From Diphasiastrum complanatum (lineage: Eukaryota > Streptophyta > Lycopodiopsida > Lycopodiales > Lycopodiaceae): 64,000 nucleotides of DNA. Below are positions 1 through 64,000 of this stretch, one piece after another; position 1 is the first letter of the stretch; each line of letters begins with the position of its first letter. The notes under the pieces are model-generated. The model saw nothing but the letters and a program-made list of their open reading frames with translations. It searched no databases and was not told the DNA's origin. The stretch covers positions 43,801,184-43,865,183 of the forward strand of contig CM055095.1 in assembly GCA_029204225.1 (NCBI GenBank), written 5' to 3'. The position numbers and the translations under genes were made by a program.

Positions 1-249
1 CACTAGGTACCCTATGCGGAATTCCTATGATTGCAGGACTCAGTGGCCTGAAACCATAATTGAGCTCAAATGGACTCAATCCAGTGGACGCATGTCCTTA
101 TCATTGTACGCGAACTCCAATAGTGGTAAATGCTTTACCCAGTCTGTTTGCGTACTACTAACATATGCCCTAAGCATATCTTCCAAGATATGATTTACTC
201 GCTCAATCTGACCATCCATCTGCGGATGCTCAGAGCTACTCATCCGTAA

Positions 250-2064
250 CTATGTTCCCAACTTGGCGAACACCTCAATCCAGAAGTTCCTCGTAAACTT
301 GGGATCCCTGTCAAAAACAATGGACTTCGGGAGACCATGTAATCTGACAATATGCTGAATAAACAACTCAGCCACTTGCACAGCTGTGACCTTCTTGGTC
401 GTTGCGATGAAATGAGCCATCTTGGAAAACCTGTCTACCACTACTATAACGGAATTGAATCCATTCTGGGTCTTGGGTAGCCCAACAATAAAATCCATAG
501 AGATGCTTTCCCACCTTCCTGTAGGTATCTCAAGTGGATGTAGTAAGCCCGGAGGACTTACTCTCTCGGCCTTGTTCACTTGACAAGTCGTGCAACGCTG
601 GACGTACTCTCTTACATCCCGCTGCAATCGTGGCCAAAAATAATGCCTTCTCAAAAGCTCACCGGTCTTATTAATACCAGGGTGCCCTGCGCAGGGACTA
701 TCATGGCATTCATGAAGTATCTTACAACGAAGATCCTTCATGTCTGGCACGAAAACTCTTCCATTTCTCAATAACATGCCCATATAGTCTCGCAAGACAT
801 CGTTCATGAGCATCATGAACGTGAATGGGGCATTGGTTAACCCAAATGGCATAACCAAAAACTCATGATAACCGAAACGGATTGGGAAGGCCGTCTTCTG
901 GACGTCTTCATCTCGAATCCGTATTTGACGGTATCCACTTTTGAGATCCATCTTACTGAAAATGGTTGCACCTTGCAACGCATCCAGTAGATCATCAATC
1001 CTGGGCATCGGATACCTATGCTTTACAGTGATCTTATTCAATCCCCTGTAATCTACACACATCCGACAACTACCATTTTTTTTCTTACCAAGTAAAATAG
1101 GAGAGCCAAAAGGTGAATAACTTGGACGGAAGTACCCCAACTTGAGATACTCCTCCAACATCTTTCTGACCTCCTCTTCCTCTTTAAGGCTCATTCGATA
1201 AGGAGGCCTACGTACCGGACTTGCCCCTGGAACAAGCTCAATCCGATGATCAACGTTTCGACTAGGCGGCAATCCAGCTGGCAAACTACTAATTAGCACA
1301 TCTTTAAACTGAGTGCGGATGGACTGCTCCAGCTTACTTGTTGGGTCACATCTGGGCTGTAGTGAAAATGCATGTGCAATAAAGGATGCAAAAGTAAATG
1401 AAGCTTCTTGTGATTGATTAGTGAGTGTGCTTATCTGATTATTATCAACATAAGAATCAAAACTGGAATCAACATTCACATAACACAACCACAAATATTG
1501 AATCTCCATTCTCTTTATTTGCATATAGGTAGTAAGAGGACCCTCAACAGATGGTCGCTCCCCCTTAAAGACATGAGACATACCCTCATGTCCAAACTTA
1601 TACACATGTGACTTAAAATCTATAGCGGGCAGCTTACTAGCTTGCCACCGCTTACCAAGTACAATATCAAACTTAGCGAGTTTAGTAATCTCAAAGTCTA
1701 ACTTCTCGGTGTACGTTTGAATAGTCAAGGACGGCCGAGAGACTCTTTCATCCCAAACTTCTATTCCCTTACCATCAAGCATCTCAACAATATACCGGTA
1801 ATCAGATGGAACAGTAGCTAAGCGAAACTTCCTCACCATGCGAGAATTAATAATATTATGCGAGGAACCGGTGTCAAATAAGACGAGCATGTCATGACCT
1901 TCCAGCTTCCCCCTCATGCGTATCAGTGCACTATCAGGAAACTGATAAGCTTCACGCACCTTGGTGGACAAAAAACAAACTGGTGCCTCTGGAACAAGCT
2001 TCCGCACCGAAATAGTCATGACATGACGAGTGTCCTCATCATCACTTACCAACAAGTCATCCAA
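250..2064 (-). pseudogene. gypsy-1 pol: protease, truncated RT, integrase in one reading frame
   Basis: An open frame of 604 codons. Near its start is an aspartic protease site ([14 protein letters not shown]), followed by RT fingers and palm ([44 protein letters not shown]). It then jumps at about 780-800 straight to the integrase zinc-binding domain ([21 protein letters not shown]) and core ([16 protein letters not shown]). The RT YLDD motif and RNase H are missing, yet the frame stays open across the junction. After a stop at about 255 the integrase core continues in frame toward the left edge ([10 protein letters not shown], with the third catalytic acidic residue). Normal gypsy pol is about twice this length. 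The missing segment rules out reverse transcription by this protein. Confidence 0.85.
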
Positions 2065-2083
2065 AATTTCCTCATCCTTGCCC

Positions 2084-3163
2084 TCATCTTGACGTTACAT
2101 AGTATGGAGCTTCTTGCCCGTACGTCGAGGAAAATCTTTGAAAAGGTGCTTGCCAAGACAAAAAACATAATCCGTTCTTGGCCTTTTCCTTTTGCTCAAG
2201 GGTGAGGGGAGACTTGTCGTAAGCACGACGAGCCATAGGAGATTCCGCCTTGCGCTTCACAGTTTGCTGCATCTGGATAGGATTCTTCTGCAAAAACCCT
2301 TTTCGACCAGCTTGGCCAGGCTTTCGCGAACCCTTCTTCTGAGGCCAGCTTGGCGCTCCAGATTCAGCCTTGGTGCGCACATTACCTTCAAAGTTGAGGG
2401 CTGTAGCAATTGCCTCTTCTAAGGTCTTGCACCCTTCATTAAGCACTGAAGGCCTCAACTCTTCACGAAGGCCAAATATGAACTTATGGACTACTAGCCA
2501 CTCGGGAATCTCTTCTGGAATCTTGATAAGCATCTCACGATACTTATCGGCATATTCCTGCACCATGTACTGCCTCTGACGATGCAAAAACCAAGCATCC
2601 GTCGCACGCACATGCTCGTGTGGAGGAACGAACTGAGCTCTGAAAGCTCACTTAAACTCGAGCCACGTGGATGGAGCCTGATTAGACTTCAACAACTTGC
2701 GCCACCACCTGTCAGCAAAATCAGTGAAATGGTAAGCAGCTTTGCGAACCCACCAACCCTCATTAGTTGGGGACCGCTTTAAATCAAAATACTCTTCCCA
2801 CTTATGCAACCACTGATCTACTATATCAGTATTGCGTTGGGGAGTGTTTCCTGCGAAACGGGTAGGTTTAATATCTTTGTCTTCTGGATAAGGTGGAGGT
2901 AACACAGGACGAACAACAGAAGACGGATAAGGCGGAGCAAACTGTGAGGAAGATGCATAACCACTAGCTACCATCATCGCTTGCATCTCTGTGACGGTCT
3001 TTTCCACACTATCTATGCGAGCTTACACAGAAGGGGAAGTACCAGCAGGCGAACGGGCAGCCACTGTAGGCAGATTACGGTCAAAACTAGGCACAGGGCT
3101 GGGTGGTGGTGATGGGAGAGCAACAGGTGGACTTAGCGGAATATCAATTCTATCGTCTTCCAT
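2084..3163 (-). pseudogene. gypsy-1 gag, broken
   Basis: Gag starts at the ATG complementary to 3161-3163 (MEDDRIDIP), with a proline-rich N-terminus. It continues through the retrotransposon gag core (DQWLHKWEEYFD, DFADRWWRKLL, YADKYREMLIKIPEEIPEW). A TAA at about 3023 and a TGA at about 2646 interrupt one otherwise continuous frame. The C-terminal zinc knuckle is damaged: only the first cysteine region (LCFLSW) is left before QEAPYYV, so a frameshift or small deletion has destroyed the CX2CX4HX4C motif. Gag forms the virus-like particle in which reverse transcription takes place. Confidence 0.8.
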
Positions 3164-4180
3164 TATGAAATAAAAAACAAGACAACACAAAATTAAGCTA
3201 GAAATTGCACTGATTGTAAAATACTGAGAAAAGGCAAATCTGACCCAAAGCTCTTCAACTAGTAAAACAACAATAGATAGGGAAGGAGCTCTCCCTGAAA
3301 TCCAAGCAAGAATCCCCACAGAAGTGCGCTGGACTAGCAAAATTTGAACCCTGATTCTGCCTTAGAAATTCCTCAAGACCTGGAAAAAGGTCAGGATTGC
3401 CTCCTCCTTCAGAGATGTGCAGGGCTGCAGCAAATGATCGCTGATTGGACCAGTGATTGGTGCTAAAAATTCCGCCTTAGAATAGCCCCAGAATAGCTTC
3501 AGACCTGCTGTCTAAAAAAAAACATTGGAAAGAGGGATATAAAATGCCAAAAAACACTGGAAGGAGGGCGCTAGATCAGCACTAGAACAACAGGAACTGA
3601 GCACTCCAATTCTCCACAGATTTGTATGTTATTTTCCTCCCTAGATCAGCGCTGGAACAGTAGCAAATTGGGCACTCAATGAGTTAAAAAAAAAAGGTGC
3701 GCTAGATCGGTAGGAACTGACAACCCCAATTATCCACCAGATTCTACAGTTTTTAGAACATTTTTTTCCTTCTTTGCTAGCACTGAAGAAGGGCTGTAGG
3801 AGGGTGATAGACCAGCAGAAGAAATTCTGCACCCAATTCAATTTCTTTAGGCTCCCAATAGGCTGGAACAACAGCGCTGGAGGTCCAGAAAACCTCTGCA
3901 ATCTGTCTCCTCTTATTTAAACTCCCTTTTCCCTCCTTTTCAGCGATGGAAATTTGCTACAGAAGGGCGATGGAGCATCTGAAATTTTTTAACAACTTTT
4001 CTCCTTCAAAACGGGTTGTTGTGGGCTCCTTGTATGCAGGAACACCAGCACTGGAGGCCCACCTTTCTTGTTCAATCTGTCTATCACGTTTTCTCCCTCA
4101 AAAATCCCTCAAAAACAAGCAAAATCTGAAAATTTTTACACTTTATCTCTCTAGAACGACGTTTTCTCTCCCTAGAACGA
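3164..4180 (-). other. gypsy-1 untranslated leader
   Basis: About 1 kb between the gag start and the primer-binding site. I see no coding sequence beyond short frames. A sentence-like motif (CTAGATC, AGCACTGGAA, CCTCCAATT variants) recurs loosely at 3420-3900, suggesting degenerate tandem repeats. Leaders of this length are normal in gypsy elements. Confidence 0.6.
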
Positions 4181-4193
4181 GGCTCTGATACCA
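4181..4193 (-). other. gypsy-1 primer-binding site
   Basis: On the minus strand this reads TGGTATCAGAGCC, the standard match to the 3' end of plant initiator methionine tRNA. It lies two bases from the LTR end, which fixes both the element's orientation and the LTR boundary at 4196. Confidence 0.85.
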
Positions 4194-4195
4194 AC

Positions 4196-4604
4196 TGTCA
4201 CAAGCCACTCTCTCCAAGCTCGTGGGGCAGAAAGCCGGTGTGTAGAATCAACCTCCCAACCATAGGCACCCCTCCTTGAGTCCTTCTACCTGCTATTCCC
4301 GTCAACTGGCAACTCGCATCCACCTGTGGGTGATCAGTCCACTTGGCATACCTGACCCCTGTGACCTGTGAATACTGAATGACTCATAGGGTACCACCCC
4401 CGTGCCCCGCCAACGACCTGTGAGCCTCTTGGTCACCCCGACTACTTGCCGGCTAGCGTCTCGTCACTGACGTCTAGAGTCCCGACGGTCAAGACACACC
4501 GCATCACTGACAACTTGTCAGGCGGCCACACCGGATCACTGCTTGTGACGCACCAATCCCTACTTGGGACAGATGTCCTTGTCGGTCACCGACCCGTGCC
4601 CACA
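4196..4604 (-). repeat. gypsy-1 5' LTR (probable limits)
   Basis: The plus-strand boundary TGTCACAAGCC at 4196 is two bases beyond the primer-binding site, as expected for the 3' end of an LTR read on the minus strand. The other edge is placed at about 4604 (GTGCCCACA), where the frame of the neighbouring gypsy-2 element begins. The sequence is GC-rich with no coding capacity. The second LTR is outside the window, so length and age cannot be measured. Confidence 0.55.
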
Positions 4605-5465
4605 CTAGGCCTCAGGCCCTCTAGTATGCGACTGTGCCGAGGTCCCGATAGAGTCGTAACTGGACTCTAACAAGCTCGTAGAAGGAAACTCGCTCAAGAC
4701 ACTCTGATAACCCATGAATGCCATAAGAAAATGTCGTAGTGCATGACCCCAACAAGTGAAGTATCCAAAGCCAGTCGAATGGCCCAAGAATACCATCGAA
4801 AGACGACAACTCGGCAACCAAGCGATATGCAGCAACCAGGAATGCCAAGGAACCTGAAGTATAAGGAGATCATGCAATAACCAAGAATGCCAAGGACACT
4901 GAGGTAGATCATCCTGACAAACGGTAGCTAGAATGGACAACCAATAATGCCAAGGATACTGAGGTAGATCACCCTGACAACCGGTAGCTAGAATGGACAC
5001 CTGAGGAAGAGGACCCATAGATGGAGCAGGAGGAGTAGCAACTGATGTACTCTGAATGATAAGAAGAGCTGCACCCTGAGCCTTTGGTAGGCTACGCATA
5101 AACGGCTTCCCGGTAACCAACTGATAGTCACCCTGGAAATGAATACCAGAAAGTAAATGATGCCGACCAGCATGTGTAAAAGACAGTGTCTGTTGAGAAA
5201 GATCCACAACAACAATATCAAGTGAAGAAAACCAATCTGCACCAAGAATAATGTCATAGTGCTCCAGAGGAATAATATAGAAATCTGCCTGGCCAGAGAC
5301 GTCACCAATGCTATAGTCCAAGCCCTGAAACATCTGAGAGCTGATAAAAGAATGTGAGCTAGCAACCTCGACACTGAGAGACTGTGTAGCAGAAATAGGT
5401 GTAGCATGAATCCTGGTGGAAATGTAACTGCTAATAAATGAATGTGTACTGCCAGTATCCACCAA
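4605..5465 (-). pseudogene. gypsy-2 retropepsin-like protease region
   Basis: The protein begins MVDTGSTHSFISSYIS, an aspartic protease active site (DTGS), and continues with the second conserved element (YDIILGADWFSSLDIVVVD), which marks a retropepsin of Ty3/gypsy type. It follows gag in a neighbouring frame (a stop lies at about 5478 between them). Downstream of the protease the frame runs into a short tandem repeat instead of the usual linker to RT, so pol is lost. The protease would cut Gag-Pol into its mature proteins. Confidence 0.75.
4855..4995. repeat. Tandem repeat, unit about 65 bp
   Basis: The segments AATGCCAAGGA...CTGAGGTAGATCA...CTGACAA..CGGTAGCTAGAATGGAC occur twice in direct succession, with a third partial unit (CAAGGAACCTGAAG) before them. 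The repeat replaces the protease-to-RT linker of gypsy-2. Its translation shows as alternating PWHYWL/PWHSWL words. Confidence 0.7.
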
Positions 5466-5477
5466 AGCAATATACTC

Positions 5478-6930
5478 TCACCCAAAAATGCGGACACGTA
5501 ACCGAATAGAACGAGGACCAGGACTCCCAGCCCAAGTAGCATAAGCAAGCTGTGCATGGCAAGGGGCGAAAGTAGGATCATCAGGAAGCAGGTCAGTCGG
5601 CTCATCAACAGAATGTGGGTCGGGAGTATCAAGAATCTGGATATAAACATCAGAATCATCACGAGGAAAAGCCTCATGGTAAAAAACAGCGGTAGGAGGA
5701 CCAGGAGATTGTCGGCAATCACGGGCTAGATGATATGGACTCTTACAGCGATAACAAAGGCGCTTCTGCTGAATCTCAGTGAACTCTGCGGCTGAATAAC
5801 AGCGAACAAAGGCAGGATGGGGTGTAGGAGGGCGAGGAGGAACGGTAGTAGAAGAAGCCAAAGTAGGAGAAGCAGTGGAATGAGAGCGAAAAACGAGAAG
5901 AAGTGGATAACTCAGGATACTTATGCTGCAAGGTAGTAGCCAAGGAGATAGCATCTGAGAGAGTAGGAGGCCGGAAAGATAAGACATCATATCGTAAGGA
6001 GCCTCTAAGACCGGCAATAAAACATGAAATGAGCTTTGTAGGATGAAGATCAGTAAAAAGGTAGGAAAGCTCAGTAAATTGATCAATATAAGTAGTCAAA
6101 TCACTAGTATGGCGAAGGCTACAAAACAAATCACGTTGGCGAACCAACCACTGTGGGTCAACCATAGCCATACGAAGATCATGACGAAAAGTAGGCCATA
6201 TATGTAACCCCTCACGAGTAGGCTTAGAGCGATAGATACGCCACCAAGTCTGAGCTCGACCATCTAAATGTAATGCAACAAACTGCACTTTCTGGGTGTC
6301 AGTCTTGGGATACATAAGAAAATAGGTCTCTAATATAGAGAACCAATTTTCCAAGATATTCCCGTTAGACGAACCAGAATAAGTAGTAAGTTGGATGCGA
6401 TCACGAAAATCATGAGCAAAATGGGGCTCATGATTATCTGAAAAAGTAGGAGAAGGAAATCCTGGTGGTGCGGAGGGAAATCCAGGTGGTGGTACTCAAG
6501 ACCCGAAAGGAGACCCATAAGGACTAGCACTATATGAAGGGAGACCAAACGTACTACCAAAAGCACCTCCTGAAGATGGAGATGGAGCAGGAGCAGGTGT
6601 ACTCAATATAGGAAATAAAGGTGCTTTACCAGGACGATGAAGAATGTCTGGGAGGGTGGTATCCCCTCGTGGTAGGATAGTCTCAAGGCTAGAAAGAACA
6701 TGATCAATACGACTCTCAAGATGATCCATGCGGGCATGGGCATGGGCATCAATATGTGTAAAATGATCATCTAAAGAGCTCTGCGGTGGGTCTTCTGATG
6801 AAGAAGTCGGGCGCTGGAAATAATCTGACCAAAAAAAAAAAAAAATTCTGGACACCAAATTCAGCGGAAGTACTTCCGCTAACTGTCCGCTAAAGCTCCA
6901 CCAAGGAAAATGCTCGCGTTGGTCCTCCAA
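5478..6930 (-). pseudogene. gypsy-2 gag, broken
   Basis: The N-terminal part contains a coiled-coil-like segment (HARMDHLESRIDHVLSSLE) and a Pro/Ser-rich linker. After an in-frame stop at about 6497 comes the gag core (ENWFSILETYFLMYPKTDT, HLDGRAQTWWRIYR, LTTYIDQFTELSYL). A frameshift near 5900 leads to an intact zinc knuckle, CYRCKSPYHLARDC (CX2CX4HX4C), close to the C-terminus. The order is that of a plant gypsy Gag, at least two lesions make it non-functional. Confidence 0.8.
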
Positions 6931-7059
6931 ACTGTGCTGAACGTTGCTGAAGCAAAGAGATGAAAGCCCTCAACAAAGAGAAAAATCAGCAAGGAAAATG
7001 GGCGCCCAATCAGAAAATCAGATCTGAAATTCAGCAATCAGGAAAGTGCTCTAATACCA

Positions 7060-7455
7060 AGTTACAAGCTAAGATTCACTAGCTATGCTAGAAAGCAGGA
7101 CTTAAGCTAGAAAGCAGGAAGAGAGAATGCTTAAGGAGGCTAAAGAGGAGCAATCATCATCAACTGAATAAAGGAATACAATGTTGCCCTACATATATCC
7201 TCTCCCTGAATCAAATACAGGATTCAAAAAAAGGGAGGGAAAGGGATTTGGAGGGAAAATAGTGCACCCTCCCAATAGGAGGACCCCCACTCCAAATCAA
7301 CATGACCAAGTCCCAAAAATATGACCAAATAGGGCCGAAGGCCAGTATATGAATAAAAAGGGCCCTTAGGCCTGCTTATGCATAATAACGAATAAAAGAA
7401 TGGACGCGGTGAATGTAATGAGCCAAGTCCATAACTCAGTGCCACCATCATGCTT
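7060..7455 (-). repeat. gypsy-2 primer-binding site and 5' LTR (probable limits)
   Basis: At 7060-7071 the minus strand reads TGGTATTAGAGC, an initiator Met-tRNA site with one change. The AT-rich sequence beyond it, to about 7455, has no coding capacity and replaces LINE1 sequence, so it is taken as the LTR. The outer edge is set by where LINE1 homology resumes. The LTR ends do not show a clean TG..CA, so the limits are approximate. Confidence 0.5.
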
Positions 7456-8501
7456 GATGACCCGCTCAAGCTCATCAATATACAAACCAAAGAGTGTAGG
7501 GGAGAGGGAACAACCCTGCTTCACCCCAATAGTACTCCTCACTCTCTCTGAGAGGTCCTCATCTAATTTGAAGCATCCCCAAACCTGCTCATAGAGTGCC
7601 ACGACAGCCAATATGGTATCGGTGGAGAAATCAAGATCTCTCAGCCTCTGGATAAGCATATGACATGGGATAGAGCCAAACGCTTCTGGAAATCCACAAA
7701 GCAGCAATATACTCTCTCACATCTGGATCTAGCTTCCTCAATAACAGCACGAAGAGTGAATACACGATCAGTGGTAGAGTGTTGCTTCCTGAAGCCAGCC
7801 TGACCCAAAGCATGTAACCTCCGTGTTTCTGCCTCACAATTGACCGCTGACTGAAGGATAGTACCATATAGTTTAGCCACAACATGCCCAAATCATAATG
7901 GTACGATAGTTGTCCGGTTTCATGGGGTCACCACTCTTGTGGATGGGATGGATGATGTTAGTACACCAAGTAGGGGGAAATCCAGAGATGATGGCCTGGT
8001 TAAGGAGTGAGGCTAAAATAGGCGAGAGAATATTCGTAGCATGAATCAAGAGTTCGGATTCCAGATCCTCGACATCCCGAGCACGGTGAGTCTTCAGTTT
8101 CTCAATGGCAAGGGAGACCATGGCAGGCGTAAATAGGAGAAAGTGGAGGGACGAGGAGGTATAACAATCTGATCAATGGGAAAAGCATAAAGTAAGGTGG
8201 CATATTCAGTCCAACTACGTAAATCTCTCAGTAGTGGGGGTGGGGCATGGGGGATGAACTCACGCCAAAAAGCACCAGATGAGGAGCTATAAAGAAGATC
8301 CACCAGGCGTTTCCCTTCGGAAGATTTGTATATATGTTTTTTATAACGACAAGTATAGCTATATAGACGTCTGAGATGCCGAAGGTGGGGGGATTGTGCA
8401 GATTGAAGGTGAAGTTGTTTGCATATATCGTCATACCAAGGTTGGTGAGGATGACGAGACTTCGTGTTCGAGGATTTCCTACGATGTTTGGCTGGGAAGG
8501 C
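7456..8501 (-). pseudogene. LINE1 reverse transcriptase, N-terminal part
   Basis: Read on the minus strand from 8501: a pre-RT domain (HQPWYDDICKQLHLQ, SSSSGAFWREFIPHAPPPLL), then RT fingers (WCTNIIHPIHKSGDPMKPDNYR), the HALGQAGFRKQHSTTD block, the palm (YCCFVDFQK, the first catalytic aspartate) and IGVKQGCSLSPTLFGLYIDE. Frames change at about 8120, 7880 and 7690. The sequence stops just before the YADD catalytic motif, where gypsy-2 has inserted. In a working LINE this enzyme primes cDNA synthesis from nicked target DNA. Confidence 0.8.
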
Positions 8502-8506
8502 CATAG

Positions 8507-8893
8507 TGTTGAAATAAGTGCCTATTTTGCCCCTTAAGGCTTGTATACTTGTAACTTGTAAGTTGTGCATAAGACATGGGAGTAAAACATTTATGTACAT
8601 AGTACACCCCACTTGTGCTAATTAGGCAAGTATTAACAAGTAGGTTGAAGACCCATGTGGGTTCTAGAGCTAGAATTAGCAAGACACCACCTCTATACAT
8701 TACATATATGTAGACCAAAGTTTGGAGGGGTTTCCACGCCCTACTACTCTTTGAATAATCATTCAAGTTGTGTGAGCTTTGAAGTCCTCTCTCTCTTGCT
8801 TTTGTGTTCTACTCCATAGCTGGTTTTTTCAAGCTTTCATAGTGTGCATACTATGCTGTATGATACTCCATAGCTAGGCCTTGGAATTTGTCA
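8507..8893 (+). repeat. copia-1 5' LTR
   Basis: Begins TGTTGAAATAAGTGCC and ends GGAATTTGTCA, matching 13520-13905 over its full length with few differences. The TG..CA ends, the adjoining primer-binding site and the flanking CATAG fix the limits. The small number of differences between the LTRs points to a fairly recent insertion. Confidence 0.92.
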
Positions 8894-8908
8894 TGGTATC
8901 AGAGCAGG
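8894..8908 (+). other. copia-1 primer-binding site
   Basis: TGGTATCAGAGCAGG directly follows the 5' LTR and matches initiator Met-tRNA. This confirms the plus-strand orientation. Confidence 0.88.
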
Positions 8909-9295
8909 TTATGTTGCTTGTGGTGTGGTGAAAGCTTGGACCTGTTTTGATCAGAATCCTGCCATTCCTAGAGAGCAGCTTACCTTTGAGGAGGGAGCAC
9001 TTTTTGTAGGGGCGTCTGATCTCTATGCTATCTGCATGGTTGGAGTACAGGGAGCCAAAAAGTTTCTAATTCGGGACAAAAAATTGAGTCTTTTTGGACA
9101 GCCAAGACTGTAAGAGGGCGCTTTCTACAGTGGGGACTTCAGTGAAAGTTCTGAGTGGATCTTGGACAACGGCTAGGACAGCCATACAGGGGGATAGTTT
9201 CAAATCCAGAAGCTGAGGGTTATTGAGCAAGTGGCTGCATACCCTAGTTGGGTGAAAATCCCAGTTTGCCTTTTGTGTTTTATTTCTATCCAGCT

Positions 9296-9385
9296 ATGTC
9301 TAATCTTGCAAAGAGCATGCTGAGTGAAGCCAACCGGCTTGATGGCACTAACTTTAGCATATGGAAAGCTGCCTTTCTTAGCACT
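9296..9385 (+). pseudogene. copia-1 gag N-terminal remnant
   Basis: The frame starts at the ATG at 9296 and reads through the copia gag N-terminal signature (NRLDGTNFSIWK). After about 30 codons it passes in frame into LINE-derived sequence (SLHTAASLAFPSK). The main gag domain, which builds the particle, is missing and replaced. Some 400 bp of non-coding leader (8909-9295) precede it. Confidence 0.75.
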
Positions 9386-10690
9386 TCTCTTCATACCGCT
9401 GCTTCCCTCGCTTTTCCATCTAAACCCCATAAAGGCAGACTCTCTCGTTCCTCATCGATACGACCCCCACACCCCTTGTGGTATGATGCTGAATGTCGTT
9501 CTCTTCATCAGTCTGTCACCCATGCCCGCCCGTACTCATGATCCTCATCTCCTCCGCTCTGCCAGACGCTCTTACCATCGCACACTCCGCCGAAAAAAGC
9601 GTGCCTATGATGACTCCGAAGGAATGCGTCTTGTTGATCTTCTCTTCAGTTCCTCTTCAGGCGCCTTTTGGCGTGAGTTTATCCCTCGTGCTCCACCACC
9701 TCTCCTGGATGACCTCCACATATGGACCGAATACGCTACCAACCTATATGCCATACCCATCTCTATCTCCTCACGTCCCTCTGAGTTCACCTTGTTCACC
9801 TTTGACATGGTACGGAGATTACATGCATTGGGGCAAGCAGGTTTCCGATCTCATTATTCTACTAATGACCATATTTTTACACTGCGAGCTTTGATTGAGG
9901 AAGCTAAGTACATGAAAGAGAGGGTTTATTGTTGTTTTGTGGACTTCAAGAAAGCCTTCGATTCTGTACCACGCATTCAGAGACTTCGTGACCTTGGTTT
10001 CTCCATAGATATTGTTCTAGAAGTGATGGCTCTTTATGAGGATGTTTCCAACATGACAGTGGCCTATCTGATCACATTTGGTCATTGAATTTGTTTGTTT
10101 AATCACGTTACGTAAGTGACCGTAGTATCGTCGATTACGGTATTGAACGGGAAGATGGAACGTAATATTGGAGTGAAACAGGGATGTTCTCTTTCACCGG
10201 TTCTCTTTGGATTGTATATTGATGAGTTAGAGCAAGTCATTTCACAGTGTGGCGAGGGTGGCTGTAGACTTGGCACCATTCTAATTGCTATCCTCCCTTA
10301 TGCGGATGATGTAGTACTAGTATCCCCGACCAGAGAGGGTTTACAGAGGCAGCTAGATTGTCTACAGGGATTTTGTACCAGATGGGGATTGGGGGTGAAC
10401 ATGAAGACCAAGGTTATGGTCTTCAACACTTCTCGAGCCTTCATGCAGCGCCAGGAACTCATCCTGGATGGACAGACCTTAGAGGTAGTTTCCTCTTATA
10501 CCTATTTGGGAATACTCTTTTCTAGTCCTACCTTCAGCATGCGACCGGCTGCCACCGCTCGACTTGGGAAGGGGCATTCCTCTCTTGTTCAGCTTGAGCG
10601 TTTCTGCTTTAGGAAGCTCATCCGAGATGCTCGCAGTAAGTGTAGACTTTTTGATACTATTGGCACCCCCACAACCTTGTATGCAGCAAA
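9385..10690 (+). pseudogene. LINE reverse transcriptase segment captured inside copia-1
   Basis: This block is not copia. It aligns word by word with LINE1, LINE2 and LINE3: LRSARRSYHRTLRRKKRAY, SSSSGAFWREFIPRAPPPLL, HALGQAGFRSHYSTND, YCCFVDFKKAFDSVPR, IGVKQGCSLSPVLFGLYIDE, ILPYADDVVLVS (the RT catalytic motif, intact) and VVSSYTYLGILFSS. It spans the pre-RT region to beyond the RT palm. About 100 residues between PSEFTLFTF and RRLHALGQ are missing compared with LINE1. About 60 bp of foreign sequence and a stop sit at 10060-10125. A frameshift lies near 9535. It shares orientation with the copia genes. Confidence 0.85.
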
Positions 10691-11201
10691 GATGATGATA
10701 TCCGTGAGAGAGAAGATCCCTACCTATGAAGAAGTCTATGGTCTCTTGTTACAAGAGGAGATGAAGAGAGTTAAATCTCTCCAAGAGGGAAGATTTCCAG
10801 AGAGTGTTGCAAGAGAGGAGCAGAGTGACATAAGGCAAGCTGAGTTATTCTCTGTCTCACAAGCTACAACAGGTGGTTGGTACATTGACTCAGGTGCTTC
10901 AAAGCACATGACCCCTCATAGGGATTGGTTTGATACCTTTGTGGGGATTTGTGATGGACAAGAGGTGTGCCTAGGTGACAACTCAACACACAAGGTCAAG
11001 GGAAAGGGCACAGTACCTGTAAAGCTTCCATCAGGAGAAGTCAAAGTCATTAAGAATGTCTTATATGTACCAGGACTTGCTAAAAATCTTCTTTCAGTAG
11101 GAGCTATCACTCAACAAAATATGAAAGTAGAATTTGATGCTACTTCTTGTCTTGTGTTGGACTTGAGTGATAATATGAAGGTTGTGGCCAAAGGATTGTA
11201 G
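10691..11201 (+). pseudogene. copia-1 gag end and protease, fused in frame to LINE RT
   Basis: The frame that begins in LINE sequence at 10116 runs on without a stop into copia sequence. It covers the gag C-terminal region (YEEVYGLLLQEEMKRVKSL) and then the copia protease with its active site (GGWYIDSGASKHMT) and the conserved block LPSGEVKVIKNVLYVPGLAKNLLS. No CCHC zinc knuckle is present. The hybrid frame (10116-11201, 361 codons) joins LINE RT palm to copia protease. Confidence 0.8.
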
Positions 11202-11863
11202 GAAGATAATCTATCCCTAGTCAGCATGCTTATACAACAAAAGGAAGTGATGTGGATAGACTGTGGCATGAGAGGTATGGACATCTTGGCTACCAAAGCA
11301 TGCAGGTGTTGAACCAGCATCATATGGTGGAGGGGCTTCCAGTTGTTAAGCCAAGCTCTTCAGTTTGCGAGGCTTGCGCTATGGGAAAATAGCAAAGACA
11401 TAAGTTTCCGAAGGAGAGCACCACCAGGGCAGCAGGCATACTTGACTTGGTACATTCAGATTTGTGGGGGCCAACCCAAACCAAAACTGCAAGGGGGGCA
11501 TATTACTTTATGACCTTTATTGATGACTTCTCACGCAAGATTTGGATTCATTTCTTGAAGTTAAAATCTGAAGCATTCAAGTACTTCCTACATTTTAAAG
11601 CTTTGGTAGAAGAACATTCAAGAAAGAAGATAAAGATGCTTAGGTCAGACGGTGGTGGAGAGTTCATTGAGACAGAATTTGTGGAATTCTGCAAGGCCAA
11701 TGGGATCAAAAGGCAGCTTACAGCTCCTCATACCCCTCAGCAAAACGGCATAGCAGAGAGAAAGAACCGAACATTGTGGAGTGTGCAAGGTGCATGCTCA
11801 AGGCAAAGGGGTTGCCCAACTCTTTTTGGGGCGAGGCAATGCACACAACAGTGTTTCTGTTGA
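11202..11863 (+). pseudogene. copia-1 integrase
   Basis: The pre-integrase zinc region (HERYGHLGYQSMQVL) is broken by frameshifts and a stop at about 11390 (AMGK*). The core domain is then open: HSDLWGP and LRSDGGGEF carry the two aspartates and QQNGIAERKNRT the glutamate of the D,D35E triad. A frameshift at about 11780 moves the continuation (SVEYARCMLKAKGLPNSFW) into the next frame. Integrase joins the cDNA ends to chromosomal DNA. Confidence 0.82.
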
Positions 11864-12861
11864 ATAGAAGTCCAACAAAAGCTATGGAAGGCAAGACTCC
11901 AGAAGAGGCATTTAGTGGCATCAAGCCCAAGGTGGGCGCTTTGCGAGTGTTTGGTTGTACGGCCTATGCCCATATTCCCAAGGATAGCAAGAAGAAGCTG
12001 GATGCAAAATCAGCAAAGTGTATTTTCTTGGGATACAGCGAAGAAAGCAAAGCTTACCGACTTTACGATCTTACTAGCAAGAAGAGGATCATAAGTCGAG
12101 ATGTGATCTTTGAAGAAGATCAAACGCCTCCTATAGAGGAACTTGAGATGGATGATGGTACAAGTGAATTTGTGCCAATACTTGATGGTCCACATCCATA
12201 TAATGGGGAGCCTCAGGATGATCATATGAGTGATCAAGAGGAAGAATCCGAGGAGGCTAGGAAGCGGAAGGAAAGGGGCAAATCTGTTGAGTCCTATTCA
12301 CCGTCTTCATCACCAACTGCAAGGAAGAAGTTTCCCAAGTGGTATTGGCAAACTGTGCAGGATGGTTTGATATTGGATGTTGGAGAGAGCAGCAATCCAG
12401 GGGCTAGGAGGTCTCAAAGGCAAGCCCAGCAGCATGAACACCAAGAGACAAACTATGCACTTATGACTACTATTTTGGATTCACAAGATCCGCATACATT
12501 CGTTGAGGCAGCAAATGAGAAGGTATGGCAACATGCTATGCAAGAGGAGTACGACTCCATTCTCAAGAATGATACATGGGATTTGGTGAAGTTATCAAAA
12601 GGGAAGCGCCCTTTTGGCTGTAAGTGGGTCTACAGGACCAAATACAAATCGGATGGGAGAATCAAAAAGCATAAGGCAAGGCTGGTTGCTAAAGGCTATG
12701 CACAGAAGGAGGGCTTGGACTATGATGAGACGTTTGCACCGGTAGCTAAGATGATGTCTATTAGGTTGGTTTTAGCACTGGCTGCATTTTTTGGTTGGGA
12801 GGTCCATCAAATGGACATGAAGAGTGCTTTTCTCAATGGACAGTTGGCAGCTTGTGGGTAG
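11776..12861 (+). pseudogene. copia-1 integrase C-terminus and N-terminal RT
   Basis: An open frame of about 360 codons carries the copia integrase tail (GKTPEEAFSGIKPKVGALRV, CIFLGYSEESKAYRLYD) and the start of RT (NDTWDLVKLSKGKRPFGCKW, YDETFAPVAKMMSIRLVLAL, HQMDMKSAFLNG). Immediately after the first catalytic aspartate block the sequence jumps at about 12841 to QLVGSLICLTTTRPDI in another frame. Some 150-200 residues of RT, including YVDD, are absent. Confidence 0.85.
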
Positions 12862-13525
12862 CCTGATTTGTCTCACCACTACGAGACCAGACATTTCCTA
12901 TGCGGTTGGTGTAGCAAGCCAATTCATGAGTTCTCCAACTGAAGCACATTGGAAAGCAGCCAAGAGGGTTTTGAGGTATGTCAAAGGGACAACCTGCTAT
13001 GGGATTGAGTACACAGATGACGGAAAGTTTCAGCTTGGAGGCTTTACCGATTCGGATTGGGCAGGTGATAGGGATGATCGAAAGTCGACCACAGGTTACA
13101 CTTTCAACCTTGGTTCAGGGGCCATTTCTTGGTGCAGCAAGAAACAGCCCACAATTACCTTATCATCGACAGAGGCTGAGTACAGGGCAGCGGCAAAAGC
13201 TACCTGCAAGGCAATATGGCTCAGGAGACTTCTTGGGGAGGTGCAGATTCCACAGGATGGTCCTACTATTCTTCAGTGTGACAGCCAGAGTTGCATCCAG
13301 CTTGCCAAAAATCCTGTGTACCATGCTCGTATGAAGCATATTGAGGTGGATCAGCACTTCTTACGAGAGAAGATACAAAGCGGAGAAATTCAGCTCGAGT
13401 ACTGTGATACCAACGATCAAGCAGCATATATCTTTACTAAGGCACTTAGTAGAAAATTTTTTGAAAAGTTTTGTAGCATGCTAGGTGTTGGTATGAACAA
13501 AATAGCCATTGAGGGGGGGTGTTGA
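12842..13525 (+). pseudogene. copia-1 RNase H
   Basis: Starts at the deletion junction (QLVGSLICLTTTRPDISYAV) and continues through RNase H: GFTDSDWAGDRDDRKSTTGY (catalytic aspartates), TLSSTEAEYRAAAKA, HIEVDQHFLREKIQSGEI and the end block DQAAYIFTKALSRKFF. The stop lies at the polypurine tract and the 3' LTR. The domain is intact by eye but has no upstream RT core. Confidence 0.85.
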
Positions 13526-13905
13526 AATAAATGCCTATTTTGACCCTTAAGGCTTGTATACTTGTAACTTGTAAGTTGTGCATAAGACAGGGGTAAAACA
13601 TTTATGTACATAGTACACCCCACTTGTGCTAATTAGGCAAGTAATAACAAGTAGGTTGAAGACCCATGTGGGTTCTAGAGCTAGAATTAGCAAGACACCA
13701 CCTCTATACATTACATGCTAAATGTGACCAAAGTTTGGAGGGGTTTCCACGCCCTACTACTCTTTGAATAATCATTCAAGTTGTGTGAGCTTTGAAGTCC
13801 TCTCTCTTGCTGTTGTGTTCTACTCCATAGCTGGTTTTTTCAAGCTTTCATAGTGTGCTTACTATGCTGTTATGATACTCCATAGCTAGGCCTTGGAATT
13901 TGTCA
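13520..13905 (+). repeat. copia-1 3' LTR
   Basis: Begins TGTTGAAATAAATGCC right after a GAGGGGGGG polypurine tract and ends GGAATTTGTCA. The next five bases, CATAG, repeat those before the 5' LTR, giving a perfect target-site duplication. Confidence 0.92.
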
Positions 13906-13910
13906 CATAG

Positions 13911-15110
13911 AAGCGGCAGTATGAAGAGCTATATGCCTGGGAATGTAGTGGGCTATCAAAGGGGAAATTACGGAGTGTGGAGAAGAGAGCATCTTGGTAG
14001 AGAGGATTGTAAGCATTATTGAACTTGTAAACTGGGGCACGTTCCATATGAAAAGGATTAGAAGGAGCGAGGTTGAACGTTGAGTCCAAATTAATGGAAA
14101 GAAATGAATGGTCAGATAATGTGGTGGGGGAAATAGTAAAGTCAGATAGAAAGGGTATGAGAGATGGTGACCCCATAAAATAGTCCACAACACTATGAGC
14201 ACCACTATGGGGGTGGTAGGTATAGTCTCCAGAAGTCGGCCAGCAAGATAAGCCATTAAAAATGGCAAGCGCGTGGGCCTCACCCAATAGCAGAAAATAC
14301 TCCCCATATGAAGAGACCGGGCCACCAGCATCAACAAATGTCCTGTCAATTCCCATGTCCATACTATCCATGGCGTGTATCCTCAAAGGGTCATCAGTAA
14401 TCATATGAAACTCTGTCTGTCTAGATGAGGTCCTGGCGTTGAAATCTCCGGCCAAAAGTATGTAACCACGCTCATAATAAAGAAGAATATCTGAAGAGAG
14501 ATCGGCATATGGGGAACCAGTGCTATCAGCAAAACTAGAAGACTCTGGAGGAGAATAACAGAGTGCCAGATACAAATCCCTGTCAAGCCCAATACTCCAA
14601 CCAGGAAGTCGAAGCCATAGGTAACATGTATGATCCTATCGAACCAGATCAATGATAGGCTGTAATGAATCCCTGTATAAGCATGCTATACCACCAGAAC
14701 CTTTGCCCACCACAGTCCTAGTCTCTGATCGAAAAATGGAAAACCATCTGAAGCCCTGAAACTCCAGTAGTCCCCTAAACTGACTCTCGTGAGTCTCTGT
14801 GAAGAGAAGAATATCCCCCTGTGCAATAAAGTCTGCTAAATCTTCCGATGTTCATGAAGAATGAATACCATTACAGTTCCATAGCCTGATACGAAGGTGA
14901 AGTGGATGTAGGTGGCACGGGTAAAATGGACGGGGTCTTGAGCTGCTCCCACGCCCGAGAGCCCTAGCTTCCTAGGCGCTGGAGGTAGATGGCCCTTGAT
15001 CCAAATACCGAACTTGCCCATCGTGATAAACAACAAAACGTCTTGATGCTTTAGCTTCCTGAAAAATCTTGCGTTCCTAAACTTGGATATAGGTAAGATC
15101 CTCATCCCAG
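13911..15110 (-). pseudogene. LINE1 AP-type endonuclease domain
   Basis: Begins near FWDEDLTYIQV at about 15110, passes LRIRLWNCNGIHSS and the catalytic-glutamate block TETHES, then GSGGIACLYRDSL. From 14575 it is open: GYILLAGDFNARTSS, SVVDYFMGSP and LSDHSFLSIN are the D/N and SDH signatures of the APE-type endonuclease. The enzyme nicks the target strand for primed reverse transcription. Stops at about 14855 and 14640 break the upstream part. Copia-1 cuts the frame at LHTAAS, just after the nuclease domain. Confidence 0.85.
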
Positions 15111-15455
15111 AAGATCTGCCTTATCCAATCCAGCTGCATTGAAACTCCACGTAGTATCTAATAAGGATTTTGCCTCTTTCATAGCATCTTGGGTAGACAT
15201 ATGAGTAGCATTACTGTCTTCTTTTTGGAATAATGAAGCCCACGATTTTGTAGCCTCAGGAGGAGTACTACTGTCAACGATGGCTACAGCAGTGTTAGAT
15301 GAATCAATGAAGGTTTTTCCAACAGCAGCGTTGGAGGCAGTGAGAGCAGCGATGTTGGAGCAATTAGCAATGGAGGAACCAGCGATGGAGGGGCTGGATA
15401 TGGAGCAAAGAGGGGAGCGGGGGGAGTTGGCTCCCCCTTTCTTACGTGGAGCCAT
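15102..15455 (-). pseudogene. LINE1 N-terminal ORF
   Basis: An open frame of 117 codons starting MAPRKKGG, with a Ser/Ala/Asn-rich N-terminal half and a short ordered-looking end (ATKSWASLFQKED). It ends at a stop just before the endonuclease-frame sequence FWDEDLTYIQV, so it is either the N-terminal part of a single ORF broken by a frameshift or a short ORF1. Without a family alignment I cannot decide. No RNA-binding zinc knuckle is visible. Confidence 0.55.
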
Positions 15456-15507
15456 GGGAGTGGAACGTTGGAGGACAGGAGCGGATCAGATCAGGCGCCA
15501 TCTACAC

Positions 15508-15509
<2 letters not shown>

Positions 15510-15549
<40 letters not shown>
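15510..15549. repeat. (GA)n microsatellite
   Basis: About twenty perfect GA units exactly at the boundary between LINE1 (5' end to the left) and LINE2 (3' end to the right). On the minus strand it is (TC)n following LINE2's 3' end. It may be the tail of LINE2, which some LINEs have in place of poly(A), or the target. Confidence 0.9.
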
Positions 15550-15552
<3 letters not shown>

Positions 15553-15764
15553 GAATATATTAATGTCTATAGAGTGCCCTTGGGCACATAAGACAAAGAA
15601 AAAGTACATCAAAAAGGAGCAGTGTCCATGTCGGACTTATTGCTATCAACTACAACGAAAAAACAGAGATAAACTGGAAATAAAAACCAAAGCTTAACCT
15701 CCAGCTATGGTGAGGGTACAAAAGCAATAGCTTAACCACCAGCTACGCGGAGGAATAAAACTCA

Positions 15765-16960
15765 CTAACTGAGAGAGAAAAACTGTGTGATCTGGTGTGA
15801 GGCACATGGTGGCCTTTGGTGACGAACTCTGGATGGTCGAGGAAGACGCTGGAGCTTCGGTCGACGAGCTGGAATGTCAATCTCACTATCCAAAGTATCT
15901 TCCCTAGCTCTTTTCTGAAAGAGAAGTGTAATATGTGGCTGGCCGCGGTCAACATCCTGATCATCTGACAAAAGTGAAGATCTCAAAGAGAACATCTCTC
16001 GCAAAAGTAAACCAACACATCTCACATCTGGATAGGCAAAGAAGGAACCAAGCGAGAGTGGAGTGTCCCGATAGAGACAATGGTATCTACCTTTGATCTC
16101 ATAGTAAGCTGGACATATGAAAATAAAGTAAAACTCATCCTCAACCTCATGTAGAGTACAACACTGACAGATCCGTAATGGGCGTGGCGTGTCTGTGTAT
16201 CTGTCAGTCTCAATAGCTAGCTGATGAGAAGACCCGAAGCTGACCAATGCGGTAGCGCAGGCCAAAAGACAGTGTCTGAGAGAGATAACTCGGTCTAACG
16301 GGTAGCCCTGAAGCATCCAGGTGAAGAAAGTGAATGCGGTAGAACTAAAGCTTAACCCGCGAGGGATCCAGGTGGGACATTATGTATGTATGCTCTATAG
16401 ATCTGTCGACGAATGAACGCATGAGTCCCATTTGGGAGGTCAGACATATATAATCCCCAGCTATGTAGAAAGTCTGAAGCATACTAAAACCATGAAGACT
16501 TAGCCCGCTGCTCGGCCAAAGTGTGAGAGGATGTAAAAGTTGCTACCACATATCTGGAAGACTCAAGCTTTGAGACTCTATGAATGAACGTGATGATCCT
16601 GAAAATAGCTTCTACAATCAGTGGAGGAGAAGCAAACTCCGCCAAAATAAGCTCATGAGGAACCGACTGCTTGGCCCGAATCATCCGGCTGCAAACGCAA
16701 GATGTCACTCCAGGTGTCTCTAGATAAGCCAGGGCACCATGTCTCTACTGAATACAGTGCAACTGGAGAAACAATTGAAGAGAAGAGGCGACAACGTGTG
16801 TCCGGGTCATGCACGTAATAAGAGGAGGAAAACCTCTCCATCTGAACAAGAGCAGAGCGCCCCTTGCAGAGCCTAGCCAATGCAGCAGGTCTAAAAGAAG
16901 CAATGGACCAGAGAAGAGAACACCCAGGTATGTGTAAGATGCCACTATCTCTAGAAGTTG
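15765..16960 (-). pseudogene. LINE2 RT thumb and C-terminal zinc finger
   Basis: From the deletion junction: LLEIVASYTYLGVLFSG (end of RT palm), ARLCKGRSALVQMERF, CRLFSSIVSPVALYSVETW, then the post-RT region (AKQSVPHELILAEF, IFRIITFIHRVSKLE). The last open part, 16316-15765, has a Cys/His cluster, RICQCCTLHEVEDEFYFIF followed by CPAYYEI, the usual C-terminal zinc finger of plant LINE ORF2. It ends in a basic tail (ARRPKLQRLPR). Several frameshifts separate these blocks. Confidence 0.75.
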
Positions 16961-17464
16961 CTCTGCATATCTGATAATATTTGTAGAAAGATCAATGTAG
17001 GGTGAACCACTACCCTCTACAAAGGAAGAAGATATTGGAGGGAAATAGCAAGCTACAACAAAGATGTCTCTGTCAGAACCAACGCTATGCACGTCAATAC
17101 GGAACCAAATGTACCGTGGGTGTTCATCATGGCTGATGAACTCAAAAATAGGATGCAGTGACTCCCTATATAGGCAAGCGACCCCACCAGAACCCCTCCC
17201 ACTAGCAGATCTCATCTCATGTCGATAGACTGAGTCCCATCTGTATCCTGGAAAAGTCAGTAAACCCTTCTCCTGACTCTCATGAGTCTCCATAAAAAGT
17301 AATAGATCTCTCTCACCAATGAGGTCAATCAGATCACCAGCAATGGACGATGAATGTATGTCCTTACAATTCCAAATGCCAATCTGCAAGTGGCGTGGAT
17401 CGGGCCCCAGTATGCTCCCAATACCGGGCGCCCCAATTCCCTGTTTCTTAGCATCCTTAGACAC
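16961..17464 (-). pseudogene. LINE2 endonuclease, N-terminal half
   Basis: Open from 17464: LQIGIWNCKDIHSSSIAG, LLLFMETHESQEKGLLTF (catalytic glutamate), GSGGVACLYRESL, SDRDIFVVACYFPP, GSPYIDLSTNIIRYAEQ. The frame then runs directly into RT-end sequence (LLEIVASYTYLG) without its GDFN and SDH blocks, so the nuclease is not functional. The two halves stay in one frame across the deletion. Confidence 0.8.
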
Positions 17465-17773
17465 ATTGTCAATCTATTGGATTTGACCATTCCTGTAGAT
17501 AACACGTCTACTTGTCACTTTCGCTTCTTGGAAGGCTTTACGCCTTTCCTCAACCTGTATGTACGTAAGGTCATCATCCATATATATTTGAGAACCACGA
17601 GCTTGGCTCTACAACGCAAAGCATCGCGACGGCTCTCCAAGGGTGTAAAACGGAGGATGAGGGTAGCATTATCTCTGGTTGTTCTCCATGCTGAATCTAA
17701 ATCTCTATTGTGATGCCCAAGTGTAGTATGATGCTAATACATTGAGGTAGAATAAGAGTAGAGCTATATATAT

Positions 17774-18079
17774 TGTGAGAAATTGTCAACTAGTTAAGAT
17801 TTATCATGTCTAGTTCAAATGGCAATTTTGGCCAATATGCATATTCTAGACTTAGAAATAAACTTTATAAAGTTGTTTAGGCCTAAATTTATTTGACTTA
17901 CCGTATTTGGAAAGTGAGGGAAAGTTGGTTTGAACCAATTCAAATTGGTAAATTTAGATGCATTGAATCTAGTCTATTGGTAGAATAGATCTAGAACTTT
18001 CTAAATGTTGATAAGCTTGGACAAGCACATAAAAATAGGTCAAGGACCTGCTATATATAGTGTACAAGCGTGGGAAGAG

Positions 18080-18146
<67 letters not shown>

Positions 18147-18615
18147 TTACAGTTATATTACTCATTTCTCTTTTATGCACAGTTTTTTTGTTGGAAGCGT
18201 TTATATACGCTCCCATGGTTTTCACATACTTGACATGTACTCCATTTGGTCTTATATGCCTTTTGGCATGGAAAAGACATTAATAAAGCTTTCTCTCTCA
18301 TTCATGCTTATGAAAGTGATCTCTTTGGGTTTTTATATTCGTTTTTGCATTGCCTTGTTGATATCTTGAATTCTTGTGTGTAGAATGCTATTTTAAGTTG
18401 TGTATTGACTTCACACGTCTGAAAGGTGTTGTGGTACAGCCATTGTAAGGACAGCAACAACAACTCATCATTCTTATGCTATTTTGTCAAGTTCTTATTG
18501 AGTTCATAGCTTCTATATTTGGTAGATGCTAAATTTCTACATTGTTAATGGTGTTATCTTTGTAACCCAAGATCAAAGGGACAAATTGGATCTTAGTGAT
18601 CTAATTTTCTTCACA
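17774..18615 (+). repeat. copia-2 5' LTR with (TC)n
   Basis: TGTGAGAAATTGTCAAC to TTTTCTTCACA, 842 bp. It contains (TC)n at 18084-18142, followed by about 145 bp (TGAGTTTACAG... to a second CT-rich run) absent from the 3' LTR. Otherwise it matches 20362-21058 closely. Confidence 0.9.
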
Positions 18616-18778
18616 TGGTATCAGAGGTTTGGTGCAGGTTATTGAAGGAACAGCCACATATAGCAAAGGATTTGGAGGAGTCACCAATTCTAGAGCATGC
18701 TAGATTGATTTCTACTCAAAAATCAAGAGTGCTTTGTGCATTGGAACAGGTTGAAAGAGAAGATCAAGTCATTGCAAC

Positions 18779-19314
18779 ATGGCAACATCAAGTGGCTTCA
18801 TGTTGGAAGGCAATGATAGGCTTACCTCAACAAATTATTCTACTTGGAAGGTGAGAATGGAGTCTCTCCTTGAGATGAACGATTTGATGGATATTGTTGT
18901 AGGTGTGGAGGAAAGACCTTTGGCACCTCAACAATTGAGGTATGACAAGAGGCCAAGAAAACTCTGCATGTGATCAAGATGAATGTTACAAATGAACTTC
19001 TCAAGGAAGTTGGTAAGTGTACTTCATCAATTGAGACTTGGGAAGCTTTGAAAAAGCTTTATGAATCCAAGTCTACGTCAAGGGTACTAACCCTTAGGAG
19101 GCAAATATTTCAATGTATGCAAAAGAAGGATGAAAGTGCTCATGCTTTTGTTTTGATGGTTAAGGCATTCAATGATGAGTTAGCATGTATTGATGAAAGC
19201 ATTAAGGAAGTAGAACTTGTTCAAGTTGTTCTTAATGGCTTGTTGGATGATCATGCTAATCTTGTTCAAAGTTTTGCTACCACAACAAAATCAAGTGCCC
19301 GAGACGAAAAATAG
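18779..19314 (+). pseudogene. copia-2 gag
   Basis: Starts MATSSGFMLEGNDRLTSTNY at 18779 with the copia gag N-terminal block (NYSTWKVRMESLLEM). A stop/frameshift at about 18970 is followed by the gag core (IETWEALKKLYESKSTSRVL, RRQIFQCMQKKDESAHAF, ELVQVVLNGLLDDHANLV). No zinc knuckle remains, because sequence after FATTTKSSARDEK is deleted. Confidence 0.78.
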
Positions 19315-19384
19315 AACCTTGAATGAAGGTGCTAAAGCCATGAGGTTAGGTGCAAATCTTCCTAAACCATTTTAGGATCAAGCT

Positions 19385-20353
19385 TTGTTGTGTGCTAATT
19401 TTCTACGCAATAGGTGGCCGAGTGTGATATTGGATGGTAAAACCCCTTTTGAGATGTTTGGTAGAAGGCTGAGTGTCAAGTTTTTAAAAACATGTACTTG
19501 CTATATCAACATAACTCTTGATGATAGGACAAAGGAGGGAAGAAAATGTATATTTGTTGGATATGGTGAGGTGAGCAAAGCTTACAAGGTTTACATTCCT
19601 TCAACTAATAAAGTGGTCATTCAAAGAGATGTCATTTTTTATGAGGGAAATATTCCAAAGGTTTCTTCAAGTGGTGATGTTGTGGTTGGATCTAACATTC
19701 TTGATGTTGATGACATGGTTGATGGTACTTTGGATGTTGATGATGAAGGACCTTCATCAAGTCAAAAGCCAAGGAGGACATCAAGGCAAAGGCAACAACC
19801 TTCAAGGCTCACTTACGATGATAAAGGTAAGCAAGTTGTTGGCGGTACAAACTATGCTTTCCTAATCTCTTTGGATGAACCTACATGTGTAGATGAGGCA
19901 AGGCAAAAAGAGGAGTGGATCCAAGCAATGGACCTTGAGTACCAAGCTCTTATGACGAACAACACATGGAGGTTGGTGAAACTTCCGAAGGACAAGAAGG
20001 CTACTGGATGCAAGTGAATCTTCAAGGTGAAGACAAACCAAGATAGATCAATCAACAAGCACAAGGCAAGGTTGGTGGCTAAAGGATATGCACAAGAACA
20101 TGGTATTGACTATGATGAGACCTTTGCACCCGCGACAAAGATGGTAAGCATTCGGGTCATTCTTTCATGCAAGGAGCAAGCTATTGAGGTGGCATATCAT
20201 TTTGTGAGGGAACAAGTCATGAAAAAGGAGGTGGAGCTTCAACATGTCCTTCAAGGGAGTGTGTGGCTGATATCTTCACCAAAGCACTTGGAAAGGAATT
20301 GTTTACAAAGCATAGAACATCACTTGGTGTACTTTTATGCTAAAACTAGTTGA
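19385..20353 (+). pseudogene. copia-2 pol remnant: integrase tail, RT start, RNase H end
   Basis: Three blocks joined by deletions. The first is the integrase C-terminal region (LDGKTPFEMFGRRLSVK, CIFVGYGEVSKAYKVY, VVIQRDVIF). The second is the start of RT (NNTWRLVKLPKDKKATGCK, stop at about 20015, HKARLVAKGYAQEHGIDY, TFAPATKMVSIRVI). A jump at about 20165 leads to the RNase H end (AIEVAYHFVREQVMKKEVEL). The catalytic centres of protease, integrase and RT are all absent. Confidence 0.8.
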
Positions 20354-20361
20354 AGAGGGAG

Positions 20362-20676
20362 TGTGAGAAATTGTCAACTAGTTAAGATTTATCATTTCTA
20401 GTTCAAATGGCAATTTTGGCCAATATGCATTTTTTAGACTTAGAAATAAACTTTATAAAGTTGTTTAGGCCTAAGTTTCTTTGAATTATCATATTTGGAA
20501 AGTGAGGGAAAGTTGGTAGGTCAAGTTTGAACCAATTCAAATTGGTAAATTTAGATGCATTGAATCTAGTCTATTGGTAGAATAGATCTAGAACTTTCTA
20601 AATGTTGATAAGCTTGGACAAGCACATCCAAATAGGTCAAGGATCTGCTATATACAGTGTACAAGCGTGGGAAGAG

Positions 20677-20737
<61 letters not shown>

Positions 20738-21058
20738 CATGCTTATGGAAGTGATCTCTTTGGGTTTCTATATTCATTTTTGCATTGTCTTGTTGATATC
20801 TTGAATTCTTGTATGTAGAATACTATTTTAAGTTGTGTATTGACTTCACATGTCTGAAAGGTGTTGTGGTACAGCCATTGTACGGACAACAACAACAACT
20901 TATCATTCTTATGCTATTTTGTCAAGTTCTTATTGAGTTCATAGCTTCTATATTGGTAGATGCTAAATTTCTACATCTTTAATGGTGTTAGATGTGCTAT
21001 CTTTGTAACCCAAGATCAAAGGGACAAATTGGATCTTAGAGATCTGATTTTCTTCACA
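20362..21058 (+). repeat. copia-2 3' LTR with (TC)n
   Basis: 697 bp from TGTGAGAAATTGTCAAC to TCTTCACA. It contains (TC)n at 20681-20734, which leads directly into ATTCATGCTTATGG. The 145 bp found in the 5' LTR at this point is missing. Confidence 0.9.
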
Positions 21059-21544
21059 CATATCATGTCACAGTGGAGTTGGAACTTTGCCGAGGAATTG
21101 TCGAGGTCTCATACGGGCCATGCGTCTCGGTTTCAAAACTATATGTTGTCATCAATCTCTATGCTGATCTCTAGTAGGGATGTTTGTCTCATCCTCTAAT
21201 AGTCTCTCTATCTCAATGTCTACTCTATAGTGTCTCCTCAAGAAAAAGGAGGTAATCAAGGACCGGAGGTCATGGTGTAAATACCATAGTTCCAAGGAAT
21301 TGAACGGAAACATTCCTAGGAACGATTTGTACCATTCCTAGAGTACCTAAGGACCAATTCCTTGGAAACAATTTTTTTCTAAATTATTTCCTGAAAACAC
21401 ATACATACTTTGATCAAGAGTTGTGGAATCATCAAACAACTCATAAGAAACGCATACAAATTTGTGACAACGTGCACAAATTTCCTGAAAACACATACAA
21501 GTTTTGGAAAATGCGCACAATGATTTCCCATCATGGATTGTTAG
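21059..21544. other. Unassigned sequence between copia-2 and gypsy-4
   Basis: About 490 bp, AT-rich toward the right, with short direct words such as TTCCTGAAAACACATACA (21387 and 21482) and imperfect TTCCTAGGAAC/GGAACGATTTGTACC palindromes at 21300-21340. No coding sequence or element end is recognised. Part may be LINE2 5' sequence displaced by copia-2. Confidence 0.4.
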
Positions 21545-21559
21545 CGGTCATGGCCATTC

Positions 21560-22326
21560 ATGCACTTTGTGAGCCTTATCATAATCAATCTCGATGCCAC
21601 AATCGGATATGATATGGCCCAACTACTTGAGCCTAGTCTGAAAGAACTCACATTTCGACTCCTCAACATAGAGCTTTTCTTGTCTTAGAAGCTCTAAGAC
21701 AATATGAAGATTCTCTTCATGCTCATTATGGGTCCGACTATAAAAATATGACGTCCAAATACACCCTCACAAACTTCCCCAGATACGGACGAAGAATATA
21801 GTTCAAGATCTGCTAGAATGTGTCAAGTGCATTCATGAGCCCAAATTGTAACACCAAACACTCAATAATGGCCATACTTAGTTCAAAAACTAGTCTTAGG
21901 AACATTTCCATTCCTACTCTTTATTTGATGGTAGCTTGATATTAGGTCTATCTTGGAGAAGTACTTTGCTCCATTCAGATATCCATTAGAACATCCATCT
22001 ATTCTTGATGGTCATCTTGTTCAATTTTCAATAGCCGATACAAAAGTGAGTGCCTCTGTGCTTTTTGCTAACTGGAAGGAATGGTGCTCCCCACGCCGAA
22101 TGTGGCCCATCTGAAGGTACTCCTGGAGTTGCCTGGAGATTTTATCCTCGTCTTTGAAGCTAATCTTGTACGAGAACAATGATACAAGGGCACTATTTAG
22201 AAGGAGCTCTATTTGATGGTCTACAACTCCTTGAGGGAGGTAGGCCCACATGTAGACACTCAGAAAGAATGTTGCTAAATTCTTGCCTAAGCTTCCTAAA
22301 TATCCTATCCTAAGGTGAATACTCAA
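21560..22326 (-). pseudogene. gypsy-4 RT, N-terminal part
   Basis: From 22326: GVVDHQIELLLNSALVSLFS and KISFKDEDKISRQLQEYLQM match the RT N-terminal linker of gypsy-3 ([34 protein letters not shown]). DNA-level similarity to gypsy-3 continues through the palm to about 21560 (CTCACATTTCGACTCC, GCTTTTCTTG). The YLDD region is disrupted. Confidence 0.7.
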
Positions 22327-22906
22327 CTAAGGGGAAATAAAGAGGTCAATTCAAAGGCATTTGCAATAAACCCATGTTTAGACTCCGAATAGCCTGATCA
22401 TTTATAGAAATTATATCTTCTAAGAAGAACAGATAGATACCATATTCAAATCTTTCAAACATTCTCTAACTTCCAAAACTTAAACAAAGGAACATTAGGT
22501 ATATCCACATCACCAATCATTTTTGTCAATGAGCCATCGTGCAAAAATGACAAAGTATGAATTACAAAGTCATTTTTCAATGACTCATTTGGAGTAAAAC
22601 CACTACTTACCCAAGATTATATCCACCTTATCCAAATTTATAATATGAAAACTAAGAGTTCATTGAAATCTTGGATTCTCAATGGTAGCTAGGGCACAAT
22701 TTGGTCCTAGATTTGTCGATCCCCTCCAGTTCTCATCTTCACCACATACTTGTGATTACTTGTTGAAGTAGCCACTCAAAGTTTCTGCACCAATTTCAAA
22801 TCAACAAAATTATGCATTGAACCATCATCAAATAGAACTCATCTGAATGAAGTTGTGGAGGCCAAACATAGCTGTGTTGAAACAACACTTTCATAGACAA
22901 CATCAT

Positions 22907-23780
22907 TCAAGGATAAATCAACATGAGAAATGCTAAGTTACCTGGCGCCTTGCAAGTGTTGGGCTGCTCTCTAGACTTCTTATGCTTCTTTGGGCAATCT
23001 TTCACAAGATGCCCTCTCTCCATGCAAGAGAAACACAAACCGACGGCTGTCACCTTGTTGTATTCTGCATGATCCAGTGCTTTTTCCTGCCTTAGGAACT
23101 GGTGCCCGTCTTTTCCTTGCCTCGCTTCTAAAAGCATTTCTTGTCCTTAGATTCAAACTTGGGCAAAAGGTGCTCCTTCAGAGCACCAGAATGGGTGTCA
23201 TCGAAGATTTTCACGAAGCGGAAGCCCAAGAACAAAATGCAACTTAATGAGTGTGAGTTTAATTTACAAACCGTGGCACAAAAAATTAAGAATCCCTGTA
23301 TGTAGGCATCTAACGGCCCACTCCTCATATGTATGGTAGCAAAATGACGATAGTGCTCAAAATGGTCCAAGATTGGCAGGGACGCCACCTTGAAGGCATC
23401 TTCAAACGCATCCCAGTTGTAGGGGTATCAGCCACCATGTAAATGCCTTCCTGCTCAAAAACATAAGGGCAGTAGCAATCTCGATATTCTCCAATAAATC
23501 GTCAGTGGAAGCATTACTATTCCACCGATCCAGCGAAGACAACCCCACATCGAGATGCCGGTCCTTCTCACCTGAGTAGAACTCCGAGTTAAACATGGGA
23601 TACAAGACGATGAACCGCAACTAGCTTTGAGTTCACCATTCTTGCACGGCCAAGTTTGCATCTCCAAGATTTGATTCTACAAAGAATTGATTGCCTGGAC
23701 CAATTTTAGTTGGTCCAATTCAAACGTAGGTTGTGGCAAAGAAGTTCCTTCACCAAAGGTTACAGTCGGTTCCATTGCAC
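22907..23780 (-). pseudogene. gypsy-4 gag
   Basis: Fragments in three frames: MFNSEFYSGEKDRHLDVGLS and FLSRKAFTWW (23620-23402), LDHFEHYRHFATIHMRSGPL and LDAYIQGF (23388-23128), and a zinc knuckle CFSCMERGHLVKDC (23137-22907), each with a counterpart in gypsy-3 gag. The order is that of a normal Gag. Stops and frameshifts make it non-functional. Confidence 0.75.
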
Positions 23781-25189
23781 ACCAAGGGAGGCTCACTAAA
23801 ATTTTTGAAAGAGTTTGATAGCAAAAAGGCCTAGAAGACTTGAGAGCTCTTTCAAGATTGCCAAGCTAAACATAGACAGGTGAACGAGGGGAGTAAGGCT
23901 TATATCCCCTTTCCCACACCTCTTTTCCAGCTCCCCCAGCCCATACTAGGTGGTGGGGCCCAAAGGGCGCCACCTAGCATGTGCATGGCCCTTACCATAC
24001 GTAGCAACCCTTATGGGCTCAACTTCACCCCTAGGTTACCTAGTCACCACCCTCCAAAAGCAACATAACCCGTGTGACCCTTGGGTCCAGCCTATCTCCC
24101 ATATTCAAGGTCACCTCCTAACCACATGACCTTCTGGGCCTACCTTGGACCCCTATGATTGGCTCTTAGCCATACTACAGGTCACAGGTACAACAAGGTC
24201 AAGATGGTGATGGGACGAGGATTTTCCTCCCTTGGAAAATCCATCTCCATAGCTTTATTCATTTACATGTAGGGGGAGTTTACAAGCCTAAGAATGGCTT
24301 TTAGGAAGCATTATGATAAAAAGGTCAGAATGGAAGGGTACACCCTCCTCCCATCTATACCTGCAAAAAGTATAGAGGGAGACGAGTGTAGGCTCACCTC
24401 CTCCTCAAAAAAATGTTTGTGTTTTACCTCTTTTTGCTATCAAGGTCAATTTATTACTTAGCAAAAAAAATCTTTGAACTTAGAAAAACAAAGGTTTTAA
24501 GCTTTATGCTTAAACTTGTTTTGCTAAATTGTTAACTTAGTTAAGGAAAAAAAAGGGAATAGAAGGGGTGGCTACATTATGTACCTCCCCCACCTTACAA
24601 ACCTCCACAATTGCCATACAAAGATGGTTCGGAGGGGGAGTAACATACTCCCCTCCCCCGCCCTTGCAAAGGAGATAGTACGAGGGGTTGTAGACCCCGC
24701 CTCCTTGCACAACAGTACTCCCTGCAAATCTGTGTAGTCTAGGCCTACAGAGACCTATGGCCATCGGTTGTACAGTTGGGATCGTAGGCGCTTAGACACA
24801 CACTTAATTTCTGTTTTATAGTTTTAACCCATGGGGCTCAAAAAACGATTCAAAATTTTTTGCAGATTTATTTATTTTGGTTGCAGCTTCCAGAACCATA
24901 AAAAACTGGCAAATCAGATTATTTTTACAAACTGTCAAAAAACAAAGATTTTCTAATGGTTTTTGTGTGCACAGACTGACAGATAGAAAACAGCTATGAC
25001 TTCTGCAAATTTTGCAATAGGAAACCAGCTACTAGAAAGTAGAAAACCATAAAATATTCAACCTTTAGCTAGCATACAAGGCTTGCTTCCCATCCAAACG
25101 GCATCAATTTCGAATGAAAAAAAAAACACTTTCTCATAGCAATCTCATCATGAAAGATAAGCTTTCTAAGCACACATTCATGAAGTTTT
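23781..25189 (-). other. gypsy-4 leader region
   Basis: About 1.4 kb without coding sequence. The 23880-24250 part resembles the gypsy-3 leader (47940-48250), with words such as GGGCGCCACCTAGCA and CATGGCC. The remainder is AT-rich, with runs of CCTCCCCC at 24590-24720. Confidence 0.5.
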
Positions 25190-26010
25190 AACCAACCTAC
25201 CAAGCTCATGGAGATCCACCTCCATATACATAGTACAGGTGTGGTCATCTTAGACAACATGGTCATTGTGAAGAAAATCACATCACAAAGACCTAATTAT
25301 GCCCTTTGATCTTTGGCTTAGTAGGAGAGCACATCTAGCTTCATTACAAAAGAAATCAAGCATCTACTACACAGAGAAAGAAAAATATCATTCTATACAC
25401 AAAAATTCACTATATCACCACCAAGATGCAAAAAATGGATGTAGAACCCAAAGAGATATCTTCCATAAGAATGAATGAGAGAAGAATGAGAGAGATGAAT
25501 TTCTCCCACACTTGCATGCCTATTTATAGCAGCCTCTTGCCCTATTTGGATTCTCTTACTCAAGCTTATCAACTTATGGAAGGTTCTAGATCTCTTCCAA
25601 ACCCTAGATCTAACATGACCAAATTCTATGCAATGTGCATCTCTACTAACCAATTAGAGTAGGTCCAAATTCGACCTTATCAACTTGCCTAAGTTGCCAA
25701 AAATAGTAAATCCACTATTCTTACGCCTTATTAACTTTATAAAGTCTATCCCTAAGATAAAAATGCACATTGGCCTCAAAATTGCCAAATAAACTCAACT
25801 TGACTAAACTAACTAGTTGACAATTTTTCACAATCATGTCATAACCATTGACACAACCCAGTTACACGCAATGCTACGGTCGATAACTTTGCGTTACGTT
25901 GTGCCAACAAAACATTCGGATGTGGCACCCAAACAACCTATAAGTCCAGACCAACGTTCCATCTCGTATAACGAGACCGTCACCTTAGGTAATTCGTTAC
26001 ATGCCCTTAT
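25190..26010 (-). repeat. gypsy-4 5' LTR, partial, split by a solo LTR
   Basis: 25190-25266 (AGCTCATGGAGATCCACCTC, TATACATAGTACAGGTG) and 25833-26010 (GTGGCACCCAAAC, CCAGACCAACGTTCC, GAGACCGTCACCTTAGG) match the gypsy-3 LTR at 49641-49885 in order. The part nearest the gypsy-4 leader is lost. Confidence 0.72.
25267..25832 (-). repeat. Solo LTR of the copia-2 family
   Basis: On the minus strand it begins TGTGAAAAATTGTCAACTAG and ends GATTTTCTTCACA, the two ends of the copia-2 LTR. In between are TCTAGAACCTTCCATAAG, a short CT-rich tract and AAGATCAAAGGG. The flanks are GTCAT (25262-25266) and ATCAT (25833-25837), four of five bases equal. No internal element sequence is present, so it is a solo LTR left by recombination between two LTRs. 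Confidence 0.85.
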
Positions 26011-26239
26011 TTGTATGCAACACAGCCCATCTATCATTAGCATGAGTGTGATTATGGAACAAGTTTCCAAACAAATGGAAGATATGAAACACGAATGGGG
26101 AACATGATGTATTTAATTAAAGGGGAAATCGAAGGTATAAAAGCAAGGATCCATATTTTTGAACAAGAAAACATGGAATTTAAAAAGGGTAGCGCTTTGA
26201 AGAAGATCCAAACCTTGGAAGACTAATCAACTCCCTCGT

Positions 26240-26899
26240 AAGAAATCCCTATATAGAGATGGGATACCTCCTGAACCACTGCTGCTCTGTGATCTCATCT
26301 CCTCTCGGAACGCAAAAAACCATGACAACTTGGAAAAGTGGGTAGAACTCTTAAATGGCTCTCGTGTGTCTCTGTAAAGAACAATTACTCTCCTCCGCCT
26401 ATGAAGTCTTACAGGTCTCCAACTGTGGAAGAGGAGCGAATACCATTACAGTTCCACAATTCTATCTTAAGGGGCTAGGACTACGCCTTCCCCTATGCAC
26501 TGCTAGTAGGTGGGAATTCTCTTTGTGAAAAATATCCACATACCTATTACGTTCCATAGCTTGGATGGATGTGAGATCATTGTCCATGAAGATCTTCGAG
26601 GTATTCAGCTTGACCCTTTGTTTGAGAACACTTGTCCTAATATCAATGGTATCAAAATAGATCACCATGGTGGAATTCTCTTTCTTTGTTCGCCATGTTT
26701 CCATGCTAAGTTTCTCAGCCCTAATGTTCCCTCCAAAAAGGCCATGTCTTCTTTTTGTGTTGTTAGTACATGGAATCCCTCTTACATGGATGTGAAGAGT
26801 TTTGCTATCCCTGAGAGTGTGGCCATAATCATTGTGGATATATGCCGAACTGCCTCCAACCAAGATTTGGCTTTTTCTTTTAATCTGATGAGCAGGCAA
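26240..26899 (-). pseudogene. LINE3 N-terminal and endonuclease start (inverted segment)
   Basis: An open frame from 26899 contains TSKIFMDNDLTSIQAMERN, matching RQIFWDEDLTYIQV of LINE1. After its stop the same strand gives ELWNCNGIRSSSTVGDL, LFFTETHESHLRVLPTF and GGIPSLYRDFL, the N-terminal endonuclease blocks. Stops interrupt it. The upstream part (IHVRGIPCTNNTKRR) has no recognised domain. Confidence 0.7.
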
Positions 26900-26929
26900 A
26901 TTTCTTTCAAATTAAGATAATTGGACATA

Positions 26930-27985
26930 GTTGTGGAATAGATCAAGATTTATATAGGGTGGCGGGCTACTTTCGGGAGGGAGCATGTGGTGACATTTTG
27001 GAGTAGGATATAACCTTACGGTTCGGGAGTTTAGGGCCTTCCACCTTTTGACAGAATATCAAAAGACATCACTTCCTATGCTGAGCGTGGTCACATTTTG
27101 CTGTTAGAGGATTTTAACTCTGGAACTACTGAGAGACAGGTGCTATTTCATGTTCTAGATCCAATGGAGCAAGGGAATTCTCGATCTTTGTCAGATAGAG
27201 ATGATCATGTGATGAGATACAAAGGGCTTCTACTGCAACTAGGCGAAGCACATGAGCTGGCCATTTCCATTGGCTTGCCCAGGAGGCCCTTATCTGAAGG
27301 TTGCACATGTCATCCTCATAGTGGTGGACACAACGAGGTAGATTATCTCATGGGGTCACCTGCTTTTATTCCTCGTATCTCGAATCTAGTAATATCCCCT
27401 TCCATTTTATTTGATCATTCCTTTATGTTCTTTAGTATGGGTGGCGTCACCAGTCTACCCCCTCCCTCCACATATGCTTCCTATCATCGTGCACCTCAAT
27501 ACACATTCAGTCCTTCACATGCCTCTCAGTACCCAACTTCCCTCTCCTCTTTACTCCATAATATTCCTCTCCACAGTTCTTTGGAGATACGAGCCACATA
27601 CCTTACCACCTCCCTACAAACTGCAACATCTCTGTCATTCCCTTCCAAACCCTGCTGCTCCAAAACAACAAAATGCAAGTTCCTCCAAAACATTCGGTAT
27701 GATACAGATTGTTGCAATCTTCATCTCCTCGTCACCCAATCATCGCACCCCATCCCTGGAAAAACACTACAAAACAGTACCATGTGTTGCGCTCAAAGAA
27801 CAGAGAAAATAAGAAACTCATACAATCCATGTTTTCTTCCTCTTCGGGTGCTTTTTGGCAAGAATTTCTTCCTCACTCTCCCCCATCTCATCTCATAGAC
27901 TTATCTGACGTCACCGTATTTACTCCACACGTGGTCATGTTGGCTATTGAAAAATGGAAACATATAAAGGCCAAGACATAGAAAC
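26930..27985 (+). pseudogene. LINE3 endonuclease end and pre-RT region
   Basis: Starts with DQDLYRVAGYF (matching DRDIFVVACYF), then YAERGHILLLEDFNSGTTER, LGEAHELAISIGLPRRP, GGHNEVDYLMGSPAFIPR and SILFDHSFMF. The nuclease signatures are altered: GDFN is EDFN and SDH is FDH. The pre-RT block SSSSGAFWQEFLPHSPP follows, then LAIEKWKHIKAK at the break. Frameshifts lie at about 27640 and 27800. Confidence 0.78.
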
Positions 27986-28171
27986 GCTCCCACTAATCAC
28001 ATGCACACACGAAATGTACTTTGGCAGTCCTACATACCTTAGGGTAGTGTATAGACATTAATAAAGTTGCTATGTCAAACGTTTTGCTCATAACTAGTAT
28101 TTCAAAAGGTTTTCCTCATGACACTTGCAATGCAGAAATAAGAAAACTGACAAAGGAAACAGTTTTCTCAC

Positions 28172-29015
28172 CTATAAACCCGTAACACAAGCTGTCACCA
28201 GTTTTGTAGTCTCGAATAATATCAGCTCTGCCAAGGACCACGGTAATCCCGTGAGTATAGAACCAAAACTTGTTCCATTACCTTGAGAAAGAATCAAAAT
28301 ATCCAGCCTAGATGACCTGACATTGATAACTAAAAAGGCACACATAATGGGAGTTATTTAGGCTTACGATAGAACTTTCCCAAAACGAGAGAATATGATT
28401 TCCAGATCTTCTTCCTGCACACAATGATATGTAATGCAGTCAAAGAGAAGGCCACTAAGGTCAACATTTAGAAAACAAGGCCAGACTCGTCAATTCCAAA
28501 ACTTGCAGGCTTGATTTACAGCTCAAAAAATAAGTACCTGGGTGACCGGATTGAGCTTACAAATGAAGAGAACATTTTCTGGAGGTTTCATCTCTGCATC
28601 TGGTACATCGCCTATCTATACAAAGAGCACCACGTCATAACATGAGTACCATGAACCTCGACTTAACATTTCTCATAAACATTTGTGGCCATCATAAAAA
28701 AATATATCATTTGAAGTCGGTAACAACCTAGTCCTTTCGTCAAAAATATGTGGGGCAAAAGCATTTCTATGATGGATACAGCATTTCCATTAACCTCAAT
28801 ATAGTTTCCTGCCGCAGGTCGTAAAAATCAGCAGCCTCATTGTATCCTTATCATTTTAAAGCAATCTATAAAAAGACCCAAAGAAAGTAGCTTACCATTT
28901 CAAGCACCACAGCTCGAGAATGTGCTTCCTTCTGTCTTAGTGACCTGTCAAGTTCTTCTGGGTCTTGTTTTTCATCCATGGGAACCCAATCATCCTCCAA
29001 TCGTACTTCTTCACC
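28172..29015 (-). CDS. CYP59: CYP59-type cyclophilin with RRM: four middle exons
   Basis: Exons, in gene order: 29015-28896 (120 bp; [15 protein letters not shown]... VVLEM), 28615-28538 (78 bp; [20 protein letters not shown], then LNPVTQ), 28414-28368 (47 bp; [16 protein letters not shown]) and 28227-28172 (56 bp; [18 protein letters not shown]). All introns are GT-AG and the phases (0, 0, 2, 1) join exactly. The exons cover the linker and the first part of the [13 protein letters not shown] is RNP2-like and GDSLCYGFI begins RNP1. The protein family (plant CYP59, animal PPIL4) is a nuclear peptidyl-prolyl isomerase that binds RNA and the RNA polymerase II tail. The next exon, expected to begin with EFE, is not found to the left, so the following intron exceeds 28 kb. 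The open frame and clean splice sites suggest a working gene. Confidence 0.93.
28228..28895 (-). other. Three short CYP59 introns
   Basis: Introns at 28616-28895 (280 bp), 28415-28537 (123 bp) and 28228-28367 (140 bp), all with GT at the 5' and AG at the 3' end on the minus strand. They hold no recognisable repeat. Their size is ordinary for plants, unlike the flanking giant introns. Confidence 0.85.
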
Positions 29016-29244
29016 CTATACATAGTTACAACATAAGAAGCTCTGCAAGGACATAGTACAATCACCTAAATTTAAACTCTATGTCAATCAAGTTTGGCGA
29101 GCTTTTGTAATTTGACCAGTACTCAAAAGTATCATTGCTTAAATGTTAATTTTGGAATATACACAAAACATGACAACAAAGGTGCAATTGTGGTTCTACA
29201 TTATCATACCAGCCAAGAGTGAAGAGTGAACCATATGTTACAAC

Positions 29245-29400
29245 CTAAGGAAGCGGACCCCTGGCGCGAACGCGCGTCCGGGGTGGATGCATTTTTTATT
29301 TTTTATTTTTTTAAGTGTATTTTTAGTATAAAAAAAAAACGGACGCGGACGCGAAATGGCTGCGTCCGGCCCGGACGCGCATGTCTGCAACTTACGACAT
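29245..29400. repeat. Short GGACGCG-rich repeat, related to 52697-52996
   Basis: Starts CTAAGGAAGCGGACCCCTGG and contains GCGCGTCCGGGG, AAACGGACGCGGACGCG and GCGTCCGGCCCGGACGCG, separated by an A/T-rich core. The same start and GGACGCG words occur in inverse orientation at 52697-52996. It is probably a small non-autonomous element; its ends are not proven. Confidence 0.5.
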
Positions 29401-29999
29401 TCGCTCATCATCATTTTCAAGTGTCAACTAATAATTTCCCAAATTATACAAAGCTTGAAATACTAAAAACCTACCATTACAATAATAATGTTAGCACATC
29501 CATGCGGAAATGAAAACCCACATTTGTTTGGAGGGTAAAGAAACACTCAGCAATTTGAAGGCTTTAGAAAGAGCAAGGACATAATACGCTCTATACGCAT
29601 TTTATGATTAACTTGCAGCAAATACTATCTGGCACTTATGGCTCCTTATGGCTCCTTATGTAGCTACTTTTTTACACAAGATGTTGAGTTCTATGGTCCC
29701 TTCAGCAGTCATATGGAAGGTCACTTCTATTTTTGTATAGAGTTCAGATTCTACATGAGTACAATCGGGACTTTCTTACGTATGGAGCAATAGGCCACAA
29801 TACTTCTAGTTATGTATGTGTATCTCTATAATATAGATATACCCTGGTGCCGCTGGTATGGTACCGCCCTGGGATCCGCGGTACCAAGGCGGTACCATTT
29901 TTAATATTTTTAATATTTTTAATATTTAATTATTGCCTTTTACCTACCAGAATAGGTTAAAACAATGGAAAAAAAAAAGGGTTTTGGGTGTAAAAAAAG

Positions 30000-30160
30000 A
30001 GGGTAGAGTACATGGTGCAGGGGACAAGTGCACATGGGCATTGTGGGTGAGCAGACCATGGGGCAGGGGACAGGTGCAGGGTATACAGTACATGGTGCAG
30101 GGGACAGGTGCACATGGGCATTGTGGGTGAGCAGACCATGGGGCCAATGGGAGAGCAACA
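30000..30160. repeat. hAT-A subterminal tandem repeat, unit about 80 bp
   Basis: The words GTACATGGTGCAGGGGACA, GTGCACATGGGCATTGTGGG and GAGCAGACCATGGGG occur twice in direct order at 30008-30140. Related GGAGCAGACCATGG repeats lie at the same place in hAT-C and hAT-D. Confidence 0.75.
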
Positions 30161-30284
30161 CAGGGGGGGAGCAACACATGGGGGCAGGTACAGAGGCACA
30201 TGGAGGGATGATGGGGATCCACATGGCCGATCAGGCTGTGGGGATAAATAAGCACTCACAATGCCATTGTGAGAGGCATTTTCA

Positions 30285-30405
30285 GAGGCTGTGAGAGAGC
30301 CAGTGATAGCCAATGAGAGAGCCAGCGAGAGCCAGTGACAGGCTGTGAGAGGCTGCTTGAGAGCCAGGGTGCTGTGAGAGAGTGTTCGAGGACCAGGGTG
30401 CTGTG
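30285..30405 (+). repeat. Degenerate GTGAGAG repeat upstream of the small hAT gene
   Basis: A run of about ten variants of GAGAGCCAGTGAGAG/GGCTGTGAGAG directly before the small gene. The same run precedes the small gene in the other three copies (52110-52250, 53970-54150, 59295-59490). It therefore belongs to the element and sits where its promoter or 5' leader would be. Confidence 0.65.
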
Positions 30406-30423
30406 AGGAGAAGGTCGATCGAG

Positions 30424-30768
30424 ATGGCAGAGCGCATACCACCGAAGCCCGAGGGCGAAGCCAGGAGGAAGCTCGAGGAAGATATCCGAAGGCACAACGA
30501 AAGACATCGGAAGCAAGAGGCAGACATTGTAGAGATGCTGCGACAGACTTGGCAGAGACACCCAGAGCTGCAGATCCCCGCCCCCTCTGTGGCCCCTGCC
30601 CCCGCTGTCGAGCTGCATTTGGATGAGCAGATCGGAATGAACTTCACACGACGGCAGCTCATCATGGTCAGGGAAAGGGTGGCCAGACGTTGGGCTAACC
30701 AGGAGGCAGAGCGAGAGCGACAAAACAATGCACCTGATGAGGGCGAGGAGTCGGTGGAGGATCAGTAG
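30424..30768 (+). CDS. Small second gene of hAT-A, 114 aa, function unknown
   Basis: Starts at ATG 30424 (MAERIPPKPEGEARRKLEED); this ATG is conserved in the other copies. The N-terminal half is a highly charged, probably helical or coiled-coil segment (RRKLEEDIRRHNERHRKQEA, DIVEMLRQTWQRH). Then come a Pro/Ala linker, the strongly conserved core LDEQIGMNFTRRQLIMVRER, an Arg-rich stretch and an acidic end (DEGEESVEDQ). It reads inward from the element's end and converges on the transposase gene, whose stop is about 520 bp away. Homologous frames are at 51720-52085, 54171-54496 and 58938-59282. No known domain is recognised. By analogy with two-gene transposons it might assist transposition or counter silencing; that is inference. 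Confidence 0.75.
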   Translation: MAERIPPKPEGEARRKLEEDIRRHNERHRKQEADIVEMLRQTWQRHPELQIPAPSVAPAPAVELHLDEQIGMNFTRRQLIMVRERVARRWANQEAERERQNNAPDEGEESVEDQ

Positions 30769-31290
30769 GCATGTTTAGAATAGATAAGGTCCAGCAGTAT
30801 GTGGCGGACTGTTGCTATGTAATTTTTGGCAGTTTAGGGTGCGACAAATAACTAGATGGCTGCTTAAGAAAAGACGGGATATGTAATGTTATCTTGATAC
30901 AACGACTGAATCAATATATAGTTGTTTTTTGTGCAACGCGAGCCTGGTCATGTGAAATGCAATCTCTGTATTTTTTTAAATGCAAATGTAATACATGTGT
31001 TTAAAATGCCGTTTGGGGTGTAGGGGTAATTGTTATGCTCATGATGTAGGTGCATTTATGTGAAGCTATCATTCACTTCATTCGAAATTAGTTGAAAATA
31101 CGATTTACACATGCACATAGAATTTGACATAAAATTGAAAAAACAGCATCACATGTATAGAGCGACATATGCACAATGTGCAACAAATAAAGGATGCCAA
31201 ACACTGAATATAATGTGAAAAATGGTCTGAGTACAATGGTCGACCGTCTGCTAGAAACAAACTACTGAAACTAAAATAATAGAGCCACAA

Positions 31291-32197
31291 TCAATGCTCT
31301 GAATCTGACTTGGTCGAATGCTCCGGAGACAACTCAGGGCCCCGAGCTGACTCTCGTAGCCGATATCTGTGCCTGTCTGGGACTGGCATGGGCTGTGTAT
31401 CCGAGGAGGAGGACTCGTCACTAGCATCATCCCAATTTGCCTCCGCATCAGCCCCCAAGCAAGCCAAACCAACAACACCTGCTCCAGCTGGCTGTAATAC
31501 TGCACCTCTAGCTGTACCTGGAGCCCTACGTGGTCGTCCTCTCTTCCCTGGCGGTTTCTGTGCCTTGCCTTTCTTGTTCGGTGCACCCTTGGGCCTTCCT
31601 GGTCTCTTGCGTACAAGAGGAGCTGTCAATGCCTCATCACCCCCATGCAAATCACCTGGCTGGCTAGGTTGGGCCCAAGCTGAGGCCGGCTGGGATAGGG
31701 AAGCAAAAGAGGGAACTCCCGGTGCAGCTGAGCGAGGAGGATGAGCTCGTGGAGTGTGTGCCCGTGGGGCTACTGCATATACCCTCTGAGGAGCTGGAGG
31801 AACTGTAGACACCTCGTGCGGCTGCTCTGGCTGGGACTCTGTGTATGGCATGCTGGCAAGAGATGAAGGAGGTGCCCTGACACTCGGCATCTGCTGAGCC
31901 TCTGAATCCAATGTGGCAATCAAGTCGTCCAGCTGGGCATCTGAATACAAATGCTTTGGGCTCTTGCCCTCATCCTGTGCACCATCCCTTGAATTTACCC
32001 GTGCCTCATCATGTGCACCCTGTAGACCCTGCATGGCCTCCCAATCTGTGCAATCAAAGTCATCTGGTGCCTCCTCTGGTGTGCTGTCGTAGTAACGGCC
32101 ATGACTCTGTACTGTACGCATCCAAACAGCTGCGGGACCGGCATCTAAATCACTCTGCCCTCTCTCAAGAGCCTCCTCCATCATGTCGACATAGGTA
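31291..32197 (-). pseudogene. hAT-A transposase C-terminal extension with AT-hooks
   Basis: The open frame from 32184 (MMEEALERGQSDLDAG) continues the transposase frame cut by copia-3. It has acidic segments (DDFDCTDWEAMQGLQG, YSDAQLDDLIATLDSEAQQM), a Pro/Ala-rich part shortened by about 125 residues compared with hAT-B and hAT-D, and two AT-hook-like motifs, KRPGRPKGAPNKKG and GKRGRPRRAP, near 31590 and 31535. It ends with an acidic tail. AT-hooks bind the minor groove of AT-rich DNA. This extension lies beyond the usual C-terminal dimerisation domain of hAT transposases. Confidence 0.72.
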
Positions 32198-32199
32198 GT

Positions 32200-33626
32200 C
32201 CTTTGACAAATGTAGGCTTGGATCCATTGGTGAGTGAGCTAATTTACAATTCATCAAATTGTATCTGTTAAGAACATTATGAAGATAGCTTTGTTGAGTG
32301 ATGTAGTCGATTTTCTCTGTCTCTATGGATTTGAATTCCCAGACAAAGAGCTTCACCCAGATCAATCATGTCGAACTCTGAGAACAACATCTATTTCGAA
32401 TCCTTAACCATATTGGTATCATTGCTGAAGAGCAACGTCTGATCCACGTACAAGGTGTTGATAATGAAGGATTGTTGCACTGACTTCGAATAAACGTTGC
32501 AATCAGTAGTGCTTGGTTTGAATCCTTGTTCAATGAGGAATGTGTTGATCCTCTGAAATCAAGCCCTGGCAGATTGTTTCAAGTCGTACAATGCTTTGTG
32601 GAGTTTACAGACATGATTTTTCATGCCTTCCAAAACGTATCCTTCTGGCTAGATCATGTAGATATCTTCTTGTATAACTCCATTCAGATTGGCTATTTGT
32701 ACATCAAGTTGATGTACTTCGAGGTCGACAGCTGTAGCATAAGACAAGAGCATTTGGATCGACGAATGTTTGGCGACTGGACTAAAAGTCTCACTGTAGT
32801 CGACATTCAGGATCTGGGTGAATCCTCGTGCTACCAGTCTAGCCTTCCTTCGATCAATTGCTCCGTTGGCATTATATTTGATCTTAAAGATCCATTTATA
32901 ATCGATGATATTGCAGCCAATAGGAGCTTCGACTAATGACCATGTCTGATTCTTGATCAGAGAGGAATACTCTCTGTCCATGGCTTCTCTCCAGATATCA
33001 GAGTCTGGTTGGCTAAGTGCCTCTTCGACTGTAGTCAATTCCTGCATTAAGAGACAGGCAGACTCAGGAGAATACCTTGTGGGCTGTGTGCGCACTCGGC
33101 TTGATCTTCTGGGAGAATTCGACTGATGAACTGCTCCTGGGACTTGTTGTTGGGTAGCAGCAACATCTTCGTCTGATTCGCTGTCTTGAAGTGGGTCGAC
33201 AATACATATGCCTGAGCCAGAAGCTTGGACTGCCATGTCAACGGCAGGTGATGAAGGTTCTTCTTGAGCAATATCCTTGCCTTTGAGGTCGACGAATTGA
33301 TCCTCGATAAAGAGTGTATTTTGGCTATACAAGACCTACTGGGTATCATGATCGTACAACTTGTAAGTGTTATCAGACAAAGTATATCCGATCAGGATGG
33401 TCTTGAGACCTTGGAAGTCCAATTTCTTCCTTGCGTCCTTTGGGATCTGCAGGTAGGCAATGCACCCAAACACTCTTAGGTTCTTCAAAGAAGGCTTAGA
33501 GCCTGTCCACACCTCGTGGGGTGTCTTGTTTGAGAGGGCCTTGGTCGAACATCTGTTCTGGATGTAAGCTGTAGTGGAGACAGCTTCAGCCCAGAATCTC
33601 TTGGGCAACGATGCATGCGATAGCAT
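32200..33626 (-). pseudogene. copia-3 integrase tail and reverse transcriptase
   Basis: From about 33720: the integrase end (GIEQQFITPYSPQSNGLAER, FWAEAVSTTAYIQNRCS, LRVFGCIAYLQIPKDARKKL), then RT (NQTWSLVEAPIGCNIIDYKW, ARLVARGFTQILNVDYSETF, LEVHQLDVQIANLNG). The catalytic motif reads LYVDQTLLFSND, with YVDQ in place of YVDD, so the polymerase is dead. It ends at SIETEKIDYITQQSYLHNVL and CKLAHSPMDPS, where hAT sequence resumes. Frames shift at about 33335 and 32650. Confidence 0.8.
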
Positions 33627-33748
33627 ACATTCAGCATATTCGACCAGAGTATGGTTCTTCCTCTCAGCTAAGCCATTAGACTGAGGACTGTAAGGAGTGA
33701 TGAATTGCTGCTCAATGCCTTGGCTTTGGCAGTCGTGATGATCATCTC

Positions 33749-34245
33749 CTAGCTGTCGTAAGAACTTGGCAAGCTTGTAAGCAGTTGCATCACTACGTCT
33801 TGATCGTCTATGACAAATCCGACAGCGGCCATTTGTCTTAGTAGGTTCTTGAATTGATTGATGTGATTCTGCAGAGAATCACCATTCGTCATCTTGAGGG
33901 AGTAGAACTTCTTCCTGAGATGTAGCTTGGAAGCTATATCTCGCACTTCATATAGTGTGCTCAAGATGTCCCAGACTTCTTTTGATGTCTGGGCCTCGGA
34001 TACATGGCCGATCTGGGTATCCATGATGTTGAGGATGATCAGCGCGAAAGCTTTTCCATCCTTCAGCTTCCATCTGGCGATTGTCAAGTCGTCCGCTTCG
34101 GGTTTCTCTTCTGCACCTATAACAACGTCATGCAATTTTTTTGCCATTAGTACAGTTTTCATCTTAAATTTTCACAGATGGTAATTGGCTCCATCAAGCT
34201 TCTCCATGATAGGACTGGCTTTCCCTTGGGAATCCATGTGGAAGG
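33749..34245 (-). pseudogene. copia-3 gag
   Basis: Gag N-terminus (PIMEKLDGANYHLWKFKMK) begins at the insertion edge. The open frame from 34162 follows: KLHDVVIGAEEKPEADDLTI, TSKEVWDILSTLYEVRD, KLHLRKKFYSLKMTNGDSLQ, MQLLTSLPSSYDS. It then jumps to the integrase end: the zinc knuckle, the protease and the integrase core are deleted. Confidence 0.78.
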
Positions 34246-37210
34246 AGGTATGCCATTGGCCCCCCTTGTGTGCCCTGCCTGTCTCCCGGTATAACCTGTG
34301 CCATGTGCCCCACCTCTACCACGTGATGCACCTATGACCCCTGTCCGTGGCGTGTGCCCTGCACCTGTATCATCTGCCTCATCCCTCTCTGATCTGGCAA
34401 ACACAACCCGAACGGGCTCATCTTCATCATGCTCATCCTCTGACACTGGCTCATCTGCCTCATACAATGGAGGCTCTCTGTGCTCAAGCCCAAGATCTCT
34501 CTCATCTAAGCAAGCTCCCTCTCTCTCTCTCTGCCATCAACTGTGTGCCCAAGTCATCTGCAGGCATGGGATGGACGCTATCCGTAGGCCACTCAACCTG
34601 GCGCTCCAAATCAGATATCTTCGTCTGCAAGGTCAAAATTGAGCGTGTCAGGATAACAACTTGCTCAAAAATTGAAACCTACATTTTTGTGAGACGTCAA
34701 CCAACATGCTATGGGAGAATAGCCCATCACCTGCAATGCGCTCGTAATGGTCGGCAGTCTCCTGGCAAGACGTGCGTTGGTGCTATAGAACACCAACCGC
34801 TCTAGCAAACTCACTGACAGCCTGTTTCTTCTCCTCGTGTGAACGAGGGCCCATGTGCTCCAATTACGCTCACACACGGAGGCAGCGCAATCCTGTGGTA
34901 CGTGCAATGAAATGGTTCAGCACATGTGCACGGGTGGAATGTCAACGAAAAAAAGCAAGAGAGGATGAGATGAGATGCATACCTGTGAAAGGACCCGCAG
35001 TGCAAGACACTGTATGGAGGGATAGGTGCTACCGAACATGGTCCACCAGGTAATGGGGAGCTGCCTCCTCTCTGGATCCTGAGCAGGCGGGTGACCGAAC
35101 GTGCCCATCCTGAAATGAAATGCAGCTAGCTCCTCCATGAGTCTGATAGGATCCAAGCCAATGTGTGGACCCACCCTGTAGATGTACTCAAGCCAATCCG
35201 ACTCGAGCTCCCTGTCTGATATCTGTGTCGGAGAGAGGAAGAGGGGATGCAAGATGTGTGCAACGCTGTGGATACTCCTGTGAAAGTAGTTCCACCGTGT
35301 CTCCCAGATGAACCTCAGCTCCGTCATCCTGCACGAAGTCGAAGCAAATTTTGGAAAAAACGTAACATCGACAGAAAAACAAACTAGCAAACACTGAAAA
35401 AATAAAAACCAATTACAACACTATACCGCTCACCTCTCTGGCTCCAAGATGGGCAGCTGCAGGAACTGTCCGATCCGATCCATGAGCTCATACACCAGTC
35501 CAAGTGTGGACCCCTCGCTGTCAGCCATGCGGAGCACAATGTAGAGTGGTCGAAGCAGTCCTGACAATGTCTGTGCATCCCTCCAGAACTGGTCTCCCCT
35601 CACCGTGGAAGAAAAGTGCTCCCCATCCTCTGTGTGCTGAAACGTACTGGCACGCCAAAGATCACTGGCAACCATCTATAGAAGCTGTGCCCTGCACCTG
35701 ATCAGACGGTCGATGACCACCAAGTCGAATGCAAAGCGTGTGGGGGCTGGCTTACGGAGGTCCAAATGGCTGAACACCCGGAACATGGCAAGAACACGCC
35801 TTTTCCTGGTGACAAAAGTCACCAGGGAGTGGGCCTCGCGGACGATGGCTCTAACCCAGGGAAGTGCACCTATGTCCCCCATGAGAAGGTCTATGTCGTG
35901 CGCTGCAAAGGGGGTATGGACGATGTGAGGGAACTTGGCCTCTAGCAGAACACCCATCTGAACGCAGTTGGTGGCATTGTCCGTCACCACCGTAACGACA
36001 TGTTGGGGGCCTATGGACAGTATGGAAGACCTAATGACTTCGTACATGAACTCTGCAGATATGACTCTCCCCCCTCTACCGCAATCCACGGCTCTCAAAA
36101 ACTGTGTACCCATGCAGCTGGAGACCAAGATGTTGAGGATCGGCCTCATTTTGACATCAGTCCAACCATCGGACTGCAACCGTAAGTGGCCCAATGGCGG
36201 CGTAGAGGCTCCATCTCTCTAGACAAGGACTCGACCCTATCCCTCAGCATGTGTGTGTGGACAATCTCTGAACCAAGGACTCTCCAGCTAGGGCTGACAG
36301 ACTGTGCAAGGCGGAATGCCCTTCTAAAGGGCTCAAAATCGGTGATGGCAAAAGGTAGGTTCAGCTCGTAAATCAAACTGGCCACGGCCTGTGTGGCCTC
36401 TCTGTCCATGTGCGGCTGATGCGCGCCGCGAATGGTTTGTTGCACAAGGGCTCTACCTGGTGGGCGACGGGTGGTGGACCTCCAGCACGGTGCACCAACC
36501 GTGACGGGAATGGACGATGACGCGACAGGCTGGGCAGCAGTGGATGCATCGGCTGTAGACGTGGAATGGGGAGAGTGGGATGCACTGGCAGGGATGGGTG
36601 CAGCAGCATAAGTGGGGTGCACTGGTGGAGGGGCAAGATCTGGCATGGGATACGAAAACTGCTGGCTAGGGAGGTCATCCGGATGGGAAGGGAAGGAAGA
36701 AGGGATCTCATCCACATCCTCGAAGGCTTCGTCAGTAGCATCCTGGGCCTGCTCGGGTGGCGGAGAGTCCATGAGAAAATCGTAAACTTGGGGTGTGCGA
36801 GCAACAGGACGTGGTGGTGGAACCGCAGTGGCAACTGGCGAACGCGATGGGACGGGATCTACCGGAATGGGTGCAGATGGGGGTGCGTTCTGGGTCAGCC
36901 ACATAAGGAGCGGTGCAAAACCGGAGAACGCCCTCCGAAATGGTGTTCTCCCCCGCCACGAGCCACGGCCCGTAGGTGTCCAGTAGTCGCTGCCTGTCGG
37001 GGACGGACATAATGCCACAAGGGGCAGCATTTAAGGTGGCACCATTATTGGCGCGTGCACCGAGCCTCTAAGGCGAGTGAGGGACGCAGCAAATTCGACA
37101 AGGCAGTATCGGCAACGCACAATCTTCTGACCGGTCTTGTTGGTCTTGTCGGCAACCCGCCTAACAATGTCTGCCTCGTCCCACAGACCAGAAAGGTCGG
37201 ATTGCACCAT
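34246..37210 (-). pseudogene. hAT-A transposase: BED finger, catalytic and dimerisation domains
   Basis: Start MVQSDLSGLWDEAD at 37210, with a BED-type zinc finger (CRYC, SLTRLRG; then a frameshift). A Pro-rich linker follows, then the RNase H-like catalytic part (DUF659 type): RLQSDGWTDVKM (first aspartate) and VVTVVTDNATNC (second). The block usually read as CAAHCIDL is FAAHDIDL here, without its cysteines. Next is FIWETRWNYFHRSIHSVAHI, and after introns near 35400 and 34915 the dimerisation domain (SVCERNWSTWALVHTRRRNR, STNARLARRLP). An acidic linker (YEADEPVSEDEHDEDEPVR) leads to the copia-3 insertion. Frameshifts make the copy inactive. Confidence 0.82.
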
Positions 37211-37590
37211 TGCGATGGAGAAAACTAGGGAAAAAATGCAAATGAAGCTAAAGCTGGAAGGATGGATTGCTGGAAAAAAAACACCACTGTTGGAGAGACG
37301 CTGAAAATGGGAGAAGGCAGGGTGAAGCAAGTCAGATGCAAGGCAGGGTGTTGCGTGGGCGAAAGGCAACGCAAGGAATCGAAGGCAGGCAGGCAAAAAC
37401 AGCAGCGATGGCAAGGCGGAGGAGGGCGCAAAAAAATTTCAGATGAAATGCAAGGGGGGTGGGTAGGTTTAGATAATTTTTTTTTTTAAATATTAAATAT
37501 TAAATAAATTATTTTATTGTGGTACCGCGGTACCAGTATGGTCCCGCGGTGCCGGGATTCGCGGTACCCACCAGTACCGCGGGACCTATG

Positions 37591-38530
37591 ATCTACATAT
37601 ATATATATCTATATATAAATACATTTGAGAGAGTGTAACGGTTGCCGTCAAAAAATTAACCCTGTGCCGCCAAAAATGTCACGCTCTGTCCGCATAAAAA
37701 ATCAAACACATGTAAAAAAAAATCATGCCACTCCATCCTCTCACGTTTAAATTTTTTTTCTCTCTCTCGCGCGCGCGCACCTGGTGTGCCCTCCTCGGCC
37801 ACTTGCTGCCCTCCATCGCTACCAAGGTTCTTGCTCCCTCCATCGCTAATGGCTGGTGCGCCCCTCCATTGCCCCTCCATCTCCATCGCTGCTGGCTGGT
37901 GTGCCCCTCACTAAGTCTCCTGTCTGAGGGCAACACATGAGCAATGAGAGGAGTTGTCGAGTTTAAAAAAATGTAGGAAAGATAAGATGCATGTTACCGG
38001 ATAGTTTTTCCTATCCCTACTGCTCATGTGGTTAGCTTCATTGATCTGGGAGATAAATTAGGGGAGAAACGATTTGTGGACTGTTGTAGTAGGTGCCTTA
38101 TTCTTTGAAGGGACCAATTGGTTATTATCAATAGTCATTAGTGTCCGTCCAAAGCTTCTACCTGGTCTTTCCAGCAGCTCGCATGCGCTCTTTATCAATA
38201 TAGTCGTTTCGTTGTTACATTCATATTTATCTCTCAGAATTCCTTATGTGCAGGTAGTTTTGAATTAAAGTATCTCATTGTTTTGAATATTTCTTTTGAA
38301 TGTTCCTTCCTTATATCTTGCTCCATGAATTCCGAAATGTTTAACAAAGCAATCTCATTTTCAGATTCACACTTGCCATTCACATTTAACAGAGCAATTC
38401 ACATTTTCGGATTCATTTTGGAAGAGTAAAACCGCTGCCATTATCTGCTTTGTTCTTTTCGTATCTGCATCAACACATTTCTTTCTTTCTTTGAGCAGCA
38501 ACGTGTGACAAAGCGAGCAGTAGCAAGATG
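37591..38530. other. Unassigned sequence right of hAT-A
   Basis: TA-rich at 37598-37620. A short (GC)n run lies at 37768-37778, and a loose repeat of CCCTCCATCGCT at 37800-37900, similar to words at 40875-40920. No coding sequence is recognised up to the Dof fragment. Confidence 0.4.
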
Positions 38531-38639
38531 ATCTGTGCGATTTGGCTGGAGTTTTTGTCAAAGGATTTGTGTGTGTAGTCAGTCCACTCCTTCCTTCCAG
38601 AAGGATAACACAAATTCATGTCTTCAAGAGGAACTGACT

Positions 38640-39030
38640 AGGTATTCAGGTAGTAGCTATGAGAGTAAAGAAGCCAACAAGGTGGCCAAGATGTTTCGTA
38701 TTGCAAATGGTTCAGCATTAGCTCTAGAAACTTCAGAAACCAAAGAGGTGATTGGGAAGCTACAAACAAAAAGAAAGCTCCGTAAAAAGCCTCAGTGTAG
38801 GCCTTTGCAAGAGCACATACATTATCAATGTGAGAAATTAGTCCCTTGCCTTCAATGCGGCAGTCTTTTCACATAGTTCTGGTCCAACAACAATTACAAT
38901 CTCAACGAGCCTCACCACTTTTGCAAGAACTGTCAGAGGTACTAGACAGCAGGAGGAATACTCCAACATGTGCCAATGGGTGTTGAACGTGGAAGAAAAA
39001 GGCACAGGTCTACATAGCAGGGAAATTCAT
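38640..39030 (+). pseudogene. Dof zinc-finger transcription factor fragment
   Basis: Plus strand, 38840-39010: LVPCLQCGSLFT, stop, FWSNNNYNLNEPHHFCKNCQRY, stop, TAGG..QHVPMGVERGRKRH. This matches the Dof DNA-binding domain, including the CX2C and the CX2C of the single CX2CX21CX2C finger and the NCQRYWTAGG block. Two stops have replaced a lysine and the tryptophan. The preceding Glu/Lys-rich stretch (ETSETKEVIGKLQTKRKLRK) resembles the region before the Dof domain of CDF-type proteins. Downstream frames to 39350 may be decayed remainder. Dof proteins bind AAAG-core promoter sites; this copy cannot encode a working one. Confidence 0.78.
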
Positions 39031-39510
39031 TTCTTGGCAACCTCAGTGTTAGAGTCGAGGGAGCGTTGACAGCACATAATTTACTCCCTTGTGATTTAAC
39101 TTACACTGCAAGCTCACCTGCAGCAACTAGCAGTATCACTAATTTGAATGAGCTCCGTGTACTTGTAGTGCCAAAACTCAATTTGAACAACTTCGAACAG
39201 GAATCGGATGAGAAAGGTAGTGATGGATCCTTAGAGGAATCACCAACCTCCACTTTGATGAGTTATGACGGGCGGTGGAGCATTAAGCCCCAAAATGCTA
39301 CACAGGTTGCGCCATCATCGGGTATGTTTTGTGAGAAAGTGTGAGGAAAGCCCTAAAAGAAGTATGACATTAAATTTTCCTTTAGGTGTTGTAGCTTTGA
39401 TGGGTTTAGGTGCTTCTGTGCTCACCAAAACCCTACCATTTTTCGGTGCTTTCAGTGCTTTTGGAGATCCGATTCCCTATATTCCCTAGCTTATCGCCCT
39501 TGCGTTTTTG

Positions 39511-40623
39511 GTGAGAAAGACATAAGAAATTTTCACCTTAAGTATTTGCGTCATCAAATTGGATTAGTAAGCCAAGAGCCTACCCTATTTGCAAGAAGCA
39601 TACGGGAAAACATTGCTTATGGCAAGGATAATTCCACAGTTGAAGAGATTATTGGAGCGGCCCAAGCTGCCAATGCACGTGATTTTATAAGGTGAAAATA
39701 TTGGTCATATTTTTTTTTGGTAGTTATCACATTGAAATTGATTGAAAAGATTGGTACTATGGCATATCTAGGATATATTTTTCTCTTTTGTTAGTTTCAT
39801 AGGTTTGAATGGTATCTTACTTATACTGAAATCTCCAAACTTGCAACTTTTGTGGGGTCAAATCTGGCTTTCATGTTTGAAATGAAGAATTTATCGGTAT
39901 GTAAGAGTTGATGTCTTAACCCGTATATGATCACATTCACATCATATATTTGCTGACTCTATTTTTTGATTGTACAATACGTTTGGTATTCACAAAATAG
40001 AAAATTTTATATTGAGATCTGTCTTTTTCTCACTACCTTAGATATAACATTCGTTGTTGAAATGATGATTTGAGTGCAATAATACACTCAGTATACATGC
40101 CAAATTTATGCTTTTGTTTTCCATTACTTTGTTTTATCTCCCTTCGATGCTACTATTAAAACCAGGTCATGAAAATCAAGAACCAGATTCTTGATCCTAC
40201 ACTGATGAACCTTTTCGCCACTGATTTCAACCAATGCCATTCTAATTCATGATTGGGCTTCATGTGCTGCTCATTGCCAAATGGTTACTCAACACAAGTT
40301 GGGAAGTGGGTACTTCACTTTTATGGTGGCCAGAAGTAGAGAATTTGTATAGCTCGGGCAATTCTGCAAACCCCAACAATTCTACTGCTCGATGAAGCGA
40401 CAAGTGCACAGGATTCCCAATCAAAGCGTATTGTCCAGGATACTCTCAACCGGATTATGATAGTGCCCACAAACTCTCTACAGTTCAAAATGCAGACATG
40501 ATAGCAGTGCTTCAAGATGGTGGCATAGTAGAACAAGGCACCCACATAGAGCTCTATGCCAAAGGAGGAGGGGCTTATTACTCCCTTCTCAACTTCTATA
40601 AGCAGCCTCCTTCCACCACCTAA
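39511..40623 (+). pseudogene. ABCB (MDR/P-glycoprotein-type) transporter fragment
   Basis: Two exon-like blocks. 39511-39692 reads [20 protein letters not shown], then [15 protein letters not shown] and [11 protein letters not shown], the Q-loop region of an ABC-B nucleotide-binding domain, and ends at a GT donor. About 40255-40623 has [27 protein letters not shown] (signature region, with a stop), [15 protein letters not shown] (Walker B), a short deletion, then [20 protein letters not shown] (H-loop), ending in a stop after FYKQPPSTT. The intron is retained, so this is a DNA-level copy. The stop in the signature and the deletion before the H-loop make it a pseudogene. Confidence 0.82.
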
Positions 40624-40779
40624 AAAATTTGAATAAGTTTTGATGGCTTCTCTTCAAAAACAAAGTATGAATTGTTAATATAATGCACAAGGCACGGATA
40701 TGAACCAGCCTAAATCCTCATTCTTTCTATAATGTTCTAAAATTCCATGATTTCTGAGTAATCATGATGTGTTTTTTTC

Positions 40780-40880
40780 TTGGCCTTCACCCACACACAC
40801 ACAGACACACACACACTTGTAGATTTCAAAAAAAATTTGCCCCCCACTCTCGATTGGGTCTCTCTCTCTCTCTCCCTCGA
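40780..40880. repeat. (CA)n and (TC)n microsatellites
   Basis: An interrupted (CA)n run at 40790-40818 and TCTCTCTCTCTC at 40860-40875, in non-coding sequence after the ABCB fragment. Confidence 0.8.
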
Positions 40881-41034
40881 TGGCTGGCGCCTTCTCGCTG
40901 CTACTGATCGCGATGGCTGGTGTTGATCACTTTCTACTGGGCAAGCTTGGGTGGAAAGGCAAGGTGGATGATAGAGGAGACAGATAGAGATCCTAGCAGC
41001 GGGGTATATTGGAGAGATTGTATATGAAGCACCA

Positions 41035-41249
41035 ATGGCTTATGTTTCCAGCATGCTTCTTACCTTTGTGTCATTGATTGGAGTGTGGGAGATCTATCAA
41101 CACACTTCAAGGAAGTGCCGAAATCCCCATTGCAAGGGATTGCGTAAAGCTGTGAAATTTGATATTCAGCTGGAGACTGAAGAATGCATAAAACTACAGA
41201 ATCCATCCGAGTTGCTTCCATGGAATAGGGGAGTGGAGCTCACTCAGGA
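41035..41249 (+). pseudogene. Fragment resembling a plant L34e-superfamily-type membrane protein
   Basis: The frame at 41035 reads a hydrophobic segment (VSSMLLTFVSLIGVWEIYQ), then SRKCRNPHCKGLRKAVKFDI and QLETEECIK. The Cys-x4-Cys-x-Gly-Leu block after a membrane segment recalls a plant family annotated as ribosomal protein L34e superfamily; I rely on memory for this. Past about 41240 the frame passes into hAT terminal sequence, so only a fragment is present. Confidence 0.45.
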
Positions 41250-41451
41250 TCAAGGGCGACGCAAATGCAAGGCGGAAACAACAGCGATGGCAGGGCGGAG
41301 GAGGGCACAAAAAAATTTCAGAGGAAACGTGAGGGGGGCGGGTAGGTGTTTAGGTCAAAAAAAAAATTAAAAAATATATTAAATATTAAATAATATTTAT
41401 ATTGTGGTACCGCAGTACCGGGATCCGCGGTACCCGGTACCGCGGGACTTT
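41250..41451 (-). mobile_element. hAT right-end remnant
   Basis: CAACAGCGATGGCAGGGCGG, GGCACAAAAAAATTTCAGA and the final GGTACC repeats to GGTACCGCGGGACTTTATAT match the right 200 bp of hAT-A (37400-37590). No matching left end was found near 37.6 kb. It is either a deletion remnant or the end of an element that picked up the gene fragments at 38.6-41.2 kb. Confidence 0.7.
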
Positions 41452-41459
41452 ATATATAT

Positions 41460-42104
41460 CATAGGCATAGAACCCACGGTTCCTTGAACCGTGGTACGGT
41501 TCATGTAATAAAATAATTAATTAATTAATAAATTAATTTTCCTAAATTTCCCCCCAAAACCCCTCAAAGCTCGTTTTTGTCCCTCTCCCTTTGTCTCCTT
41601 CTCTCTATCTCCCTCTCTCTTATCGATTTGGGAGATTAAATCATTTGAAGTTAATAATCTAAGTAGGGAGAATCTGCTTTTTCTGAAAAAAAAAATTGGC
41701 ATTTTTTTAGCAATTTTTTGGGGTGGGACAAAAAAAAATAAATTAACTAATTATTCAGTACGGTTCACCACGGTTCTGGGCAAAAGGTCACTGTACAATT
41801 CTCAGAACCGTGGTGAACTGTTAACGGTTCATTAATTCTATGATCATAGGTCCCGTGGTACCAGGTACCGCGGATCCCGGTACTGCGGGACCATACTGGT
41901 ACCACGGTACCGTACCGGTCCCGCGGTACCAAATTTTTTTTTTTCTTTTCTTTTACGAAAATAACACGGGAAAAAAATTTAAATTTTTTTTTCTTTTTTT
42001 ATTATGGTACCGACCTGGTACCGCAGATCCCAGGGTGGTACCGTACCGGCGGTACCACTGTTATGATACTGGCGGTACCATAACAGCAATACCCTAGGGC
42101 ACTA

Positions 42105-42106
<2 letters not shown>
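41460..42106. mobile_element. MITE-1: short hAT-type element, interrupted by MITE-2
   Basis: Ends are CATAGGTCCCG (split after CATAGG by MITE-2; continues at 41851) and GGGCACTATG (reverse complement CATAGTGCCC). The interior is rich in GGTACCGCGG palindromes with a T-rich core. Flanks on both sides are ATATATAT, 8 bp, as expected for hAT insertion but inside TA repeats. The same termini occur in hAT-A to hAT-D, so it is a non-autonomous derivative of that family. Confidence 0.75.
41466..41842. mobile_element. MITE-2 with perfect 8-bp target duplication
   Basis: Begins CATAGAACCCACGGTTCC and ends CATTAATTCTATG (reverse complement CATAGAATTAATG), giving CATAGAA terminal repeats. Inside are several ACGGTTC/GAACCGT words. 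The flanks 41458-41465 and 41843-41850 are both ATCATAGG, an 8-bp duplication typical of hAT elements. It inserted into the left terminus of MITE-1. Confidence 0.88.
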
Positions 42107-42154
<48 letters not shown>

Positions 42155-42261
42155 GTATATATATATACTAGTTGTGAGTGCTCGTCGTTGACGGGCAATG
42201 GAGGCCGATCTAGGTGGCGGCCGATGATTTGGATGATGGCCAATCTCGCACATCTCGCATC
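42107..42261. repeat. (TA)n microsatellite and adjoining sequence
   Basis: (TA)n with a few TG interruptions from 42107 to about 42168, then about 90 bp of unassigned sequence (GTTGACGGGCAATGG, GATCTAGGTGGCGGCC) leading into the minisatellite. Confidence 0.85.
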
Positions 42262-42866
42262 TCGAATATCTAACATTCGAGTCTTTAAAAAAATTGGAGT
42301 CTTTGGAAAAATTTGAGCCTTCATCTAGTTTTCAGAAAAATTCTAGTCTTCAGAAATTTTTTAAAAAAACATCGAGTCTTTCGAAAAATCGAGTCTCTGG
42401 AAAAATTCGAGTCTTCAGAAAAATTCGAGTCTTTTGAAAAATTCGACTTGACATTACAAAGAGTCCTTCGATCCTTCGAAAAAATTTGAGTCTTTCGAAT
42501 AATTCGAGTATTTGGAAAAATTTGATCCTTTGGAAAAAAATCGAGTCATTGAAAAAATTCGAGTCTTTCCAAAAATTCGAGTCTCTGAAAAATTTCGAGT
42601 CTTAAGAAAAATTCGATACTTTGAAAACATTCGAGTCTTAAGAAAAATTCGAATCATTGGAAAAATTCAAGTCATCGAAAAAATTCGATATTCTGAAAAA
42701 ATTCGATCTATTGGAAAAATTCGAGTCACTGAAAAAATTCGAGTCATTCAAAAATTTGACTCACTGAAAACATTTGAGTCACTGGAAAAATTCGAGTCAT
42801 TCAAAAATTTGAGTCATTGGAAAATTTCGAATCGTTCAGAAAAAAAAATTTGAGTCGTTCCAAAAG
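42262..42866. repeat. Minisatellite, unit about 15 bp (GAAAAATTCGAGTC)
   Basis: Roughly 35-40 imperfect copies of GGAAAAATTCGAGTCTT over about 600 bp. Variants differ mainly in the two or three bases between GAGTC and GAAAAA. Because the unit is a multiple of 3, each frame stays open and yields RVFRKIRV-like words, which are not a real protein. It lies next to the truncated left LTR of gypsy-3. Confidence 0.9.
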
Positions 42867-42985
42867 TTCTTAGGTGCCCAGACCTCGAATCGAACAACAG
42901 GACATCCACAAGGAGCTCGATAAATCAACACCGCTGATCTGTCGTTGGGTGGAGCCATCCTTTTGAGTTCTGCCTCAAGCTCCTT

Positions 42986-43403
42986 TAGCTACAGACCACC
43001 ATCAAGCAAGCTCGGATCTCATGTAAGCCATGGTGTCCCATACCACCATGCCTTACCCTCGACCCTCACCTACCTACATCCTGAGGCCTAGATACTCATC
43101 CTGACCTGACCACCAGTGGAAGAGCTCTTCATTCTCCGTGAGAGAATGAATACCTAGCTCATGGAGATCCACCTCTATATACATAGTCCAGGTGGGTCAT
43201 CTCCCTCCATAGGAGTCACGCATGACTAACGACACGCGGCAGTTGTGCACACTGACGCGGGTCCATAACAACGAGTCACCGCATGCCAATGAGACATTGA
43301 CACGTGGCACCCAAAAGATCTATAGCTCCAGATCAGCGTTCCGTCCAATAACTAAGACCGTCACCTCAAGTTTCTTGTTGCGTACTCATATGGGTACGTA
43401 ACA
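42986..43403 (-). repeat. gypsy-3 3' LTR, truncated
   Basis: From AGCTACAGACCACCATC to GGGTACGTAACA it matches 49468-49885 with few differences. The first about 110 bp of the plus-strand LTR (TGTTAGAATCCCC...) is missing and replaced by unrelated sequence next to the minisatellite. Confidence 0.88.
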
Positions 43404-43417
43404 TTCCCTCCCCCTTT
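43404..43417 (-). other. gypsy-3 polypurine tract
   Basis: On the minus strand AAAGGGGGAGGGAA directly precedes the 3' LTR (TGTTACG...). It is the expected start site for plus-strand DNA synthesis. Confidence 0.8.
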
Positions 43418-43489
43418 AAGAGTCTCCTCCTAATGGGAGCAAGCCAGGGAAGTTCAGTCTTAAATAGTCCTCTCTCTCCCAAGTGTCCT

Positions 43490-44704
43490 CATCATCTATC
43501 AACGTACGAGAAATTCAGAAACCAAACGGTTTCTCAATTGGTGACGACGAACGTCAACAACTTTTTCAGGTACATTAGGCACAAAGGTAGACAGATCCTC
43601 GAGTTCAACTAGTTCACCTTCCGGAATTAGGGAATCCTTCCTACTAAGTCGTTCTTTTAAACGACTTACATGGAAAACAGGATGAACCCCAACCCCAATC
43701 GGAAGATCTAGCTGAAACGCGACCGGGTTGATTTTCTTTACAACCTTATAAGGTCCGCTATATCGAGGAGATAGCTTATGGCATTTACCTTCGAATCCTT
43801 AGGGATTTTAAGATACACCCAGGTTCCGACCTCAATATCCCGAGGTGATCGACCGGGGTTAGCATAAAACTGAGCTCTATCCTGAGCGGTTTTCATGCTT
43901 TCCTTGGCCACTAGCAGCATTTCTTGCATATCTTGCAGGAAATCTACTACAGCTTGCACCTTGAGACATTTTGAGACCGACCGAAACTGGAGAACGTGGC
44001 TGAAAGCCATACATCAGCATAAAAGGACTGAATCCGGTGGCAGAATGCTTAGCACTATTGTGCGCGAACTCAACCAAAGGGAGATACTTTTCCTAGTCAG
44101 ACTGTCGGTGAGAAACATATGCTCTAAGCATATCCTCCAACGTCTGGTTGACACGTTCTGCCTGGCCATCAGATTCTGGGTGATCCGAAGAACTAAGACT
44201 AAGGGTTGTTTCAAGTTTTTCAAAAACTGCTTGCCAGAACTTGCCAATGAACTTGGAGTCGCGATCACTAACAATATCATTCAGCAAACCATACAATCTG
44301 AACAACTTTTCAACGAAAAGCTGGGCTAGTTCAGATGCCTTGACAGTTAATTTAGTTGGTATAAATTGCGCCATCTTGGTTAGCCTGTCAACCACCACCC
44401 AAATGGCATCGTGATCACTCCGGGTTTTAGGGAGTCCAACCACAAAATCCATTGAAATACTTTCCCATTTTTTATTGGGAATTTCCAAGGGATGAAGAAG
44501 ACACGCAACTTTGAGTCTTTCTGCTTTGTTTTGCTGGCATTGTTCACAACTTTGAACGTATGCCTCCACATGACCTTTTATCTTAGTCCAGAAGAAATTC
44601 TGCCTAACAAGGTCAAGTGTCCTCTGTATGCCTGGGTGACCAGCACAAGGGTTGTCATGACACTGCTGCAGGATTTGGGCCCGCAAGTCCTCCCTATCCG
44701 GCAC
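43490..44704 (-). pseudogene. gypsy-3 integrase
   Basis: Zinc-binding N-terminus ([32 protein letters not shown]), catalytic core (SMDFVVGLPKTRSDHDAIWV, DIVSDRDSKFIGKFW, HPESDGQAERVNQTLE: the D, D and E residues are present), then [20 protein letters not shown]. Stops and frameshifts at about 44090 and 43940 lead to the C-terminal part: [37 protein letters not shown] and a tail ([19 protein letters not shown]) in the place where many gypsy integrases carry a chromo-like domain. Confidence 0.85.
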
Positions 44705-44946
44705 ACAAACCTTTCCCTTTCGGAAAACAGGCCATTCCTTATGGAATAGTCTTCAAGTAACTTATCATTACGGGATTGCTTGGGATCCTGCATCCCAAGG
44801 TCATCGCTATGTCTAGAATTTCCCGTCAGGACATCTAGCCAGATGCGACCAAAAAACCTATCAGTTCGACAAAGATCCCGTTGTGAAAGATTCAAATCAG
44901 ATTGGATCTCAGCAAAGCATAACTGATTAATCTCTCCAATCCGGCT

Positions 44947-46432
44947 CTAGGCATCGGCAACACAGTTCAACGTACCTTTACGATACTTAATGTCGAAGAC
45001 AAATTCCTGAATGAGTTCCGACCATCTAGCCTTACGGCCACGAAGGTCCTTGGCATCAAAAATATACTTAAGGGATTGGTGATCAGTCATTACCATAAAT
45101 CTGGCACCATAAAGATAATGCCTCCAGATTTTTAACGCGTGAATGACTGCAAAAAGCTCCTTCTCACAAGTAGAATACCTAGTCTGAGCAGGATTCAGCT
45201 TCTTGCTTTCAAAAGCAACTGGTCTACCGTCCTGATAAAGGACCGCTCCAATAGCAAAGTCGCTAGCATTCGTATCAACCACAAAGGGCCGGTTAGGTTC
45301 GACAATGTGTAAAACTGGAGCCGTAGAAATACAGTGCTTGAGAGTCTCAAAACTCTTATTCATTTCATCCGTCCACGTTATCAATGGACTTTTTCTGCGG
45401 CTACATTTTTTCTTCACCCCCTTAAGAACGTTCGTCAAGGGCAATGCTATTAAGGCATAGTCCAAAATGAACCTGTGAAAGAATCCTGTGAAGCCCAAAA
45501 AGGTTTTCACATCACGAATTGTCAAAGGTCTCGGCCACCTTACGGACTGTGTCATAATCGATTTCAAGACCTTTATCCGATATGACATTGCCCAGGTATT
45601 TGAGTTTAGTTTAAAAGAACTCACATTTCGACTCCTTAACGTAGAGCTTTTCTTGCCTTAGAAGATCTAGGACAATACGAAGATGCTCTTCATGCTCCTC
45701 AAGGGTCCGACTATAAATTAATATGTCGTCCAAATACACCACCACAAACTTTCCTAGATATGGACGAAGAATATCGTTCATCATCTGCTGGAAAGTGGCA
45801 GGCGCATTCGTGAGTCCAAAAGGTAACACTAAAAACTCATAATGGCCATATTTGGATCGAAATCCAGTCTTAGGAACATCTTCGTTCCTAATCCTTATCT
45901 GATGGTATCCTGATCTAAGATCAATCTTGGAGAAATACCTAGCCCCATTCAGACGATCCATAAGATCATCCATCCTAGGTAAGGGATATCTGTTTTTGAT
46001 GGTTAAATCATTTAGCTTTTTAAAGTCACCACACAAACGTGTGCCGCCATCCTTTTTACTAACTAAAAGGATTGGTGCTCCCCAAGGGGACTTACTAGGC
46101 CGTATGTGACCCATCCTAAGGAGTTCTTGTAACTGCTTAGAAATTTCATCCTCTTCCTTGATGCTAACCCTGTATGGAAAAAGAGATACAGGTTGGCTAC
46201 CAGGAAGCAACTCTATCTGATGGTCAGCACTCCTTTGGGGAGGTAGGCCATCAGGGAGTTTATCAGGAAAAACATCGCTATAATCTTGCCTAAGTTTGTT
46301 AAATATTATTCCTTCAGGTGAGTTAACACTTAAGGGATTATTTTCAGACACATTCAAAGGCAAATGCAATAAATCAATATTTAGACTCTGGACTGCATGG
46401 TCATCCACATAAATTTCATCTTTTAAAAACAA
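44947..46432 (-). pseudogene. gypsy-3 reverse transcriptase and RNase H
   Basis: RT from 46432 to 45611: [72 protein letters not shown] and the catalytic block [13 protein letters not shown], intact. A stop at about 45610 separates it from the RT end and RNase H (45624-44947): FLGFTGFFHRFI, FVVDTNASDFAIGAVLYQ, STCEKELFAVIHALKIWRHY, TDHQSLKYIFD. Length and motif order are normal for Ty3/gypsy. This is the only RT in the window with a complete catalytic core in its own element. Confidence 0.88.
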
Positions 46433-47841
46433 AGATTAACTTTATTACCAGAATTACATCGCCTTTTAGCTTAACCAACGAGCCTTTATGCAAAAAAGAA
46501 ATACTATGAGTAACATAATTTTTTCTTAAAGACTCGTTTTTGGAATGTAACCATTCTTTTCCTAAGATTATGTCTACGCTATCCAAGTTCATAATATGAA
46601 AATCTAGCGGTTCAACATAATCCTGAGGGACAAGTTGATCCCAAGCTTGTCGATCTTCCCCCGACGCCATTTTCACCACATACAAGTGATTACTTGGCGC
46701 GGTAGCCGTCTTGAGCTTCTGCACCAGTTTAGCATTTATGAAGTTATGTGTGGAACCATCATCAAACAGAACAGTCACAGCTTGGCGTCCTACAACTCCA
46801 TTCATACGAATGAGATCATGGGGGCCAAAAACAGCTGTATTAAAATAACAATCCTTGCAACTAGTGCCATCCTTAAAGGATAAATCAACAAAAGAAATAC
46901 TAGAATTACCTGGCGCTTTAAAAGATTTCGGTTGCCCGCCAGATTTCTTTTGCTTTTTCTTTGGGCAATCTTTTGAAAGATGGCCCTTCTCCATGCAGGA
47001 GAAGCACAAGACGCCGGTTCTCACCTTGTCGTAGTCGGCACGCTCCGCGCTTTTTCCCGCCTTGGGAACCGGTGTCTGCCGTTTTGTCTCTGCCCCGCTT
47101 CTTGAAAATTTTCTTTTCTTTCTGTTCAGCCTTGGGCAAAGCCTGCTCCTTGCGAGAGGCAAAATAGGCGTCATCGAAGATTTTCGCAAAGCGAACTGCA
47201 TCTTCGATTGTCTGCAGTTGGTTACGCCGCACTTCTAGCTGAAATTCCTTTGGAAGCCCCAGAATAAAATGTAATTTTAACAAGATAGGATCGATTCGCG
47301 AGGCGAATCGAGGCAGATTTTCTTGGAATTCCTGGATATAGGCATCTAATGGCCTAGTACCCATCTGCATGGTGGCAAAACGCCACCAATGCTCAAAATC
47401 ATCCAACACCGGAAGAAAAGCCGATTTAAAGGTTTCTTGAAAGGCGTCCCACGTAGAAGGGGCTGTAGCCCTCTCCTTAAGATCCTGCCACCATGTAAAC
47501 GCCTTTCTGCGTAAAAACATGAGAGCAGATGCGATCTTCGTACTATCAGGCGCATCGTGCATGGAAAAATGACTATTCCATCGATCTAGCCACGACAATA
47601 CCACATCGGGAAGCCGGTCTTTCTTTTCACCCGAAAAGAATTCCGGATTAAACATTGGATAAGCGCCAACAGACCGCGAGTGAGTCGAAGAACGCCACTC
47701 TTGCTCGGCCGCGGCATGCTTGGCCTGCATTTCTAAAATTTGATTTTGCAGCATATTTAGGGCCTGAACAAGCTGGTTAGTGTCTACATCAGCAGGAGGT
47801 GGTGAAGACGGTCCTTCACCCGAGGGCATAACAGGGTCCAT
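46416..47841 (-). pseudogene. gypsy-3 gag and protease
   Basis: Gag starts MDPVMPSGEGPSSPPPADVD at 47841, with a coiled-coil segment (LVQALNMLQNQILEMQAKHA), the core (LSWLDRWNSHFSMHDAPDST, ALMFLRRKAFTWWQDLKER) and FILGLPKEFQLEVRRNQLQT. A frameshift at about 47080 leads to a zinc knuckle (CFSCMEKGHLSKDC) and the protease, whose active site reads VLFDDGSTHNFI (DDG where DSG or DTG is usual), followed by VDIILGKEWL. The frame ends at 46416, just before the RT frame. Confidence 0.85.
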
Positions 47842-49003
47842 GGCGCACTAAGGAAGAAGGCAAAGAAAAAACTGCAAGGGCTTCGCAACAAAAGGACTCA
47901 GAGAACTTGAGACCATTACTCAAGGAGACTAAGCCACAATAAGCACCTCAATGATGGAAATGGAGCCTAAACCCCCCATCCCACTTCTTTTCCTTCTTAA
48001 AAAGGCCTTGCCGAGTGGCGGGCCTTATGGTCACCACCTAGCAAGCACATGGGCACCTAAAACAAGTGGCATCCCCTTATGGGGTCCACCTACCCTCAAC
48101 TCACATGGCCACCACCCTCTTTACGCCACCTCACCCAAGGGTCACTTGGGTCACGTGCCCAAACAACTTTTGGGTCACCGCCTTGACCTCATGGCCTTAT
48201 GGCCTAAAGATACACCTAAGTCTCCTCTAAGGCTTGTCCTTAGGCAAAGGAAAAGGTGCAGGTACAACTGTACGTTCATGAGGAGGAGGTGGAGGAAAAA
48301 ACATGAAATTTCCTCCCCAAAAGAGAAAAGGATGAAGGCATTACCAATTTTTCTTGGTGTGTATGTGGAAGATTACAAAGAGGAGGATTAAGCCCAAGAA
48401 AGAGGCTAAGAAAATGAAGAAAAAGGGTACACAGGTCTGTACCTGCAGTAGGTACAGCCTGCAAGTATAGTTGTACAACTGTGTACTTTTGTTTTATTAA
48501 TCTCCCCCCTTTCTTCAAGATTTAGTTAAAGCAAATTGAAAGTTTAGAAAAGCTTTTACGTTTAATGTTAGAGACTAAGTTTTATAACTTAGTATAAAAA
48601 AAACTTTGTAAACTTTGAAACAAAGTTTCAAAGTTTACTATGTACTTTACAAGTACAAAGAACTTTCAATCATGTTCACGTTAACCAAACAAGGCCTCAA
48701 CTCTTTGGTTTAGATTGCAAAAAGAAAGGCTCTGCAGCTTTTCTTGAGAAAACGAAAGCTTTACTCTGCTTTAACAATTTTCTCAACATATTCAAAATTA
48801 TTGTACTTGCAAGGTACAGAAATCTTTTAGAACCAAGAGTGAAGGAACTTGTGAACGTAATTATTAAAGATTAATAAAACTCCTCCAATATGCAGATGTG
48901 TGGGAGTCCCGCAACTACAACGGTTACGGAATTTTCTGAAACTATACAGAACAGAACTAGCAGCCAGGCGCGCAGGTCCGCACGGACACGCAAGTGCCCG
49001 AGG

Positions 49004-49036
<33 letters not shown>

Positions 49037-49341
49037 GTAAAAAAGAAAAACTTTGTATGCAAAAAAAAAATCGACTTCCAAGGCTCAAAATAAGGCCAAA
49101 AACAATATCGGTATTTGAAGTTTTAAAAACCGTAAAACATTCAAAAGAAACCGACTACCACCACCGTAGCTAGCAAAGGTGGTTCGTTTTCAATCAAAAC
49201 GACTTCAGATTGAGACGAATCAAAAAGCAAAGTTGTTCAGATCGATTCAACGAAATCAACTAAGCCTTAAAAAACAACAGCTAAAAGCTCAAACCAACCA
49301 ATAACAAAAGTTAGAGCGATTGCACCTTATTCACAATGATC
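47842..49341 (-). other. gypsy-3 leader region
   Basis: About 1.5 kb without coding sequence. It includes a Pro/Gly-codon-rich stretch at 47940-48250 shared with gypsy-4, and a poly(T) run at 49009-49036 next to CGCGCAGGTCCGCACGG. Confidence 0.6.
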
Positions 49342-49357
49342 GGTGGCTTTGATACCA
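49342..49357 (-). other. gypsy-3 primer-binding site
   Basis: Minus strand TGGTATCAAAGCCACC, an initiator Met-tRNA match with one change (A for G), two bases from the LTR end. Confidence 0.8.
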
Positions 49358-49359
49358 AC

Positions 49360-49885
49360 TGTTAGAATCCCCATCGTCATGCCGGTCATTGCTAAAGTAC
49401 AAACAAGTGACGAACGCTAAGTTTCCACCCAACCATAGAGGTACTGCCACCTCACCCCTGTGCACTGGAGCTACAGACCACCATCAAGCAAGCTCGGATC
49501 TCATGTAAGCCATGGTGTCCCATACCACCATGCCTTACCCTCGACCCTCACCTACCTACATCCTGAGGCCTAGATACTCGTCCTGACCTGACCACCAGTG
49601 GAAGAGCTCTTCATTCTCCAGGAGAGAATGAATACCTAGCTCATGGAGATCCACCTCTATATACATAATCCAGGTGGGTCATCTCCCTCCATAGGAGTCA
49701 CGAATGACTAACAACACGCGGCAGTTGTGCACACTGACACGGGTCCATAACAACGAGTCACCGCGTGCCAATGAGACATTGACACGTGGCACCCAAAAGA
49801 CCTATAGCTCCAGATCAACGTTCCGTCCAATAACTGAGATCGTCACCTCAAGTTTCCTGTTGCGTACTCATATGGGTACGTAACA
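49360..49885 (-). repeat. gypsy-3 5' LTR
   Basis: 526 bp, plus-strand ends TGTTAGAATCCCC and GGGTACGTAACA. The boundary on the left is fixed by the primer-binding site and on the right by the start of hAT-B sequence. Confidence 0.9.
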
Positions 49886-51232
49886 GGCACAGGGCATAGG
49901 TTATACCGGGAGACGGGCAAGCACACAGGGGGGGCCAGTGGCATACCTACCTATGTCGACATGATGGAGGGGGCTCTTGATAGAGGGCAAAGTGATTTAG
50001 ACGCCGGTCCCGCAGCTATTTGGATGCGTGCAATACAGATTCATGGCCGTAACTACGACAACACACCAGAGGAGGCACCAGATGACTTTGATTGCACAGC
50101 TTGGGAGGCCATGCAGGGTCTACAGGGTGCACATGATGAGGCACGGGTTGATTCAGGGGATGGTGCACAAGATGATTCAGGGGATGGTGCACAGGATGAG
50201 GCCCAGAGCCCAGAGCATTTGTATTCAGATGCCCAACTGGACGATTGCCACATTGGATTCAGAGGCTCAGCAGATGCCGAGTGTCAAGGCACCCCCTTCA
50301 TCTCTTGCCAGCATGCCATACACAGAGTCCCAGCCAGAGCAGCCGCACGAGGTGTCTACAGTTCCTCCAGCTCCTCAGAGGGTATATGTGCGCCGCACAG
50401 CTCCTCCAGTGCCATCGATGCCATTCAGGCCTGCAGCCCCTCCATCGTCGTCCACTTATGCGGCACTAGGTCTCCATGGCAGGCCACCATTTGTGCCCAG
50501 GTTTTCTCTTGCAGCGCCCACATCCATAGTGGCTCCTCCAGCTGCTCCTCCAGTGGCAGCACCCACTCCACATCCACCTCCTTTGGCAGCACCCACTCCA
50601 CTCGCTCCCCCTTTGGCAGCACCCAGGATGTACCAGTACCGGCCACCGCAGCGCCCCTTTCAGTACATATCGCCGCTGTACTCGCCTCCTGCACAGCCAG
50701 TTCCTCCACCTGCAGCAGCCCCACGGGCACACACTCCACGAGCTCATCCTCCTCGCTCAGGTGCACAGGGAGTTCCCTCTTTTGCTTCCCTATCCCAGCC
50801 GGCCTCAGCTTGGGCCCAGCCTAGCCAGCAGGTGATTTGCATGGGGGTGATGAGGCATTGACAGCTCCTCTTGTCCGCAAGAGACCAGGAAGGCCCAAGG
50901 GTGCACCGAACAAGAAAGGCAAGACACAGAAACTGCCAGGGAAGAGAGGACGACCACGCAGGGCTCCAGGTACAGCTAGAGGTGCAGGATTACAGCCAGC
51001 TGGAGGAGGTGTTGTTGGTTTGGCTTGCTTGGGGGCTGATGCAGAGGCAGATTGGGATGATGCTAGTGACGAGTCCTCCTCCTCGGACACACAGCCCATG
51101 CTAGTTCCAGACAGGCACAGATATCAGCTGCGAGAGTCACCTCGGGGCCCCGATCTCCAGAGCATTCGTCTGAGTCAGAGCCAGAGCATTGATTGTGACT
51201 CTGTTGTTTTAGTTTCAGTACTTTGTCTCTAG
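49886..51232 (+). pseudogene. hAT-B transposase C-terminal extension with AT-hooks
   Basis: Open from 49961 (MMEGALDRGQSDLDAG) through the acidic linker, with an internal 24-bp duplication (DSGDGAQD twice). A frameshift at about 50245 is followed by the Pro/Ala-rich segment (AAPTPHPPPLAAPTP, RMYQYRPPQRPFQYI), another at about 50830, then KRPGRPKGAPNKKG and GKRGRPRRAP (two AT-hook-like motifs) and an acidic end. The sequence keeps the full proline-rich part missing from hAT-A. Confidence 0.72.
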
Positions 51233-51719
51233 CAGGCAGTCTATCATTATAATCAGATGATTTTCCACATTACATAGAGTGTTTGGTGTACTTTATTTGC
51301 TGCACATTGTGCGTATGTCGCTCTCTACATGCGATGCTGTATTTTCAATTTTATGTCAAATTCTATGTGCGTGTGTGAATCCTATTTTCAACTAATTTCG
51401 ATTGAAGTGAATGTTAGCTTCACATAAATGCACCTACATCATGAGCACAGCAATTACCCCTACACCCCAAACGGCATTTCATAAACACTTGCAATACATT
51501 TGCATTTAAAAAAATTACAGAGATTGCATTTCACATGACCAGGCTCGCGTTGCACAAAAAACAACTATATATTGATTCAACCGTTGTATAAAGATAACAT
51601 TACATATCCTGTCTTTTTTTTTAAGCAGCCATCTAGTTATTTGTCGTGCCCTAAACTGCCGAAAACTACATAGCAACAATCCGCCACATACGGCTGGACC
51701 TTATCTATTCTAAACATTC

Positions 51720-52085
51720 CTACTGATCCTCCACCGACTCCTCGCCCTCGTCAGCTGCATTGTTTTGTCGCTCTCGCTCTGCCTCCCGGTTAGCCCGAGC
51801 TGCCTCCTGGTTAGCCCGACGTCTGGCCGCCCTTTCCCTGACCATGATGAGCTGCCATTTTGTGAAGTTCATTCCGATCTGCTCATCCAAATCCAGCTCG
51901 ACACCAGGGACAGAAGCCACAGCAGAGGCGGGTGGCTTCGGTTCCAGATTTCTCTGCCGAGTCTGTCGCAGCATCTCTCAGATATTTGCCTCTTGCTTCC
52001 GATGTCTTTCGTTGTGCCTTCGGATATCTTCCTCAAGCTTCCTCCTGGCTTCGCCCTCGGGCTTCGGTGGTATGCGCTCTGCCAT
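51720..52085 (-). pseudogene. Small second gene, hAT-B copy
   Basis: Same start as the hAT-A copy (MAERIPPKPEGEARRKLEED, ATG complement at 52083-52085), 121 codons. One TGA at 51978-51980 interrupts it between EANI and EMLRQTRQR. After that the conserved core LDEQIGMNFTKWQLIMVRER and the end DEGEESVEDQ are intact. It contains one extra NREAERER-type unit compared with hAT-A. Confidence 0.72.
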
Positions 52086-52109
52086 CTCGATCGACCTTCT
52101 CCTCACAGC

Positions 52110-52250
52110 ACCCTGGTCCTTGAACACCTTCTCACAGCACCCTGGCTCTCAAACTGCCTCTCACAGTATGTCACCGGCTCTCGCTTGCTCTCTCACTATC
52201 TATCACTAGCTCTCTCACAGCCTCTGAAAATGCCGACCACAATGGCATTC
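52110..52250 (-). repeat. Degenerate CTCTCAC repeat upstream of the hAT-B small gene
   Basis: Reverse complement of the GTGAGAG run described for hAT-A (30285-30405): CTCTCACAG, CTCTCACTATC and related words, immediately before the start of the small gene. Confidence 0.6.
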
Positions 52251-52501
52251 TGAGTGCTTATTTATCCCCACAGCCTGATCGGCCATGTGGATCCCCATCA
52301 TCCCTCCATGTGCCTCTGTACGCAACTGCCCCCATGTGATGCTGCCCCCCTGAGTTGCTCTCCCATTGCACCCATGGTCTGCTCACCCACAATGCCCATA
52401 TGTCGTTGAACAAGTCCCTTGCACCATGTACTGTACCCTCTTTTTTTACACCCAGAACCCCTTTTTTTTCCATTTTTTTGACCTATTTTGGTAGGTAATA
52501 G

Positions 52502-52507
<6 letters not shown>

Positions 52508-52548
<41 letters not shown>
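52508..52548. repeat. (TA)n inside the hAT-B terminus
   Basis: About 20 TA units where hAT-A has AATATTTTTAATATTTAATT, so the tract expanded within the element end rather than at the insertion site. Confidence 0.85.
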
Positions 52549-52550
<2 letters not shown>

Positions 52551-52651
52551 CATGGTACCGCCCTGGTACTGCGGATCCCAGGGCGGTACCGTACCGGCAG
52601 TACCATTGATATGGTACCTGCGGTACCATACCAGCGGTACCAGAGGCCACT

Positions 52652-52654
<3 letters not shown>

Positions 52655-52701
<47 letters not shown>

Positions 52702-52994
52702 GGATGAGGGTCCGAGCCGGATTGCCCGCGTCCACGTCCGGACCCGGACACGTCCAACCCCTGGATGCAGGGTCGGACGCGTCCAGTTTTTTTTTTTTCT
52801 TAAACCAAAAAACCTTAAAAAATCGAAAAAAATTAAAAAAGGACGTGTCTGTACCGCACGAACGCATCCGTGGCTTCAAAAAAAAAATTTAATTTATTTT
52901 AGTCTAAAAAATTTTAAAAAATTAAAAAAAAAATCGGACGCGTCTCTAACGCGGACACACCCCTGGCACGTTCGCGTCCAGGTCCCGCTTCCTT

Positions 52995-53048
<54 letters not shown>
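52655..53048. repeat. GGACGCG-rich repeat between two (TA)n tracts
   Basis: (TA)n at 52655-52698 and 52997-53048 flank about 300 bp that starts GGGATGAGGGTCCGAGCC and ends GGTCCCGCTTCCTTAG. These ends are imperfect inverted copies (AGGGATGAGGGTCC against AAGGAAGCGGGACC). The interior has GGACGCGTCC-type words and A/T runs, as at 29245-29400. Probably a small non-autonomous element; family unknown. Confidence 0.55.
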
Positions 53049-53050
<2 letters not shown>

Positions 53051-53260
53051 TAGGTCCCACGGTACCAGGTCCCACGAATCCCGGTACCGCGGTACCATAT
53101 CGGTCGGCGGTACCAAAAAAAAAAAAAAAAAATTTTTTGCAAAAATAACACGGGAATTTTTTTTTTTTTTTTATATTATGGTACCGCGGATCCTAGAGCG
53201 GTACCGTACCGGCGGTACCATACCAGCGGTACCATACCAGCGGTACCACGGGGTACTATG
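53049..53260. mobile_element. MITE-1b: second short element of the GGTACC hAT family
   Basis: Starts CATAGGTCCCACGG and ends GGGTACTATG (reverse complement CATAGTACCC). Repeated GGTACCGCGG words lie on both sides of an A/T-run core. Flanks are ATATATAT on both sides (53041-53048, 53261-53268), an 8-bp match that is not informative within TA repeats. Confidence 0.75.
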
Positions 53261-53294
<34 letters not shown>

Positions 53295-53534
53295 CATAGT
53301 GGCACGTGGTACCGCCATTATGGTACCGCGGTACCATAATGGTGGTACAGCGGTTATGGTGCCGCCCTCAGACCAGCGGTACCAGGGCGGCACCACAAAA
53401 ATAATATTTTATATTATTTGTTTTAAAAAAAATAACCCTTTTAACAGGCTAAAACTAGGTAAAAACTAAGATGTTACTGTACAGGGGGACTATACTGGAA
53501 GCACTGTAGGAGAGCGGACCCAATCGAAGTGCGG

Positions 53535-53915
53535 CATGTGGGGGAGCAATACATGGGGCAGGTACAGTAGCACATGGGCACTGTGGAGGAGCAGACCATG
53601 GACCCAATCGAAGTGCAACATGTGGGGGAGCAATACATCCAGACAGGTACACCGTCACATGGGCACTGTGGAGGAGCAAACCATGGACCCAATCGGAGTG
53701 CAGCATGTGGGGGATCAGCACATGCGGCAGGTACAGTAGCACATGGGCACTGTGGAGGAGCAGACCATGGACCCAATCGGAGTGCAGCATGTGGGGGAGC
53801 AATACATCCGAACAGGTACACCGTCACATGGGCACTGTGGAGGAGCAGACCATGGACCCAATTGCAGTGCAGCATGTGGGGGATCAGCACATGGGGCAGG
53901 TACAGTAGCACATGG
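53535..53915. repeat. hAT-C subterminal tandem repeat, unit about 85 bp, about five units
   Basis: Units carry CACATGGGCACTGTGGAGGA, GCAGACCATGGACCCAATC, GGAGTGCAGCATGTGGGGG and GGTACAGTAG or GGTACACCGT. The hAT-D arm at 59535-59770 has about three units. Confidence 0.85.
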
Positions 53916-54170
53916 GATCATCAACAAAAGCAAATTGGGAAACAGGCTGTGGGGTTAAATAGGCACTCACGAGACAGTGAGAGAGCCAGTGAGAGGGGGT
54001 GAGAGGCATTGTGAGAAGCTGTGAGGGAGAGCCAGTGGGAGGCTGTGAGAGAGAGGCATTGTGAGAGGCTGTGTGACAGACCGAGTGAGAGGCTGTGAGA
54101 GAGCCAGTGAGAGCCATTGAGACGCTGTGAGAGGCTGTGAGGGTCATTTCGAGCAACAGGGTGTCGCGAG

Positions 54171-54496
54171 ATGGCGGAGGGCAAAGCCAGGAGGAAGCTC
54201 GAGGAAGATGTTCGAAGGCACAACGAAAGGCATCGAAAGCAAGAGGCAGACATTGCAGAGATGCTGCGAGAGACTCGACAGAGACACCGAGAGCTGCAGA
54301 TCCCCGCCCCCGCTCTCGAGATGGATTTGGATGAGCAGATCGGAATGAACTTCACACGACGGCAGCTCATCATGGTCAGGGAAAGGGCTGCCCGCTGTCG
54401 GGCTGACCAGGAGGCAGCACGGGCTAACTGGAGGCAGAGCGAGAGCGTCAGAACAATGCACCTGATGAGGGCGAGGAGTCAATGGAGGATCCATAG
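54171..54496 (+). pseudogene. Small second gene, hAT-C copy
   Basis: MAEGKARRKLEEDVRRHNER from ATG 54171, then HRKQEADIAEMLRETRQRH and the core LDEQIGMNFTRRQLIMVRER. One G is missing at about 54430 compared with hAT-D (AACTGGAGG against AACTGGGAGG), shifting the frame before the acidic end. In the original frame the stop is TAG 54494-54496. Confidence 0.72.
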
Positions 54497-54989
54497 GAAT
54501 GTTTAGCATAGACGGGGTCTAGCCATATGTGGCTAACTGTTGTTATGTAACGTTCATCAGTAGATGAGGCAGTATTTAGTGTCTAGCATGGTGTAAAGAA
54601 CAGCCCCAGCCGTATGCGGCGGGAATAGGTATTGTAATTTTGATACATCTGATGAATTAATGTACGATGTGTTTTTTGTGCAATGTGTGCCTTGTGTATT
54701 GCAATCTGATGTATGAGATTATGAAATGCTATCAGGGGGGTTGTATTTCTGTGTTCTGCATATGCTCTCAAACTCTGTACTGAAAACTAATTGAAAACAC
54801 GCACACACCATTTGAAGTAAAACTGCAAGTAGAACATCACAATTACAAATTGACAAATACACATTGTGCAGTGAATAGAATACGTCCAACACTAAATATA
54901 ATATGAAAAATGGTCTGAATACAGTGTTCGACCATCTGGCCGCCAAACATGGAACATGATATCAAACTGCTAAAAATAAAATGACGGAG

Positions 54990-55799
54990 CTACAATCAAT
55001 GCTCTGCCTCAAACTCAGATGAATGCTCCGGAGACAACTCAGGGCCCCGAACTGACTCTCGCAACTGATATCTATGTCAGTCTAGTACTGGCATGGGCTG
55101 TGTATCCGAGGGGGAAGACTCGTCATCCTCATCCTCCCAATTTGCCTCCGCATCAGCCCCCAAGCAGGCTAAACCAACAACACCTGCTGCAGCTGGCTGT
55201 AATACTGCACCTCTACCAGCAACTAGAGCCCTGCGAGGTCGTCCTCTCTTCCCTGGCAGTTTCTGTGCCCTGCCTTTCTTGTTCGGTGCACCCTTGGGCC
55301 TTCCTGGCCTCTTGTGGACGAGGGGAGCCGTCAATGCCTCATCACCCCCATGCAAATCACCTGGCTGACTAGGCTAGGCCCAAGCTGCGGCCGGCTGGGA
55401 TAGCGTAGCTAAAGATGGGTGTCCCTGTGCAGTTGATAGTGGAGGATAGGTCCGAGGAGTGTGTGCCCGTGGGCCTGCTGCTGGTGGAGGAACTGGATGT
55501 GGAGGGGCCATCCCTGCAGGAGGCAAGTACAGCGGCGATAAGTACTGAAAGGGGCGCTGTGGTGGACGGTACTGGTACATCCTGGGTGCTGCCAAAGGAG
55601 GAGGATGTGCTGTGGGTGCTGCCAAAGGAGGAGCCGGTGCCGTGGGTGCTGCCAATGGAGGAGGATGTGCTGTGGGTGCTACCACTGGAGGAGCGTCTGT
55701 AGATGTGGGTGCTGCAAGAGAAGATCTGGGCACAGATGGTGGCCTGCCATGGAGACCTGCTGCTGCAAAAGTGGATGGCGATGAAGGGGCTGCAGGCCT
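54990..55799 (-). pseudogene. hAT-C transposase tail
   Basis: The Pro/Ala-rich segment (55799-55374) and AT-hook segment (HKRPGRPKGAPNKKG, GKRGRPRRAL; 55355-55077), then the acidic end in broken frame. Stops at about 55377 (AWA*PSQ) and 55079 (VLD*) interrupt it. Confidence 0.72.
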
Positions 55800-55804
55800 G
55801 GGGA

Positions 55805-58440
55805 GCACTTTTCTTCCACGGTCAGGGGAGACCAGTTTTGGAGGGATGCACAGACATTGTCAGGACTGCTTCGACCACTTTACATTGTGCTCCGCATGGC
55901 TGACAGCGAGGGGTCGACACTTGGACTGGTATATGAGCTCATGGACCGGCTTGGCCAGTTCCTGCAGCTGCCCATCTTGCAGCCAGAGAGGTAAGCGGTA
56001 TAGTAATGTAATTGGCCTTTATCTTTTTAGTAATTGCTAGTTTGTTTTTTTGTCAATGTTAAGTCTTTTCGTAATGCCCTACACCACATGCCTCTCACCT
56101 GCAGGATGACAGTGCTGAAGTTCATCTGGGAGACACGGTGGAACTACTTCCACAGGAGCATCCACAGCGTTGCACACATGTTGCATCCCCTCTTCCTCTC
56201 TCCGACACAGATCGCAGACAGGGAGCTCGAGGCCGATTGGCTTCAGTACATTCACAGGGTGCGTCCACACATAGGTTTGGATCCTATCAGGCTCATGGAG
56301 GAGCTCGCTACATTTCGTTTCGGCATGGGCACTTTTGGCCACCCGGCTGCTCAGGATCCAGAGAGGAGGCAGCTACCCATTACCTGGTGGACCATGTTCG
56401 GTAGCACATACCCATCTATACAACGTCTTGCACTGCGTGTCCTTTCTGAGGTATGCATCTCATTTTATCCTCCATTGTTGTGTTTCGTTGAAGACAATGT
56501 GCTGAAGTATTTCAATGCACGCACCACAGGACCGTGCTGCCTCCGTGTGTGAGCGTAATTGGAGCACATGGGCACTCATTCACACGAGGAGAAGAAACCG
56601 GTTGTCAGTGAGTCAGTTGGAGCGGTCGGTGTTCTGTAGCACCAACGCACGTCTCGCCAGGAGACTTCCGACCATTACGAGCGCATTGCAGGTGATAAGC
56701 TAACCTTTCATAGCATGTTGGTTGACTCCTAGTATGTTGGTTTCATTTCTTGATAGAGTTGTTTCTCTGACATGCCAATTTTAAACCTTGCAGACGAAGA
56801 TATCTGATTTGGAGCGCCGGGTTGACTTGCCTACGGACAGCACCCATCCCATGCCTGCAGATGACTTGGGCACACAGTTGATGGCAGAGAGAGAGAGGGA
56901 GCTTGCCGAGATGAGAGAGAGAGAGAGCTTGGGCTTGAGCAAAGAGAGCCTCCATTGTACGAGGCAGATGATCCAGTGTCAGAGGATGATCAGGATGAGG
57001 ATGAGCCCATTCGGGTTGTGTTCGCCAGATCAGAGCGGGATGAGGCATATGATACAGGTGTTGGGCACACGCCTAGAGCAGGGGTCACAGGTGCATCACG
57101 TGGTAGAGGTGGGACACATGCCACAGATTATACCGGGAGACGGGCAGGGCACACAGGGGGTGCCAGTGGCATACCTTCTTATGTTGATATGATGAAGGAG
57201 GCTCTTGATAGGGGGCAGAGTGATTTGGGTTTACCTTCCGCAGCTGCTTGGATGCGTGCATCACTGAGCCATAGGCATTTCTATGACAGCACACCAGAGG
57301 AGTCACCAGATGACTTTGATTGTACCGATTGGGAGGCCATGCCGGGTCCGCACGGTGCACAGGATGAGGCACGGGATGTTCCAGAGGATGGTGCTCATGA
57401 TGAGTCCCAGAGCCCAGAGCATTTGTATTCGGATGCCCAGCTGGACGACTTGATTGCAGACTTGGATTCAGAGGCCCAGCAGATGCCGAGCGTCAGGGCA
57501 CCCCCATCCTCTCTAGCCAGCATGCCCTACACAGAGTCTCAGCCAGAACAGCTACACGAGGTGCCTGCAGTTCCTCCAGTTCCTCAGAGGTTGTATGTGC
57601 GCCGCACAGCACCTCCAGTGCCACCGATACCGTTGAGGCCTGCAGCCCCTTCATCGCCATCCACTTTTGCAGCAGCAGGTCTCCATGGCAGGCCACCATC
57701 TGTGCCCAGATCTTCTCTTGCAACACCCAAATCTACAGACGCTGCTCCAGTGGCAACACCCACAGCACATCCTCCTCCATTGGCAGCACCCACGGCACCG
57801 GCTCCTCCTTTGGCAACACCCACAGCACATCCTCCCCCTTTGGCAGCACCCAGGATGTACCAGTACCGTCCACCACAGCGTCCCTTTCAGTACTTATCGT
57901 CGTTGTACTTGCCTCCTACAGGGACGGCCCCTCCACATCTAGTTCCTCCACCAGCAGCAAGCCCACGGGCACACACTCCTCGGACCTATCCTCCACTATC
58001 AGCTGCACATGGACACCCATCTTTAGCTACTCTATCCCAGCCGGCCGCAGCTTGGGCTCAGCCTAGTCAGCGCAGGTAATCTGCATGGGGGTGATGAGGC
58101 ATTGACGGCTCCCCTCGTCCGCAAGAGGCCAGGAAGGCCCAAGGGTGCACCAAACAAGAAAGGCAGGGCACAGAAACTGCCAGGGAAGAGAGGACGACCT
58201 CGCAGGGCTCCAGTTGCTGGTAGAGGTGCAGTATTACAGCCAGCTGCAGCAGGTGTTGTTGGTTTAGCCTGCTTGGGTGCTGATGCGGAGGCAGATTGGG
58301 AGGATGAGGATGACGACTCTTCCCCCTCGGATACACAGCCCATGCCAGTACCAGACAGACATAGATATCAGTTGCGAGAGTCAGTTCGGGGCCCTGAGTT
58401 GTCTCCGGAGCATTCATCTGAGTTTGAGGCAGAGCATTGA
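55805..58440 (+). pseudogene. hAT-D transposase, C-terminal exons
   Basis: Exons by eye: to 55990 (GDQFWRDAQTLSGLL-type sequence), 56105-56450 (FIWETRWNYFHRSIHSVAHM, LPITWWTMFGSTYPSIQRLA), 56530-56691 (SVCERNWSTWALIHTRRRNR, the dimerisation domain) and 56794-58440. GT-AG sites flank each, which shows the family's gene is spliced. The last exon carries an acidic linker, the Pro/Ala-rich repeat (PTAHPPPLAAPTAPAPP, YQYRPPQRPFQYL), then, after a one-base insertion near 58068, AT-hook motifs KRPGRPKGAPNKKG and GKRGRPRRAP and the acidic end SSEFEAEH. Without the catalytic part it cannot be active. Confidence 0.8.
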
Positions 58441-58937
58441 TTGTAGCTCCGTCATTTTATTTTTAGCCGTTTGATATCATGTTCCATGTTTGGCGACCAG
58501 ATGGTCGAACACTGTGTTCAGACCATTTTTCATATTATATTTAGTGTTGGACGTATTCTATTCACTGCACAATGTGTATTTGTCAATTTGTAATTGTGAT
58601 GTTCTACTTGCAGTTTTACTTCAAATGGTGTGTGCGTGTTTTCAATTAGTTTTCAGTACAGAGTTTGAGAGCATATGCAGAACACAAATACAATCCCCCT
58701 GATAGCATTTCATAATCACATACATCAGATTGCAATACACAAGGCACGCATTGCACAAAAAACACACCGTACATTAATTCATCAGATGTATCAAAATTAC
58801 AATACCTATTCCCGCCGCATACGGCTGGGGCTGTTCTTTACACCATGCTAGACACTAAATACTGCCTCATCTACTGATGAACATTAAATAGCAACAGTCA
58901 GCCACATACGGCTAGACCCCATCTATGCTAAACATTC

Positions 58938-59282
58938 CTATGGATCCTCCACTGACTCCTCGCCCTCATCAGGTGCATTGTTCTGACGCTCTCGCTCTGC
59001 CTCCCAGTTAGCTCGTGTTGCCTCCTGGTCAGCCCGACGGCGGGCAGCCCTTTCCCTGACCATGATGAGCTGCCGTCGTGTGAAGTTCATTCCGATCTGC
59101 TTATCCAAATCCAGCTCGACAACGGGGGTGGGGGCCACAGCGGGGGCGGGGATCTGCAGCTCTGGGTGTCTCTGCCGAGTCTCTCGCAGCATCTCTGCAA
59201 TGTCTGCCTCTTGCTTCCGATGCCTTTTGTTGTGCCTTCGGACATCTTCCTCGAGCTTCCTCCTGGCTTCGCCCTTCGCCAT
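58938..59282 (-). CDS. Small second gene, hAT-D copy, open, 114 aa
   Basis: MAKGEARRKLEEDVRRHNKR from the ATG at 59282, followed by HRKQEADIAEMLRETRQRH, a Pro/Ala/Val linker, DKQIGMNFTRRQLIMVRER, an Arg/Ala/Glu-rich helix and the end DEGEESVEDP. The frame is fully open. It differs from the hAT-A protein by scattered, mostly conservative changes, while the sequence after the stop is much less similar. Convergent with the transposase gene, about 500 bp between the two stops. Confidence 0.75.
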   Translation of the reverse strand: MAKGEARRKLEEDVRRHNKRHRKQEADIAEMLRETRQRHPELQIPAPAVAPTPVVELDLDKQIGMNFTRRQLIMVRERAARRRADQEATRANWEAERERQNNAPDEGEESVEDP

Positions 59283-59294
59283 CTCACGACACCC

Positions 59295-59490
59295 TGTTGC
59301 TCGAAATGACCCTCACAGCCTCTCACAGCCTCTCAATGGCTCTCACTAGCTCTCTCACAGCCTCTCACTCGGTCTGTCACACAGCCTCTCACAATGCCTC
59401 TCTCACAGCCTCCCACTGGCTCTCCCTCACAACTTCTCACAATGCCTCTCACCCCCTCTCACTGGCTCTCTCACTGTCTCGTGAGTGCCT
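59295..59490 (-). repeat. Degenerate CTCTCAC repeat upstream of the hAT-D small gene
   Basis: A run of CCTCTCACAG, CTCTCACTGG and similar 9-11-bp words, the reverse complement of 53970-54150. It occupies the position of the small gene's 5' leader. Confidence 0.65.
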
Positions 59491-60387
59491 ATTTAACCCC
59501 ATAGCCTGTTTCCCAATTTGCTTTTGTTGATGATCCCATGTGCTACTGTACCTGCCCCATGTGCTGATCCCCCACATGCTGCACTGCGATTGGGTCCATG
59601 GTCTGCTCCTCCACAGTGCCCATGTGACGGTGTACCTGTCCGGATGTATTGCTCCCCCACATGCTGCACTCCTATTGGGTCCATGGTCTGCTCCTCCACA
59701 GTGCCCATGTGCTACTGTACCTGCCCCATGTATTGCTCCCCCACATGCCGCACTCCGATTGGGTCCGCTCTCCCACAGTGCCCCCAGTACAGTCCCCCTG
59801 TACAGTCACATCTTAGTTTTTACCTAGTTTTAGCCTGTTGAAAGGGTTTTTTTTTTTTTTTTGAATAATAAAAAATATTATTTTTGTGGTGCCGCCCTGG
59901 TACCGCTGGTCTGAGGGCGGCGCCATAACCGCGCTATCTTGTAAACTCCACACAGTGGAGGTATAAACGATCCTCTCTGGATCATAACCAAAAAAAGAGA
60001 GAAAAATTGATGAGAATTTTACAAAGATCTGTAAGAAACAGAGAGAGACGTAGCGAATAGAGTAAGAAAGCAAAAATACCATAGCTGTGCATGAAAGTTT
60101 GCCAACGAGCAGAACACAGCGAAAGAGCAGAGAGTCAATCCGCCAACGAGCGAGACACTGACGATCTTGCTCTAAAACCAAACTGACAATATAGTCGCTC
60201 TATTTCGTGTATTTCTTGGCCTTGTGTTGTGTCTCTTGATTGCTAGAATAAAATATGTTCTATGATGCGTAGTTGAGTGTCTGGGATCCCGTAAGAGCTT
60301 CCGCACGAAAAGAAAATTCAAAGACAGAAAATTGTTCGCGAATCAGAAGAGAGAGGATGAACACGAAACGGAAAAGCTTCTGCGACA

Positions 60388-60400
60388 TGGTATCAAAGCC
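60388..60400 (+). other. copia-4 primer-binding site
   Basis: TGGTATCAAAGCC follows the LTR end CTGCGACA; an initiator Met-tRNA match with one change. Confidence 0.8.
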
Positions 60401-60452
60401 TACAGGTTATCACTACTAATATCCCAGCGGTGATTCTTCCAGACAACACAAT

Positions 60453-61313
60453 ATGGCTACGACAATCCAAACCAGAGTAGCAATCAGTCTTGATGGTGCA
60501 AATTACAGAATCTGGAAATTCAAAATCAAAACACTCCTGGAGGGCGAAGGCATCTGATCGGTGACCGAGCTCTCAGAGGTGCAGCCTCCAGAGGGAGACC
60601 CGAGGAGAGCTGAATGGATCAGAAAGGATGAGCGCGCAATGGCGATCATCGTTTCGTCCATAAATGAAGATCTACTCATGCAGATTGAAGACTGCGAAAG
60701 CAGCCATGCAGTGTGGGAAAGATTAAACCAGAAGTATGAAGTGAGGACTGCAGCTTCAGTCATGCACCTTCACAATCAGCTGCAATCCATATGGTGGGAT
60801 GGCAACCAGTTAGATCAGCACGTTGAGAAGATCAGAACGATCTTCGCTCAACTCGCTACATCAGGACAGGAGCACCAGGTCCTAGTACCACAACAGCTCA
60901 TGTACTTCATGAAATCTCTACCGACGTGCTATCGGCCGGTGAGAATGCTCATACTGAGTCTACCAGACATGACATTTGACAAAGCAGTCAGTCTTGTCGC
61001 TGATGAGAGACTGACAAGAGACGAAGGAGAGGGAAGCAGTGATCAAGAGAAGGCTCTCTTCACGAAAGGAAAGAAGAAGAACAAAAACAAGCCAAGATTC
61101 GAGAAGACGAAGTCCTCAAATCAACAATCTTCTTCCTGCGATCACTGCCACAAACCAGGCCATACGGCCAACAAATGCTGGTTCAATCCAGCAATACCTT
61201 GCATGCACTGCAAGAAGAAAGGGCATTCTGCATATGACTGCAGATTCAACCCAAAAAGGAAAAACAAAGCTGAAAAGGCAAACGTTGCAGAGTCATTATG
61301 TCATACTAATTAG
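60453..61313 (+). pseudogene. copia-4 gag with two zinc knuckles
   Basis: Start at ATG 60453 (MATTIQTRVAISLDGANYRI), with the copia N-terminal block DGANYRIWKFKIK. A TGA at about 60555 (GEGI*SVTEL) is the only stop; 250 open codons follow: SSHAVWERLNQKYEVRTAAS, MHLHNQLQSIWWDGNQLDQH, VPQQLMYFMKSLPTCYR. Near the end are CDHCHKPGHTANKC and CMHCKKKGHSAYDC, both CX2CX4HX4C. Two knuckles are less common than one in plant copia Gag. It ends with a normal stop at 61313, and no protease follows. Confidence 0.85.
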
Positions 61314-61316
61314 CGT

Positions 61317-62402
61317 TCCGGAACGAGATCTAGAACACATTCCGAGATTAGGGTTAGGGTTTTTTAAAAGCAAAAAAAAAAACATTTTGCTTTTTTTAAT
61401 CTCCTTAAATTTTTTTTCTTCTCCTTCAAATTTTTTTAGTGGAACTATCAAAAAAATTTAGCCAAACTACAATAAGAGTAGACCAAGGTTTTATGCGGAC
61501 CTGCTTTGTTCAAAATATTGACCTAAAATCTGCATAATAGGAGTAGCCTGCTATAGAGGCCTTGCTAGAATACACCTTGTTGGAGTACTTGTACCAAAAC
61601 TGAGACAGATTTACAATTATTGCTAAAATAGTCCGTTTCAAGAAGAAAGACTATGACAGTGTATCTTTCAATTTGTGACATTTGGTGACATATTCTCAAT
61701 TGAGCATAGAAGATTTGGAGAATGTTCCCAACAAAATGCCTCTTTGTTGCAGCTATCTATGTGAGCAAGCTACTACAGACATGTTAGCCTCCTCTTGAGA
61801 GTTGTTCTTGAATCCGCTGGCAATCTCTCTTTTCTGGTAATCTGTACCTGCTTGGACATAAATCCTTTTGATACTTAAATCATCAAAGAACCATGAAGTC
61901 CATCACTTTAAATAGCAGAAGCGTTGGACAATAGGAGTGTCCACTTATCATATATCTTCTATATTTAATGAGGAGACTTTGGAGCCAGGGACAGGGTGAC
62001 GTTAACCTCATGAACTCTTGGACGCATCTTCAAGACAACAAGATAACAAGTTCTTATGAATGCTAAAGTTTCTATACCTAGTCTCACAAACTCAAAAGAG
62101 TGTACAAAATTTGGAACTTTTGAAATTTTTTTCCTTAATGCGTACCAAGTCTAGTACTCATTCTATCGCTCAACACCCAATTAATCTTGAATGTAATCAA
62201 AGTTATAATAAATACTTGAAAAAGTCTGTATTGGAATCTCACTTGAGCTACTTGCAAAACTCTCATTTGAGCAAAACAAAAAAGATACTTCTAAGCCTTG
62301 AAAGAGTAAGACTTATGAACCCTAAAAGACATGCAATTGTACATACATGTAAGCTTAGCTTAGCTTAAACTCAGTACATCTTCAGATCACGTGATAACTC
62401 AC
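61317..62402. other. CYP59 intron sequence without recognised elements
   Basis: AT-rich sequence with an AGGGTTAGGGTTTTT run at 61351 and A/T homopolymers. No coding sequence or repeat end is recognised. It is likely part of the original intron, near the donor site. Confidence 0.5.
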
Positions 62403-62932
62403 CTCCTTTGGCAGCTTCAACTCTGGGGAACTCTCTGGAATAAGTTCTACCAGCTGGGGAGGATCCTCAAATGGATCATCAAGTATGTAGGTGTGTTTTA
62501 CTCTGCAAATGTTTAAGTTCGTTATGTAACTTGAATATGAATATCTTGAGCCAAACTGCTCACGAGGACACCAAAGATGATTGAAAATAATCTTTTGAAG
62601 CTTTCAAAACCTAGGCCAAAAAGGCATTTGAAAGACACATCAACAAGGCTCGTACAAGCTAATCGATCATTGAGGCGACAAGAAATACCAACCTGATATT
62701 TTTAAAAGGACGACCTTTCTCATCGACATAGGCTTCATTGATCCGCATAATCGTATCAATTCCCTCGGCAATCTCTCCAAAAATCTAGGTCATAAACTTG
62801 AAGTGCTGGGTAATACTGACAAATAAAGAATGTGGCATAGTAATGAAAGAACACGCAAGACAGGTCCCCTCTGATACTCACCGTATGCTTGCCATCCAGA
62901 TAATCAATGCCAGGTCTAGCTGTAATGTAGAA
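62403..62932 (-). CDS. CYP59: CYP59-type cyclophilin with RRM: three exons of the cyclophilin domain
   Basis: Exons in gene order: 62932-62882 (51 bp; [17 protein letters not shown]), 62784-62693 (92 bp; [30 protein letters not shown]) and 62502-62403 (100 bp; [33 protein letters not shown]). Introns are GT-AG, 97 and 190 bp; phases 0 and 2 join exactly, with a split codon AG|A. FYIT...LDGKHTVFG-type sequence is the end of the cyclophilin (peptidyl-prolyl isomerase) fold, here with IFG. The [10 protein letters not shown] linker is characteristic of the CYP59/PPIL4 family. Earlier exons, with most of the cyclophilin domain, lie to the right of the window or were not recognised. The gene continues to the exons at 29015-28172 after the 33.4 kb intron. 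Confidence 0.94.
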
Positions 62933-64000
62933 CTGGAGGACAGCAAATTGTTTGGCCAAGTAAATCAAAGTGCTCATGAAAACAAAATTCTGGAAAGACG
63001 GGTTCTAACAGTAAAAAAATATAACACTCATTTTTCTTCAAGAATTTTAAGGTGTCAAAAGCCACTGCACTATCTTAATCTAATCATACTGATTGGTTGA
63101 AGTGTAAAGCATGCAACAAGTGGAGCGCACAGCTTATTTTCCTTATGAAGTTTACATAAGAAGAACTGCAAATGTTGTAAAATTGTGTTTCAGGACATTG
63201 AGATACAAGAAAATCGCTGCCATTGATCTCTTCTTTCCAAAAAGCTATAGCATCAGCTGATCATTGTTGTAAGTATTAAAATGCTATAAATTTGATGCTT
63301 ATGGAGAACCAGCATGAAAATTTCAATTCTGAAACAGTTCCGATGAGAAAGATGTCAACAAATTTGATAAATATCTTTTGAGCTCCTAATTAAATTTCCC
63401 AATATACAGGATGAAATTGTAAATTTCCCAGACCATGGTTTCCTACTCCACTTACAGAGAAATTCCCAAATCTCGATCTTGCAAATTGTAAATGGGTGTT
63501 GCCTGTAAAAGCGACATCTAATCTCCACAACGGTTCATTTTCACCTGGACAAATATGTGTCATCTAAGTCTCTTCTAAAAGTCTGATTAATTGTGGCCTC
63601 CTATGGAGTCAATAGAGAAAACCCCAGAAGCAGCACGTTCTCACCTCACCTAGCCTTCAAACTGAGCTACATAAATATTCATGCACTAAAACACTAGTAG
63701 CATCTGCAAGACTTAAAACCATAAAGCTCAATAAAAAATAATAACAGCCAACATTTCTGAATTACAAAAAAATTGTTGTTGCAAGATTATTGCTGGGGAT
63801 AATTTCATGAGAAAAAATGTTCGATCATAAGACTTCAATCTCAACAGTATGAATTATTAATGTCCAACAGGCAAACATAAACATTACAGATCAATTTAAA
63901 GTCTTGATAACTTCATGCACCGTATAGCTTAGCTTACAAATGGAATTATGCTAAAATCAGGTAGCAGTGTGAACATCCATCAAAGTTCAAACCAATAAAA
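62933..64000 (-). other. CYP59 upstream intron
   Basis: AT-rich sequence upstream of the acceptor at 62933 (TGTCCTCCAG on the minus strand). I looked for the preceding exon (expected to encode a TVAMAS..ASQ-like block) and did not find it. No element ends were seen. Confidence 0.6.

Follow-up and report, generated by a model that had tools for sequence, protein, structure and literature searches.

A small gene convergent with the transposase gene in a DUF659-type hAT family of the clubmoss Diphasiastrum complanatum

The textbook hAT transposons Ac, Tam3, Hermes and Tol2 encode one protein, the transposase. Accessory proteins beside the transposase are found in MuDR (mudrB) and En/Spm (tnpA). 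In PIF/Harbinger elements, the transposase is accompanied by a Myb-like second protein and the target site duplication (TSD) has 3 bp, according to the part of the source available (PMC10741241). The VANC proteins of Arabidopsis are described, in the available parts of two sources, as sequence-specific anti-silencing proteins for VANDAL elements (PMC5735166, PMC10398659). For the hAT superfamily, a second protein-coding gene, coding for a TET/JBP dioxygenase, was described in the TET+ hAT7 elements of rust fungi; the accessible part of that report places the TET gene upstream and in the same orientation in three TET+ hAT7 families, gives a TSD of 7 bp, and assigns TET/JBP genes to many transposon superfamilies (PMC12730594). 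The original prediction set the family against classical hATs such as Ac with their single transposase; this has to be qualified, as hATs with a second gene were already published for rust fungi. Among the open-access papers listed, this fungal case is the sole precedent seen, and a conserved second gene was not met there in any hAT of plants.

The clubmoss family described here has in common with the plant DUF659 lineage of the hAT superfamily the DUF659 domain, an hATC-like region, short terminal inverted repeats (TIRs) and an 8-bp TSD. It differs from that lineage by a second conserved gene and by a long transposase tail beyond the hATC-like region, with two motifs which we take to be AT-hook-like. 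Compared with TET+ hAT7, the second gene codes for a small protein predicted to be helical, it is convergent with the transposase gene, and the TSD has 8 bp. With PIF/Harbinger the family shares a second element-encoded protein, yet its TSD is again 8 bp, and the small protein gave neither a TET/JBP nor a Myb match in Pfam. The resemblance to VANDAL/VANC, MuDR mudrB and En/Spm tnpA is an analogy of function, with transposases of other superfamilies. A selected second gene in a hAT family with thousands of first-look candidates indicates that in plants hATs too can gain accessory proteins, and the small protein offers a concrete test object, either as transposition helper or as silencing antagonist.

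The window analysed, a stretch of 64,000 nucleotides of the D. complanatum genome, contains four copies of the element, A to D (Table 1). A frame of about 114 codons convergent with the transposase gene had been predicted in each of them; all coordinates and strands were verified, as was the state of the frames, which are open in A and D, interrupted by one stop in B and affected by a single-base loss in C. In all four copies the stop of the small frame lies about 500 bp beyond that of the transposase. None of the four carries a complete transposase gene: a copia-type fragment interrupts that of copy A, and the N-terminal part is missing from the other three. Copies C and D adjoin each other in inverted, head-to-head orientation (junction at 55799/55800), and therefore the four copies are not certainly four independent insertions. 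As to whether C is an inverted duplicate of D, the remote copy L024 is at least as close to D as copy C. Upstream of the small gene, the TATA-like block GGCTGTGGGGATAAATAAGCACTCA is near-identical among A, B and C and represents a candidate promoter; downstream, the motif CCAGCCGTATGTGGCGG is present in copies from every subfamily.

Table 1. Coordinates of the hAT copies and their features in the window.
Feature	Position	Strand	Remarks
hAT element, copy A	29842..37590	- (transposase strand)	Family ends defined on copy L018; left end worn, CCCTGG..., then GGTACC-rich subterminal array; right end GACCTATG
TATA-like block GGCTGTGGGGATAAATAAGCACTCA, copy A	30234..30258	+	About 165 nt 5' of the start codon
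Small accessory gene, copy A	30424..30768	+	114 aa, fully open
17-nt motif CCAGCCGTATGTGGCGG, copy A	30791..30807	+	One mismatch; directly 3' of the small gene stop
Transposase C-terminal tail, copy A	31291..32184	-
Two AT-hook-like motifs in the tail, copy A	31585-31605, 31525-31545	-
Copia-type fragment	about 32199-34241		Splits copy A
hATC-like transposase part, copy A	34917..35390	-	D equivalent: weak PF05699 match, E 0.015, below cut-off
DUF659 domain, copy A	35676..36194	-	PF04937, E 2.5e-29
Transposase N-terminal part, copy A	36146..37414	-	Contains a C-x2-C stretch
hAT copy B	49888..52655	+	5'-truncated; right end TGATAGTGGCC adjoins (TA)n tract
Small gene, copy B	51720..52085	-	121 codons plus stop; interrupted once by an in-frame stop
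hAT copy C	53295..55799	-	5'-truncated; terminus CATAGTGGC at 53295 abuts (TA)n
Small gene, copy C	54171..54496	+	Single-base loss; 18-nt in-frame deletion
hAT copy D	55799..59932	+	5'-truncated
hATC-like transposase part, copy D	56034-56552	+
Transposase tail, copy D	56955-58440	+	Split over two frames
Small gene, copy D	58938..59282	-	114 aa, fully open

The ends of the element were defined on L018, a clean copy of 6110 bp with an exact 8-bp TSD (CTTTGTAG). Its TIRs read CATAGTG on the left and CATAGGT on the right (reverse complement), with imperfect similarity further inward, and the small gene lies inside these inverted ends. Among the transposase domains, DUF659 was clearly recognised by Pfam, PF05699 only below the cut-off (Table 1). 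Five relatives were found, three of which combine DUF659 with PF05699 and two with PF26664. The nearest protein found, P0003 of Ceratopteris richardii, is 36% identical over 37% of the query and gave no significant match to the clubmoss tail (best E 1.7). The N-terminal piece is conserved among copies; its fragment in the window gave no Pfam BED match, and the C-x2-C stretch that it contains may be of the BED-finger type. The 8-bp TSD, short TIRs and DUF659/hATC-like transposase place the family in the hAT superfamily. L022/L033 contain another hAT of greater distance, with a DUF659 about 45% identical; no small frame was seen beside it, but a Ty3-type insertion cuts it, which makes this absence uninformative.

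The length of the small frame is unremarkable, as it was reached by 45 of 300 mononucleotide shuffles of the GC-rich stretch. A chance open frame is rejected by the comparison between copies, which is what decides here. The core and the charged N-terminus had been said to be kept between A/B and C/D; the core EQIGMNFTRRQLIMVRER and the charged N-terminus are indeed common to both, with EQIGMNFTKWQLIMVRER in B and KQIG in D. The first nine codons are not conserved between the two groups. With these codons and gapped columns excluded, fixed differences between A/B and C/D amount to 12 of 300 sites (4%) in the small frame, against 77 of 270 in the upstream and 95 of 402 in the downstream flank (24–29%); the transposase C-terminus has 31 of 409. 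The strong divergence claimed for the roughly 500 bp past the stop is confirmed by these counts, as is a conservation of the frame exceeding that of its surroundings. A further 37 private and two complex changes are present in the frame among the four window copies. Apart from the single-base loss in C, the indels of the frame comprise whole codons (deletions of 21 nt in A and of 18 nt in C). Recent identity by descent was ruled out, since it would not leave the same copies with diverged flanks.

Raw pairwise dN/dS values of the window copies are weak (A-D 0.58, C-D 0.73, A-B 0.46, A-C 0.42, B-D 0.31). For the changes fixed between subfamilies dN/dS is 0.24, the sense frame being the lowest of six readings, and an antisense reading was rejected on this ground; two of the three antisense readings are nevertheless also low (0.40 and 0.31), so the six-reading test alone is not decisive. 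Consensus sequences were then compared, built from 21 A, 5 B, 3 D and 8 P copies (P is the divergent subfamily described below) for the small frame and from 8 A, 3 B and 3 D copies, some of them partial, for the transposase. They gave small-frame values of 0.18 for A-B (Fisher p 2.8e-5), 0.19 for A-D (p 2.0e-3) and 0.20 for B-D (p 2.2e-6), the first nine codons being excluded here as for the fixed differences. These values are far below 1 and as low as much of the transposase, whose domains range from 0.04 to 0.64. Towards the P type, dN/dS reaches 0.58 (A-P), 0.52 (B-P) and 0.47 (D-P), with unaligned ends excluded. The constraint fades toward private changes: all changes within subfamilies A and B give 0.33–0.36, singletons 0.54–0.57 in A and B and 0.8 in D, values which carry a bias toward intact copies since the copies L009–L028 are 20 of 150 listed and come mostly from the top. 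Judged by these substitution patterns, purifying selection acted on the protein of the small gene during the active period of the subfamilies. The claim that the small protein was selected for is upheld, and we consider a selected protein-coding accessory gene very likely.

Synonymous divergence between A and D is 0.134 in the small frame versus 0.275–0.304 in the transposase, so that part of the conservation comes from recombination between subfamilies or from constraint at the nucleotide level. This difference, like the low antisense ratios, would also fit a stretch kept as DNA or RNA, such as a terminal enhancer or binding site, or copies that are merely recent. That the frame has no protein function is highly improbable, however, in view of the diverged flanks of the same copies, the low dN/dS in three comparisons, the in-frame indels, the protein-level similarity to the distant homologue P0002, and the intron of the divergent subfamily, whose removal restores the frame.

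The association of both genes was followed through the genome of 1.745 Gb. First-look candidates numbered 3762 and 3583, and pairing was examined on the best 150 entries of each list (transposase tails and small frames). A listed small frame was found at most 8 kb away in 66 of the best 150 D-type tails; the orientation was convergent in all 66 pairs and the spacing 400–700 bp in 62, with 0.02 pairs within 700 bp expected by chance. Both unpaired tails that were checked have a decayed small frame. Among the fetched loci and the window, 23 of 24 tails reaching the C-terminus carry a convergent frame at a distance of 489–604 bp, the exception being the tail of L022; 13 of these tails had been picked by their small frame, and 10 of the other 11 carry it as well. 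The frame is accordingly present in family members elsewhere, and in subfamilies A, B and D the small gene accompanies that of the transposase with constant distance and orientation. Whether it always sits beside a hAT transposase had been asked; as the nine loci of the divergent subfamily have no tail at the usual spacing, this is not shown for the whole protein family. Deletion derivatives such as L014 have no intact transposase but keep the small gene, which hence need not mark autonomous elements.

The divergent subfamily comprises eight P-type loci (L029–L032 and L034–L037), to which the P0002-like L038 and the 5' side of L039 were added. In the six P loci compared, the small protein is 52–59% identical to P0001, the protein encoded in the D. 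complanatum genome that is 91% identical to that of copy D. The gene is split by an intron of about 107 nt (GTGA...CAG), the removal of which restores the frame (readable in seven of the eight P loci). None of the nine divergent loci (eight P and L038) showed a convergent transposase tail at the usual spacing, nor did the 5' side of L039, and in seven of the nine the convergent strand is free of transposase pieces. L031 shows a same-strand tail piece and, at a distance above 4 kb, an opposite-strand N-terminal piece, L029 a same-strand D-like fragment, and L036 a separate D-type element carrying its own small gene.

Such intron-bearing copies without a tail at the usual spacing could mean that the small gene is of foreign origin, belonging to a small host gene family or another mobile element (the P type) that was captured once by the hAT lineage and persists outside it. 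This is quite unlikely: the P type is a repeat present in many copies (149 matches to P0002 listed). In L032 and L035 the 5' leader, and in P loci the 3' region, resemble those of the hAT copies, the core of the 17-nt motif being exact in five of the eight P loci, and several P-type copies lie near (TA)n tracts. An old sister lineage of the same element fits better. As a tentative and rather doubtful extension, the family might be an obligate two-protein plant hAT with a new helical protein family, spawning satellite P-type elements with the accessory gene only; if true, helper and transposase genes would spread partly as separate units in one genome.

The same loci bear on a self-limiting regulator, i.e. 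a small protein that represses or titrates the transposase, or a convergent transcript antisense to the transposase 3' end, either of which would keep the copy number down. The convergent arrangement, whose stops are about 500 bp apart, the small gene left on deletion derivatives and the divergent loci without a tail at the usual spacing, whose repressor might also work in trans, would all suit it. Yet a repressor is harder to maintain by selection among competing copies, and antisense RNA alone would not yield a sense-frame dN/dS of about 0.2, which leaves this option unlikely.

Besides P0001, P0002 was found as a distant homologue of the small protein (37% identity over 70%, E 3.1e-3; E 2.5e-20 once P0002 itself was in the profile). 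Among the matches listed, 149 of 150 scored places in the D. complanatum genome match P0002. A wider-alignment search revealed no further homologue among the 7993 scored candidates sharing most words, and scans of viral contigs with the copy D protein and P0002 gave no match. No Pfam family was obtained for P0001 and only weak matches for other members (best E 0.015), and PDB gave no match at E up to 1; similarity to a described family was thus not detected in Pfam or PDB. The AlphaFold model displays two long charged helices with a mean pLDDT of 81 and a pTM of 0.32. It suggests a highly charged and largely helical protein; at this low pTM the arrangement of the helices is not fixed by the model.

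An accessory role in transposition appears the most likely one for this protein. The family most likely encodes two proteins, the transposase and, convergently from the opposite end of the element, an accessory protein of about 114 aa, which would have its own promoter. The latter would act in trans with the transposase, most likely as a helical dimer that binds to the transposase, to the GGTACC-rich subterminal arrays or to both, and this binding would assemble or license the excision complex. The analogy is with the second proteins of PIF/Harbinger, MuDR and En/Spm, here with an unrelated protein. To this reading of the whole element, a two-protein hAT with a helper in trans, we give an even chance. 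The direct helper role thus has about half of the high confidence placed in a selected protein-coding accessory gene.

The remaining share includes a silencing antagonist, where the small protein would bind the non-coding repeats of the element and strip methylation or heterochromatin, in the manner of VANC on VANDAL elements, thereby allowing expression of the transposase gene. The conservation of a separate gene, the presence of repeats as non-coding targets (the GGTACC arrays and CCAGCCGTATGTGGCGG after the stop) and the numerous first-look candidates, which imply that the family probably escaped silencing at some time, are in line with it. VANC proteins are much longer, however, and the small protein resembles nothing known, so we consider this function somewhat unlikely, and the transposition helper remains the preferred reading.

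Insertion into TA microsatellites was also noticed. The TSD scan of 20 copies yielded seven candidates with at most two mismatches: the exact one of L018, those of L028 and L014 with 7 of 8 positions, and four in (TA)n, where a match is uninformative. Frequent (TA)n insertion is described, in the available part of the source, for the Mutator-like Ac-mMITEs of pineapple, which have 9/10-bp TSDs outside microsatellites (PMC8449440), and TA microsatellite targeting is described, as far as the source was available, for the Mutator-like MuTAnT. The clubmoss family likewise inserts frequently into (TA)n tracts, but is a DUF659 hAT with an 8-bp TSD.

The original prediction placed a second gene of about 114 codons, convergent with the transposase gene, in each of the four hAT copies of the window (A to D). 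All four small frames were found at the claimed places and are convergent with transposase sequence; those of A and D are open, B carries one stop and C one single-base loss. When the terminal stretch was shuffled 300 times, 45 of the shuffled sequences contained an ATG frame of 114 codons or more. The length of the small frame alone is not convincing; the comparison between copies is. With gapped columns and the first nine codons omitted, fixed differences between A/B and C/D affect 12/300 sites of the small frame, versus 77/270 just upstream and 95/402 just downstream (31/409 in the transposase C-terminus). The frame is thus more conserved than its surroundings, and the DNA following the stop is strongly diverged, as had been claimed for roughly 500 bp. 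It additionally contains 37 private and 2 complex changes, and its first nine codons show no conservation between A/B and C/D.

The genome (1.745 Gb, 5176 contigs) was searched for further copies. The small gene is very numerous: a first look gave 3762 candidates, the best 150 of which were scored and all matched. Twenty of these best 150 matches were fetched with 9.9-kb surroundings. In the fetched loci and the window, 24 transposase tails (the part after hATC) reach the C-terminus, and 23 of them have a convergent small frame at 489–604 bp. Thirteen of the 24 had been selected through their small frame; among the other 11, ten possess one (window 4/4, loci 6/7), locus L022 being the sole tail without. 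In a positional test of the best 150 D-type tails versus the best 150 D-type small frames, one of the listed small frames lay within 8 kb of 66 tails, convergent in 66/66 cases and at 400–700 bp in 62; 0.02 tail/small-frame pairs are expected within 700 bp by chance. Two of the other 84 tails were inspected; both have the small frame in the expected position, in decayed form.

At fixed differences, dN/dS was 0.24 in the sense frame, 1.44 and 1.91 in the shifted sense frames, and 0.40, 2.97 and 0.31 in the antisense frames. Raw pairwise values were weaker (A–D 0.58, C–D 0.73, A–B 0.46, A–C 0.42, B–D 0.31), as expected if dead copies drifted later. The fetched copies group into subfamilies A, B and D, and between their consensuses dN/dS is well below 1 (A–B 0.18, A–D 0.19, B–D 0.20; Fisher p = 2.8e-5, 2.0e-3 and 2.2e-6, respectively). 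The corresponding transposase values were 0.04–0.18 for DUF659, 0.09–0.22 for the N-terminal piece, 0.22–0.64 for hATC and 0.31–0.56 for the tail, so that constraint on the small protein roughly matches that on much of the transposase and exceeds that on the tail. Within subfamilies A and B, the small-frame ratio was 0.33–0.36 for all changes and 0.54–0.57 for singletons, and within D 0.8 (15 non-synonymous, 6 synonymous), all biased low because copies were chosen by score. This rise points to selection on active lineages and relaxation in single copies. Synonymous divergence between A and D is 0.134 in the small frame versus 0.275–0.304 in the transposase pieces, and the subfamilies are mosaic-like (B–D hATC dS 0.061, A–B tail dS 0.07); part of the sharp contrast between frame and flanks may therefore stem from exchange between subfamilies or from constraint at the nucleotide level. 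The B–D small frame (dS 0.349, dN 0.069, ratio 0.20) is not affected by this caveat. The gene's position and its pairing with the transposase are shown, and the low ratios between consensuses, the far more diverged flanks and its presence in family members elsewhere bear out the claim that it was selected for. This plant hAT family does carry a second gene, whose protein family is undescribed.

Membership in the hAT superfamily follows from a PF04937 (DUF659) match in the copy A transposase (Pfam search, E 2.5e-29) and a hATC-like region. The closest of five proteins found is a hypothetical protein of Ceratopteris richardii (36% identity over 37% of the query) with DUF659 and hATC domains. Copies C and D are inverted neighbours with their junction at 55799/55800. 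Five of the 20 fetched loci (L011, L017, L018, L025, L028) show the complete order, with the small gene on the plus strand followed on the opposite strand by the tail, hATC, DUF659, N-terminal and first pieces; the remaining loci have suffered deletion, interruption or truncation. With its CATAG ends L018 spans 6110 bp, and its 8-bp target duplication, CTTTGTAG, is exact; L028 spans 6236 bp, with 7/8 of the duplication matching. L014 is a 2657-bp deletion derivative (duplication 7/8) retaining the small gene. A CATAG left end was readable in 13/20 fetched A-type copies, directly abutted by a TA tract in 7/13 and nearly so in an eighth, L022. Microsatellites of the (TA)n type are thus a frequent insertion site of the family. 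The tails of all four window copies contain two AT-hook-like motifs, RPGRPKG and KRGRPRR, which could direct integration to TA tracts. Elsewhere in the genome, open frames over the tail reach 569 aa among the matches listed.

The small protein matched no Pfam family at cut-off and no PDB chain at E up to 1. It contains about 19% Lys+Arg and 19–24% Asp+Glu. AlphaFold, run on 15 sequences, predicted two long helices (residues 2–38 and 69–101), a Pro/Ala-rich link and an acidic tail, with a mean pLDDT of 81; the pTM of 0.32 leaves the helix arrangement undefined. Residues invariant in 15/15 sequences include G64, N66, Q71, L72, M74, V75, E77 and R78 (numbering of the database protein P0001) and lie close to where the second helix begins. 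A TATA-like block, GGCTGTGGGGATAAATAAGCACTCA (30234–30258), would drive the small gene from the element end toward the transposase gene. It is likely that the small protein forms dimers via its helices and associates with the transposase or with the GGTACC-rich subterminal arrays, helping to assemble or license transposition. Rival roles would be repression or a VANC-like antagonism of silencing.

When 5.8 billion proteins were searched with a profile, only P0001 (114 aa, from D. complanatum, 91% identical to D) and the distant homologue P0002 (89 aa, on a 1071-bp contig; 37% identity over 70%, E 3.1e-3) were returned, and a widened search of proteins gave no homologue beyond these two among the 7993 candidates scored. 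As a rival origin, the small gene might be a captured foreign gene. Queried against the genome of the window, P0002 matched 149 places at 39–72% identity (150 scored of 1843 candidates); eight loci of this divergent P type were read, together with one P0002-like locus. The P-type gene starts with ATGGCAGGGCGCACACCAACTGAC in L035 and with slight variants in L029, L031, L034 and L037; in L030 it has no ATG. It is split by a 106–113-nt intron (donor GTGA, acceptor CAG), after which the second part resumes in frame; donors were located by script in 5/8 loci and by eye in L032 and L037, L036 having no first exon. Its dN/dS is 0.58 against A, 0.52 against B and 0.47 against D. The predicted place beside a hAT transposase is shown for the A, B and D types. 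For all nine of the small genes read here, the usual convergent spacing holds no transposase tail, and seven of the nine loci contain no convergent-strand transposase pieces. L031 has a convergent N-terminal piece more than 4 kb off and a same-strand tail piece, L036 a D-type element that stands apart and brings a small gene itself, and L029 a D-like transposase fragment on the strand of the P-type gene. The 5' stretch of a further P copy, L039, contains no hAT transposase. Because no transposase tail adjoins at the usual spacing, the P type may be a sister lineage that is old and fragmented, an element dependent on others, or a separate gene carrier. Near P-type small genes, a GGGTCCG / GGACGCG-array repeat adjoining (TA)n was noticed by eye; it may be a P-type element terminus or a separate MITE.

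Textbook hAT elements encode one protein each. Among the papers listed in searches of the open-access literature, none showed a plant hAT whose second gene is conserved. For hAT elements at large a second gene does have a precedent, since rust-fungus hAT7 elements carry a TET/JBP gene, according to the accessible text of PMC12730594. As far as that text describes them, they differ from the clubmoss family in second protein, layout, TSD and host. The second protein of PIF/Harbinger elements is Myb-like in the accessible part of PMC10741241, and for grapevine that of PMC2528002 gives PIF elements a second ORF, with none shown for hAT.

Positions of features in the window and in fetched loci
Feature	Position	Remark
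Small frames of copies A, B, C, D	30424-30768 (+), 51720-52085 (-), 54171-54496 (+), 58938-59282 (-)	
Pro- and acid-rich transposase tail after hATC	31291-32184 (-), 56955-58440 (+)	long
Copia-type fragment	about 32199-34241	interrupts copy A
(TA)n-insertion examples	53295, 52645-52655; L011, L015, L017, L019, L021, L024, L026	
GGGTCCG / GGACGCG repeat	about 52700-53000, 29260-29380; L029-L032	5' of P-type genes in the loci
17-nt motif CCAGCCGTATGTGGCGG	30791-30807, 51681-51697, 54606-54622, 58812-58828, 58899-58915	up to 3 mismatches
MITE-like unit	53015-53294	roughly 280 bp, between (TA)n tracts
Second, more distant hAT family	L022 (oriented 8695-9662), L033	DUF659 about 45% identical
Ty1/copia- and Ty3-type retrotransposon remains	1-20353, 43738-47841	long frames, by eye

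The 17-nt motif lies shortly 3' of the small-gene stop in copies of every subfamily, with five matches in the window (at most 3 mismatches) versus 0.03 expected; its 13-nt core occurs in 26/39 loci, some of them overlapping. No small frame was seen beside the second hAT family in L022 and L033, where a Ty3-type element cuts the hAT. The MITE-like unit has ends and GGTACC arrays resembling those of the hAT family. Non-LTR-type reverse-transcriptase fragments were also noted by eye among the long frames of the two retrotransposon regions.
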